A stretch of DNA of 42,800 bases from a virus: positions 1 through 42,800 of IMG/VR virus record IMGVR_UViG_3300050821_007199; one strand, written 5' to 3'. The notes under the pieces were generated by a model. The model saw only the letters and a program-made list of their open reading frames with translations, had not been told where the DNA came from and searched no databases. The position numbers and the translations under genes are program-made. Of this stretch, positions 1-42,800 are shown one piece after another (positions within the stretch are counted from its first letter, which is position 1; each line of letters starts with the position of its first letter).

Positions 1-26
1 GTTGTCTATGGGTATCTCTCGCACCC

Positions 27-156
27 CATTGGCAGGGCATTGGCACCCCATTGGCTAGGCTCTCGCGGTCGCCGTCGCTTGGCTCTCTCTCATCCGTTGC
101 GGCCCTTCATCCGCTCATCCGCAACCCATTGGCAGGGGTTTGGCAAGCAATTGGGA
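27..156. repeat. Helically phased CATTGGCA direct repeats upstream of the left operon
   Basis: CATTGGCA or a one-base variant begins at 27, 38 and 49, an exact 11-bp period. A second, more degenerate cluster begins at 127, 138 and 149, again with 11-bp period and 100 bp after the first. The sites would lie on one face of the helix, immediately upstream of a promoter at 177-205. CATCCG also recurs at 91, 108 and 116. This pattern suits an operator, iteron or partition site. The rest of positions 1-254 shows no convincing gene. Confidence 0.6.
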
Positions 157-176
157 TGCGGCCCCAAAGAATTATC

Positions 177-205
177 TTGACTCTCTCCGGCCCTTACCCT
201 ATCTT
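177..205 (+). promoter_or_regulatory. Sigma70-like promoter of the left plus-strand operon
   Basis: A TTGACT -35 (177-182) and TATCTT -10 (200-205) are separated by 17 bp. They lie 50 bp upstream of the first start codon and just downstream of the phased CATTGGCA repeats, so a protein bound to those repeats could control it. Confidence 0.6.
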
Positions 206-218
206 TGGTAAATCAGAC

Positions 219-232
219 GGGCCAAACGGCCC
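219..232 (+). promoter_or_regulatory. Leader hairpin, copy 1 (GGGCC-AAAC-GGCCC)
   Basis: GGGCC (219-223) and GGCCC (228-232) form a five-pair stem with a 4-nt loop, followed by CCAAACCC, 22 nt before the ATG at 255. The same element recurs before three more genes of this operon, which suggests a shared translational or RNA-stability control. Confidence 0.6.
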
Positions 233-254
233 CAAACCCGCAAAGGATTAGCCC

Positions 255-917
255 ATGAATTGCACTCTATTCTCAGAAAACCCCGTCAACCTAAGCGCAA
301 CCCTCACCGAAACGTACCGGCCCCGTCGCGTTGCCGACTTCATCGGATTGGACGGCCCCAAAAAATACATGCGGTCGCTGATCTCGCGGCCTAAAGACTC
401 GGCTTGGCTCTTTGTCGGCCCCTCCGGTATGGGTAAGACAACCCTCGCCCTCGCGGTCGCTGAGGAATTACAGGCTGAGGTTACGCATATTCCCTCACGG
501 CGTTGCACTATCGAAGCTGTAGAGGCCGTGCGTCGCCGTTGCCAATATGTTCCGATGGCCGGTAAAAAGTTGCACCTTGTTTTAGTCGATGAGGCCGACA
601 CAATGAGCGACGCGGCCCAAGATGCTTGGCTCTCAATTCTAGACTCCACAAACCGCGCACCTAACACTGTAGTTATTTTTACCTGCAACGGCGTTGAACG
701 TTTGGCCGACCGGTTCCGGTCGCGTTGCTTCAACGTCGAGTTTTCATCTTACGGCGTCGCCAAAGACGCGGCCTCTATGCTTGAGCGGGTTTGGAATGAG
801 CAAACCAACGGCAACGCATCCGCGCCTAACTTTCAGCGGATTGTAAAGGATTCCTGCAATAACATCCGGGCGGCTCTCATGGCTCTTGAGATGGAGATAG
901 ACGCGGCCCTTGCATAA
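255..917 (+). CDS. Clamp-loader-like AAA+ ATPase (RFC/DnaX type), short form
   Basis: This 220-residue protein has the layout of a sliding-clamp loader ATPase. There is a TYRPR box near residue 20, a Walker A GPSGMGKTT at 55-63, a Walker B with DEAD at 112-115, a sensor-1-like TCN at 143-145, and the SRC arginine-finger motif typical of RFC small subunits at 156-158. It lacks the C-terminal collar domain of full-length loaders (usually 300 residues or more), so it either works inside a host complex or is an unusual minimal loader. It is first in the left operon, behind a sigma70-like promoter and a leader hairpin. V139-V140-I141 is encoded as GTA-GTT-ATT, forming one copy of the dispersed TGTAGTTATT motif. 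No clamp or polymerase gene is present in the window. The family call is solid; the precise role is inferred. Confidence 0.8.
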   Translation: MNCTLFSENPVNLSATLTETYRPRRVADFIGLDGPKKYMRSLISRPKDSAWLFVGPSGMGKTTLALAVAEELQAEVTHIPSRRCTIEAVEAVRRRCQYVPMAGKKLHLVLVDEADTMSDAAQDAWLSILDSTNRAPNTVVIFTCNGVERLADRFRSRCFNVEFSSYGVAKDAASMLERVWNEQTNGNASAPNFQRIVKDSCNNIRAALMALEMEIDAALA

Positions 918-944
918 TGGGCCGGTCGCATGATACCTTCAACG

Positions 945-972
945 TATAGTTATTAGACGGGCCGAACGGCCC
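945..972 (+). promoter_or_regulatory. Dispersed motif plus leader hairpin, copy 2
   Basis: TATAGTTATTA (945-955) is followed at once by GGGCC (959-963), GAAC and GGCCC (968-972), then CCAAACCC, ahead of the GTG start at 995. TATAGT could also act as a -10, but I see no matching -35 at normal spacing. Confidence 0.55.
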
Positions 973-994
973 CAAACCCAAAGGGGATTTACCA

Positions 995-1882
995 GTGAAT
1001 ACTTACGAAACGATTACCAATCACATCATCGCAACCCTCGAAACGGGGGTTATTCCTTGGCGCAAAGAGTGGAAGACGACCGGCAAAAACGGCGGGGGAT
1101 GCTTGCCTTATAACCTGATCTCCGGCAAGGCTTACAGGGGAGTCAATGTCTTGACGCTCATGTGCTCCGGGTATGCTTCGACGGGTTGGGCGACCTACAA
1201 GCAAGCGCAAACCCTCGGCTATCAGGTACGCAAAGGGGAGAAGTCAACCCCCGTTGTGTGGTGGAATTTTCCGACAAAAGAAGAGAGACTACAGGGCCGC
1301 GCACCTTACGCGAAACTGTTCCGCGTCTTCAACCTTGAGCAATTGGACGGCGTACCGGCAACCTTGCCCCTTGAGGATGCGGAACCGTTCAACGCTATTG
1401 CATCCGCTGAGGCCGTCGCTAATAACTACATGGCGGGGCCGTCGCATCCGTCGCTTGCTCATGGCGGGTCGAGTGCTTACTATTCCCCTTCATACGACCG
1501 GGTACAGATGCCCCCGCGTGAGGCTTTCACGGCCCCCGAAGCCTACTATTCAACCCTCTACCATGAGTTTGTACATTCGACGGGTATAAAGGGCCGTTGC
1601 GACCGCGAGGAGCTACAAGGGATACAGCGGTTTGGGGATTGCGACTATAGCAAAGAAGAATTGACGGCTGAGTTCGGGGCCGCGTTTCTTTGCGCTGAGG
1701 CCGGAATATCAAATGAGCCAATCCTTACTAACTCCGTGGCCTATATCCAAAATTGGATATCCAAGTTGCAGAACGATAAAACCCTAGCAGTACAGGCCGC
1801 GCAACGCGCACAAAAGGCCGCTGATTACATCTTGGGCCGGACGTTTGGAGAGGACGCGGGGCCGGTCGCGGCTGAGGAGTAA
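995..1882 (+). CDS. ardC: ArdC-type antirestriction protein with zincin metallopeptidase domain
   Basis: This 295-residue protein matches the ArdC layout. The N-terminal ArdC_N-type ssDNA-binding domain (about residues 1-115) carries the family signatures IPWRKEW and YRGVN. A C-terminal zincin-like peptidase follows, with HEFVH at 190-194 and a downstream AEF glutamate near 226 as the probable third zinc ligand. ArdC proteins are delivered by plasmids and phages and protect incoming DNA from host restriction. The start is GTG with an AGGGGATTT ribosome site, preceded by leader hairpin copy 2. N143-N144-Y145 is encoded AAT-AAC-TAC, making another copy of the dispersed motif in the reverse orientation. 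The family assignment is strong; restriction targets cannot be read from sequence. Confidence 0.88.
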   Translation: MNTYETITNHIIATLETGVIPWRKEWKTTGKNGGGCLPYNLISGKAYRGVNVLTLMCSGYASTGWATYKQAQTLGYQVRKGEKSTPVVWWNFPTKEERLQGRAPYAKLFRVFNLEQLDGVPATLPLEDAEPFNAIASAEAVANNYMAGPSHPSLAHGGSSAYYSPSYDRVQMPPREAFTAPEAYYSTLYHEFVHSTGIKGRCDREELQGIQRFGDCDYSKEELTAEFGAAFLCAEAGISNEPILTNSVAYIQNWISKLQNDKTLAVQAAQRAQKAADYILGRTFGEDAGPVAAEE

Positions 1883-1897
1883 ACGCAGAGGGACGCG

Positions 1898-1918
1898 GGG
1901 CCGGGTGATCTCCGGCCC
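1898..1918 (+). terminator. GC-rich hairpin after the ardC gene
   Basis: GGGCCGG (1898-1904) and CCGGCCC (1912-1918) form a perfect 7-bp stem with a 7-nt loop, 16 nt after the ardC stop. There is no U-tract, so it may protect the RNA end or be a weak attenuator rather than a true terminator. Confidence 0.45.
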
Positions 1919-1973
1919 TGCGGTAATGCGGCTAAGTGGGGAGTCCCAAGTCTCCCCCGCGCTCAACGTCAAC

Positions 1974-2013
1974 GGGCCATACGGCCCCAAACCCTGAGAG
2001 GAGTAACTACACA
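1974..2013 (+). promoter_or_regulatory. Leader hairpin, copy 3, with dispersed motif next to the start
   Basis: GGGCC (1974-1978), ATAC and GGCCC (1983-1987), then CCAAACCC and the ribosome site GAGAGGAG, precede the ATG at 2014. A variant of the dispersed motif, AGTAACTACA (2002-2011), lies between the ribosome site and the start codon. Confidence 0.55.
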
Positions 2014-2388
2014 ATGGAAGCTATTGAGTGGGGCGGATACGCTAAAACTATCATCCTCAACCCTGCGGATTATGACGGGTTGGAAGTCCACGGCGTGAGG
2101 GATTGCGCGGATGAGTTCGGCATAACAGACGGTACGGCTTGCGAGGTCGATGATGATGGCAACCCTGAGTTTTACAGCGTCTATGCTCATCTCCGCGAGG
2201 GCGGTTTAGAGTGCATCGGTGACTTTGCAACGGGCGTCGATGCGGTCGCTTATGGTGCGCTGATCGCGGGTGAGCACTCTTGGCCTTTGGATATTCACGC
2301 TAAGGGCATCTGTACCGATTGCGGCGAGTCCATAGAGGGCGGCTCTCAATGCGCGGGTTGCCGGTCGGCTGAGGGGGTGCGCTCGTGA
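2014..2388 (+). CDS. Small acidic protein with C-terminal zinc ribbon
   Basis: This 124-residue protein is of unknown function. I chose the ATG at 2014 because a strong GAGAGGAG ribosome site and the shared leader hairpin lie directly before it; the reading frame stays open further upstream to 1936. The N-terminal 95 residues are acidic and unrecognised. The C-terminus has two CxxC pairs (CTDC and CAGC) about ten residues apart, a likely zinc ribbon. Its end overlaps the next start as GTGA, so the two are translationally coupled. Its position among ArdC and DUF2958 suggests an accessory role on plasmid entry, which is only inference. Confidence 0.7.
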   Translation: MEAIEWGGYAKTIILNPADYDGLEVHGVRDCADEFGITDGTACEVDDDGNPEFYSVYAHLREGGLECIGDFATGVDAVAYGALIAGEHSWPLDIHAKGICTDCGESIEGGSQCAGCRSAEGVRS

Positions 2389-2609
2389 TCTATACCCCTC
2401 AAAACATCTGTGAGGCTTTCCACGGCGGCGGCGAGTCCTGGGAGATTGTCGATGCTCTCCGGCGCGTCGAGTCGCGCATTATGGACGCGGTAAACCTTGT
2501 GCCGTTCGGCTCGGCTGAGGAGTCGGGTTACTATGACGCGCTCTCCTCCGTTCGCCGGTTGCGCTTGGCTTGTGAGCACGGTTGGCCCCCCTTCGATGAT
2601 GTGCTATAG
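2385..2609 (+). CDS. Hypothetical small protein, coupled to the upstream gene
   Basis: This 74-residue protein has no recognised domain. Its GTG start overlaps the upstream stop (GTGA). It is mostly helical in appearance, with no zinc or membrane motif. The end of the gene contains a likely promoter for the next gene, TTGGCC (2582-2587) and TATAGT (2605-2610) at 17-bp spacing. Confidence 0.6.
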   Translation: MIYTPQNICEAFHGGGESWEIVDALRRVESRIMDAVNLVPFGSAEESGYYDALSSVRRLRLACEHGWPPFDDVL

Positions 2610-2643
2610 TCAAGTGTAGTTATTCAGTCGGGCCAAGCGGCCC
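2582..2643 (+). promoter_or_regulatory. Internal promoter, overlapping dispersed motif and leader hairpin copy 4
   Basis: TTGGCC and TATAGT (17-bp spacer) form a fair sigma70 promoter. Its predicted transcription start, about 2617, falls inside the exact motif TGTAGTTATTC (2615-2625). Leader hairpin copy 4 follows: GGGCC (2630-2634), AAGC and GGCCC (2639-2643). This is the clearest case where a protein on the motif would block a promoter. Confidence 0.5.
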
Positions 2644-2667
2644 CAAACCCTGAGAGGAGTTCTCCCA

Positions 2668-2928
2668 ATGCTAGCAACCCAAACCAATCAACCCCTCACG
2701 GTGCGCGATGCTCTCGCGCATCTCTCCTTCGTCAATCGTGCCTATCAGGTGCTCTATGCGCTCGGTGACTCCTCCGCGACCGTGCGAACCCTCGAACCTT
2801 CTGAGGCGTTCGCGCTGGTGGCTCTCGTGGCCGATGTGCGCGATGGTCAACGGCTCACGGCTCTAGATGATCTGTTGGCGGCGAAGCTCTCCCCTCGCAT
2901 GATTTCTTACGTGGCCTCTGGTCTGTGA
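2668..2928 (+). CDS. Hypothetical small helical protein
   Basis: This 86-residue protein is unrecognised. It begins at an ATG with a GAGAGGAG ribosome site and follows leader hairpin copy 4. It looks fully helical and lacks cysteines, membrane segments and catalytic motifs. A stem-loop (about 2937-2957, GGGGGCCG against CGGCTCCCC with a bulge) follows it and separates it from the DUF2958 gene. Confidence 0.6.
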   Translation: MLATQTNQPLTVRDALAHLSFVNRAYQVLYALGDSSATVRTLEPSEAFALVALVADVRDGQRLTALDDLLAAKLSPRMISYVASGL

Positions 2929-2981
2929 TCTCAACCGGGGGCCGTACTGCGGCTCCCCATAACCTTCTAAGGAATAACTAC

Positions 2982-3350
2982 ATGGCTCGGCAAAAAATGA
3001 TTTTAGATTCTCAACGCGCAACCCTTTTGAAGAATGGCGCGGCGAATCTCGCGCATCGTCTCGATGACGGCAACACAGAGGACTTCCGGCCCGTCGTCAA
3101 ACTGTTCAACCCCTGCGGTGCTGCTACGTGGCTCTTGTCTGAATTGGATGAGGACGGCGATACCGCTTTCGGCCTCTGTGATCTCGGCATGGGGTCGCCG
3201 GAGTTGGGTTATATCTCTCTGGCTGAGGTCGCGGAAGTTCAATTGCCGCACGGCCTCTACATCGAACGCGATATCCATTTCACGGCTAAGAAGACGCTCT
3301 CCGAATATGCAACTGAGGCGCGGGCGGCTGGCAGAATTGAGGCGTACTAA
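2982..3350 (+). CDS. DUF2958 domain protein
   Basis: This 122-residue protein has the full DUF2958 signature: a PVVKLFNP segment near residue 36, then GAATWLLSELD, FGLCDLGMGSPELGY and a C-terminal EARAAGRI. DUF2958 proteins are common on conjugative plasmids and integrative elements, often beside antirestriction genes, and their biochemical role is not established. The start at 2982 sits on a copy of the dispersed motif: GAATAACTACA spans 2972-2982 and its last base is the A of the ATG. Its partnership with ArdC in one operon supports a plasmid-establishment module. Confidence 0.85.
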   Translation: MARQKMILDSQRATLLKNGAANLAHRLDDGNTEDFRPVVKLFNPCGAATWLLSELDEDGDTAFGLCDLGMGSPELGYISLAEVAEVQLPHGLYIERDIHFTAKKTLSEYATEARAAGRIEAY

Positions 3351-3536
3351 ATGGCGAAGCTCATCATCGAAATTGAGTTCGGCAATGATGGGATGCTTCG
3401 ATATTCTCAGGCGCGGTCGGTCATCCGCGACGGCCTGGGTATGTCTGAGCATCGCGCCAAACCAACCGTAGGCGACGGCGGCACCTTCCGCGACGTGAAC
3501 GGCAACCGGGTAGGAAAGTGGGAGGTAGTCGAGTAA
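3351..3536 (+). CDS. Hypothetical small protein
   Basis: This 61-residue protein starts on the base after the DUF2958 stop and ends overlapping the next start as TAATG, so it is embedded in a coupled chain. It has a short strand-rich N-terminus and a C-terminal DVNGNRVGKWEVVE tail. Small proteins of this type are common in phages and plasmids; I cannot give a function. Confidence 0.62.
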   Translation: MAKLIIEIEFGNDGMLRYSQARSVIRDGLGMSEHRAKPTVGDGGTFRDVNGNRVGKWEVVE

Positions 3537-3844
3537 TGGAATGGTCAGAGGGTATGCAGGTTTTGCGCGAGTGGCGCGTCTACGGCCCTGCGCTGGTGTT
3601 GCATGAGGGCCGGTACTTTGTCTTCTCGCGCACGGCTCTGGTGAGCGACGGCCCAACGGTTGAACAGGCTCTAAAAAACGGGGGGTTCCTCCCCCGTCGC
3701 CCTTCCAGCTACAAGCCGTTTGTTGCGGTCGGCCCCAACGTCGTGCAGGAGAATACTGCTGTATGCGTGGCGCGGTCGAAGACTATGGCGGTGCGGATTG
3801 CCAACGCGCTCAACGAGTACATTCCGGGGGATAGGGGGTTTTGA
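3536..3844 (+). CDS. Hypothetical protein
   Basis: This 102-residue protein is unrecognised. The ATG at 3536 was chosen because it overlaps the upstream TAA (TAATG) and has GGAGG 10 nt upstream. The sequence mixes strands and helices and contains an SKTMAVRIANALNEY segment near the C-terminus, of a kind seen in small DNA- or RNA-binding folds, though that is weak. A tiny membrane-protein gene follows within two bases. Confidence 0.6.
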   Translation: MEWSEGMQVLREWRVYGPALVLHEGRYFVFSRTALVSDGPTVEQALKNGGFLPRRPSSYKPFVAVGPNVVQENTAVCVARSKTMAVRIANALNEYIPGDRGF

Positions 3845-3845
3845 A

Positions 3846-3974
3846 ATGTGGGCTATCGTTGATTTCATCGGGCTTTGCCTTGTTCTCTGTTTCGCTGGCG
3901 TGATGTTTGACGAGTTATTCAAGTTTCTCGGTGATCTGTGGCGCATCCTGATAGGTCGGCCAATCGACCGCTAG
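3846..3974 (+). CDS. Tiny single-pass membrane protein
   Basis: This is a 42-residue protein. One hydrophobic segment (about residues 3-22, including IGLCLVLCFAGV) is followed by an amphipathic, basic C-terminal tail. It starts two bases after the upstream stop and is the last gene before the bidirectional terminator at 3998. Candidate roles are a membrane-depolarising, exclusion or holin-like peptide; none can be proved from sequence. Confidence 0.5.
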   Translation: MWAIVDFIGLCLVLCFAGVMFDELFKFLGDLWRILIGRPIDR

Positions 3975-3997
3975 ATGGGTGCAATAGAGCCGCAAAT

Positions 3998-4028
3998 AAA
4001 AGCCGTGGGGCGTGTTCCCACGGCTTTT
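3998..4028. terminator. Bidirectional rho-independent terminator between converging operons
   Basis: A perfect 12-bp stem (3998-4009 with 4017-4028) has a 7-nt loop. The stem starts with AAAA and ends with TTTT, so it works in both directions. It separates the plus-strand left operon from the minus-strand module ending at 4087. Confidence 0.9.
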
Positions 4029-4086
4029 CTGCGCTCCGGGTAGGGGTAAGGGTCGTCCGGGGTGGCTCCGGGCCGTCCTGGGCCTC

Positions 4087-4677
4087 CTATGCGTTGAGCG
4101 TGAAGTTGGCGACGGTGACGGTGCAGAGGGGCGGCGGCTCGTCTCCGGCCTTGACGGTCTTCTGCTCTCTGGTGACACCTGACGGGGTGAAGTTGGCTCC
4201 GATGGCAAAGACGTACAACGGGTCTTCCTCGGTTATGTCGCCGGGGTGCTGCTGTAGGTCTATCGGGGCTTGCGGATTGCTGGCGACGTTCGACATAAAC
4301 GTACCCTGAATCTTGCCGGTTCCGGTGTTCGCCATGAGGTCGGCTCCTCGGATGAGAAACGCGGCCTCTGGTAAGTCGGTCGGGCCTCCGATGGGTTCGG
4401 CCTCGGTCGCGGAGAGGGGTAGCCAATCGTTCGGGTTGTCGGTGGCTCCGGCCAACGTCGCTCGACCGTAGAGGGTGAGGATTAGCGTTCCTGGGCCTGA
4501 CGGCTTGGCTATGCCGGTTGCTACAACGTCAAAGGGGTTGAGGTTGAAGTTACTGCTTCCCGGCACGGTGACGATACAGGGGGCGTGTTCCTGATCTCGC
4601 ATCATCACAAGGGCGGGGTTGGAGTCCATGAGTTTGAGCACGGCGGCGGGTGGGGCTTTATCGACCACGGTTGACAT
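4087..4677 (-). CDS. Putative virion or decoration-type protein
   Basis: This 196-residue, strand-rich protein has no zinc or membrane motif and is unlike its small zinc-protein neighbours. It carries TLILTLYGRATLAG and an N-terminal AAVLKLMDSNPALVMM segment. It has a strong AAAGGAG ribosome site, lies alone after a hairpin at 4726-4751, and is the last minus-strand gene before the terminator at 4028. The beta-rich composition suggests a structural, decoration or fibre-associated protein, but I recognise no family. Confidence 0.6.
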   Translation of the reverse strand: MSTVVDKAPPAAVLKLMDSNPALVMMRDQEHAPCIVTVPGSSNFNLNPFDVVATGIAKPSGPGTLILTLYGRATLAGATDNPNDWLPLSATEAEPIGGPTDLPEAAFLIRGADLMANTGTGKIQGTFMSNVASNPQAPIDLQQHPGDITEEDPLYVFAIGANFTPSGVTREQKTVKAGDEPPPLCTVTVANFTLNA

Positions 4678-4725
4678 AAGCGGCTCCTTTGCGGGTTGGG
4701 GGCGATTAGGGCCGTGGCTGGTGAA

Positions 4726-4751
4726 ACGGCCCCCGATGTTTTGGGGGCCGT
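4726..4751 (-). terminator. Hairpin between the small-protein operon and the 4087-4677 gene
   Basis: ACGGCCCCC (4726-4734) and GGGGGCCGT (4743-4751) form a perfect 9-bp stem with an 8-nt loop, followed on the minus strand by TTTCACC. It lies 7 nt after the stop of a tiny reading frame and could partly terminate minus-strand transcripts. The short U-run makes termination incomplete at best. Confidence 0.5.
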
Positions 4752-4758
4752 CCCTTCC

Positions 4759-4848
4759 CTAGAGTTGCCTGTGTGTTAGATACCACAAAAGCAGTCCTAG
4801 TAACGCGACCGCTGTGTTACGATCTAGTCTGATCTGCAAAACAATCAT
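4759..4848 (-). CDS. Tiny hydrophobic peptide (29 aa)
   Basis: A 29-codon frame starts at an ATG with an AAAGGTGGG ribosome site about 10 nt upstream. It encodes a basic N-terminus followed by TAVALLGLLLWYL, enough for one short membrane segment. It fills part of an otherwise gene-poor stretch (4682-5008), between two strong hairpins. It may be a real small membrane protein; coding evidence is limited to the ribosome site and hydrophobic pattern. Confidence 0.35.
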   Translation of the reverse strand: MIVLQIRLDRNTAVALLGLLLWYLTHRQL

Positions 4849-4874
4849 TTTGACCGTCCCACCTTTCTGAGATT

Positions 4875-4898
4875 GGCCCGATGTTCCTGCATCGGGCC
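4875..4898 (+). terminator. Perfect hairpin in the 4682-5008 intergenic stretch
   Basis: GGCCCGATG (4875-4883) and CATCGGGCC (4890-4898) form a 9-bp stem with a 6-nt loop, followed on the plus strand by TTTCTCG. The plus-strand orientation has the better U-run, so it may stop antisense transcription into the minus operon. On the minus strand it is a plain stem-loop. Confidence 0.5.
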
Positions 4899-5008
4899 TT
4901 TCTCGTGATAGTTGCCAGTGGCAACGTCCGGGGAAGGCTGATGCGGTTGACCGGCAACTTCAGAAAGTGCGGTTTGCGCTTTTGTGAGTATACCTGAATA
5001 ACTACACT

Positions 5009-5242
5009 TCAAAACCACCATTCAACTATCTGCGGCTCGTCGTCATCGCTGCGCGGCATCCGGGTTTTGTCCTGGGGAATCCTGCGGCGTAGCTCCTCGA
5101 TGCTGGCTCCCGTCCAAAAGTGCTCTGTGGGAGTGACGACGTTCTCCCCTCCCTTCGGTCGCTTGATGTGGTGCTGTCGCATCACGAAGGCGACGCCGGG
5201 GAAGTCGGTAGGGCTGGCGTAGATGACCCAAATTTTTATCAT
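5009..5242 (-). CDS. Conserved small phage protein
   Basis: This is a 77-residue protein. The pattern IWVIYASPTDFPGVAFVMR at the N-terminus, a central SIEELRRRIP and a DEPQIVEWWF C-terminus matches a small protein family found in many phages and prophages, with no known function. Its ATG overlaps the upstream stop (ATGA). Three bases after its stop lies an exact dispersed motif copy (GAATAACTACA read on the plus strand, 4996-5006). Confidence 0.68.
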   Translation of the reverse strand: MIKIWVIYASPTDFPGVAFVMRQHHIKRPKGGENVVTPTEHFWTGASIEELRRRIPQDKTRMPRSDDDEPQIVEWWF

Positions 5243-5922
5243 CGCGGCAAGAGCCTGTATGCCTGGGTGATCTGAATTTCTAACAGGGCCATACCTTCGG
5301 GGCCGTCGTGCTGCTCGGCCTTCTCGCGGATGATCGGCAATCCGGTTTCGATGCTCTCTAAGACCTCGGCGCGGGTCGCCGGTCGGCCTTCTCGGAACCA
5401 TTCGGTTTTGAAGGCGCGGCCTAGCTTGAAAAGGATTCCGTCTCCGGCTCCTGGGCGACCGCGCACGGTTTGAAGCTCATGGCGGCGGGTGTACCAAAGC
5501 AGGGTGACGCCGGGGTTGCGCTCCACCATGACGCCGGGGGCTGGCTTCTTGGCCGCGTTGAACTCCTCGTCGGTGCGCCGGGTCATGTGAGGCTTGGAGA
5601 GAAACGGGCAATTCTTCGCGGCGTACTCGGCACATTCGCGGTGGCTCGGCGGCTCTGAGCTAATCCGGTTGACGGCGCACATTGGGCCGATGACAAAGAC
5701 CTCCTCGCCGTACAGCGGATTGCCGCACGTCCAGCAAAGGCGTTTATTCACGGCGGCGTAGAACTTGCGCCTATCCATTGCGCGAAACTCCGGCTCCCCT
5801 TTTATCCACTCGACAAACCACGGAACCGGGTAGCCTCGCCGGTCGATCGGCAATTTCTGCATGAGGCGGGGCGGTGTAGTTATGTCGTGACGGAGGGGGC
5901 ATTGCTGCGGGGCCGTGCTCAT
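5239..5922 (-). CDS. Cysteine-rich conserved phage protein
   Basis: This is a 227-residue protein. The start at 5922 overlaps the upstream stop as ATGA. An N-terminal GYPVPWFVEWIKGEPEFR segment is followed by a zinc-binding block near residues 60-105 with CWTCGNPLYGEEVFVIGPMC, HRECAEYAAKNCPF and a histidine downstream. This arrangement recurs in phage proteins of unknown function. A strand-rich second half ends in a helical tail. D-I-T-T near residue 14 is encoded by a motif copy (5875-5884, ending TTATG). Confidence 0.7.
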   Translation of the reverse strand: MSTAPQQCPLRHDITTPPRLMQKLPIDRRGYPVPWFVEWIKGEPEFRAMDRRKFYAAVNKRLCWTCGNPLYGEEVFVIGPMCAVNRISSEPPSHRECAEYAAKNCPFLSKPHMTRRTDEEFNAAKKPAPGVMVERNPGVTLLWYTRRHELQTVRGRPGAGDGILFKLGRAFKTEWFREGRPATRAEVLESIETGLPIIREKAEQHDGPEGMALLEIQITQAYRLLPR

Positions 5923-6239
5923 AGGTTCAATGTCTCCTTTATGTGCTTCATTACCTCGTTGATGATCTCCGGGGGCGCGTCGGGATGGTTTAGCTCGATC
6001 TCGGCCCGCATCATCGTGAGCATCCCATCGCTCTCGATCTTCAATTGTTTTTGGAATCGCCGGAGGCGGATATGTTCGGCGACGATAAATGAGATTTGAG
6101 CCACTGAAAGAAACGCCATAGCAAGAGCGGTGATGGCTTTCGCCGTGGGCGGCGGGGTTCGGCTCCAAATGATGAGGCTTATTCCTAGCCCTGCGACGAG
6201 GCCGGAGAGGGCCAAGCTGTATGACGATAGGCTCCTCAT
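5919..6239 (-). CDS. Two-pass membrane protein
   Basis: This is a 106-residue protein. It has two hydrophobic segments (about residues 5-26 and 35-56) and then a cytoplasmic-type tail, basic at first (EHIRLRRFQKQLKI) and then acidic and helical. It is coupled to both neighbours by 4-nt ATGA overlaps. The layout could fit a small phage membrane protein such as a superinfection-exclusion or holin-related factor, without direct support. Confidence 0.65.
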   Translation of the reverse strand: MRSLSSYSLALSGLVAGLGISLIIWSRTPPPTAKAITALAMAFLSVAQISFIVAEHIRLRRFQKQLKIESDGMLTMMRAEIELNHPDAPPEIINEVMKHIKETLNL

Positions 6240-6472
6240 CGGTAGCCGTGGCCTTGACACAAGGAACATACCCCCTGCTTCTTCGCGTTCCATCCTGACC
6301 CTCCGCAATCTTCGCAAGCGGTGAGGGTTCCCGTCCCTCGACACTTGGGGCATTTACTGTGCGGCTTGGCGTTCTTCGTCGCCTTCCGGCAATTGCAGGG
6401 GCCGCGTCCATCGGGCTTGAGCGCGGCGGCGGCAATGTCGGTCGCGTCCATCAGTTGAACCCCACTATCCAT
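6236..6472 (-). CDS. DnaJ-type zinc-finger protein
   Basis: This 78-residue protein carries the cysteine-rich repeat of DnaJ chaperones. Paired CxxCxGxG motifs begin at C41 (CPKCRGTG), C53 (CEDCGGSG) and C69 (CSLCQGHG), with an extra CNC at 26-28. There is no J domain. I chose the ATG at 6472 because GGAGGAGGT lies 7 nt upstream; another in-frame ATG at 6502 would overlap the upstream gene by about 50 nt. Isolated DnaJ-like zinc fingers in phages may bind nucleic acid or chaperone a protein, which is inference. Confidence 0.75.
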   Translation of the reverse strand: MDSGVQLMDATDIAAAALKPDGRGPCNCRKATKNAKPHSKCPKCRGTGTLTACEDCGGSGWNAKKQGVCSLCQGHGYR

Positions 6473-6675
6473 CGCCGTACCTCCTCCCGGTTGGTAATCC
6501 ATCCGGGTAGCATCATGAACCCCACGCCGATTTGAATACCTACATGGTTCTGTAGCTCCTCGTGCTTGCGTAGGTCGCTCATCATCGACGTGAATGCCTG
6601 GGGGGTGTCGCCCGCGTCGAGGTATTCAAGGGCGCGTTGCTTGCACCATTCGAGATGTTCTTCTCTCGATCTCAT
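6451..6675 (-). CDS. Hypothetical small protein
   Basis: This is a 74-residue protein that starts with the charged helix MRSREEHLEWCKQRALEYLDAG. A second helix carries MSDLRKHEELQNH. A hydrophobic GIQIGVGFMML segment precedes the C-terminus. Short proteins with this REEHLEWCKQRALEYLD start occur in many phages; the function is unknown. It overlaps both neighbours (ATGA upstream, 22 nt downstream). Confidence 0.68.
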   Translation of the reverse strand: MRSREEHLEWCKQRALEYLDAGDTPQAFTSMMSDLRKHEELQNHVGIQIGVGFMMLPGWITNREEVRRWIVGFN

Positions 6676-7103
6676 CGGATTCGTTCTCCGCTGTCGGGGT
6701 CGGTAACGATACCCTCTACGGCCTTGTCGTCCTGGGTCTGCCGGAAGTAGCGAAACTCCTGCATGATCGCGGCCCCGGCTCCGGGCGGAAACTGCTGGTC
6801 GGTAAAGAAGCTCAAAACCATCGCGTCGGCCTCCGTTCGTGCGGCAATCTTGAGCAAGTCGTTTGCAATTTTGCAAGCCTCGGCAACGGAGAGTTGGGCT
6901 TTCTCTCCGTTGACTATGAGGCGGATGTAAGGTTGACGATCTCGCGCCGACACAATGCCGTCAATGAAGATGTGGGTATCGCCCGCGTTGGGAATATTGC
7001 CCGGTGGCGATGCGGTGAACTCGTGACAGTTGCCGCAATAGCCGTGCCGCTCATCGTCGGGGTGGTGGCTGATCGTTTGACACTTCGGGCATTTGAACGC
7101 CAT
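6672..7103 (-). CDS. Protein with N-terminal zinc ribbon
   Basis: This 143-residue protein opens with a zinc ribbon, CPKC at 5-8 and CGNC at 23-26 with nearby histidines, followed by an alpha/beta domain of about 110 residues. The family is common in actinobacterial and other phages, without assigned function. Its ATG directly follows a TAG in the string GAATAACTAGATGGC. The same string occurs at a second gene start at 40010, so a dispersed motif copy spans this gene junction. Confidence 0.7.
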   Translation of the reverse strand: MAFKCPKCQTISHHPDDERHGYCGNCHEFTASPPGNIPNAGDTHIFIDGIVSARDRQPYIRLIVNGEKAQLSVAEACKIANDLLKIAARTEADAMVLSFFTDQQFPPGAGAAIMQEFRYFRQTQDDKAVEGIVTDPDSGERIR

Positions 7104-7499
7104 CTAGTTATTCTCCCTTTTGCTCCTCATGAGGACGGCGGCGGGTATGTCGGTTATGTCGTCGGGTTCTCCTACGGCAATCCACTCCATTACGCGCTGT
7201 GGGATATCGGCTTTGGTGAACGCGGGCCACTCTCTTGCCATGATGTACATAGCCGACATAAACATCATCATGCCCCGCGTGTCATTGCTGAATATCTGGC
7301 GCACTTCAATAACCTTTTCCAGCACTTCGGCGTTGAAGATTCGCCATCGTTCCCTCTCGGCCTCGGTGAGCGTAATGCGGTACGTCTCGTCGCTCATAGC
7401 CTCCCGCCTCGATGCGCGGTTAGCTGGTGAAAATTCATCCATCGCCAACGGTTCCACGGTGGTACTTCCTTCGGTGGCCTTGTCTCGCACGTCGGACAA
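7104..7499 (-). CDS. Hypothetical phage protein, start uncertain
   Basis: This protein has up to 131 residues. No strong ribosome site is visible: candidate starts are TTG at 7499, GTG at 7490, ATG at 7442 or ATG at 7397 (with GGGAGG close upstream). The core ITLTEAERERWRIFNAEVLEKVIEV and the following helices look like a conserved helical phage protein. The stop codon is part of a dispersed motif copy. No function can be offered. Confidence 0.6.
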   Translation of the reverse strand: MSDVRDKATEGSTTVEPLAMDEFSPANRASRREAMSDETYRITLTEAERERWRIFNAEVLEKVIEVRQIFSNDTRGMMMFMSAMYIMAREWPAFTKADIPQRVMEWIAVGEPDDITDIPAAVLMRSKRENN

Positions 7500-7520
7500 A
7501 CACAGGGGATTCCTAGCCTG

Positions 7521-7964
7521 TTACCGTAGCGTCTCGGACTGAATAAGCTCGATGAGTTTGGCGGCAAAACTGCGCGGAGGTAGGTCATATTCAACCGCAA
7601 CGCTCGTGCATAGTTCTTTGAATCGGCCAAAGGCAACGGCGAGGGCTGCTTCGGCATGGAATGGACGAGTTGCAGTTTGGGGCCGGTAGTGGCCGTTGCC
7701 GTTGGCTTGGAAGGTTGCTGTTTCGGGGAGAGTCGCAAGGCTCGTGCTCCTTTTGTTGTATTTGCGCTTGGTGCGCGTTTCCGCCGTGATTGGGGCGGGT
7801 TGGGGTAGAGAGGCTTTAACATCCTGCATCCTCTTGGCCTTGTGTGACCGGCCTAGTACGCCGTGGGCGGCTCGTCGGTGAATACCTAAATGGGCCGCAT
7901 CTTTGTAAACCTTGTCGCATCCCTCATGCGGGCAAGCGAAGTTATTCGGCTTTGGGTTCGTCAA
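7521..7964 (-). CDS. C2H2 zinc-finger protein
   Basis: This 147-residue protein has a classical-looking C2H2 finger, C11-x4-C16-x12-H29-x4-H34, followed by a basic linker with RTKRKYNKRS and an alpha-helical C-terminal domain. The TTG start at 7964 has AGGAG 6 nt upstream and overlaps the previous gene by 23 nt. Single C2H2 fingers of this eukaryote-like spacing are uncommon in bacterial viruses and suggest sequence-specific DNA binding. It is a candidate regulator, though nothing ties it to a site. Confidence 0.7.
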   Translation of the reverse strand: MTNPKPNNFACPHEGCDKVYKDAAHLGIHRRAAHGVLGRSHKAKRMQDVKASLPQPAPITAETRTKRKYNKRSTSLATLPETATFQANGNGHYRPQTATRPFHAEAALAVAFGRFKELCTSVAVEYDLPPRSFAAKLIELIQSETLR

Positions 7965-8277
7965 TCTTGCTCCTCTCTCTACTGCGCTTTCCGTATTCCA
8001 TCCGAAGCCGCAAGGCTTCCTCTGCGGTGGGGTGGGTTCTCCCGAAAATCGGGTGTTGGGTGTTGAATAACTCCATCACGTTATCAGCCTGTTTGTGTGA
8101 CAGGTAGCCGGTCACGTAGCCGATGTTCGCTAGCAGTGTCGCCCTGGCCTCCTCCTCGGTGATCTTCAAGACGACCGCGTTCTCTGCGGCCTCTTCCGCG
8201 ACCAATGCGGCGGCTTGTTCTTTGGTGCTGATCTCGCCGTCTTGCACGAGGTTTAGGATTTGCAACATGCTCCTCAT
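7942..8277 (-). CDS. Hypothetical helical protein
   Basis: This is a 111-residue protein rich in Ala and Glu and predicted mostly helical, with a basic Arg/Lys tail (LRLRMEYGKRSRERSK). The start at 8277 has GGAGGT 7 nt upstream; an ATG at 8268 is less well placed. No known motif is visible. It lies between a zinc-finger gene and a membrane-protein gene in a coupled run. Confidence 0.65.
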   Translation of the reverse strand: MRSMLQILNLVQDGEISTKEQAAALVAEEAAENAVVLKITEEEARATLLANIGYVTGYLSHKQADNVMELFNTQHPIFGRTHPTAEEALRLRMEYGKRSRERSKIDEPKAE

Positions 8278-8282
8278 CGTCG

Positions 8283-8510
8283 CTACCTCCGCGCTGGTTG
8301 TTCTGCTTCTCGCTCTCTTTGCTGTTGCTCATGTAGCAAGCGGATGGCCTCTTCCAGCACGAGTTTGTTTAGCTCTCGCTTTTGTGCTCGGCCTCTGGCA
8401 CGGTCGGCGGCGCGGCGGCGGCGGTGCTCGATGAGTCCGACGCCGGGGAAGAAGAGGACGAGAAAAGAGAGGGTTGCGAGTCCGGCAAGGTTGAGGTCTG
8501 AGACGTGCAT
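8283..8510 (-). CDS. Small membrane-anchored basic coiled protein
   Basis: This is a 75-residue protein. One membrane segment (about residues 8-27, GLATLSFLVLFFPGVGLI) is followed by a very basic stretch (HRRRR) and a long charged helix. It starts at an ATG with an AAGGAA ribosome site and overlaps the upstream zinc-protein gene by 142 nt in another frame. The hydrophobic/basic pattern argues that this frame is coding. The topology resembles small phage membrane proteins that position DNA or lysis factors, but this is speculative. Confidence 0.6.
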   Translation of the reverse strand: MHVSDLNLAGLATLSFLVLFFPGVGLIEHRRRRAADRARGRAQKRELNKLVLEEAIRLLHEQQQREREAEQPARR

Positions 8511-8725
8511 CGTGCGGGTTCCTTTCTGAATTGTGATACCTGGGGGCATGTGGCGAAGTGGCTGATAGCGTCGCTCTCCGGCAACTTCATAAAGTCCATC
8601 GGGATTTTTTGTTTCGCTGGTGTAATCCACCATTCGATAGCGGCGTTGCAACCGGAACATCGGCTGTAGTTACTCCGGTGATATCCGGCCTGTTCCATCT
8701 CTGCGCGAGTCCGGGGGAAGTTCAT
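8369..8725 (-). CDS. Small putative zinc protein with low-complexity tail
   Basis: This is a 118-residue protein. The first 75 residues hold CSGC and a later HFATC with an intervening IEWWITPAKQKIP core, a zinc-binding pattern seen in small phage proteins. The last 45 residues are serine/alanine/proline rich and coincide with the out-of-frame membrane-protein gene at 8283-8510, so that tail may simply mirror the other frame. The ATG overlaps the upstream stop (TAATG). A motif variant (8665-8674) lies in the coding part. Confidence 0.62.
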   Translation of the reverse strand: MNFPRTRAEMEQAGYHRSNYSRCSGCNAAIEWWITPAKQKIPMDFMKLPESDAISHFATCPQVSQFRKEPARCTSQTSTLPDSQPSLFSSSSSPASDSSSTAAAAPPTVPEAEHKSES

Positions 8726-9291
8726 TAGTTTGTCCACCAATCGGGGATGAGGTCGGCTTCGGCTCTCCAATCCTCTGATCTGTCTTTGAGTGGGGTTGGG
8801 ATAAACCGTACCGTGTCGTTGGGGCCTTCGATGTACGTCTCCATGATGTTGTCAGTTGGAATCTCCGGGCCTTTCACCATGACGCATACGGCCTCATGCC
8901 AGACCTCGCGGGGAAGGTTTTTTACATGCCCGCCGTAGCGTCGAAGGGTTGCGTGATAGGCCGTCTTGAATTGGCTTATGGTTTCGCGGGTCGGCGGGTC
9001 GATTTTGAAGTACCGGCAAAAATCCTCCGACTTCACCCAACGGGTGTCGCTGACGACCGCGACGGCGACGGCCTGTAGCTTTCGCGCACCTTCGGCAATA
9101 ACCCGCATCATCTGTCTCTTCTCGTCGCTGTCACGGAAGGGCAATGGAATAACTACACTGTCGCCGTCCGGCCTCAAGATGAGGGCGCACGGCATCATCT
9201 TCTCGTCTTCGCTGTACTTGTACTGTGCTCGGATGCTTCGCGCTCGGTCGAGCAACGTTTGCATCAGCAACCTTGTGTCTACTACGTCCAT
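8725..9291 (-). CDS. Hypothetical phage protein
   Basis: This is a 188-residue alpha/beta protein without a clear domain. It contains CALILRPDGDSVVIPLPFRD, then a helical region with KLQAVAVAVVSDTRW, and ends in a Trp-rich tail. The ATG at 9291 lies inside the end of the preceding gene with GAAGAGGA upstream. V-V-I in the DSVVIPLPF segment is encoded GTA-GTT-ATT, giving an exact motif copy (9147-9157). Confidence 0.65.
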   Translation of the reverse strand: MDVVDTRLLMQTLLDRARSIRAQYKYSEDEKMMPCALILRPDGDSVVIPLPFRDSDEKRQMMRVIAEGARKLQAVAVAVVSDTRWVKSEDFCRYFKIDPPTRETISQFKTAYHATLRRYGGHVKNLPREVWHEAVCVMVKGPEIPTDNIMETYIEGPNDTVRFIPTPLKDRSEDWRAEADLIPDWWTN

Positions 9292-9944
9292 AAATCCTCT
9301 TCGTTGTCTTCGTAGTTCGCCCATGTAGATATCCGGCCTATCGTCCACAACAGAAAGTGCCTCCATCGCGGAGGAACGAGACACTGTAGGCGTAGCTCCT
9401 CATGGGAGTCTGCGGCCTCCTGCCGGGTGGAGTAGCGGAGTTGGAGTTGGTCGTGCGGGTAGTGCTTCTCGCGGTAGGCTCTCGCCCGGTCGCGCTCGGC
9501 TTGCTCCTCCGGGCTGGCTTCCCTGCCTTCCGCGAAGTCGCGGAGTGCTCCGCGCTCGGCCTCTCGATCTCCGGGCGCAAAGAGCATGGTTTCGTAGATG
9601 AGCGGAGGGCCGACGCGACTAAAGTTGTGATCTAGGCCAAGCCAAACCGTCGATAGCCTCTCGCCGTAGAGGGTCTTGGTCTGCGCGACGTTGCGCTCCT
9701 CTTTGGCCGTCTCAAAGAGCAACGCCCATTTCATCCACGCGGGCATCAGGTCGTCAGAGAGTATCGGTTGCCCGTCCGGGTAATACTTGTCCGGCCTCGG
9801 CTCTACAAGGCTGAACATAAAGGCCGTGGGACTTGGCCCCCATGAATTACCGGGGCCGTCCTGGGCCTCTAGGCTTTCTAGTGCCTCTCGCTCTCGCTCA
9901 AGGTGCCAGATTGGGTCTTCCGGTGCTTGCTGCTCATCGCACAT
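9282..9944 (-). CDS. Conserved phage protein (STVWLGLDHNF family)
   Basis: This is a 220-residue protein. The block RLSTVWLGLDHNF followed by GPPLIYETMLF is a recognisable signature of a protein widespread in phages and prophages, of unknown function. An N-terminal acidic helix and a long Arg/Glu helix flank the core. It starts at an ATG with GAGGA 8 nt upstream. The 160-nt stretch upstream of it (9945-10105) holds only a weak 25-codon frame and no clear regulatory site. Confidence 0.75.
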   Translation of the reverse strand: MCDEQQAPEDPIWHLEREREALESLEAQDGPGNSWGPSPTAFMFSLVEPRPDKYYPDGQPILSDDLMPAWMKWALLFETAKEERNVAQTKTLYGERLSTVWLGLDHNFSRVGPPLIYETMLFAPGDREAERGALRDFAEGREASPEEQAERDRARAYREKHYPHDQLQLRYSTRQEAADSHEELRLQCLVPPRWRHFLLWTIGRISTWANYEDNEEDLWT

Positions 9945-10105
9945 CTATCAATCCTCGGTTGGGTGGGGCAAACCGATAAGCCGCCCAGCGTAGGCTCCGG
10001 CTCGCCCCTTTTTAGGTGGGAAGGGTGAACGCTCTAGAAACGCTCTCCCCTCCCCTGACCGGCGTAGCAACGTCGGGTAAATCCGCCACGCCTCCGGTTT
10101 CGGGA

Positions 10106-11464
10106 TTAGGCCGTTGCCGGAATCTTCTTCTTGCTCGGTGCTCTCTTCGCTTTGGTGGCCTTCGGCTCCGGCTCCGGGTTGACGGCCTTTACCTCGCCGT
10201 CTTCCAAGTAGACGCCCACCTTGCCGGAGGTATCAACTACTTCGACAAACACTTGGAAGTCATGCTCGTGCGCCATCTGCGAAACGATATTCATTGAAGC
10301 GTCGTCCAGCAAAGAGCCGTCCTTGATTCGCATGACGCGAAGCTCCGGGTTGGTTGCCATGCCGATAGCGACGCTGGCCCTGATCTGGTCGGCGTTCGAT
10401 ACCTGATTGAACGGCAACCCCTCGTAGATAACCTCCTCGTCGCCAAAGGCCAAGCCGGGTACGGGAAACTCGGCTGAGGAGATGGCGTTTACCTTCGCCT
10501 CTTCCTTCGCCTTGAGTCCCGCGCTAAGAGTCTCAATGCGCGAGTCTAGTTCGTCAATCTCCTGCTGGTAGCTGTCGCGCCGGTCGCGCCGGTCGATGGC
10601 GGCGTTGGTCGCCCTGGCCTTCGTGATCTGTTCGGCAAGCGCGGCGGCGTCCTTCGGCTCCGGTAGCGGCTTCCACTCTTTAATCATGGCGTCGGCCCTT
10701 TTCAGGCTCTCTATCCACTGCGCGGTTTCTTCTTCCATCTCCGCTAACTGTGCTCGTAGCTCCTCGATGCGGGTCTTGTTCTCGTTTATGTCGCGCTCCA
10801 ACACGTCGCGGTGGCCCTTGCGCTCGTCGCGGTGCCGCTGCTCTTTTGCGATACCTTCGTTGTAGCCGCTGACTTCCTGTAGCTCCGTGACCAACGCAAC
10901 CTCGTTGATCTTTGCTTTGGGAAGGTCGGCGGCTACGGCGATGGCGTCGCGCCTGATCTCGACCGCATCGCGCTCTTTCTTGAGGTCGCGGCGGGTGAGG
11001 TAGTCGGCCTTGTACTCGGCGTCGAGCGCGTCAAGGTCTACGTCCACCTTCACCAGTGAGCGCAATACCTCAAACTGCTTCTTGGGGTGCATCCGCAAAA
11101 ACTCTAGAGGGTCGAAACTAATCTTCCCCATCAGCTTGTCTAGAATCTCCTGCGGCCCCTGGTAGCGGCTCTTGCTGTCCTTCGCCTCAAGCGCGAGGGT
11201 TCCGTTGCGGCTTCCGCCTTCGGTGAAGCGGCGAGTAACTACAATATCCCCCAAGTCCAGTTGAATAACTGCGCGGCCTGAGCCTTTGCGTACCGGCTGC
11301 GACGGCACGGTGCTGGTGCCGGTCAACGCCCACTCGATTCCGTCGAGGATGCTGGTCTTGCCTGAGCCGTTCGCGCCGGAGATGCGGTTGATAAATTTGT
11401 TGGGTGTGAGGTCGATGGCCTTCAACCTCTTGATGTTCTCTGCCTTCAATCCGATGACTCGCAC
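10106..11464 (-). CDS. SMC/RecF-like ATPase with coiled coil
   Basis: This is a 452-residue protein. The N-terminal head carries Walker A GANGSGKTS at 30-38. A long charged coiled-coil region spans about residues 150-320. A C-terminal head half has an ABC-signature-like segment (FNQVSNADQIRASVAIGMA) and a D-loop-like LLDD. The layout matches small SMC/SbcC/RecF-type ATPases, and a Lys/Pro basic tail ends it. No SbcD nuclease is beside it. The GTG start overlaps the stop of the ribbon-helix-helix gene (TAGTG), coupling the two. Roles in recombination, segregation or defence are all possible. Confidence 0.82.
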   Translation of the reverse strand: MRVIGLKAENIKRLKAIDLTPNKFINRISGANGSGKTSILDGIEWALTGTSTVPSQPVRKGSGRAVIQLDLGDIVVTRRFTEGGSRNGTLALEAKDSKSRYQGPQEILDKLMGKISFDPLEFLRMHPKKQFEVLRSLVKVDVDLDALDAEYKADYLTRRDLKKERDAVEIRRDAIAVAADLPKAKINEVALVTELQEVSGYNEGIAKEQRHRDERKGHRDVLERDINENKTRIEELRAQLAEMEEETAQWIESLKRADAMIKEWKPLPEPKDAAALAEQITKARATNAAIDRRDRRDSYQQEIDELDSRIETLSAGLKAKEEAKVNAISSAEFPVPGLAFGDEEVIYEGLPFNQVSNADQIRASVAIGMATNPELRVMRIKDGSLLDDASMNIVSQMAHEHDFQVFVEVVDTSGKVGVYLEDGEVKAVNPEPEPKATKAKRAPSKKKIPATA

Positions 11465-11688
11465 TATCGCACTCCTGCTTTCTTCTTTGCCGTCCTGGGG
11501 GTCGCGGTGCGCTTGGCTCCGTTGGTCGTAGCTGGCTCCGGGTTGGGGTTGTGGGAGAGGTAAAAGTCAATCATCTTATTCAGCATGGAAGTGCGGTCGC
11601 GGTGGTCGGCCTCGGCCATCCTGTCGATGATTTCTACCGTGTCAGTAGGGCAGTAAAAATTCAGCTTAGTTTTGCTCATGGAATCCAT
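11464..11688 (-). CDS. Ribbon-helix-helix DNA-binding protein
   Basis: This is a 74-residue protein, or 71 if started at the ATG at 11679. The KLNFYCPTDTVEIIDRMAE to MLNKMIDFYL region (residues 8-45) has the beta-alpha-alpha layout of the CopG/Arc ribbon-helix-helix fold, followed by a basic tail rich in Thr, Arg and Lys. It is divergent from the plus-strand gene at 11800, and the shared intergenic region holds promoters and a palindrome. That is the usual setting for an autoregulated repressor. It is the leading candidate regulator of the minus-strand module B. Confidence 0.75.
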   Translation of the reverse strand: MDSMSKTKLNFYCPTDTVEIIDRMAEADHRDRTSMLNKMIDFYLSHNPNPEPATTNGAKRTATPRTAKKKAGVR

Positions 11689-11698
11689 GCTACGCCGT

Positions 11699-11785
11699 TG
11701 TATTCCATTGTCAAGGATTTTGCCCGGTTGACAGGCTGTATTCCCCTGTGATATACTAGATTCCGACAGGATACTGTCATATTCC
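11699..11785. promoter_or_regulatory. Divergent promoter/operator region
   Basis: For the plus gene, TTGACA (11728-11733) and TATACT (11752-11757) at 18-bp spacing form a near-consensus sigma70 promoter. The perfect palindrome GACAG-GATA-CTGTC (11765-11778) covers the predicted start site. GTATTCC recurs at 11700 and 11738, and ATATTCC at 11779. On the minus strand a perfect TTGACA (11707-11712) precedes the regulator gene with a weak TAGCAT -10. The array suggests repression by the adjacent ribbon-helix-helix protein. Confidence 0.65.
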
Positions 11786-11799
11786 CTTTGGAGTTCTCT

Positions 11800-12147
11800 A
11801 TGGACAATCAAGTAAATAAGTACGACCGCATGTACGGAAGCCTCATCGACGTTTCGATCTCCACCAAACCATCGACCGTCAAAGTGGTACAAACCCTAAC
11901 CGGGCGGTCGGAGACGTTCATCATTCAGACCATGCGCCATGAGGACAACGGCGACTACATCTTTGTCGAGTGCGCCGATGAGAACGGCTTGGTGCGGCTG
12001 GCCCTTCCCCCGAAGGTGTCGAACGCTATAGCGTCGCAACGTGAGTCCCTGACGAAGCGGCGGCGGTCGATAGCAAGCCGCGTCGCCATGCGGAACCGCA
12101 TCGCCAACGGTGAGGTCATCAGCTTCAAGAAGCGCAAGGCCAAATGA
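11800..12147 (+). CDS. Conserved phage protein, solitary plus-strand gene
   Basis: This is a 115-residue protein and the only plus-strand gene within the minus-strand half of the genome. Its C-terminal LALPPKVSNAIASQRESLTKRRR block followed by a basic helix is typical of a small protein found in many phages and prophages. The ATG at 11800 has GGAG 6 nt upstream and is served by the strong promoter at 11728-11757. Isolation and divergence from a ribbon-helix-helix gene suggest it is expressed separately, perhaps in lysogeny; the function is unknown. Confidence 0.72.
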   Translation: MDNQVNKYDRMYGSLIDVSISTKPSTVKVVQTLTGRSETFIIQTMRHEDNGDYIFVECADENGLVRLALPPKVSNAIASQRESLTKRRRSIASRVAMRNRIANGEVISFKKRKAK

Positions 12148-12151
12148 AAAT

Positions 12152-12181
12152 CGGCCCGAAGGTAAGCTCCCCTCCGGGCCG
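12152..12181. terminator. Bidirectional terminator between the plus gene and the structural operon end
   Basis: CGGCCCG (12152-12158) pairs with CGGGCCG (12175-12181), with inner AAGG/CCTC pairing. On the minus strand the stem is followed by ATTTTCATTT, a fair U-tract. It ends the long structural operon (last gene 12222-12575) and also the solitary plus-strand gene. Confidence 0.7.
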
Positions 12182-12221
12182 TGCATTGCTTTGATCTCCC
12201 AAAGCCTAGATTGTCCCACCA

Positions 12222-12575
12222 TCATAGCTCATCCACGCGATTGAAGTTCTGTGCCGGGGTTCCACTCGGCGTAGGGTTCTCTCGCGGGGATGGGTAATCG
12301 CTGATCTTGGTTGCGGTGCCGTGGATGCCCGCTGCGATGAGGCCGACGGCGAAGTAGAGAGCCAGCATCCCCCATGTTAGTTCAAAGCGAAAGACGACGA
12401 AGAGAGCGACAGCGGTAATAACTGCATTGGCGAAGACGCCTCCCCATCCGTTGAGGAACGGCACGAAGAGTTTCAATAACTGCACGGCCCCGGCGATGAT
12501 GACTCCGGCGAAAAGCATCCGCTCCGGCTCCGTGAGGAAGTCGGGGCGGATGATGAATGAGAGGAAGTAGACCAT
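12222..12575 (-). CDS. Holin-like membrane protein
   Basis: This is a 117-residue protein. It has three hydrophobic segments (about residues 20-38, 46-62 and 68-86) and a hydrophilic, proline-rich C-terminus. Size and topology fit class I/II phage holins. It is the last gene of the structural operon, near the tail fibre, which suits late lysis timing. The ATG at 12575 is preferred, with GAGGGA at good spacing; a TTG at 12581 is an alternative. The holin call rests on topology only. Confidence 0.6.
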   Translation of the reverse strand: MVYFLSFIIRPDFLTEPERMLFAGVIIAGAVQLLKLFVPFLNGWGGVFANAVITAVALFVVFRFELTWGMLALYFAVGLIAAGIHGTATKISDYPSPRENPTPSGTPAQNFNRVDEL

Positions 12576-12602
12576 TGGCAATTTCCCTCATCTTACCTCG
12601 GC

Positions 12603-12806
12603 TTAGAGCCTGTCGGCTTCGATGAGCACAAGACCGTTCTGCTCGTCCCATCGGTAGCCTGGGTGCGCGGCCTCCATCTCGCGCAGGAACGCGGCCCGCG
12701 CTGCAATGTTGGCTTGTAGCTGTTGCTGCATGACGTTATGTTTTAGTGCGAAGTTCTCCAACTTCAACCGCTCCATCTCCGTCAATTCCGCGTGTCCGTT
12801 GTCCAT
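12603..12806 (-). CDS. Small coiled-coil protein overlapping the tail-fibre end
   Basis: This is a 67-residue protein with an acidic N-terminus, a helix (MERLKLENFALKHNVMQQQLQANIAARAA in outline) and a PGYRWDEQNGLVLIEAD tail. Small proteins of this design are common in phage lysis/tail regions. It has a clear AGGAGGAAG ribosome site that lies inside the tail-fibre gene, so the two overlap by 71 nt in different frames. The function is unknown. Confidence 0.6.
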   Translation of the reverse strand: MDNGHAELTEMERLKLENFALKHNVMQQQLQANIAARAAFLREMEAAHPGYRWDEQNGLVLIEADRL

Positions 12807-15800
12807 CTGTTGCTTCCTCCTGTATCGGTTCGGGAACCGTCATACGCTCCGGCTTTACCCTATCGACTACGACTTCGAATTCAGCGACCCCGCCAAGACG
12901 CCGCACGGCTTTGACTTCCCACGCCACCGTAGCATCCTTGACGCTTGAGCGGATATAAAACTTCCCGGCGATAATGCGCGACGCGGCCAGTATCGCCAAC
13001 TCCTTGTCGTCGTCAATCTGTGTCAGTAGAACGGAGCGGTTGTCGGGATAGACCAGCGACTCGAAGTAGTCGGGCAGAGTCACAATCGCTCCACCGTTTG
13101 TCAGCGTGACCTCGCCACGGTAGAAGACGCCAACCTCCGGCCCTTCGAGGCATGAATGCACCAGTGACTTCGTTTCGTCCAGCGGGTGGTCGATGATGAA
13201 ATTTTTCGACCCTCCAGCTACATTAAAACCTGCGTTGCAGGTTAGCGGTTGCCAGCAAGAGATGGCACTTCCCACGGTAACGGTAAAGTCGCCACCAGCC
13301 CCACAGCCAAAATTATTCCCTGCGAAAAAGTACGAAGCCGACACCCGGTCAACGTTGAAATTAGCGCGTTTTCCGTTGCTGTCGTGAGACATGGTCAGGT
13401 AGTTCGCGGCCACAGAGAAGTCATCCGACCACCCCCAAAAGTCAAAGCCGCCAGCGTACTGTGTTGTCTCGCCGAGGTTGACAAAACGAGTCGAACCATT
13501 AACTCCAGCAGCGTCAAAAGCGGCTTGCGCAGTCCTGCCAGAGTTCCGCATCGGGCCGCAAGAAAATCCATTCGACGTGTAACAAACGCCGTTGCGGTTA
13601 AGCATCCATATCCAGCCCGTCGCTCCCAACGGGCCGTTGACGTGGCGAATCGCCATCGTGTCTGCGTTCATTCCTGCCGTATCCGGCGTTGGCCCCGACC
13701 ATGTGGTGACAACAAACTGGCCGGGATAGGAGGTGCCACCCTGCCCGTTGATCGCAAGCATCAACCGCGCCATAGCCTGACCAGCGGTTCCGATGGCGTT
13801 GTTATAGGCGATGGGGCCAGCCGAGATGAATGAACCGGAGTTAGCGGCCTCGATGTTCTGGCTGAAGCTGGCCGTTGGCGAGTAAATTGTTACCTTGTTG
13901 TTCAGTCCGTCGATGCGAATGCCGGGGCCATTATTACCCCATGCTCCGATGCTGAGTCCTCCGGTATCGTTACCGGCTCTGTTGAACGCAATGAGCGCAT
14001 CGCCATCCGCCGCCCACGGAATAAAGTTGCCGGGGCCGGGAAGCCCTGATTCCAGATACATCGTTGACATATTAGTTGTGCCTGAATTGCTGAGCACGGC
14101 ATTGTTCCCTTGGAAGCCTCCGCCTGCGGTGACGCCTCCCGCTACAGTCACATTGTTTCCTTGCAGGTGCATCGTTGTGTACAGAATAGAAGCATCCGCC
14201 GACATGAGGCGAAGGGACAGTTGACCGGCGTTTACGTTGTCCTGACCAACAACGTCGAGATAGCCAATCGGGTTTATGTAGCTGATAGTCACCCGATTCG
14301 CAGCCAGCGTACCTGCGCCCAAAGCAAGCAGACTTTTTTGAGCCGCGACGCTTCCGTAGAAATTTCCATTCCCAAAGCGGTCGAAGGTAATAATTGGCGA
14401 GTTCCCGTCAGCCCCGCCAGCTAGCCCGCTCCCCGAACCAGACCAGAACTTGAACTGGCCGGTCTTGTCTGTACCCGCCGCCGAGTCGAGGCCGAAGTGC
14501 ATACTGCCATGCGTGGTTCCCGACGAGAGAACAAGTTCCTGATTATCGGCCCCCGAACCGCCGCGAACGATTCCGCCAGCACCGTAGGTAGCTCCCGTGG
14601 TCGCAGCAGCCAGCAGGAGGTTGCCGAGGCCACCATAAATTTTGAGGACGTTATTGTTTTGCAAAGCCATCTTCGGAGCCGTATTCCCGTTAACCGTCAC
14701 GTTCGAGGCGACGTTGTACCAATTAAACCCTCCACCCCCGGAGCCTCCGGTGTTGATAAAATCTGTTTCACCTACGCTATTTGTTAAATTCCATGCGAGA
14801 GTGAAGCCGCTCGTTGGTGACGTTATGCCAGCGAACGCATTGAATTCCATTTGAATAATGCCTTGAAATGTATTGCTCCTATCCACATAGGCGAGCGTTG
14901 CGGGGTCAATCGACGGGTCTTGCCAATGATCGCCCGCAGAGACGGCTACTCCTGACTTCGGCCATATCATTCCTCCCGGCCCTGGCGAATTGGCGAAGGT
15001 GCGAACGGGTGAGCCGTCCACTTCGCAAGTGTTGAATATTGTCGAGTCGGCCTGTAGCTCTCCGTCCACGATGGCGTCGCCGGTGACGGTAAGGTTTGCC
15101 ACTTCAAGATTGCCGCTCATGGTGAGGTTGCCCGCTTCACTCACGGTCGCGTTCTTGCCAATAACTACATCGCCTCCGAGATAGTTCAAGCGAATGGTTT
15201 GGTTGTATGGGTTTGCGCCCGCTGCCGTTAGACCTTGCAAGTCAATAGCGTTCTCGCTCGGCTTCGGCCATACATACATGCCTTTCGAGATATTGATATC
15301 GGGGTTTTGCCCTAGCCATAGCGCGTAGGTCGTGTCGGGGTTGTAGACCTCGATTCTTTCCGGCATCTGAATACGCTTGAAGGTTCCTGTTGGGTCGAGG
15401 TCGCATCGTAGGAACGTCCACTGCTGCCCGCCGTCTCCCGGTGTGCCTTTCAGTTGCAAGCTCGGCATCCCCTTTCCCTGATTCGCAACCGTCACGAAGT
15501 TGCCGGTTCCCACTCCGCTCGTTCCCTGCGGGTCATAGTAGAAAGACGAGGAGCCGAAAGGTTGGTCGGCTACGTTCTGGCTCATGAATCCTGAAAGCTG
15601 ATTGAAGGATGCGGGGATGTACCTTCCGCCAAACCATACATAGCTTTGAACGCTGGCACTCCGGTAGTCCTTGATTTGAACTGACGCGCTTCCGGTGGCG
15701 GCACTCACGGAATCGCTGCCCGCATAATCCCACGGAATATAGACTACCCCGCCATTCGCGCTGACGGCCGCATCGACGGCCTTTTGAATGGTGGTGAGGT

Positions 15801-15870
15801 CGCTCTGCCCCACATAAAAATTTCGGTTGATCTGCCGCGCTCCAATCGGGCCAACTGCTGTCGCTGCCAT
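12736..15870 (-). CDS. Long tail fibre/tailspike with C-terminal cyanophage-like domain
   Basis: This is a 1044-residue protein. The N-terminus (LTTIQKAVDAAVSANGGVVYIP) resembles the start of a right-handed beta-helix. The middle is a long Gly/Asn/Thr-rich repetitive region with many NGNLTMSGNLEV-like steps. The C-terminal 120 residues, with HSCLEGPEVGVFYRGEVTL and LPDYFESLV, match a domain found at the ends of many phage fibres and thought to aid folding or binding. The ATG at 15870 has AAGGAG upstream; the frame stays open further upstream but crosses other genes. It would recognise the host surface. One exact motif copy (15159-15169) encodes DVVIG. Confidence 0.82.
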   Translation of the reverse strand: MAATAVGPIGARQINRNFYVGQSDLTTIQKAVDAAVSANGGVVYIPWDYAGSDSVSAATGSASVQIKDYRSASVQSYVWFGGRYIPASFNQLSGFMSQNVADQPFGSSSFYYDPQGTSGVGTGNFVTVANQGKGMPSLQLKGTPGDGGQQWTFLRCDLDPTGTFKRIQMPERIEVYNPDTTYALWLGQNPDINISKGMYVWPKPSENAIDLQGLTAAGANPYNQTIRLNYLGGDVVIGKNATVSEAGNLTMSGNLEVANLTVTGDAIVDGELQADSTIFNTCEVDGSPVRTFANSPGPGGMIWPKSGVAVSAGDHWQDPSIDPATLAYVDRSNTFQGIIQMEFNAFAGITSPTSGFTLAWNLTNSVGETDFINTGGSGGGGFNWYNVASNVTVNGNTAPKMALQNNNVLKIYGGLGNLLLAAATTGATYGAGGIVRGGSGADNQELVLSSGTTHGSMHFGLDSAAGTDKTGQFKFWSGSGSGLAGGADGNSPIITFDRFGNGNFYGSVAAQKSLLALGAGTLAANRVTISYINPIGYLDVVGQDNVNAGQLSLRLMSADASILYTTMHLQGNNVTVAGGVTAGGGFQGNNAVLSNSGTTNMSTMYLESGLPGPGNFIPWAADGDALIAFNRAGNDTGGLSIGAWGNNGPGIRIDGLNNKVTIYSPTASFSQNIEAANSGSFISAGPIAYNNAIGTAGQAMARLMLAINGQGGTSYPGQFVVTTWSGPTPDTAGMNADTMAIRHVNGPLGATGWIWMLNRNGVCYTSNGFSCGPMRNSGRTAQAAFDAAGVNGSTRFVNLGETTQYAGGFDFWGWSDDFSVAANYLTMSHDSNGKRANFNVDRVSASYFFAGNNFGCGAGGDFTVTVGSAISCWQPLTCNAGFNVAGGSKNFIIDHPLDETKSLVHSCLEGPEVGVFYRGEVTLTNGGAIVTLPDYFESLVYPDNRSVLLTQIDDDKELAILAASRIIAGKFYIRSSVKDATVAWEVKAVRRLGGVAEFEVVVDRVKPERMTVPEPIQEEATDGQRTRGIDGDGAVEVGELRTKT

Positions 15871-15881
15871 AGGACGCTCCT

Positions 15882-15959
15882 TTATCTGAAGCAAAGCAAG
15901 AGTAGGTAAAAGAAGACGAAGGCCAAACACAAAATCAGGCTGTACGCGAAGGCTTTCAT
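15882..15959 (-). CDS. Tiny membrane peptide (25 aa), coupled
   Basis: This 25-residue frame encodes MKAFAYSLILC followed by LAFVFFYLLLLCFR, essentially one membrane span with positive ends. Its ATG overlaps the stop of the preceding gene (ATGA), and it ends 12 nt before the fibre gene's start, just upstream of the fibre's ribosome site. The exact coupling and hydrophobic pattern support a real gene. It could be a lysis accessory or a device for translating the fibre. Confidence 0.5.
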   Translation of the reverse strand: MKAFAYSLILCLAFVFFYLLLLCFR

Positions 15960-16264
15960 TGCAAACCCCACGTTCCGGGTATGTGCGCTCTGAGCACTCC
16001 CCCAATGTCGGCTATGTAGCTCTGCACGGTGACGGCGAAGGGCCGCGAGTCGATGGCGGTTCCGTTGCTGATCTCGGCTATCTGTTCGACTGTCTGGCCT
16101 CCGGCCTGAGTCTGTTTGAAGATGAGCACGTAGAGGACGCCGGGGGTGAAATACTTGGCCCGGAGCCGGGTGATAGATGTAACCATATTGATTACAAATG
16201 TCTCCCCGTCCACTCCGTTGAGGGTGAGTGTTCGTGCGGCGTCGATGGCTACAAGTCGTCTCAT
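15956..16264 (-). CDS. Tail/fibre-associated protein, paralogue of the neighbour's C-terminal domain
   Basis: This is a 102-residue beta-rich protein. The segment TPGVLYVLIFKQTQAG followed by AVTVQSYIADIGGVLRA parallels IPGNLYTFIIVQDATG and TIQTFVADENGELWA in the C-terminal half of the adjacent 16261-16926 product. This indicates a shared domain after duplication. The domain resembles small beta-sandwich modules in phage tail/fibre proteins. The start overlaps the upstream stop (ATGA). Confidence 0.65.
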   Translation of the reverse strand: MRRLVAIDAARTLTLNGVDGETFVINMVTSITRLRAKYFTPGVLYVLIFKQTQAGGQTVEQIAEISNGTAIDSRPFAVTVQSYIADIGGVLRAHIPGTWGLQ

Positions 16265-16926
16265 GGGTAGTAGGTGCTTGGGCCAATCGCCCAAAGCTCT
16301 CCGTTCTCATCGGCTACGAAGGTTTGGATAGTCGTACTGTTCGCCTGGGGGTCTACGGTCGGCGCGTTGTGAACGTTAGCGGGCCAAGGGAAGAGATGAT
16401 TTCCGGTTGCATCCTGCACAATGATGAACGTGTACAAGTTGCCGGGAATCATGTTTTCTATGGTCACGGTGGAGATGTTGCCGGGGAGCGTTAGCTTGAA
16501 CGCTGTGTAAGTCGAGCCGTCAAACACCATATCCGCGAGGGGTGGCAGAATTTGTAGTTGGTTGATGATGAGCGGCGGCAACGGCGGTATCGGCTGCGTC
16601 GGGTCGAAGGGTTCGGTTGAATCGAGGTCGTAGGTCTGATCGTCAAGGAAGAGATAGGCGTTGGTCTGCACAACGTCTCCGTTGTCATTCTTGACGGTGA
16701 CGGTGTAGTAGGTTCCTGCCGGGGCTATCTCATCGTTGCCCGGTACTTCGGCTGTAAACGTGCCGTTGCTGCCCGCCTCGATCTCCTGTGTAGTGACTCG
16801 CGCAAGTAAGGACTGCCCCTGCAAGCGCGGCACCTGGGGGCCGTAGCCGCAAAGCGCAATAACTATACTGCCGCTTTCAACGGCTTCGGTAAGGATGCTT
16901 TCGAGTTTGCCGGTTAGTGTCGCCAT
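16261..16926 (-). CDS. Putative tail appendage protein
   Basis: This is a 221-residue, strand-rich protein with an N-terminal module (FTAEVPG, AGTYYTVTV, NAYLFLDD), a proline-rich linker (PIPPLPPLII), and a C-terminal beta module shared with the next gene. The AGTYYTVTVKNDNGDVV segment is typical of fibre-type repeats. The ATG at 16926 with GAGGTAAGAGAG upstream is preferred over a TTG at 16944. It is placed between the lysis genes and the fibre. Confidence 0.65.
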   Translation of the reverse strand: MATLTGKLESILTEAVESGSIVIALCGYGPQVPRLQGQSLLARVTTQEIEAGSNGTFTAEVPGNDEIAPAGTYYTVTVKNDNGDVVQTNAYLFLDDQTYDLDSTEPFDPTQPIPPLPPLIINQLQILPPLADMVFDGSTYTAFKLTLPGNISTVTIENMIPGNLYTFIIVQDATGNHLFPWPANVHNAPTVDPQANSTTIQTFVADENGELWAIGPSTYYP

Positions 16927-16936
16927 CTCTCTTACC

Positions 16937-17365
16937 TCACCCAAAGAAGGTCAACGGCCCTACGGTCGCCAGTCGCGGATGCCGGTCTAAATGGTCGGTG
17001 ATGTTCTCGCGGAACCACTCGCGGTCGATGTTGCTGAGGTCTGCGTAGTACAGGGCCAACGTCTTGCCCCGGTCGTCCTCGATGTTCACGTTGGAGTCGT
17101 CGGATGTTCCGATGTAAATGTCATCCACCATTGAGAGCATCCGGCGAAACGTGAGGTCGCGGGGGTCGATAGGGAACGCTTCGACCGTGGTTCCGATGAA
17201 CTTTGGCGCGGCGTCAATCACGGCGTTCCATTCGCCCCAACCGGCCTTGACGCGGTTCGCTAGTACCTGGGCGACGGCGCACATGCCCTGCGTCCCTCCG
17301 TGGTGGTATGCCTCGCTGACGGCCCACTGTACAAGCCGCGCCTTGATGAAGTTCTCGTAGGTCAT
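16937..17365 (-). CDS. SleB-like cell-wall hydrolase (endolysin candidate)
   Basis: This is a 142-residue protein. The N-terminal AVSEAYHHGGTQGMCAVAQVLANRV matches the Hydrolase_2/SleB signature, with E18 as the presumed catalytic glutamate. SleB-type enzymes cleave peptidoglycan glycan strands. The ATG overlaps the upstream lipoprotein stop (ATGA). No signal peptide is visible, so export would need a holin. Alternatively it may be a virion-associated hydrolase for DNA entry; its place after the internal virion proteins fits both. Confidence 0.78.
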   Translation of the reverse strand: MTYENFIKARLVQWAVSEAYHHGGTQGMCAVAQVLANRVKAGWGEWNAVIDAAPKFIGTTVEAFPIDPRDLTFRRMLSMVDDIYIGTSDDSNVNIEDDRGKTLALYYADLSNIDREWFRENITDHLDRHPRLATVGPLTFFG

Positions 17366-17655
17366 TGCTTCTTTCCCTTCTGCTCCTCCTGCATCCGCTC
17401 TAGCCAGACCTCGCGGCAAATCTTCTCCGTCTGGTCGGGGGAGATTTCCGTCTGATCTCCGCTCCTTCCCTTCTGTTGCTTGACGATGTAGCCCTGCCGG
17501 GTGAGTGCGGCACAAAAGGCGTTTATGTCGAATGGTGCGGAGAGCGCGGCGGCGGTCTTGTTGGCGATGCCGAATTGGACGACAACCAACGTGTGTACCG
17601 GGCATCCGGTAAGGGGTAGAGTGACGACCGCTATAACTACATTCGCCCATCTCAT
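17362..17655 (-). CDS. Putative lipoprotein (possible outer spanin-like)
   Basis: This is a 97-residue protein. Residues 1-18 form a lipoprotein signal with the lipobox LTGC (C18), followed by a hydrophilic domain with a charged helical C-terminus (ICREVWLERMQEEQKGKKQ). It is directly upstream of, and coupled to, the SleB-like hydrolase, so an outer-membrane spanin role is plausible. A partner inner-membrane spanin is not obvious. A dispersed motif copy (17632-17642) encodes the NVVIA of its signal peptide. Confidence 0.6.
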   Translation of the reverse strand: MRWANVVIAVVTLPLTGCPVHTLVVVQFGIANKTAAALSAPFDINAFCAALTRQGYIVKQQKGRSGDQTEISPDQTEKICREVWLERMQEEQKGKKQ

Positions 17656-18353
17656 CGCCCCCTCGTCTTCCTGTAGTCCTCAAGCTGTTCCAGATAGAGT
17701 TCGCTGGCTTCGTTGTGGACGACCGGCCCGAACGCTCGATCTACTTCCCTCTCGTCTAACACTCCCTCCTGAATGAGCCGGAGCAAGGCGGTGCGCCAAC
17801 CCCGGTACTTCTCTGAGGTCGGCACATCAAACTCATCGAACCGCATTAGCGACCATTCCGGGCCTCGCGGCCATTGCAGATAGGTGATGTACTGCGCGAC
17901 GCGCACCCCGTCTTTCCAAACCCATGCGCTGATTCCTACGCGGTCGAGAATAACTACATCGTGCAACCAAAACCGTGCGCTTGATCTCGTGCGCTGTACC
18001 GGCATGGCTAGGCCGCTCTTGTGGTTCATATCCCAAACCCAATCGACGGCGGGTTCAATGCTGCAATTCACTCCGGCGTCGATGAGTTTTTGAAAGACGG
18101 CATGGGGATGCAGGATGTTGACTAGCCGCATCTCTTCATTCTCGCGGCCCATCCATCGCTCCTGGCCCTGCCAACGCTGCGCATGGCGGGCGGCGTAGTT
18201 CTCCTCGAAGGCTTTACGCTCGGCCTCGATGAGTTCCTGACTGCTCGTGTCCGTGTAGGGCAACGGGTTTTCGACTACCGGCGTCGGTAGCTCCTCGTCA
18301 TAACTGCACTCAACCCGCTTGAGGTTGCTTACGATCTCACCTGCCTGTGGCAT
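17652..18353 (-). CDS. Conserved phage protein in the internal-virion cluster
   Basis: This is a 233-residue protein with an acidic N-terminus, a helical centre, and a WVWDMNHKSGLAMPV to RFWLHDVVILDRVG alpha/beta stretch. It ends in a charged helix and overlaps the preceding large gene by 17 nt. I recognise no domain. HDVVIL is encoded across an exact motif copy (17948-17958). Its position suggests a virion or tail-assembly protein. Confidence 0.62.
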   Translation of the reverse strand: MPQAGEIVSNLKRVECSYDEELPTPVVENPLPYTDTSSQELIEAERKAFEENYAARHAQRWQGQERWMGRENEEMRLVNILHPHAVFQKLIDAGVNCSIEPAVDWVWDMNHKSGLAMPVQRTRSSARFWLHDVVILDRVGISAWVWKDGVRVAQYITYLQWPRGPEWSLMRFDEFDVPTSEKYRGWRTALLRLIQEGVLDEREVDRAFGPVVHNEASELYLEQLEDYRKTRGR

Positions 18354-20493
18354 TGGGTTTCTCCTTTACTGGCGGGTTGACTGGCTTCGATTCCGTACCG
18401 CGCACCATCATGCTTGCGATGAGCGGCCCCGCGATGCGCTCGGCAACTTTGTGGGTCACGGCATAGTTCACGCGGTCGGCTATTACCGGGTCGGTGGCTA
18501 TGCGGTTGAGTACCCGTTGCAGCGCGTAGCCGGTGGCCGCGCCTCCCATCATGCCGGTCAAGTGCGAGACGCCTAGCAGTGGGGCCGCTGCGCTCCCCAC
18601 GAAGCCCGCGACGCCTCCGTGGTGACGGCGCATGACGGCTGCGGTCGCGTTCAAAATCTTATGGAAGCCGTCGCCTGTCTCCGGCCCCTTCATCAGTTCG
18701 TTCATGCGCCGGAGGCTGCGGATACCGTCGTTGCCGATGATCTCCTTGAGGTCGTCGCCCCGCTCTTTGAGCACGTCGTCTATCTGATTGCCGACTTTCT
18801 GGCTCCCGGTGAACGTGCGCTTTCCGCCTAAGTCGGCGGTGTCGGCGGCGTACTCCTTGCTGACGTTGAAGCCCTGTTGAATCGCTTCGTGAAGGTCTTT
18901 GAGCGCGGCCCCTTTGCGGTAGGCGTCGGTCGTCGCCGTAAACTCCTCCGGGCTGAATTTCGTTTTATTGGCATCGAAAATCTTCTGAATCCCCTCCTGA
19001 AATTCCGGGGTGTACTTCGGCAATTTGATGATCTTGTTGAACTCGCCTTGGGATTCCGCGTTCATCCTCTCGTACACATCTCGGACGCTGTTCTGAATCA
19101 GGTTGCCCGCTGTCTCGTAGTCGGGGGTGTTGCTGATTGCCTTGTCTACGTCGATGGGGTTGAAGTGCGGCACGGTGGCGCGGGTCTGGTGGTAGGTCTG
19201 TAGCTGCTCCTCAAGGTCGGCTACTCGCGCATCGACTCGCGCTTTCAGTCGCGGCGGCAAGTCCGGGCTGCGCTGTATCTGCTGCGCCTCGGTTAGCAGC
19301 TTGACGGCCTCGTTGGGGTCGCTGGTGATGTACTTCTCCGCGACCGGCGTTGCCTTGCCCCGTATGAGTTCTTCGGGAACCGTGCTTGCCAGTGAGCCTA
19401 GCTGTTGGGTGCGAAGAGTCGCGCCGGTCGGCGGGCCTCCTCCGACGCGCTCCGGCACGGCATAGGCCATCGTTCCGACTTCGCGTTGGGTGTTGGTGGC
19501 GGCTCGTTCCGCTGGCGTCTCGGCCTCCACTCGCGGGTCGTACTTATCGACGCTGAACTTGAACGCGCCGGGTTGGTTGCCCGCTTCATCGACCGGCCCT
19601 AAGACTTGCCGGGTTTCGTTGACGGTATCGAGTACGCGCTTGATGGCCTTCTGTGCGCTGTTCTTTACGATCTGCGGCACGGCGGCTTGTCGCTCTGCTT
19701 CCAAACCCGGTATGTCTTCCGGTCGGCTGGCGAGTTTCGAGACGACGGAGGCGTTAGGCTTCTGTGAGGCCGCTACGGGAACCTCGACGCCTTCCAGTGT
19801 TTCGGCTCCCGGTCGTAGCAGGTTGACGCCCTCGCCTACGGCTTTGGCGGCTCCTCCCAACACTCCCCCTGTAGCTCCTCCCACGATGGCGGCGTTGGTC
19901 GCGGCCTCCGGGTCGTCGGTCTTGAGGTAGGTTTGGGTTCCCTGCTCGATGGCGTTCCTGGCTGCGGCTTTGGTGGCGGCGATGCCGGTTTTGACGGCGG
20001 CGTGAAGTGTTGGAAACTTCTCTAGTGCCTTCGCCATCTCTGCGGCCTTGCCAAGATGCTCCGACAACTTCAGCGCGGCCCCGGCCCCTGACTCCGGTAG
20101 AAGCTCCGGCGCGGCCATAAGCTCCGCGATGCTCTCCGCGATGGCTCCCTGTTCCTGGGCTGCGTTGTGTACCACTGATCTGCGCCGTAGCCAGTCGGCT
20201 CCCATCTGCGCGGCGTCTGAGGTTCCGGGTACGACGCCGGGGAGAGTTCCCGGTGCGTTGGCGTACTGCTCCAAGAGTCCGGCGACGGTCTGGCCCGCGC
20301 CTTTGACAATGCCCTTCGCCTCCTCGATGGGGTGAGGCCGTGCGGCCCAAAACCGACTCGCAAACGACGGCTGCGGCTGCGTCGGGGTGATGCTATCTAC
20401 CTGCCACTGCCCCGCGTCGGGTGTGCTCTGCGGCGGCGTCGCGGCTTGCGGCGTCGGGGTGACGGAATCGACTTGCCATTGCTGGTCTGCCAT
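18337..20493 (-). CDS. Large internal virion/ejection-type protein A
   Basis: This is a 718-residue, mostly helical, Ala-rich protein. The N-terminus has a tandem repeat, QWQVDSVTPT then QWQVDSITPT, linked by Pro/Gln. A glycine-zipper-like hydrophobic stretch (VGGATGGVLGGAAKAVGEG) and a near-C-terminal GGVAGFVGSAAAPLLG segment could insert in membranes. Such proteins in podoviruses travel with the DNA and help form the ejection channel. It begins on the stop of the next virion gene (TAATG). Confidence 0.7.
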   Translation of the reverse strand: MADQQWQVDSVTPTPQAATPPQSTPDAGQWQVDSITPTQPQPSFASRFWAARPHPIEEAKGIVKGAGQTVAGLLEQYANAPGTLPGVVPGTSDAAQMGADWLRRRSVVHNAAQEQGAIAESIAELMAAPELLPESGAGAALKLSEHLGKAAEMAKALEKFPTLHAAVKTGIAATKAAARNAIEQGTQTYLKTDDPEAATNAAIVGGATGGVLGGAAKAVGEGVNLLRPGAETLEGVEVPVAASQKPNASVVSKLASRPEDIPGLEAERQAAVPQIVKNSAQKAIKRVLDTVNETRQVLGPVDEAGNQPGAFKFSVDKYDPRVEAETPAERAATNTQREVGTMAYAVPERVGGGPPTGATLRTQQLGSLASTVPEELIRGKATPVAEKYITSDPNEAVKLLTEAQQIQRSPDLPPRLKARVDARVADLEEQLQTYHQTRATVPHFNPIDVDKAISNTPDYETAGNLIQNSVRDVYERMNAESQGEFNKIIKLPKYTPEFQEGIQKIFDANKTKFSPEEFTATTDAYRKGAALKDLHEAIQQGFNVSKEYAADTADLGGKRTFTGSQKVGNQIDDVLKERGDDLKEIIGNDGIRSLRRMNELMKGPETGDGFHKILNATAAVMRRHHGGVAGFVGSAAAPLLGVSHLTGMMGGAATGYALQRVLNRIATDPVIADRVNYAVTHKVAERIAGPLIASMMVRGTESKPVNPPVKEKPNATGR

Positions 20494-22511
20494 TAGTTGT
20501 CACTCACCTTTTGAATTGCTCCTCCCACGTTGCGCCATACGCCTCCGTGGTTTTTGAAACTCACATCATGGCCCGGAGGTACAAGGTTGGCCGGTGGGGT
20601 CGCAACCGGGGCGGCGGCTGGCCCTCCCGGTGCTCTCGCGGCCTGATCTGTATTCGCGGCGGCGGGGGTGGCTGCGGCGGCTGGCGCGGCGGGTGCCTGA
20701 ACGATGCCGTACCGCGTCAACCTGTCCTGGGTGGGCTTGTCGAAAAACTCCTGTACGGGTAGCTCCTGACCGGCTCCCACGCGGTACTTGTTGAAGATGG
20801 CGTTTACCCTTCCGCCGAGAAGGTCGGTCGTCTCCTTCAATGCCGCTTGGCGAACGTAGGGCAATGCCGATGCCATCTTGTCTTTGAGTTCGTCGTACTG
20901 GTGCTGCGTGAGCACTCCCGCCGATATCAGCTTGCCCGATTCGTGGGTGAAGTTCTTTATGTCCGTGTCGTAGGCTGCGGCGGTCGGACTAAAGGGGATG
21001 TAGGACGAGTTCTGCGTCGCCCGTTCTAGGTGCTCCATCGCCGTTGATAGGTTGGTAAGCTGCGCTGAATCGCCCTTCGTTTTGAAGTTCTGTTTCGTTT
21101 CGTACCGGGCATCGGTAAAGGTGGGGTCGTAGTTCATAACCGCATTGCGGAAGGCTTGGTTTTGCGGGCTGCGCGATGCGGTCGGCATCTTTACATCTCC
21201 CCGCGCTGCGGCCTTGATCTGGTTCCACTGCGACGGGTCTATCCCTGCGGCTTGCAGGTAGGCATCTCCGGTGAGGCCGCTTGGGTTTCCTCCGGTTCCC
21301 CCGGCAATCAACCCCTTCTGCGCGGTATGCAGGGCGGCGGCGGCGTTCGATGCGTTGGCGGCGGCGGATAACTGTCTCTCGCGGTAAGGAAGTAGCTTCT
21401 CCTCGGTGTCGGCCTTCTTGCCCTCAATGTCCTTGCCCTGTTGGGCTATCTTCGCGTCGAAGGCTTGTTTTAGAACGGTGTTGGTGTGCGCGGTGTTCGC
21501 CATCGTCCGGGTCAATCGCTTCTCGTAAGTCTCCGTTCCGGCTACGGATACATGCGGAATCTCGATTGTCTTGGTGGGGTCTTTGGGGTCGATGGCCGTC
21601 TCCGTCCACCTGTCGTCGTCGGTCGTCAACTGCTTTCCAACGTTGGCCGGTACGCGGTAGAAGTTCACTCCCCCCTTGCCGTCCGGCTCGTTGTACAGCA
21701 TCTCGCCGTTGGCTCCCATGTGGGCCTGAACGGAGAGCGGGTCTGATACGCCAAACCGCGTCAAGGTGTCGTGATCTTTCACGTTCATAGCGACCGGAAT
21801 AACCCCTGCATCCCTGAGTTTTTCGTAGTGCTCGATGGCGTAATCCGATTGCTTTTGTGCGTCGTCGCGGCTCAAGTGCGCGTTGTCCCATCCGGCCTTG
21901 ACGTTCTCCTGATTCAGTTTCACGAGGTTGGCTTGCCGGAGCATCTGTTGTTGCTGCACATCTACATCGTGCTCGGCCTGGGTCTTCTGTTGCTGGCGGG
22001 CCTGTACCCCCGCATCGAAGCCCACGTTGACCGCTCTCGCGGCCCCTCCCGGCCCCTGTCCTGCGGCGAATCCTTTGGCGGCTCCTGAGAGTAAAGTCGC
22101 GGCGACTCTCCCCCACTTTTCCCCCTCCGTGGACGTGTGTTTTGTGACTTGTGGATTGCCGTCTTTATCCTTCCCTACCGTAAAGGTTTCATCTCCTCCC
22201 AAGATGCTGCTGAGTTTGCTTGCGGCGTCGATTAGGGACTGTGCCAATCGGCCATGATGGGTCGCTGCTGCCTGTAGCTCCGGGTCGGCTGCGGCTGAGG
22301 TATGGAGCGCGGTCATGGGGTCTTGCGCGGAGGCCGGAGTCAACATGGTTGTGTTGTCCGGTACATCGTTGGCCCCTCCGGGGGAGAGCATGGGGGCGGG
22401 GCCGGGGGCATCCGATGCCCCTCCCGATGACAGGATGTTTGCCACGGCGGGGGTATACGGCTGTGACGTATTTTCGTTTGCACCTGCGGGTTGAATAGTC
22501 TCGTCTGCCAT
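20493..22511 (-). CDS. Large internal virion/ejection-type protein B
   Basis: This is a 672-residue protein that is Ala/Gln rich and helical, with a low-complexity N-terminus repeating LSSGGASDAPG-like and LSPGGANDVPD-like units, a central charged coiled region, and an Ala/Pro-rich tail. It has a strong GGAGAAGG ribosome site. It lies directly between the two other presumed internal proteins, in the podovirus order. The function follows from position and composition rather than a recognised domain. Confidence 0.68.
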   Translation of the reverse strand: MADETIQPAGANENTSQPYTPAVANILSSGGASDAPGPAPMLSPGGANDVPDNTTMLTPASAQDPMTALHTSAAADPELQAAATHHGRLAQSLIDAASKLSSILGGDETFTVGKDKDGNPQVTKHTSTEGEKWGRVAATLLSGAAKGFAAGQGPGGAARAVNVGFDAGVQARQQQKTQAEHDVDVQQQQMLRQANLVKLNQENVKAGWDNAHLSRDDAQKQSDYAIEHYEKLRDAGVIPVAMNVKDHDTLTRFGVSDPLSVQAHMGANGEMLYNEPDGKGGVNFYRVPANVGKQLTTDDDRWTETAIDPKDPTKTIEIPHVSVAGTETYEKRLTRTMANTAHTNTVLKQAFDAKIAQQGKDIEGKKADTEEKLLPYRERQLSAAANASNAAAALHTAQKGLIAGGTGGNPSGLTGDAYLQAAGIDPSQWNQIKAAARGDVKMPTASRSPQNQAFRNAVMNYDPTFTDARYETKQNFKTKGDSAQLTNLSTAMEHLERATQNSSYIPFSPTAAAYDTDIKNFTHESGKLISAGVLTQHQYDELKDKMASALPYVRQAALKETTDLLGGRVNAIFNKYRVGAGQELPVQEFFDKPTQDRLTRYGIVQAPAAPAAAATPAAANTDQAARAPGGPAAAPVATPPANLVPPGHDVSFKNHGGVWRNVGGAIQKVSDN

Positions 22512-22520
22512 AACCTTCTC

Positions 22521-23159
22521 CTAGCCGAAGAATCCGACGCCCTTTCCTAGATTCGACATACCCCCGGCTGCGACCGCTCCTCCGACTGCTCCAAGCGCAC
22601 CAAAGGCGGCGTTCCACGGACTATTTGCGGCTGCGGCCATTGCTGCGGCTGAGGTCGATGCTTCCTTGCCCGCGCCGGTCGCTTGTCCTGAGTAGGAGGT
22701 TGGGTTGAGGAGTCCGGCTGTAGAGCCTAGAACTCCCGCTGCCGACTGCCAGTTTTGGTACCCTTGAGCGTAGTTGGCCTGGGTTATCTGGTTTTCTCCG
22801 GCTGCTCTCTGCGCGGCGGCTTGGTTGGCGTTCTGCGCTATCAGGTTGGCATCGACGCTCGACGGTAGAAGAGTGTTCCCCCCTCCCCGCGCTGCCAGAA
22901 TTTGCGCCGTTGCCCTCTGCGCGGCGGCGTAGTTGGTGCCGACGTTCTCCGCGTTTTGGGTGCGAAGGGAAGTATCGACGGCGGGGGCAAACCCCTGCTG
23001 CGACGGCCCCGCTTGGAGGATGGGGGTAAACGCCTGAGTCAATGCACCTGTAATCGCCTGATTCTGGCCGAAAATGGTGCTGTACTGATCGGTGAGCGTC
23101 TTGTAGAACTGCTGCTGCTCGTCGGTAATCTGCTTTTGCTGATCGTTAGAGCCGCACAT
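22521..23159 (-). CDS. Conserved internal virion protein (small)
   Basis: This is a 212-residue protein. The opening MCGSNDQQKQITDEQQQFYKTL in outline, then QYSTIFGQNQAI and an Asn/Gln/Ala-rich middle, is a recognisable pattern among podovirus-like phages. The C-terminus is a Gly/Ala-rich hydrophobic region (FGALGAVGGAVAAGG) able to sit in a membrane. It probably forms part of the ejection apparatus, like T7 gp14, though the homology is not provable here. Confidence 0.68.
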   Translation of the reverse strand: MCGSNDQQKQITDEQQQFYKTLTDQYSTIFGQNQAITGALTQAFTPILQAGPSQQGFAPAVDTSLRTQNAENVGTNYAAAQRATAQILAARGGGNTLLPSSVDANLIAQNANQAAAQRAAGENQITQANYAQGYQNWQSAAGVLGSTAGLLNPTSYSGQATGAGKEASTSAAAMAAAANSPWNAAFGALGAVGGAVAAGGMSNLGKGVGFFG

Positions 23160-23165
23160 AGCAGG

Positions 23166-23669
23166 TTATCCCCCTTCCCTAGATACTTGTGGGGCTGCGT
23201 CCCAAGCCTCTACAGACGCTCCGTGACCGTCCGGTGGGGGTATGAGGCGTCGAAGCTCCCCCGAAGTCTCCGTGAAGCCCATACGCCGTTTTGCCATCTG
23301 CGCCAATTCCGGGCCGTCCGTCTGGAACAAAATCTCGCGGAAGCTGTTGGCTCTCAATTGCGCCTCTATCCAAGCCAAGCCCTTCATCATTGCCAGTCGG
23401 TTCCGGGTCTTCTCCTCTGTGCTCTCCGCGTGGGCGAATTGCAGGGAGAGCCGGACGGCGGTTTGCGTCTTGAAGTAGAAGAGGACGTTTCCCCGCTCGT
23501 CTTCTAACGCCCATGCGTCCTCACCCGGCTTGAGGTTGAGGAAGAAATCGGCGTCCATGCGGTCGCAGTGGTAGGGGTCGCTCTCTATGAGTGCTTCAAG
23601 GTAGAGCCGGTCGCGCTCCTCGACGGGCCGGACGACATAGCTATCAAAGTGGAAGGTGGGTTGGCTCAT
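23166..23669 (-). CDS. GNAT-like acetyltransferase-fold phage protein
   Basis: This is a 167-residue protein. The opening FHFDSYVVRPVEERDRLYLEALI, then FYFKTQTAVRLSLQF, and a C-terminal AQMAKRRMGFTE, follows the beta-alpha layout of GNAT acyltransferases, and the R/GF ending is typical. A canonical acetyl-CoA loop (Q/RxxGxG/A) is not clear, so the enzyme may be degenerate. It overlaps its upstream neighbour (ATGA) and sits inside the tail/internal-protein cluster, where similar proteins occur in other podoviruses. Confidence 0.65.
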   Translation of the reverse strand: MSQPTFHFDSYVVRPVEERDRLYLEALIESDPYHCDRMDADFFLNLKPGEDAWALEDERGNVLFYFKTQTAVRLSLQFAHAESTEEKTRNRLAMMKGLAWIEAQLRANSFREILFQTDGPELAQMAKRRMGFTETSGELRRLIPPPDGHGASVEAWDAAPQVSREGG

Positions 23670-23911
23670 GCTCCGGCTCCTCTCTTGGCGGGCAAAATCC
23701 GGTAGGAAGGGTTGTTCCCTGCCCCGTAGAACTGGCGGGCGAAGGCGTCTCCGGTCGATGCCATCAGGGGCATAGAGGCAAGCATGGTGGGGAGTCTGCC
23801 GGGGTCTTGCTTCTGCGGTATCGAAGGTGCTTGCGTGGTGGCGGCGGGGGCGGCGGGGGCCGGTTGCCAACCCGTCATATTCGCTCTCGCGGCCTGTCTC
23901 AATGTCGCCAT
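23666..23911 (-). CDS. Small proline/alanine-rich protein
   Basis: This is an 81-residue protein with an N-terminal helix (MATLRQAARANM), a Pro/Ala/Thr linker, and a C-terminal STGDAFARQFYGAGNNPSYR segment. The ATG at 23911 overlaps the preceding stop (TAATG). No family is recognised. It may be a minor tail or chaperone protein because it is locked between the large tail protein and the GNAT-like gene. Confidence 0.6.
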   Translation of the reverse strand: MATLRQAARANMTGWQPAPAAPAATTQAPSIPQKQDPGRLPTMLASMPLMASTGDAFARQFYGAGNNPSYRILPAKRGAGA

Positions 23912-26871
23912 TACTGACTCCTCTGCTCCTGCCAAGTCTGACCAAAAATAGTGAAGGTCAATAGCTCGTCCGGGGTATCGGTTGCCCCCCATACAAGGCC
24001 AAATCTCATGTGCCTACACCACACAGGATTTTGCCCTTGCAATAGGCTGTGCCGGTTGCTCAAAACCGTCTTGCTTGGGGGTAGGTTTGTAGGGTCTTGG
24101 CGGGTGCGCGGAACGGGTTCAAATTGCCCGCTCAACTCGTCCAAAATGACGCTCAAATCGGGTGCCGTACCGGACGCGGAGCACTCTAAAGTCATCCACG
24201 CCAAGCCCGCTAATTGGCCCGGTGTAGCCAGCACAATTGACCCATAAAAAGCCTCCATGACGTACCCTGTTCCGGCGTCTAAATGGGTGCTTGTATCGCG
24301 CTGTCTGATCGTTCCTCCGGGGTCTGGCGGGCCTACCAAAAGTGACCATTTTCCGGGGAGAACTTCGGTCGATTGAACGCAACTCATACCCCCTGAAATG
24401 TAGGCCGGAGGACTCCAATTTATGCCCGCTTCGGGGGCCGAAGTTGGGGCCATTCTGAACCATCGTTTGACCCCATCGGAGAGGTATAAAGCCGTCTCTC
24501 CTGACCCCCCGGTATGGAAGGTGAGGAAGGCCGATTCGGGGGGCATCGGGTCGGGTGGAAGGGTGGTCAAAAGGTTCGCAATCGGGAAGGACGCTTCGAC
24601 AATGCCCGCGCTTGGGTCGAGCGAACCGACTATTTTCTGTCCCGAATAGATGTAAGCCGTAGACAGGAATATGGTTAGCGCGTCGTAGTTGAGCAACGGC
24701 ACGTTTTCTATCCAACGGACGACATAGAGGGGGTCTGAATCCGTTCCGCTCCCCAAAATGATGTAGAGGTCGCGCACGGTGAAGACGGCGATTCCAAGCG
24801 AGTTCACCCAAAACCGGGTGATCTTGGATTGCAGGGTGAAGGTCGTTCCAAACCCGGCGTTGCCGCTCGACGTAGAGGCGATGGCATCGGGGCCGGAGGA
24901 GACATAGACGACGTTTCCCACGGCGGCGAAGATGCGGCCCAAGTGGTACTCCAACGCGGTCGCTCCCTTCGGTAGCGGGGTTCCCTCTCCGTTCACCTGG
25001 GCCTGAACCTCAACCGTCAATCCTGAGTCCGGCACGGTGTCTGTGAACGTCCAACGCTGGCCCGATGGCGGGTTGGGTAGCTCCCCCACGTAGAAGAAGG
25101 TCGAGCCTCCCTGCTCCGTGCGGTAGACGATGATCGTGTCTACCTGGGGGTCGGTCGAGCCGTCGCCCTGCACGATGGTTTCATTCCCCGCGATGAGGTT
25201 GACTGCCGCGCTCTTGGGACTCATGTTGCTTATGTCGCCGGTCGCGCTGTTCTTGAAGGCGTAGCCGTACTGAAACGGGGCCGTGGATGCGACGGAGAAA
25301 GAGCCGGAGTTTACCCAAATCGCCTTGTTGTCCTGGGTCTGCGAAGCAAGGCCGATTTTGAAGTCTGGCGGGTTGGGGCCGGTCTTGCCCGATTGCATAC
25401 ACTGTTGCAGGTAACCTTTCGGGTCAACAATCATCATGCCGCCGTCGATTGAACTTCCCCCCTGGCAGTAGGTGGTCGGCCCTATGTCGCTCCACTGGTG
25501 GACGACGCCGACGTTTTGCCAGATGCAGCCTCCCGGCTCCGTGACGGTTGCGCCTAGACCTGACGGCCACGCGGGTTCTGTGCTTCCGCTGTTCCCGCTG
25601 CCAATCTGCGCGAACATATTTTGAACCGCGCCCCCACCTGTTGACGTGTTCCCAATAACTACATCGTCTCCGCTATAGTTGGTTGCGGGTTGCCAGTTGG
25701 CGGGGCCGGTGCAAGTCCATGCCGTCGAGCCATCGGCAACGCCGTAGAACTTGCGGTTATCGAAGGCCGGGGGGCCGCTGGCTGCGGTCGTGCCGGTTTT
25801 GGTGTTGTACTGGCACGTATTTGTTACCGGGTCGTAGAGGAAGATGTTTCCGCGCCACGGACTACCAAACACGGTGTTGGGTGTCCAGTTGCCGTAGGTG
25901 TTCGGCTTTACGCTCTGCGTGATCGTAGGCGCGTTGACGGGCGGGGCTATGCCCCAATCGCTGACGTTCGGCCCCTGAATCTGCCAGATTATCTCGCCGT
26001 CGCCGGTGACGCTAGGTTGCCACGCCGGTTGACTTCCTCCGGTGACGCCTCCGCTGCTGTCTGCCCTGGCTAGGAATCCTCCGCTGTAATTGCCATCGGG
26101 AATCGTGCTTGGTGCTCCGGCCCATGTGATCGTCAACCCGCCATCCTGCCAGCTTGTCGCTAGGAAGGTGACGCCGGTTGTGCCGGGTACGCTATCTCCG
26201 ACAAGCCGCATTTGCTTGCCTAGAAAAGCAGGTGCGCTTCCAACCTTGATGACAACCGTTTTTCCGTTCGCGCCGGAGGTCACGGAGACGCTGTTTACCC
26301 CCATCCAGTTGAAGCCCATGACGCGCTCAATGTTGCCGTTGGAATCGAGTACCGTGTCATCCACGTAGTAGCGCGTGTTGGCAATCCATTTCTTCGTCGG
26401 GATGAGCCATTGTTTGTTATCGACCCCGTTGGTGAAGTAGAGGGTGTTGCCGACTCCGAGAAAGTAGGTCGGCCCCGCGCCGGGTGACTTCTGCCAGATG
26501 GCGTTCTTTGTGTTCGGCCCGGTGGCGTCGTAGACGGTCGCGGCGGTGTCGGCCATGACGCGCACGTTTTCATCCGTCTGCGTGAAGGTATTCCAGCCGT
26601 AGAAGCGTCGGATTGGCGGAAAGTTCTGGCTGTTGTAGACGGTCAATCCGGCCCGCCGTACAAGGGTGAGGCGCGGGCTGATCTCGCAATTGATTCCGGC
26701 AATGATGCGGTCTTGTTTTCCGCCGTAATACTTCTCGACATAATCGGTCGTCGCGGCGTCCCTGAGAGGGTTGCTGTTCGTCCACAAGCCGGTCGTCATT
26801 CGGTTGATATGCAGGGGGGCAAAGTCGCTCGGTGGAAGCGCGGCTCCTGCGGCTTGGAGAGGGTTAGGCAT
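23911..26871 (-). CDS. Large tail/nozzle-type protein
   Basis: This is a 986-residue, strongly beta protein rich in Gly/Ser/Thr/Trp, with many blade-like repeats such as YFTNGVDNKQWLIP, IIVYRTEQGGSTFFYVGELP and TALYLSDGVKRWFRM. That pattern fits a propeller-like tail tube or nozzle protein of podoviruses, next to the adaptor genes. The start at 26871 overlaps the preceding TAA (TAATG). Repeated modules (QPAWQPSVTGDGEIIWQ, EPAWPSGLGATV) point to internal duplication. One exact motif copy (25653-25663) encodes DDVVIGN. Confidence 0.7.
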   Translation of the reverse strand: MPNPLQAAGAALPPSDFAPLHINRMTTGLWTNSNPLRDAATTDYVEKYYGGKQDRIIAGINCEISPRLTLVRRAGLTVYNSQNFPPIRRFYGWNTFTQTDENVRVMADTAATVYDATGPNTKNAIWQKSPGAGPTYFLGVGNTLYFTNGVDNKQWLIPTKKWIANTRYYVDDTVLDSNGNIERVMGFNWMGVNSVSVTSGANGKTVVIKVGSAPAFLGKQMRLVGDSVPGTTGVTFLATSWQDGGLTITWAGAPSTIPDGNYSGGFLARADSSGGVTGGSQPAWQPSVTGDGEIIWQIQGPNVSDWGIAPPVNAPTITQSVKPNTYGNWTPNTVFGSPWRGNIFLYDPVTNTCQYNTKTGTTAASGPPAFDNRKFYGVADGSTAWTCTGPANWQPATNYSGDDVVIGNTSTGGGAVQNMFAQIGSGNSGSTEPAWPSGLGATVTEPGGCIWQNVGVVHQWSDIGPTTYCQGGSSIDGGMMIVDPKGYLQQCMQSGKTGPNPPDFKIGLASQTQDNKAIWVNSGSFSVASTAPFQYGYAFKNSATGDISNMSPKSAAVNLIAGNETIVQGDGSTDPQVDTIIVYRTEQGGSTFFYVGELPNPPSGQRWTFTDTVPDSGLTVEVQAQVNGEGTPLPKGATALEYHLGRIFAAVGNVVYVSSGPDAIASTSSGNAGFGTTFTLQSKITRFWVNSLGIAVFTVRDLYIILGSGTDSDPLYVVRWIENVPLLNYDALTIFLSTAYIYSGQKIVGSLDPSAGIVEASFPIANLLTTLPPDPMPPESAFLTFHTGGSGETALYLSDGVKRWFRMAPTSAPEAGINWSPPAYISGGMSCVQSTEVLPGKWSLLVGPPDPGGTIRQRDTSTHLDAGTGYVMEAFYGSIVLATPGQLAGLAWMTLECSASGTAPDLSVILDELSGQFEPVPRTRQDPTNLPPSKTVLSNRHSLLQGQNPVWCRHMRFGLVWGATDTPDELLTFTIFGQTWQEQRSQ

Positions 26872-27599
26872 TAGGTCGCGCTCCTCGCCTGTACCCCTTG
26901 CTGCGTCGTCAACTGATTGCGGCCCGTCTCGCTCATCAGGGCAAGCCACTCACCGATGAAGATGTTGCGTTGCGTTGCAGTTATTCCGTCCTGCGCTCCT
27001 AGCAGGTGCGACACAAATTTCTGTTGAAAGAGAGGTTGGCGAATGTCTTTCACAATCATTGAAAGCATCCCCAAAAATCCCCAATCGTAGATGTAGCTGA
27101 GGTTGTCGGGAATCGGCCCCCACGATGAAGCCATAGAGGTCATCAGGGTTGGAGCCTTTTGATAAAAGCCGCTGAGGAGATAGGCGCGGTCGGGAAGGGC
27201 ATTGAGCCGGAGCACGATGCTCTCCTCGTCCTGGCTCTGCACGGCGATGCTTTGCGGTCGCATCACTGCGCTCTCGGCGGCGAGACTAGAAACTATAGTT
27301 ATTTCCTTGACTTCGCCGGTCTTGACTTCGGTAAGCCAGACCTTCTCCAAGAAGCCGTAGTTTACGGTGTCCAGTTCGTAGTCCTGCGCCGGGGTTATCG
27401 GGTTGCCGCTGGCGTCGGCCACTTCTATGTCGATCTGGAAGGCAACGCGGTTCCACGGCCATTTGAAGGGCGGGCCTAGAATCGTCTGCTTGACGAGATT
27501 TGCCGCTTGTACGGCGGGTTCGCCGTTGGATATGTTCGCCGGTTGATAGCCGATGAAGGGCAACGCGAACAAGACGCTTGATTGGATGTTGCGCGGCAT
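26871..27599 (-). CDS. Head-tail adaptor-like protein 2
   Basis: This is a 242-residue protein. Its N-terminal PFKWPWNRV motif matches FPWKWNRV in the next upstream gene, and both are followed by similar strand-rich segments (DYELDTVNYGFLEKVWLTEV against DYASINIYNVGWLENGVRIDI). The two are therefore diverged paralogues. Helical adaptor proteins occupy this place between capsid and tail genes in podoviruses. A second half is helical with a short C-terminal tail. Two motif variants lie in the gene (26977-26986 and 27294-27304). Confidence 0.7.
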   Translation of the reverse strand: MPRNIQSSVLFALPFIGYQPANISNGEPAVQAANLVKQTILGPPFKWPWNRVAFQIDIEVADASGNPITPAQDYELDTVNYGFLEKVWLTEVKTGEVKEITIVSSLAAESAVMRPQSIAVQSQDEESIVLRLNALPDRAYLLSGFYQKAPTLMTSMASSWGPIPDNLSYIYDWGFLGMLSMIVKDIRQPLFQQKFVSHLLGAQDGITATQRNIFIGEWLALMSETGRNQLTTQQGVQARSAT

Positions 27600-27602
27600 C
27601 GT

Positions 27603-28637
27603 CTACCTCCCCCAAAATCCCCATCGGTAGGGGTATGGCCCCTGATCTTGAATGAAGCTAGGCGACATAATCGGCTGGTCGGGATAGAAGCCTTTGGCCT
27701 CGTCCTCGCGGTCGCCCTGTCGCGCTGCCGCGCCTACGGAATCTAGCCACTCCTGCCGTCTGATCTCAAAGCGGCTGACGACGGAGGGATTAGAGGAGTA
27801 GCGGTGCGAATAGGCTATGAAGCCGTCGATGAACCATTTCGAGTAGTCATCGGGAATCGGTTCGATGTACTGGCCCAAGTTGATGAAGCGCGGCGGTGCC
27901 TTCTTCTGCGCGAAGATTCGCGCAAGCCAGACGTTTCCTCCGCTCGGCGGGCGGGGGAGAAAACGGAATCCTTGAGCATCCGGGTCGGCTACCGTCCATT
28001 GGCAAGTGCCATCGTCAATAACTACACCTGCCGGATAGTTGCGCGGCGGCTCTGCTTTGGGGTCGGTCGGCGGCGGCGTCCACGGCGGGGCTACGGGCGG
28101 AACAAGGCCGGTCGTGCCGTACTGCGTGAGCACGAGTATGTTTCCCTCGGCGTCAAGAATGTTCGTCCATGCGTTGTTGTTGACGGCGGATTGGCCTATG
28201 GGATTGGTGTAGACGGTTCCTGGCCCCGGCCACTGGTTGAACTCAAGCTGGTTGTTAGCGAACCAACAGACCTCGCCGGGGAAGCCTCCGATAGAGTTGT
28301 CCACTTCGAGGTCGCGTACCGCGACGATCTTCCATGACGGCGGCGGAACCTGGGTATTGTTGATATCAATTCGCACCCCATTTTCAAGCCATCCGACGTT
28401 ATAGATGTTGATAGAGGCGTAGTCCTGCTGTAGCGGCGTGAGCACGAAGGGCGGGATTTTGACGCGGTTCCACTTCCACGGAAAACGGACGCTGATAAAC
28501 TCTCCCATCACGGAGTTAGCGATGGTGAGAGCCGGTTGCGCGGCGTAGCCTCCGGTGGCCTTGAGAACAGGGGTGAGGTCGCCTATGACTGCGACCTCAT
28601 CCACAACGTCTTGAAGGGTAATGTTGCTGTTTCCCAT
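27603..28637 (-). CDS. Head-tail adaptor-like protein 1
   Basis: This is a 344-residue protein. The N-terminal half aligns with the 242-residue neighbour. A Pro-rich insert (VPPVAPPWTPPPTDPKAEPP) and a beta module with VVIDDGTCQWTVADPDAQG separate it from a C-terminal helical part. It has a GAGGAG ribosome site and an exact dispersed motif at 28652-28662 just upstream, with another at 28016-28026 encoding GVVIDD. It likely joins portal to tail. Confidence 0.7.
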   Translation of the reverse strand: MGNSNITLQDVVDEVAVIGDLTPVLKATGGYAAQPALTIANSVMGEFISVRFPWKWNRVKIPPFVLTPLQQDYASINIYNVGWLENGVRIDINNTQVPPPSWKIVAVRDLEVDNSIGGFPGEVCWFANNQLEFNQWPGPGTVYTNPIGQSAVNNNAWTNILDAEGNILVLTQYGTTGLVPPVAPPWTPPPTDPKAEPPRNYPAGVVIDDGTCQWTVADPDAQGFRFLPRPPSGGNVWLARIFAQKKAPPRFINLGQYIEPIPDDYSKWFIDGFIAYSHRYSSNPSVVSRFEIRRQEWLDSVGAAARQGDREDEAKGFYPDQPIMSPSFIQDQGPYPYRWGFWGR

Positions 28638-28651
28638 CGCCTGACTCCTCG

Positions 28652-28662
28652 TGTAGTTATTC
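28652..28662. promoter_or_regulatory. Dispersed motif copy upstream of adaptor gene 1
   Basis: TGTAGTTATTC is an exact consensus copy in the 43-nt gap between the 28681 and 27603 genes, about 15 nt upstream of the adaptor start. Confidence 0.6.
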
Positions 28663-28680
28663 GGCCCCTACAGCGTGGAT

Positions 28681-29220
28681 TCAGCCGGACGCCTGACCCG
28701 CTTTGAAGTCGGGGGTTGCGGGGCTTCCGAACGTCCTACCGCTGGCTGCGTTCTTCTGTGCGGCTTCGGCTCGCTTTTTGCGCTCGTCCGGGTCGTGCAT
28801 CTTGAGCGCGGCGACGGCGGTTTCCATCGACTCCTCGCGCTGTACATCGGGGTCTTGAATGATGTTTTGCGCGAGTTGCACTTTCTTGTTCTGCTCAACC
28901 TGAATCGCGTTGAGTTCGTCATTGGCGGCTTCGTTCTTCTCGGCTTGGTCGATGAGGTAGGCGCGACGATCTCGCATCGCTATCTGCTCGACGGTTTCGG
29001 CCTCGGCTAACGCTTCCGGGTCGATGCGGCCTTTGGCGATATCGCCCTTCGGGTACTCGGTGTCTTTGGGCTTGCGGTCGCGGGTGGCGTTGGCCTGTTG
29101 GCCGGTTCCTGCGCCTCTCGGTTCTGCGGCTTGGGTGGTCATGGTGTCCCTCGCTTTCGTGTGCGTTTCACGGTTGCGCGGTGCGGTCTTCTTTGCAGCG
29201 CGGCGGAATGGTTTCGGCAT
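28681..29220 (-). CDS. Hydrophilic head-region protein
   Basis: This protein has up to 179 residues, very charged and predicted helical (IDPEALAEAETVEQIAMRDRRAYLIDQAEKNEA in outline), with a basic N-terminus. An internal ATG at 29142 with GAGGGA upstream gives a 153-residue alternative lacking the basic leader. It is placed between capsid and adaptor genes; it may be an assembly or minor head protein. No cysteine or membrane motif is present. Confidence 0.6.
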   Translation of the reverse strand: MPKPFRRAAKKTAPRNRETHTKARDTMTTQAAEPRGAGTGQQANATRDRKPKDTEYPKGDIAKGRIDPEALAEAETVEQIAMRDRRAYLIDQAEKNEAANDELNAIQVEQNKKVQLAQNIIQDPDVQREESMETAVAALKMHDPDERKKRAEAAQKNAASGRTFGSPATPDFKAGQASG

Positions 29221-29224
29221 CGGT

Positions 29225-29698
29225 CTAAGCGGCCTCGCCCTGGGCTATGACGAAGAGTTGGGTGCCGCTCATAACGTTGTCGGTGGGAAGGTTGAGCGCG
29301 ACCATGTATTCGTCGTAGAGCCGCTTGTACTCGGCCTTCTGCTCTACGGTGGCCTTCTTCGCGTTCAACGCCGGGTCGGGTGGCTCCCAAACCTTCGAGC
29401 ATCGCTGACAGATGACGATGATGGGGCCGTGGCAAAGCTGGTGTTTGACGACGGCAAAGTGGTGGTCGCTGCCGCGAGACAGCATCTCCACGCCCTTGCC
29501 TCCCTTCTTGTGCCAACAGTTGTCTTGAATCGCCTTCTGTCGCGCTCTCGCGCTGGCTAGGTCGGTTTCCCTCGCTGCCGCTCGACGGAGGCGGTTGTCG
29601 CGGTTCTGCCGCATCACGGAGATGCGCTCTCGCGCCTCTTCAAGCTGCAACTGCTCTAGCTCCTCGGTGATCTTGGCTTTGTCCAATTGCGGTGACAT
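29225..29698 (-). CDS. Head-region protein with zinc-type cysteines
   Basis: This is a 157-residue protein. A long N-terminal coiled coil (KITEELEQLQLEEARERISVM) is followed by CWH and CQRC about 37 residues apart, a likely zinc site, then a charged helical tail. The ATG at 29698 has AGGGAG upstream; an upstream in-frame start would run into the capsid gene. An exact motif copy lies 18 nt upstream. Confidence 0.62.
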   Translation of the reverse strand: MSPQLDKAKITEELEQLQLEEARERISVMRQNRDNRLRRAAARETDLASARARQKAIQDNCWHKKGGKGVEMLSRGSDHHFAVVKHQLCHGPIIVICQRCSKVWEPPDPALNAKKATVEQKAEYKRLYDEYMVALNLPTDNVMSGTQLFVIAQGEAA

Positions 29699-29716
29699 AA
29701 GCAAACTCCCTTCGCG

Positions 29717-29727
29717 TGTAGTTATTC
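29717..29727. promoter_or_regulatory. Dispersed motif copy after the capsid gene
   Basis: TGTAGTTATTC is an exact consensus copy between the capsid hairpin (29732-29762) and the next gene's start at 29698. Confidence 0.6.
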
Positions 29728-29731
29728 GCAG

Positions 29732-29762
29732 ACGGCAAGGGGGCTGGCCCTCCCCTTGCCGT
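29732..29762. terminator. Strong hairpin after the capsid gene
   Basis: ACGGCAAGGGG (29732-29742) and CCCCTTGCCGT (29752-29762) form an 11-bp perfect stem, starting 9 nt past the capsid stop on the minus strand. No U-run follows on the minus strand; a GGCTTTTTG follows on the plus strand. It probably stabilises or attenuates the capsid message and may also stop antisense transcripts. Confidence 0.65.
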
Positions 29763-29771
29763 GGCTTTTTG

Positions 29772-30917
29772 TTAGGTGATCGCGGTAGCCGCATCGGTGT
29801 AGCGGATGCGCTGTACCGGGTCGGGGGGAAGCGTCGCGGTGTACATGGTGTTGTACGAAGCGAAGCCGCCAATCATGCGCGAGGGGTCATACCCGCTCGG
29901 CTCCGTGAGTCGGCGTACCCAAACTTGCAGGTTGCGCCAATCGCCGTCGCCAATTTGGGTATTTTCTTTCGCGCCGAAGGACACTCCGATAACGCCGTCA
30001 CGACCGATGACGTAGGTGCGGAGTTTGACCGGCGCGGTTCCGGTTTGCTTAACAAGAGTTGACTGGTGGAAACTCGCGCCTCCCCAATCAATCACTGTGA
30101 CCTCATCGCCATCCGGGGCGGGGAGTTCGCGTAGCTTCTCCTGGCCTTCCGCCGTCCTCTTCAGAACGTCGGTGATGCCATTGGGCTGCGTGGAGATGAG
30201 AATGTCGCCCACGATGAGCGGATGGATTACTCCGGTAAAGCGTCCGTTCTCGAAGGGAAGGGCATTGACGCTGGTGAGGGATTGCACCATCGCCGTTATG
30301 TCCTGCGCGACAAGATTGGTTCCCAACGGCACATGAACCACAAGCGCGTCTACAACGCTGGCTCCGTCGGCGGTGTTCTGAATGATGAGGTTGATAACCT
30401 GCGCGAGTCGATAGGCCATCTGAACGCCCAACGCTTCAAGCGCGGGGTCGATGGCGGTCTGTAGCGCGTAGGTCGAGATGTTCGCGTAGTCGGCGTAGTT
30501 GCCAATGGTGGACGTGTTCTGTACGACCGACACAGTTAGGCCGGTCTGAATCGTTCCCTCCGGTGCCTGGGTGAGCGGCGGGGCCGGAAGGTTCTGGTAC
30601 ATGAACAGGGCAAGTTTGTTGCCCGCGTTTTCATCCAAAGTCCGACGCGCCGTGCATCTGACCCACGGCGTTTCGGCCTTTAGATTTTCAACGAAAACTT
30701 TGTCCCAGCTAGTAACTACAGACTGCGGCAAATTGGTGGTCAAGTTGGATGCGGGCGAGACGCCTACAGCCAACGCGCCGTGTACGCGATAACGCGCCAC
30801 GTCTCCCGTCCAGAAAACGACTTGCCCGCCGATTCCGGCGAGAAATTCGATGAACGGGATAAGGTACTTCCGCGAAAACGCCTTGCCGCGCTCTGCGGCG
30901 GATGAAGAGACTCGCAT
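29772..30917 (-). CDS. Major capsid protein, N4 gp56-like
   Basis: This is a 381-residue protein. The LPQSVVTSWDKVFVENLKAETPWVR start, then RRTLDENAGNKLALFMYQNLP, matches the N4-gp56 family of HK97-fold capsid proteins, as does the ITAMVQSL to VGDILISTQ region. No long pro-domain is visible. Its ATG is immediately preceded by a hairpin holding the ribosome site. An inverted TAGTTACT variant lies in SVVTS (30711-30720). The position after a scaffold-like gene supports the call. Confidence 0.8.
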   Translation of the reverse strand: MRVSSSAAERGKAFSRKYLIPFIEFLAGIGGQVVFWTGDVARYRVHGALAVGVSPASNLTTNLPQSVVTSWDKVFVENLKAETPWVRCTARRTLDENAGNKLALFMYQNLPAPPLTQAPEGTIQTGLTVSVVQNTSTIGNYADYANISTYALQTAIDPALEALGVQMAYRLAQVINLIIQNTADGASVVDALVVHVPLGTNLVAQDITAMVQSLTSVNALPFENGRFTGVIHPLIVGDILISTQPNGITDVLKRTAEGQEKLRELPAPDGDEVTVIDWGGASFHQSTLVKQTGTAPVKLRTYVIGRDGVIGVSFGAKENTQIGDGDWRNLQVWVRRLTEPSGYDPSRMIGGFASYNTMYTATLPPDPVQRIRYTDAATAIT

Positions 30918-30945
30918 GTGACTTTCCCCCTCTGCGGGAAGTCAC
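30918..30945 (-). promoter_or_regulatory. Hairpin sequestering the capsid ribosome-binding site
   Basis: On the minus strand, GTGACTTCCC pairs with GGGAAAGTCAC (one bulged base) around a 7-nt loop, ending right before the capsid ATG. The purine-rich site GAGGGGGA lies in the loop and 3' arm, and the scaffold gene's TGA stop lies in the 5' arm. Ribosomes ending on the scaffold gene would open the stem, coupling capsid to scaffold synthesis. Confidence 0.65.
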
Positions 30946-31781
30946 GCGCCTAAAGCATCGACCGCCTTCCGAAACGCCGGGTCATTGTTGATTCTGTCCA
31001 TGTACTCCCGCCTCGGCATACGCTCAATGTCTGCGCGTGTGATCTTCTTCGGCGCGGGCGGCGGGGGCGGTGAAGCGGAAGCATCTGAGCTTCTAATCCC
31101 CGTCGATACGCTCCGTGGTCTGCTCGTAGGAGAGGGAGGGTTAGGCTCCGGCGAAGGTTGGGCTTCGCGCTGCTGTCCGTTGGGTGCTGCGGGTGCTCCG
31201 TTGCTTTCGCCCTCTTCGGGCCACGGAATCATCTGGCCCTGGTCGAAAAGCATTTGAAAAACAATTGCGAGATTGTTGCGCGTGAGGTCGTAGTTATTGA
31301 ACTCAAGCGCGGCAAAGAGTTTCTGTTGGTTCTGTGGAACCGGGTAGTAATCCGGGGTTGCTTCCACGAAGGCTTGGGCCTCGGCCTGATAGTAGGCGTC
31401 GCGCTGGTCTTTGGTCATCGTCGCTACGCTGTTGATCGCCTGACGCGGGGTTACGCCGTCCTGGGCTGCGGTGACGATCTCGGTCACGGCGTCTACAACC
31501 TTGTCGGGGTCGGTGATATCCGTTGCCAGCCGGAGTTTGTCGGCTGGTGTTAGTGTCTTTGTTTCGGTTTTGAGTTGTTGGGGAACCCTCGCTTGATCTG
31601 GCCGTCGTAGGCGGCTGATCTCGCGGTTAGCGTTGGCCTGTGACTCCAACACTTTGTCTGCGACCTCCTTGTAACTCTTGCCTTTGAAGGTCGAGATTCT
31701 TAATCCTGCGGCGTTCTCAATAACTGCAACGTAGTCGCCGGATTCGTCCGGCTCGCCATTGTTCAACCATTTGGGTTGCAT
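30942..31781 (-). CDS. Probable scaffolding protein
   Basis: This is a 279-residue, acidic and helical protein with a Pro/Ser/Ala-rich linker (SPEPNPPSPTSRP, ASPPPPPAPKK) and a short C-terminal helix (RREYMDRINNDPAFRKAVDALGA in outline). Position between portal-side genes and capsid, helical composition and the separate small C-terminal helix fit a scaffolding protein that binds capsid through its C-terminus. The motif variant CAGTTATT at 31717-31726 encodes VAVIEN, and an exact copy (31289-31299) encodes FNNYDL. Confidence 0.68.
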   Translation of the reverse strand: MQPKWLNNGEPDESGDYVAVIENAAGLRISTFKGKSYKEVADKVLESQANANREISRLRRPDQARVPQQLKTETKTLTPADKLRLATDITDPDKVVDAVTEIVTAAQDGVTPRQAINSVATMTKDQRDAYYQAEAQAFVEATPDYYPVPQNQQKLFAALEFNNYDLTRNNLAIVFQMLFDQGQMIPWPEEGESNGAPAAPNGQQREAQPSPEPNPPSPTSRPRSVSTGIRSSDASASPPPPPAPKKITRADIERMPRREYMDRINNDPAFRKAVDALGA

Positions 31782-31799
31782 TGTCGATCTCCTCGGTTG

Positions 31800-32183
31800 T
31801 TAGTTCTCTACGTAGTCGGGTGGCGGGCGAGTAGGGTCTAGGATGTTCTCTATCTCCTGCTCTGCCGGGGTCATTTCCGGCACTAGAGGTTTGCGGGCAA
31901 CACTCGCTAGGTAGAGGGAGATTTGTTCATCAAGTTTTTCTTGCAGGTGGGTGAAGATGAGCCACGCGGTCTTTGCCGTCTGGTGGTTTGCCAACACGTC
32001 TTCCTTCTGTGATGGCTCGGTGTTGATGAGCTTGGTTTCCAGTTCGATACAGCACATCTCCATCACATCGAGCACGTCGGGCCATCCCTCCTGATTGCGG
32101 ATGACGTACAGGTTGCGGCGGGCCTCGTGGGTTAGCTGTGAGGTAACGCCAAACCTGCGCTCGGTGCGGATGGCTTCATTCAT
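31800..32183 (-). CDS. Hypothetical helical protein
   Basis: This is a 127-residue helical protein without a known motif, containing WPDVLDVMEMCCIELETKLIN and HLQEKLDEQISLYLASVA. It starts at an ATG overlapping the upstream stop (ATGA). It forms a coupled pair with the 32180-32611 gene between portal and scaffold; possibly a minor head-assembly factor. Confidence 0.62.
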   Translation of the reverse strand: MNEAIRTERRFGVTSQLTHEARRNLYVIRNQEGWPDVLDVMEMCCIELETKLINTEPSQKEDVLANHQTAKTAWLIFTHLQEKLDEQISLYLASVARKPLVPEMTPAEQEIENILDPTRPPPDYVEN

Positions 32184-32611
32184 GCGATGGCCTCCTGCTC
32201 CTCGTTCGCGTCGAACGCGCCAAGCCGTTTCGCTATCTCCGCAACGGAATCCATCGCGGGAAGCTGCGGCGGGGCCGGTTGCGCTCCGGCCAACTGCTGT
32301 AGTTCGTCCTGGGTGGCCTTGCGTCTCTCGCGGAGCATGTAACCCAAACCGAGACAAACTTCTCCTAACCGGGTAATGCGAACGAAGTATTTTCCCCCGC
32401 TGCCTAGCTCCGTCTGCGTGAGGTCTTCGACAAGGCCGCGCTCCCATAGCGGCTGCACGATCTCTTCGAGCGTGAACGGCTCGTCTTCATCGCGGAGTGC
32501 GCCTACGCCGATGCCTCCGAAGCTGTCGCGCTTCTTCTGTGCGACTAGCATCTCTAGGGCGCGGCGGTGGCGGGGAATCATTTCGATGAACTTTGCGCTA
32601 ACTGTTTCCAT
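32180..32611 (-). CDS. Hypothetical winged-helix-like protein
   Basis: This is a 143-residue protein. FTLEEIVQPLWERGLVEDL followed by KYFVRITRLGEVCLGLGY has a helix-helix-wing character, and the rest is a helical, Ala/Gln-rich tail. That is a weak resemblance only, and it could equally be a structural factor. It overlaps the 32598 gene by 14 nt. Confidence 0.6.
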   Translation of the reverse strand: METVSAKFIEMIPRHRRALEMLVAQKKRDSFGGIGVGALRDEDEPFTLEEIVQPLWERGLVEDLTQTELGSGGKYFVRITRLGEVCLGLGYMLRERRKATQDELQQLAGAQPAPPQLPAMDSVAEIAKRLGAFDANEEQEAIA

Positions 32612-32813
32612 CGGGCGGCTCCGTGAACTTATGGTTGTTGTGAATAACTACACTCACTTCGTACCTCTCCTTTTCCACGCGGGGCTTGCATCCGCAGAAC
32701 GCTCCTAGTGCATGGCCGGATGCGATGATGCCCCGCGCATCGCATGGTGCAATGTCGATCTCGCTTTTGCGTCGGTAAACTCCCCATCGTCGGTTGGACG
32801 GCTGGCGTTCCAT
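32598..32813 (-). CDS. Small conserved protein after the portal gene
   Basis: This is a 71-residue, basic protein with CDARG, CGCKP and a SVVIHNNHKFTEPPDG segment. It begins directly after the portal stop (TAAATG). SVVIH is encoded across an exact dispersed motif copy (32642-32652). The cysteines could bind a metal. The function is unknown. Confidence 0.6.
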   Translation of the reverse strand: MERQPSNRRWGVYRRKSEIDIAPCDARGIIASGHALGAFCGCKPRVEKERYEVSVVIHNNHKFTEPPDGNS

Positions 32814-34931
32814 TTAGCCTCCTCCTGACGTGCCGTAAAACTGGCTGGCTTGCATGGCGCGTTCGTCGGCGGTGCGCTGCGCGAAGCTGGCCGCACGTTC
32901 TAGCGGCGACTCGATGAGTTTTCCGTGCTGGTCTTTGACGCTCTGAGCGGCGATGCGACCGGCAATTTTCTTGTCCTCCAACTGCATATCGTTTTGGTGT
33001 TTCTGCTGCAATTCGGCGGCACTCGACTGCGCTTTGATGGCGGCGGGGTTCTGCTGCACAAGCATCTGTTTTTCCTGGTCGGTCATCGGCACGATGAGGT
33101 CGGCGCGGTTCTTCCACTCCGACATATCGAGCACCATCTTGACTAGCTCCATCACGTTTACCTTGTACCCCACCTGGGTTAGCTGTTGCACAAGGGCTTG
33201 GTTGCCGAAGACTTCGAGAAGGAAGGGGAGGGCTTGAGCCATGCGGTTGCGGGCCGCGAGTTTGGTTCCGGCCAACGTCTCGAACTTGACGTTGGTGTTC
33301 ATAAAGTCGCCAAAGTCCACAACGAGGTCGTCGGTACGATCTCCGAGAATGGCGCGGATTTCCTTTATCGGCATCCGCTCTTTCACCATTTGCCAGAGGA
33401 AGTTTAGGAAGGGGATAAACACGCCATCTACAAAACGCTCAACGGGCATTTGTAGCCGTCCTGACGACGCGGCCTGTATCATCCCCGCTCCCGTACCGGA
33501 GCGGCCAACGCTCGACGTTCCCCGTCCGGGTAGGACGCCTTGCACGGTGGCCTGATCTGCCCCGGACGCCCCCTCGCTCGACCCGATAGAGGCTTGAATC
33601 GCTCTCCACGCATCGGCGGGAACCTGCGGCTGAGGTACAAGCGCAACGGCCTTCGTCGCGTCGTTGCCCTCCACCATACGGATGCCCCCAAGCCGTCGTC
33701 TCTGGTCTTGGGTCGGGACGTTGGCTCCTCGCGCTATCGCGTACTCCGGTTGTACGGCGAAGGCGAGAATGTCAAGAATCGCGTTCAACATGCCCTGCTC
33801 TACCCGTTGATCTGCACCCGATATGCGGCCCACTCCCATGCCATAGCCGCTGTTTTCAATGTCCCAATAATTTGCGGAGAGGAAGGGCTTTTCGGGGAGT
33901 TTGTGTTTGCCGTTGCGGATGACGCACTTCTGTTGCAGGACGACGCGCACCTGTCGTTTGTCCCACCATTCAAGTACCTGCATCGGCTTTTGCAACGGGT
34001 CTTCCGACCAATCGCTATCGGCCCGCGCTGCATGGTGAACGCTGGTGTTGGCCTGTAGTGCTTCTTCTACCGCGTCGATGCTCTTGGTTTGCTCCGCATC
34101 CGACATAAAAATGTGCCGGAGAACGTCGTCGGGCGGTATATCGTAGTCGGGGTTGTCGCGTAGCTTCGTGAGGTCGTCGTAGTTGAGATAGTCTTCGTAG
34201 ACAATCCAACGCGCCTTCCAGAGTTGGTTCGGGGAGTTCCACTTCGGGTCGATGAAGACTTGGCCTAGATTGCACTTCTCGAAGGTTGGCCGGTTGCGCG
34301 TCACTTCCACGTCTACGGCCTCAAACTCATCCGACGCCTCGGTGTAAACCGTGACCGGCTTTCCAAACGGCATGTTGACCTGGGGCGGGGCTTGCTTGCG
34401 CCGGTAGTGCGTCTCAACGGTCGTCTCCGTCTCCCAACCGAGTTTGAAAATGACTGTGCCGCTGTTGGTCATCCCCTGTATGCCGTAGCTGCACTCCTGT
34501 TTGAAATTGATTTGGTCGAGGAGTTCGGACACTAGCTCCGTCCACGCCCGCACGGTGTCTTGATGGGTGTTGGGCCGGGGCCGGACGGCGAAGGGGGTTG
34601 TGTCCGAAAAAACGGCCCCGGTGATCGCCGGAGCCAGAGAGTTTGTTTGTTTCGCTACTGTGAATCGTGAGACGTTGGAGCGGGTAATCGTGGAACCTTC
34701 AAAGACGCTCATCGAGCGCGGCGATTGGTAGAGCACGTCGCTCTCTGTCCATTGCAACGGCCAACGTCTGTCATTGAGCCACGCGCTTGCCCGTTCGTAA
34801 TCCTGCACCACAATGCTAAGTACGGCGGTGTCGGTGTACTTAGGGGGAATGTCGGGGCCGGTCTTTATGTCGTCCGGCTCGACAGGTGCCCACGGACTAG
34901 ACTTCTCGCGTAATGTCGCTGACGCTGCCAT
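32814..34931 (-). CDS. Portal protein
   Basis: This is a 705-residue protein. The length, the order between terminase and scaffold, and the pattern of an N-terminal helical wing, a central beta region (WKARWIVYEDYLNYDDLTKL, VLEWWDKRQVRVVLQQKCVI), a long helical stem (RFVDGVFIPFLNFLWQMVKE) and a Gln/Ala-rich C-terminal crown match podovirus-type portals. The ATG at 34931 was chosen; the frame runs open to a TTG at 35015 but without a ribosome site. The C-terminus is coiled (AAELQQKHQNDMQLEDKK). Confidence 0.82.
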   Translation of the reverse strand: MAASATLREKSSPWAPVEPDDIKTGPDIPPKYTDTAVLSIVVQDYERASAWLNDRRWPLQWTESDVLYQSPRSMSVFEGSTITRSNVSRFTVAKQTNSLAPAITGAVFSDTTPFAVRPRPNTHQDTVRAWTELVSELLDQINFKQECSYGIQGMTNSGTVIFKLGWETETTVETHYRRKQAPPQVNMPFGKPVTVYTEASDEFEAVDVEVTRNRPTFEKCNLGQVFIDPKWNSPNQLWKARWIVYEDYLNYDDLTKLRDNPDYDIPPDDVLRHIFMSDAEQTKSIDAVEEALQANTSVHHAARADSDWSEDPLQKPMQVLEWWDKRQVRVVLQQKCVIRNGKHKLPEKPFLSANYWDIENSGYGMGVGRISGADQRVEQGMLNAILDILAFAVQPEYAIARGANVPTQDQRRRLGGIRMVEGNDATKAVALVPQPQVPADAWRAIQASIGSSEGASGADQATVQGVLPGRGTSSVGRSGTGAGMIQAASSGRLQMPVERFVDGVFIPFLNFLWQMVKERMPIKEIRAILGDRTDDLVVDFGDFMNTNVKFETLAGTKLAARNRMAQALPFLLEVFGNQALVQQLTQVGYKVNVMELVKMVLDMSEWKNRADLIVPMTDQEKQMLVQQNPAAIKAQSSAAELQQKHQNDMQLEDKKIAGRIAAQSVKDQHGKLIESPLERAASFAQRTADERAMQASQFYGTSGGG

Positions 34932-35021
34932 AGGGCAAACCTCAAAACCGTTGGGGAGAACGGGTTCGGGTCGGGCAAGCGTCCGGCCACTTCCGCAAAT
35001 TACTACCGCCTTCAAGTCTGG

Positions 35022-35062
35022 CGGGTTACTCTTGATTCCGTGAATTATTACCCTGTAACCCG
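35022..35062. promoter_or_regulatory. Inverted repeat between terminase and portal genes
   Basis: CGGGTTAC (35022-35029) and GTAACCCG (35055-35062) form a perfect 8-bp inverted repeat with a 25-nt loop in the 169-nt gap between terminase and portal. It could be a processing or stability structure, or a protein site. A motif copy ending in T (35095-35105) overlaps the terminase stop. Confidence 0.45.
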
Positions 35063-35100
35063 TTGAAATACAACTTTTCGCTTATCATTCGCTCGAATAA

Positions 35101-36837
35101 CTACTCAAGTCCCGGCATGACAACTTCTAGCCCCTGATCGTTGTAGAGCCGGTCTTCGATTCCTGGCTCTACCGCAACCTCCTCCGGCTCCGGCTCGACC
35201 GGCGTGTACTGGCCGCGACCGTAGATGAGGTTGTACTTGTCGCGTTCGCGCATCATCTCCCATGCTAGGTCTTCTTCCTCTAGCTCGGTGGCGGCGATGC
35301 TGACCGGCAAGTTGTCGGCCACGCGGGAGACTACATCGGGAAGGCCGCTATCCTCCGTCATGCCATACTGCACGAAGCCCTGAATGAGCGGCTTGGTCTT
35401 GAGGCTGTTGGAGAAGTAGAGCCGCGACGATGCTAGTAGCGGCTCTATGCTGCGGATGCGCGTATCGCGCTCGGCGGCGTCGGCCTGAAACTCCGTCCAT
35501 GTGATCTGAATGTCCCAACCCGTCGTCAGACTGTAGTTATTCACGGCGGGCTGAATGAGCCGCGCTCCGGGCGACTCCTCGATCTCGACGTTATGGGTGC
35601 CGTTGCGTCGCGCCGTGTCGTGAATCATCTTCGCCAGAACGGAGGGCTTGTAGTGGCCCTGTATCGTCTCGGTGATGTACATGCGGTTGCGATGCATGAG
35701 GCCGACCGCGCCGGAGGTTGTCAGCCAATTCGCGCTCCGGCACGGTAGGCGGAAGTGAACGAAGCGCGTTCCCTCTAGCGGCAAGTCGGCCTCCTCCACC
35801 ATCGCGGCAAGCATCTGCGCGTCGGTGAAGACGAGTTCGGCGGCTCCGTAGCTGTCGAGCATGTACTGACTCATAAAAAACTCGAAGTCGGCCTCGTACT
35901 CTTCGCGCAAAAATTCGTAGCTGAGGATAGTAGGGAAGAGGAGTTCAACTTCGTCCTCGGTGGGGAAGCCGTTAGGGTCTAGGCGTTCGCCGTTCAACAG
36001 ACGCATCGCCGGTTTGAAGACGCGGTGATAGCTCCCCGGCCTCGCCGTCAAAACCTCGTCGCTGAATGTATCGCCTAAACCGTATGGGGTGCCAATTTTG
36101 ATCTCGATGCCGGTAGGCTTCAAGATTTTGCGCGTGAGTTTGTAGGCTTTAGTTATTCGTACCCGGCCTTCGTAGTTCTTGGAGTTGCGATTGGTGTTGA
36201 TATCGTCGTACACCAAAACGTCGGGGTGCCAGCCGGTCGTATTGGAGTCAATCGAATTGGCCCATATCAACGGCTCTACGATCTTGGGTTCGTGCTGCCG
36301 GAGCGGGCAGGTGAATTGCCCGGAGTCCTTCGGCGGCTTCGATAAGCAGAGTTCGGGGAACAATGCCTGGAAGAGTGTCGGGGCGCGGTAGCTCGGCTTG
36401 ATGAAGAAACTCGCTATCTGGTCAACGAAGGCGAAGGCTAGGTCTTTGGCTCCGCTCATAATCAGAATCGCCAGCGTCATGTAGTAATGCAGGATGAGTT
36501 GAACGCAGTAGGCAAGGTCGAGCGTCGTCTTGTAGGTATTGCGCGGGTAGAGGAGAGTGCGCCGACGCTTGCGGCCTACGTGTAGCTCCTCGACCGTCTG
36601 TGCCGGGTCGATCTCAGGGAAGAAAGCGACGGCCTCATGGTGAACGTCCTCGGTGATGAGGCAATAGCCAAGCACATAGCAGAGAGCGAGAAGGTTGGTT
36701 TTGCAGCATCGACGGCCATCCTCTTTGATCTCCTCGTCGGCCAACACAAGTTCGGTAAGCTCGGCTCTCCATGCGCGATTGTCGCCGCGCTCCTGATTCG
36801 GGTCGCGCAACCGTCGCCAGTTGAAATGCTGCTTCAT
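35101..36837 (-). CDS. terL: Terminase large subunit
   Basis: This is a 578-residue protein. It has an ATPase domain with a Walker A-like PRNTYKTT at 98-105 and a Walker B VLVYDD at 207-212, then a nuclease-type domain with several acidic residues, including DVVSRVADN near the C-terminus. The Y-K-T-T form of the motif is common in phage terminases that differ from the classical GKT. It overlaps the 36834 gene (ATGA). It packages DNA with the portal; no small subunit is clearly seen. Copies of the motif encode VNNYS (35532-35542) and RITKA (36148-36158). Confidence 0.85.
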   Translation of the reverse strand: MKQHFNWRRLRDPNQERGDNRAWRAELTELVLADEEIKEDGRRCCKTNLLALCYVLGYCLITEDVHHEAVAFFPEIDPAQTVEELHVGRKRRRTLLYPRNTYKTTLDLAYCVQLILHYYMTLAILIMSGAKDLAFAFVDQIASFFIKPSYRAPTLFQALFPELCLSKPPKDSGQFTCPLRQHEPKIVEPLIWANSIDSNTTGWHPDVLVYDDINTNRNSKNYEGRVRITKAYKLTRKILKPTGIEIKIGTPYGLGDTFSDEVLTARPGSYHRVFKPAMRLLNGERLDPNGFPTEDEVELLFPTILSYEFLREEYEADFEFFMSQYMLDSYGAAELVFTDAQMLAAMVEEADLPLEGTRFVHFRLPCRSANWLTTSGAVGLMHRNRMYITETIQGHYKPSVLAKMIHDTARRNGTHNVEIEESPGARLIQPAVNNYSLTTGWDIQITWTEFQADAAERDTRIRSIEPLLASSRLYFSNSLKTKPLIQGFVQYGMTEDSGLPDVVSRVADNLPVSIAATELEEEDLAWEMMRERDKYNLIYGRGQYTPVEPEPEEVAVEPGIEDRLYNDQGLEVVMPGLE

Positions 36838-37109
36838 TGGCCCGCCATCGAGTTCATCTCTTCCTGCGCGTCGTCCGGCTCGACCGGCCCCATGTGTTGC
36901 TGAACGTGCGCGGCAAGCTCGGCGGGATTGGCGATGTTGTACTCGGCCTCGCTGCTTTGTCCGTCGGTCGGCGGGTGGCCCTTCGCATCGCGTAGCTCGT
37001 GCTTGGCGACGTAGCCGTTTTCGGTGCGCCGGATGTGCATACCGTGAGCGTGTAGCTTCTTGCCCTTGCTGCCTAGAACTTTGGCTGCGCTTGCGGCGGG
37101 TGAGTCCAT
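36834..37109 (-). CDS. Small conserved phage protein near terminase
   Basis: This is a 91-residue protein. HGMHIRRTENGYVAKHELRD followed by PTDGQSSEAEY is a recognisable pattern in phages next to the terminase gene. It is hydrophilic with His residues and could be a small terminase partner, but no helix-turn-helix is evident. It is coupled to terL by ATGA. Confidence 0.65.
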   Translation of the reverse strand: MDSPAASAAKVLGSKGKKLHAHGMHIRRTENGYVAKHELRDAKGHPPTDGQSSEAEYNIANPAELAAHVQQHMGPVEPDDAQEEMNSMAGQ

Positions 37110-37113
37110 GCCT

Positions 37114-37293
37114 CTACCTCCGTGTCTTCTTCTTCTTTTTGCGGGCGACTCCGGCCTGTCGCATCCCCACGGCGACGGCCTGTTTGAGAGCGGTCTTGCG
37201 GCCCTTCTTGCGGGCGGTCTTTTTGAAGGTCTTCCCCTTCGTAAACTCGCGGATGTTGCGGCTTACGTTCTTCTTGCCTTTGAGTCCTGGCAT
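37114..37293 (-). CDS. Small very basic protein (DUF6496-like)
   Basis: This is a 59-residue protein. NVSRNIREFTKGK, then GRKTALKQAVAVGMRQAG and a C-terminal run of lysines and arginines, resembles the DUF6496 small basic proteins of phages and plasmids. It would bind DNA or membranes by charge. It lies between terminase-side genes and a tiny membrane protein, with separate starts and an AGGAGAGAG ribosome site. Confidence 0.65.
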   Translation of the reverse strand: MPGLKGKKNVSRNIREFTKGKTFKKTARKKGRKTALKQAVAVGMRQAGVARKKKKKTRR

Positions 37294-37303
37294 GGCTCTC
37301 TCC

Positions 37304-37453
37304 TCAATGTCCGAAGTGGCCCGCTATCAGGAGTGATAAAACCCAAAAAGCTAACCCCGCTGCGATGAGATTGACTCTCGGCGGGGCGGGGTTCCAAAAA
37401 GCTGCCAGCGCGAAACAGACAAAAGCGAAGACGAGAAGAATCAATGTGAGCAT
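37304..37453 (-). CDS. Tiny two-segment membrane protein (49 aa)
   Basis: This is a 49-residue protein. Two hydrophobic segments (about residues 2-18, LTLILLVFAFVCFALAA, and 30-45, AAGLAFWVLSLLIAG) are separated by a Pro-rich turn. The ATG has GGGAGG 7 nt upstream. The hairpin-like topology could suit a holin, pinholin or anti-holin, or an immunity peptide. It is far from the other lysis genes. Confidence 0.55.
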   Translation of the reverse strand: MLTLILLVFAFVCFALAAFWNPAPPRVNLIAAGLAFWVLSLLIAGHFGH

Positions 37454-37462
37454 GTTGCCCTC

Positions 37463-37714
37463 CTAGATTCGTCGTATGGCTTGACGATTGAGCACGGAGG
37501 TAAAGCCGTCCTCAAACTGCACCTGCGCTGTTCTGGTGGTTTGGCGGATGATCTTGCACCGCTGCCCCTTGCGGCCCAACTTATCCCATGCGAGATAGTA
37601 GGGGTAGGGGATTGGCTTCGCTGCGGTTGCGGGGTTAGTCCCTAGCCGCATGATGGCGGTTTTGAGACTAGCATCGAAGCGTCTCTCTTCGCTAGTTCTT
37701 AACTTTTTCTTCAC
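37463..37714 (-). CDS. Small basic protein
   Basis: This is an 83-residue protein. The C-terminal half (GRKGQRCKIIRQTTRTAQVQF in outline) looks like a small SH3-like or KOW-type beta barrel, with a lysine/arginine-rich N-terminus. The GTG start overlaps the upstream gene by 23 nt and its ribosome site is weak. It may bind DNA or RNA. Confidence 0.6.
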   Translation of the reverse strand: MKKKLRTSEERRFDASLKTAIMRLGTNPATAAKPIPYPYYLAWDKLGRKGQRCKIIRQTTRTAQVQFEDGFTSVLNRQAIRRI

Positions 37715-38018
37715 GGTCGCTTTGCATGGTTCGGCTGAAACACAGGACGCAGATTATTTGCGTTGGGGCGTCGCCCCGGCCCTTCATCATCGCCTGGGTG
37801 GATGGAGAGAGCCAGACGACGGTTCCGCACTCGCATTTGGCCTGTATTGCGCCGGTCACTCCGAAGTGTTCGGAGGCCGCTACGACCGTCAACGGCTCGG
37901 CGGGGTTGATCTCATCGAAGCTGCCTATCTTGCCCGCTACGGCCATCTCTCGCAGTCGGGCATGACCTTCCGGGTTGCTCTTGAGCGCGGCCCGGAGCAC
38001 GGCGATTTCAGTTGGCAT
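37692..38018 (-). CDS. Small zinc-binding protein
   Basis: This is a 108-residue protein. An N-terminal helical half precedes a C-terminal zinc pattern, CEC followed about 25 residues later by CVLC. VVWLSPSTQAMMKGRG lies between the pairs. Related small proteins occur in phages. It overlaps its upstream neighbour by 11 nt. Confidence 0.65.
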   Translation of the reverse strand: MPTEIAVLRAALKSNPEGHARLREMAVAGKIGSFDEINPAEPLTVVAASEHFGVTGAIQAKCECGTVVWLSPSTQAMMKGRGDAPTQIICVLCFSRTMQSDREEKVKN

Positions 38019-38379
38019 CTCGTCGCTCCTCTTCCTCGATCTCAGACAACGATTTCATATCGCCCCAAAACTCGGATAGTTCGGCCTTCGTCAAGAGCCG
38101 TTGCCGGTAGCTCTCCGGGGGTATCTTGTCGAGCGGGACGGGTACTCCCATTGTCTCTACGTCGCCCTGGGGGTGGATTCCGAGAAAGCGGGCCGTGAAG
38201 GTTGCTCCCACGAAGCCGTGACCCAAGACGATGCAGCCTCCGGCAAATCCGTGGGGTCGTGCGAAGGATAAATACCACCAGATAGGCACCGGGTTCTCTA
38301 CGATCTCCTGAATCATTAGCTGTTGCGCTCGTTCGTGGATGCTCATTCCGAACTTCGCTTGAAACTCTTCGCTGTTCAC
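38008..38379 (-). CDS. Conserved hypothetical protein
   Basis: This is a 123-residue protein. WWYLSFA, GFAGGCIVLGHGFVGATFTARFLGIHP and a charged helical C-terminus follow a helical start. The GTG start at 38379 overlaps the upstream TGA (GTGA), which decides it over a longer open frame. The alternation of hydrophobic and glycine residues looks like a compact beta protein. Unknown. Confidence 0.65.
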   Translation of the reverse strand: MNSEEFQAKFGMSIHERAQQLMIQEIVENPVPIWWYLSFARPHGFAGGCIVLGHGFVGATFTARFLGIHPQGDVETMGVPVPLDKIPPESYRQRLLTKAELSEFWGDMKSLSEIEEEERRDAN

Positions 38380-38750
38380 AACGCCTCCTCTTCCGCGTAG
38401 CTGCGGATGACGGCTCCGGCCCATTCCTCGGCCTGGGCCTTTGTGATGCGCTTCCATTCCGGCGTGTGTAGCCTACCGTTCACCTTGCCCGCGAAGCGTA
38501 CAAGGTCGAACTCCTCCGGCCTCTCGTCGTAGTGCTCGATGAAGACGACGCGATGGGGCGAGATGTTTAGGTGGTAGTCGAGGAAGGCGTTGGCGAAGTC
38601 TTCGATTGAATTGGTGATGCTCGGACAAATGTAGGTGCTGCTGCGGTCAGTAACTATAACCGTCGTCCAAGCGGCGTTCTCGTAGACGCGCACCCAATGA
38701 GTAACCTTGCGTCTGAGGCCGTCGGTGTAGGTGAAGGTTTCAATCGGCAA
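38376..38750 (-). CDS. Hypothetical protein with TTG start
   Basis: This is a 124-residue protein beginning at TTG with GAGGAGG about 6 nt upstream, overlapping the previous gene by 11 nt. The segments TVIVTDRSSTYICPS and HRVVFIEHYDERPEEFDLVRF are alpha/beta in type. The frame is open further upstream only as a shadow of the zinc-protein gene. A motif variant (38649-38658) encodes the VIVTD part. Confidence 0.62.
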   Translation of the reverse strand: MPIETFTYTDGLRRKVTHWVRVYENAAWTTVIVTDRSSTYICPSITNSIEDFANAFLDYHLNISPHRVVFIEHYDERPEEFDLVRFAGKVNGRLHTPEWKRITKAQAEEWAGAVIRSYAEEEAL

Positions 38751-39108
38751 CTTCTGCCTCCTCGACTGGAACCTCCGGCGTCGCCTTCGGCTTGGGGCCG
38801 CGCTTCTTCGGGGGGTTGGCTTTACGATACTCCCGCTCGGCAAGCTCCCCCGGCGATAGCTCGGCGTCGGGCGGCGGGTTCTTCTCCTCGTGCTTGCGCC
38901 AACGCAGATACCGGCTGCGCTCCTCCGGTGTCGAAGGGCGGCGGCAATACCTGCACTCGCGGGCATCCTGCTTGCTGCGGCGGAAGTTCTTGCGCTGTAG
39001 GCTGCACTCGGCTGAACAGGTGATCGCCTGTTTGGGCCGGTCTTTGGGGATGGGGGTTCCACACATAACGCAGTGTGTAGTGATCTGGCTGAAAGCGTCT
39101 TTCCGCAT
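38740..39108 (-). CDS. Zinc-binding protein with basic tail
   Basis: This is a 122-residue protein. CVMCGTP, CSAEC and CRYCRRP give three cysteine groups near residues 13-56, followed by an Arg/Lys/Pro-rich disordered tail (PKKRGPKPKATPEVP). That is a typical DNA-associated small zinc protein. The ATG overlaps the RusA stop (TGATG). It may modulate the RusA-like neighbour or be a regulator. Confidence 0.68.
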   Translation of the reverse strand: MRKDAFSQITTHCVMCGTPIPKDRPKQAITCSAECSLQRKNFRRSKQDARECRYCRRPSTPEERSRYLRWRKHEEKNPPPDAELSPGELAEREYRKANPPKKRGPKPKATPEVPVEEAEVAD

Positions 39109-39539
39109 CAATGCTCCAATCTAGTTACTAGGTATTCGGTACGGGGGTTCTCGCGGTCGTCTTTGTGGACAACGCACTTGCTGTTCTCGCCGTCCACGAA
39201 GGCATCGGAATGAATCACCCCGCAGTTCACTAGGGCATCCAGACCGCATTTCCAAAAGTTGTCGAAGTCTCCGCGCTGACGCGGCCCCAAGTAAACATCC
39301 ATGCGAACGGTGTAGCGCACCTTGCGCCGGTCGGCGGCGTCCTGGGGGGCCACTGTCCGGCCCCGCGCAAAGATGGCGACGGCATCTTTGAAGGCTTTGA
39401 CCTCCGGGCTGACTTTGCGGCCCCGATGCGCGTAGCCGTCCCTGCCGGTATACATGCAGGGTTGATAGGCATGGTTGACCGTCGGCGGGATGAGGTAGGG
39501 AACCGTGAACGCTACGACCTCTTCGATTCCAGTTGACAT
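39108..39539 (-). CDS. rusA: RusA-like Holliday-junction resolvase
   Basis: This is a 143-residue protein. The strand YTVRMDVYLGPRQRGDFDNFWKCGLDAL (in outline), then a VIHSDAFVDG ending, matches the RusA family. The spaced Asp residues in RGDFDN and SDAFVDG are the metal-binding acids. It would resolve recombination or replication branches before packaging. It is the first gene of the minus-strand operon, only 28 nt from the divergent plus gene at 39568. An in-frame CTAGTTACTA variant lies at 39121-39130. Confidence 0.82.
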   Translation of the reverse strand: MSTGIEEVVAFTVPYLIPPTVNHAYQPCMYTGRDGYAHRGRKVSPEVKAFKDAVAIFARGRTVAPQDAADRRKVRYTVRMDVYLGPRQRGDFDNFWKCGLDALVNCGVIHSDAFVDGENSKCVVHKDDRENPRTEYLVTRLEH

Positions 39540-39570
39540 AGTTGCAGCTTACCTGCACAGTGTAGTTATG
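39533..39570. promoter_or_regulatory. Compact divergent region with motif copy at a start codon
   Basis: The 28-nt gap between the two divergent genes holds TGTAGTTATG (39561-39570), whose ATG is the start of the plus gene. A TTGACA (39533-39538) lies inside the rusA start region. For the minus operon a TTGCCA -35 and TAAGCT -10 at 17 bp are weak and flank the motif. Promoters may extend into both genes, and a repressor here would control both sides. Confidence 0.4.
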
Positions 39571-39816
39571 GCAACTAAAAAACTCACCACAAAAGGCTAT
39601 GCGAAGGGGGTAGGCCAACGCTCCAAGAAGCGTACCGGCTATATCGTCCAGAGCATCCGCATTTTGGTTGCGGATAACAAGAAGATGCACAACGCGGCGA
39701 AGGCGGAAAACCGCTCTTTCAACGGTTGGGCGCAAACTGTTCTGCTGCGCGAGGCCGACAAGGTTCTCAAGCGTGTAGAGGCTGCAAAACAAAAGAAAGT
39801 GACGACGGAGGCATAA
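39568..39816 (+). CDS. Small Arc/ribbon-helix-helix-like protein
   Basis: This is an 82-residue, Lys/Arg-rich protein. YIVQSIRILVADNKKMHNAAKAENRSFNGWAQTVLLREADKV (in outline) has the strand-helix-helix pattern of Arc-like proteins, with the RSFNGWAQTVL segment like the second helix of DUF1778/Arc types. Its ATG is within a dispersed motif copy, so it may regulate itself. It is the first gene of the replication module and a candidate binder of the motif. Confidence 0.6.
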   Translation: MATKKLTTKGYAKGVGQRSKKRTGYIVQSIRILVADNKKMHNAAKAENRSFNGWAQTVLLREADKVLKRVEAAKQKKVTTEA

Positions 39817-39817
39817 C

Positions 39818-40009
39818 TTGGCAAAACCCGCTGCACCACAGAAAGACAATCAACCCAAACCCCTCATCCCTGTGACCACTGACGCACGTTCCGAACTCTA
39901 CTTCCTGCTTGGCCGGTTGCAGGGCGCGGGCATCGAAAGTGCCGACCGCATCACGGTTCTGGTGACTGAGCTAACCGCACCTGCCCCCGCAGAAGGAGAG
40001 AATAACTAG
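39818..40009 (+). CDS. Hypothetical small protein, TTG start
   Basis: This is a 63-residue protein with a TTG start and GGAGG 7 nt upstream. A Pro-rich N-terminus precedes a helical half (SELYFLLGRLQGAGIESADRITVLVTELT in outline). Its stop sits in the string GAATAACTAG next to the following ATG. No function is recognised. Confidence 0.55.
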   Translation: MAKPAAPQKDNQPKPLIPVTTDARSELYFLLGRLQGAGIESADRITVLVTELTAPAPAEGENN

Positions 40010-40423
40010 ATGGCGACGCTATACCGCACGGATGGACGCATGGAGGAGTTGCAGCCCGCGAACGGCGTCAATTGGAGCCTCGAAGAGCTACAAACCCTCG
40101 TGGGCGGATACATCGAAGTGACCCGAACGGTAGACGGGCGATTCCTAGTGCTCGATGAGGAAGGGAAGCTCAAGCGCAAAGACTTGAACATCTTCGCTAC
40201 CCGGCTTTATGTGTACGGTCGTCACGACCCCATTGTGGGCGATGCGGTTGTGATCGACACTAGGTTGGAGATAAACGGGCCGGACGAGGAGGAGGAATCG
40301 TCCTGTCCCACGATGGGGTCGGGTGGTGTGCATACCGACTCCTACTATGACGATGGCATATGCCAAACCTGCGGGGCGAAAAAGAAACTCCCTATCGCCG
40401 CCGAGGAGGAGGACGATGGCTAA
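40010..40423 (+). CDS. DUF3846 protein with extra zinc-type tail
   Basis: This is a 137-residue protein. TDGRMEELQPANGVNWSLEELQTLVGGYIE in outline, then FATRL and PIVGDAVVID, is the DUF3846 signature. The family is frequent in phages and plasmids, with unknown role. The last 40 residues add an acidic tail with a lone C-x2-C (CQTC) and His/Cys residues. The start follows GAATAACTAGATGGC, a motif copy spanning the gene junction. Confidence 0.78.
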   Translation: MATLYRTDGRMEELQPANGVNWSLEELQTLVGGYIEVTRTVDGRFLVLDEEGKLKRKDLNIFATRLYVYGRHDPIVGDAVVIDTRLEINGPDEEEESSCPTMGSGGVHTDSYYDDGICQTCGAKKKLPIAAEEEDDG

Positions 40424-40718
40424 GAAAGGCCGCTACATCAGCGACGGGTACTCCGGGCAGACACCTATTAGGTTCTGCCCGGTCTGCTTTCATAAGCTCG
40501 ATGGCGTCACCAACCTACAGGGCAAAGAGAAGCCGCGAACCGGCGACTTTACGATCTGCATAGAGTGTGCCAATGTGCTGAAATTCACTGACAATTTGGA
40601 TATGGAGTTGTCCTCACTAGAGGCGATTCCTGTTGAGAGCCGCTTCGACTTTGCGAAGGTCGTTATGACCCTCAAGACGTTGGGGGCATATGCTAGTCGC
40701 TTCACCCGGAGGATGTAG
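40416..40718 (+). CDS. Small zinc-binding protein
   Basis: This is a 100-residue protein. CPVC followed 30 residues later by CIEC gives a zinc ribbon. N-terminal basic residues and helical ends suggest nucleic-acid binding. The ATG overlaps the DUF3846 gene by 8 nt with GAGGAGGA upstream. The function is unknown. Confidence 0.65.
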   Translation: MAKKGRYISDGYSGQTPIRFCPVCFHKLDGVTNLQGKEKPRTGDFTICIECANVLKFTDNLDMELSSLEAIPVESRFDFAKVVMTLKTLGAYASRFTRRM

Positions 40719-40720
40719 TT

Positions 40721-41002
40721 ATGGAAGTCCTAATGCCCCGCGAAGAGTGGGAGGATTTAAAAGAAACATGCTTACTCAAGCATGGGATGAGTGAGCGTGA
40801 TATTCGCCGTTTTCGCATGGTCTTCCTCGGTGCGCTCTCGGCTGCGACCGACTTTTATTGTGACCTCATCGCAGGGGATTTATCGCCGGAGGAGAAGCGA
40901 AAGCGGTATAACGATTGGATTGCTGATCTAGAACGTGAGATGAAAGAGTTTGAGGCTGAAATGCTGGCTTTTCTTGGAGAGGTGAATGTCAATATTCAAT
41001 GA
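40721..41002 (+). CDS. Hypothetical helical protein upstream of RepA
   Basis: This is a 93-residue protein, all-helical and acidic in its second half. The ATG is part of a dispersed motif copy, TGTAGTTATG (40714-40723), with GGAGG (40707-40711) as ribosome site. It overlaps repA by 17 nt, so it may help couple or regulate RepA translation, as leader peptides do in some plasmids. Confidence 0.6.
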   Translation: MEVLMPREEWEDLKETCLLKHGMSERDIRRFRMVFLGALSAATDFYCDLIAGDLSPEEKRKRYNDWIADLEREMKEFEAEMLAFLGEVNVNIQ

Positions 41003-41915
41003 ACCGGCGCGTAGGCCGATTAGTTCGACGGACACGCGCTACTATGACGCGCTGGCCGATGTGTACGGGGTTGATTATGTTGCTCCCGCTTTCCTTCATG
41101 TGACCGTTGCTCAATGTGGGATGCCGCTAAAAGAGCAGCCTTCGGATAGGCCATACGTTCGCTACAACGGTCGCGCTAGTCTCGCTCTGACTGCGGGCGT
41201 TTTGATGAACCCTGAGACTGAGAAATTTGAACTTCAAGGGTTGCCGTATGGCCCCCTGGCTCGACTCTTGATGATTGATATTTGCACTAAATCTGTGCTG
41301 ACAAAATCGCCTATCGTTGATATGAACGACTGCCAAACTCGTTACCTCGAAGACGATCTCGGCATTGTCTCGCGGGGTGGAGTTCGCGGTAGCATCCGGT
41401 CGTTTCAACGCCAGATGAAACGTCTTGCTGCAACGCACCTGACGCTTGGCATGGTGGTTGACAGTCGCGCCATAACCCTCAATCCCACTCCGGCGATTGC
41501 CAAGTATTCTCTCTGGCATCCTGACAGTCTCGATGAGCGAAAGTACATGGGAGAGGTCACGCTTTCTGACGAGTTTTTTGTTAGCCTTCTTGAACACGCG
41601 CTGCCGCTCGACCCTCGCGCTATCCGTGGCCTTCGGTCGTCGGCTATGGGCCTCGATCTCAATTTTTTTCTGACCCATCGCCTCTGCCGGATTTCGAGGG
41701 GAAAGACTGTGACGCTTGAGTGGAGTAGAGTTCACACCCATTTTGCCCCCGATATGATCGACCCTTGGGCGTTTCGCGCTTTTTTCAAGAAGACTTTGAA
41801 GCGTGTTGTAGGCTTCTATCCTGAAGCAAATGTTGAAGTTAGCGGCGAAGGTATCCATTTGCGATACTCCCCCTCCCCTGTGCGGCAAAGAGCACTACCT
41901 TTTTCCACAAAGTAG
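40986..41915 (+). CDS. repA: Plasmid replication initiator RepA (RepA_C family)
   Basis: This is a 309-residue protein. LPYGPLARLLMIDICTKSVLTKSPIVDM in outline, then RGSIRSFQRQMKRLAATHLTL, EHALPLDPRAIRGLRSSAMGLDL, and an FKKTLKRVVGFYPEANVEVSGEGIHL C-terminus match the plasmid RepA_C initiator family. These proteins bind iterons and start plasmid replication. The gene is followed directly by a DnaA-box-like site and iterons, completing a replicon. The ATG has GGAGAGG upstream and overlaps the previous gene. No other replication enzyme is seen in the window. Confidence 0.88.
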   Translation: MSIFNEPARRPISSTDTRYYDALADVYGVDYVAPAFLHVTVAQCGMPLKEQPSDRPYVRYNGRASLALTAGVLMNPETEKFELQGLPYGPLARLLMIDICTKSVLTKSPIVDMNDCQTRYLEDDLGIVSRGGVRGSIRSFQRQMKRLAATHLTLGMVVDSRAITLNPTPAIAKYSLWHPDSLDERKYMGEVTLSDEFFVSLLEHALPLDPRAIRGLRSSAMGLDLNFFLTHRLCRISRGKTVTLEWSRVHTHFAPDMIDPWAFRAFFKKTLKRVVGFYPEANVEVSGEGIHLRYSPSPVRQRALPFSTK

Positions 41916-41923
41916 CTGTGGAT
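41901..41923 (+). promoter_or_regulatory. DnaA-box-like pair at the origin
   Basis: TTTTCCACA (41901-41909) matches the relaxed DnaA-box pattern TTWTNCACA. A weaker inverted copy, TGTGGATTT (41917-41925 region), lies 8 nt away. They overlap the 3' end of repA and precede the iterons, the usual place for host DnaA in RepA-type plasmids. Confidence 0.6.
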
Positions 41924-41931
41924 TTCGATAG

Positions 41932-42024
41932 TTTTCCACGCTGACTTGTATTGGTCGCTTTTGGCTGATTTTTGAGTTTTCCACGCTGACTTATATCGGG
42001 TTTCCGCGCTGACTTATATCGGCG
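41932..42024 (+). repeat. Iteron array (replication origin)
   Basis: TTTCCACGCTGACTT and close variants carry GCTGAC at 41940, 41985 and 42008, with a degenerate GCTGAT at 41964, giving spacings of 24, 21 and 23 bp. The full units end in GTATTGG, ATATCGG and ATATCGG. This fits RepA binding sites on one helix face. The remainder of 42025-42247 holds a T8 run (42101-42108) and no gene I can support. Confidence 0.8.
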
Positions 42025-42247
42025 TTATATTGAACCGGTAGTTAAAGCCTGTAGCTTCTAAAGAAATACCCGGTAGTCGGTGAAGCGGGGCGGTGGATAT
42101 TTTTTTTGAAGCGAAACGCAACCCCAAAAGCAACCGCAAAGGCTCCGTGGCTCGATTTGGGGTATCTACCCCTCACCCAAACGGTTACAATCGCGTGGCG
42201 ACCCCTCAGAGGGCCGGGAATCGGCATCGTAGGTGATCGGAGGCAAC

Positions 42248-42550
42248 GTGAAAGACCGCATCGGGAACAAGTTGGCCGTCAAGGACAAGGTTTTGGTCGA
42301 GTTGCCGACCTCAAGCATCATCGGCTTCATCGCGGAAGCGGTAGAGCCTGGGCTTGTGGCTGTGCGTCGCGGGACGGCGGCGGCGGGTACTCCGGGCCGG
42401 TTGCTGGTGTCGGTCGTCTTCGCGCTGCCGGTTGACCCGGAGACTGGCTCGGTCGCCCAAGTCGTCAAGGTGTACGACCCGGACACTCACGAGGCCGTAG
42501 GGCCGTCGCTGATCTCTTCGGGTACGTCGGGGCCATCAAAGGCGAATTGA
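42248..42550 (+). CDS. Conserved small phage protein
   Basis: This is a 100-residue beta-rich protein. IGNKLAVKDKVLVELPTSSIIGFI in outline and VAQVVKVYDPDTHEAVG resemble a small phage family, perhaps an SH3/OB-like barrel. The GTG start at 42248 has GGAGG 5 nt upstream; the GTG at 42233 is less likely. It lies between origin and the AT-rich end. Confidence 0.62.
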   Translation: MKDRIGNKLAVKDKVLVELPTSSIIGFIAEAVEPGLVAVRRGTAAAGTPGRLLVSVVFALPVDPETGSVAQVVKVYDPDTHEAVGPSLISSGTSGPSKAN

Positions 42551-42800
42551 CGCAACCTAGAGGCTTGGGGCGCAGTCCCAAAACAATTCTATGGGTTGGC
42601 TGAGGCGTCGGCTGAGTGCTGGCGTAGTAGGTACGGGTCGCAACCGTAACAACCCCCTCCCGCCATGTAACGAAATAATAAAATGCTACATGAGGCTAGA
42701 CAGTGTATGCACAAATATGCTAAGAAGTAATGCGTTGATTCAACAAAAAACTTTTTCATTGCAAAAATTTTTTATCGACAGGTCAATACAAAATTTATTG
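42551..42800. other. Intergenic, AT-rich end of the window
   Basis: The first 100 nt hold a weak TTGGG/CCCAA hairpin (near 42569) and a GGCTGAG direct repeat. The last 140 nt are strongly AT-rich, unlike the rest, with the inverted repeat CATGTA/TACATG (42664-42692) and A/T runs. It could be an unwinding element, a partition or attachment region, or a boundary. No gene or RNA gene is supported. Confidence 0.5.

Follow-up and report, generated by a model that had tools for sequence, protein, structure and literature searches.

We present the analysis of a short asymmetric DNA motif dispersed over the genome of an uncultivated virus, an IMG/VR virus record whose whole analysed stretch of 42.8 kb is termed the window, and the evidence well supports a system of dispersed regulatory sites on a phage-plasmid. 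The motif is over-represented at the DNA level, its positions turn over among relatives, its sequence varies by lineage, and most of the genomes carry sites in the start region of one and the same gene, which encodes a small protein resembling the ribbon-helix-helix (RHH) type. Judging from the sequence, we consider it somewhat better than an even bet (roughly 0.55) that the motif would serve as operator for a sequence-specific DNA-binding protein of the phage itself, likely this RHH protein (39568-39816), repressing prophage genes.

The 8-mer TAGTTATT occurs 22 times in the window, in 10 forward and 12 reverse copies, against expectations of about 0.2 and 0.6 under second- and third-order Markov models, and ranks among the most over-represented 8-mers of the window. 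The first-pass annotation, which had reported about 22 exact cores in both orientations with less than one expected, is thereby borne out, as is its mention of close variants: a PWM scan for the motif of the 11-mer TGTAGTTATTC, with a cut-off of at least 12 bits, returned 41 sites in the window versus 2 in the reversed control, a density of roughly one per kilobase across the genome. The excess also persists under the codon-shuffled control proposed in that annotation, with 31 fully genic sites observed versus a mean of 4.9 and a maximum of 10 over 100 shuffles, and with 22 copies of the 8-mer versus a mean of 8.6 in a count that kept the intergenic copies in place. Since the sites within genes occupy several reading frames and both senses and exceed the shuffled number so clearly, it can be deduced that selection acts on the DNA. 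Information content is confined to about ten positions, forming a sharp asymmetric 10-bp core with almost none in the flanks, and the sites are therefore not remnants of longer repeats.

The exact 11-mer is present in nine copies, four forward and five reverse. Those at 2615-2625 (+), 4996-5006 (-), 28652-28662 (+; kept in three relatives) and 29717-29727 (+) are intergenic, the last of them following the major capsid gene, before which a site is found in five of the eight genomes; the copy at 2972-2982 (-), conserved in G009, finishes on the A of the ATG of the gene 2982-3350. The copies at 9147-9157 (-), 17948-17958 (-; kept in five of seven relatives) and 32642-32652 (-) lie within genes, as does that at 35532-35542 (+), which sits inside the terminase gene and is kept in six of the seven relatives. 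The positions formerly assigned to intergenic gaps (2615, 2972, 4996, 28652 and 29717) were thus placed correctly, and the same is true of the start-codon sites, as TGTAGTTATGG at 39561-39571 (+) spans the ATG and adjoining start region of the RHH gene and its second copy at 40714-40724 (+) spans the ATG of 40721-41002, a gene that immediately precedes repA and has the same orientation. Further sites at gene boundaries are the two copies of TCTAGTTATTC, at the start codons of 6672-7103 (7103-7113, +) and 40010-40423 (40000-40010, -), TCTAGTTACTA near the start of 38740-39108 (39120-39130, +) and AGTAGTTATTC at the end of the terminase gene (35095-35105, -). TGTAGTTATTT (668-678, +) and TGTAGTTATTA (1420-1430, -) were placed within genes, and TATAGTTATTA (945-955, +) and one copy of TGTAGTTACTC (8665-8675, +) in intergenic DNA.

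The remaining sites of the window comprise two more copies of TGTAGTTACTC (2001-2011, -; 11233-11243, -), three of TGTAGTTATTG (15159-15169, -; 25653-25663, -; 28016-28026, -, kept in five relatives) and two of TGCAGTTATTG (12474-12484, -; 31718-31728, -), together with TGTAGTTATGT (5875-5885, +), TGTAGGTATTC (6534-6544, -), TGGAGTTATTC (8065-8075, -), CGCAGTTATTC (11263-11273, -), TGCAGTTATTA (12416-12426, -), the weak site TGTAGTGACTC (16789-16799, +), TATAGTTATTG (16857-16867, -), TGTAGTTATAG (17631-17641, -), TGCAGTTATTC (26976-26986, +), TATAGTTATTT (27294-27304, +), TGTAGTTACTA (30710-30720, -), CGTAGTTATTG (31289-31299, +), TTTAGTTATTC (36148-36158, +), the weak site TGTAGGTATTG (36531-36541, +) and TATAGTTACTG (38648-38658, -). 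The longest site-free stretch extends from 17.9 to 25.7 kb and lies in the presumed tail region.

Within the window, sites are enriched in non-coding DNA (10 versus 3.0 expected, p=0.0005) and near gene starts (12 versus 4.4 expected, p=0.004). Both enrichments are weaker in the relatives, that near starts being weak in several of them, and the genome-wide enrichment for promoter overlap is weak. Site orientation shows no bias relative to the direction of transcription: the eight genomes together have 84 sites syn and 73 anti (p=0.42), and the window alone 24 of 41 (p=0.35).

A terminase search yielded 22 viral loci, from which seven contigs were analysed whole (six near full length and one of 32.5 kb); these are mostly collinear with the window, aligning to roughly half of it at about 72% nucleotide identity. 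The word of the window is a leading enriched 8-mer in G006-G010 as well, while lineage variants are seen in G017 (TGTAGTTACTC) and G015 (TG[T/C]AG[T/C]TACG, plus TGCAGCTACG), both ending in AC where the window word ends in AT. Copies in related phages were found at unaligned positions, a check likewise proposed in the first-pass annotation, and few sites at aligned positions are common to the window and its relatives, for instance 17948, 28016 and 35532. Mean conservation of 0.65 at sites versus 0.69 in their flanks gives no sign of an overall positional constraint, although a few sites are kept; motif density is maintained across the relatives while positions turn over. No such dispersed array is seen in the more distant relatives G028, G030 and G031. 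A related dispersed word in G032, TGTAATACA, was rejected because it is largely confined to a local repeat at 38-41 kb, and a collection-wide search keyed on two close motif copies yielded two unrelated contigs of lower GC.

The variants bear on whether the motif could be a host-related mark, for example a signal for uptake, for recombination or of the nucleoid, found in the phage owing to its presence in the host. A mark common to the host is disfavored by the different variants in close relatives, one of them GC-rich, which occur even within a single metagenome (3300036803; G003 and G017), and the strand bias expected of Chi- or KOPS-like signals was not seen, so that we regard this origin as improbable. 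A search for the host by terminase among genome contigs gave no match.

A candidate phage-encoded binder is the product of the RHH gene (39568-39816, +). This 82-aa protein has relatives in each of the seven collinear contigs, which are 52-66% identical to it and share an invariant VQSIR strand, and searches by tblastn against phages and plasmids and by sequence against the PDB gave no match. The AlphaFold model places helices at residues 34-46 and 51-81 (pLDDT 69, medium confidence), the strand region ahead of them being of low confidence in this monomer model, and Foldseek matches in the PDB are nearly all RHH proteins (Arc, CopG, AtaR, KacA, NikA, AmrZ and MatP), none with E<1. These weak but consistent hits suggest that the protein may adopt the RHH fold.

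Reading of the sequence revealed a promoter-like TTGACA-N17-CACAGT at 39533-39561 (+), 6 nt before the RHH ATG, whose -10 element agrees at three of six positions; most relatives carry TTGACA or TTGCCA in a similar layout ahead of the gene. The site at 39561 is the only one in the window inside a consensus promoter-like stretch. The corresponding stretch contains a site in G006, G015 and G017 also and, by reading of the sequence, in G003, G008, G013 and G016, located variably in the spacer, the -10 element or the start codon and in either orientation, whereas a strong site was not found at the RHH promoter of G009/G007 and G010. In G015 and G017 the start-region copy is compatible with the local motif variant of each genome, and these genomes, which have the most diverged RHH proteins among the motif-bearing ones, pair them with diverged motifs, although overall divergence is also greatest there. 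The divergent start region of the RHH gene has a site in five of eight genomes and is one of the two regions with the most site-bearing genomes. A TAGTYA core occurs in 12 of 18 RHH start regions versus 12-16% of other starts, a contrast that is no strict probability because these sequences are related and the counts are not independent. Taken together, these sequence features point to the RHH protein as the best candidate and most likely binder of the motif.

Of the binders proposed earlier, 39568-39816 is the best supported, and the CopG-like RHH protein 11464-11688 was set aside, being without a match in the motif-bearing G008, G015 and G017. It is possible, though rather doubtful, that the motif is bound by another protein of the phage and that the RHH promoter is merely one target. 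Candidates are the broadly conserved 7521-7964, a possible C2H2-finger protein with a weak zinc-finger match, and 6451-6675, which is matched in all of the motif-bearing genomes compared and in neither G028 nor G030. G028 itself lends some weight to this possibility, as it encodes a 51%-identical RHH protein with no detectable dispersed motif, showing that presence of the protein is not enough to predict an array. On the other hand, 6451-6675 also matches G032, a genome without a dispersed array, and the promoter link is seen for the RHH gene and for neither of these two genes.

In the favored reading, the RHH protein would bind the dispersed sites and, when bound, repress its own promoter and other promoters, while bound sites inside genes could hinder elongation in either direction. 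Jointly the sites would silence the lytic genes while the phage persists as a plasmid prophage, and may also confer immunity. Both the promoter site and the sites in gene bodies would be accounted for by a protein of the repressor type that has many operators. Binding, repression, the block to elongation and lysogeny itself are what we infer from the sequence, lysogeny from the presence of RepA. A broader version, in which the small RHH protein coats the phage-plasmid through dense, turning-over, orientation-independent asymmetric sites and thereby silences or condenses the whole prophage, seems to us unlikely. We hold it quite unlikely that the sites instead organize or segregate the DNA, the RHH protein compacting the plasmid prophage or tethering it in the manner of MatP or of centromere-binding RHH proteins. 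Such a role would fit the maintenance of density despite positional turnover, the lack of an orientation rule, the presence of MatP among the weak fold matches, and the fact that ParA was not found, which leaves the mode of partition unexplained. Nevertheless, the excess of sites at starts, in non-coding DNA and at the RHH promoter argues for transcription control, and both roles could hold.

As an operator array, the closest precedent would be that of phage P1, with a function that may resemble the L5 stoperators. The C1 repressor of P1, likewise a phage-plasmid, acts on 22 asymmetric operators scattered over the genome and represses its own promoters (PMC8546580). Like P1, the virus studied here has at least 20 dispersed asymmetric operator-like sites (41 in number) and a plasmid replicon with RepA_C and iteron-like repeats; unlike P1, it packs a larger number of sites, most of them in genes, into a smaller genome. 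The 17-bp P1 consensus ATTGCTCTAATAAATTT, compared by reading, is unrelated to TGTAGTTATTC, the binder proposed here is the RHH protein of 82 aa, and neither a P1-like C1, Coi or Lxc nor any repressor family appears among the profile-scan matches listed for the window proteins. Cluster A mycobacteriophages such as L5 and Bxb1 typically carry 20-30 short asymmetric stoperators, in promoters and elsewhere, whose motif drifts between relatives (PMC6550527, PMC9283540), and in L5 these point with transcription and lose function when reversed (PMC9283540). The first-pass annotation's likening of the motif to stoperators holds for the many short asymmetric sites spread genome-wide (here with a 10-bp core), but the orientation rule fails, and an HTH repressor of about 180 aa like that of L5 (183 aa with a second DNA-binding domain) is not among the PHROGs, Pfam and NCBIfam matches listed for the window proteins. 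The label is for these reasons only partly apt, and we would not place the array in the stoperator family; the binder is probably of a different protein type from the P1 and L5 repressors, and the site sequence is unrelated.

MatP/matS and other dispersed RHH systems likewise pair an RHH protein with numerous short sites on a genome. matS, however, is a 13-bp palindrome limited to one chromosomal domain, while the present motif lacks symmetry and is found throughout the genome of the phage. We know of no phage in which an RHH protein exerts such control over the whole genome, and to our knowledge dispersed-operator control has been described in few phages, namely P1 and the cluster A mycobacteriophages. 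An additional case, apparently independent, with another fold and no orientation rule could indicate that such a strategy emerges again and again among plasmid-like prophages, and the system is easy to test given its short sites and 82-aa protein.

With regard to the genome type, the terminase, portal and major head protein were recognized in the window alongside a RepA_C plasmid replication initiator (40986-41915, +; Pfam PF04796, E=1.6e-14) with 34% identity over 99% to a plasmid RepA, and ArdC and DUF2958 were also found. RepA_C, the iteron-like repeats, ArdC and DUF2958 support the phage-plasmid setting suggested in the first-pass annotation; no protelomerase of family PF16684 was found. 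RepA as binder of the motif, the sites being iterons or copy-number sites, is extremely improbable and largely refuted. RepA_C is present in the window and in five of nine relatives examined, but the motif-bearing G008 and G010 have no detectable RepA_C, the motif-less G028 has it, and separate iteron-like repeats adjoin repA. The latter are two near-perfect copies of a 23-bp repeat that differs from the motif (41978-42022, +), probably the RepA origin, and a further diverged copy is visible.

The longest stretch of the window free of copies of the dispersed short asymmetric motif (sites) extends over 7.7 kb (17948-25653), and large gaps between sites are also found at the roughly corresponding region in several of the relatives. 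In G032, a relative devoid of the dispersed array, a local repeat of TGTAATACAATAGAATACATGG or close to it recurs at 38316, 39062, 39476, 39870 and 41192 (span 38316-41214, loci L099 and L100) along with a variant at 40855, and this repeat is a promoter- or operator-like element separate from the dispersed motif.

The ArdC anti-restriction gene (995-1882) and the DUF2958 gene (2982-3350) of the window are plasmid-type cargo. The gene of a 452-aa SbcC/RecF-like ATPase (10106-11464) was matched in every relative examined except G031, an incomplete contig. A plus-strand gene at 11800-12147 has a 115-aa product that is 78-84% identical to counterparts in G010, G015 and G032; none of the remaining relatives compared gave a match to it.

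Shared conserved sequences lie close to the start or end of several assemblies (contig ends of G006, G009, G010, G015 and G017), which suggests fixed genome ends. Terminal inverted repeats with short loops occur at both contig ends of the related contig G008 (loci L036 and L038; for example, ...GGGAAAAATGTTATGC-loop-GCATAACATTTTTCCC), a pattern that looks as if reads had turned round a hairpin end; a search for the protelomerase family PF16684 gave no match.
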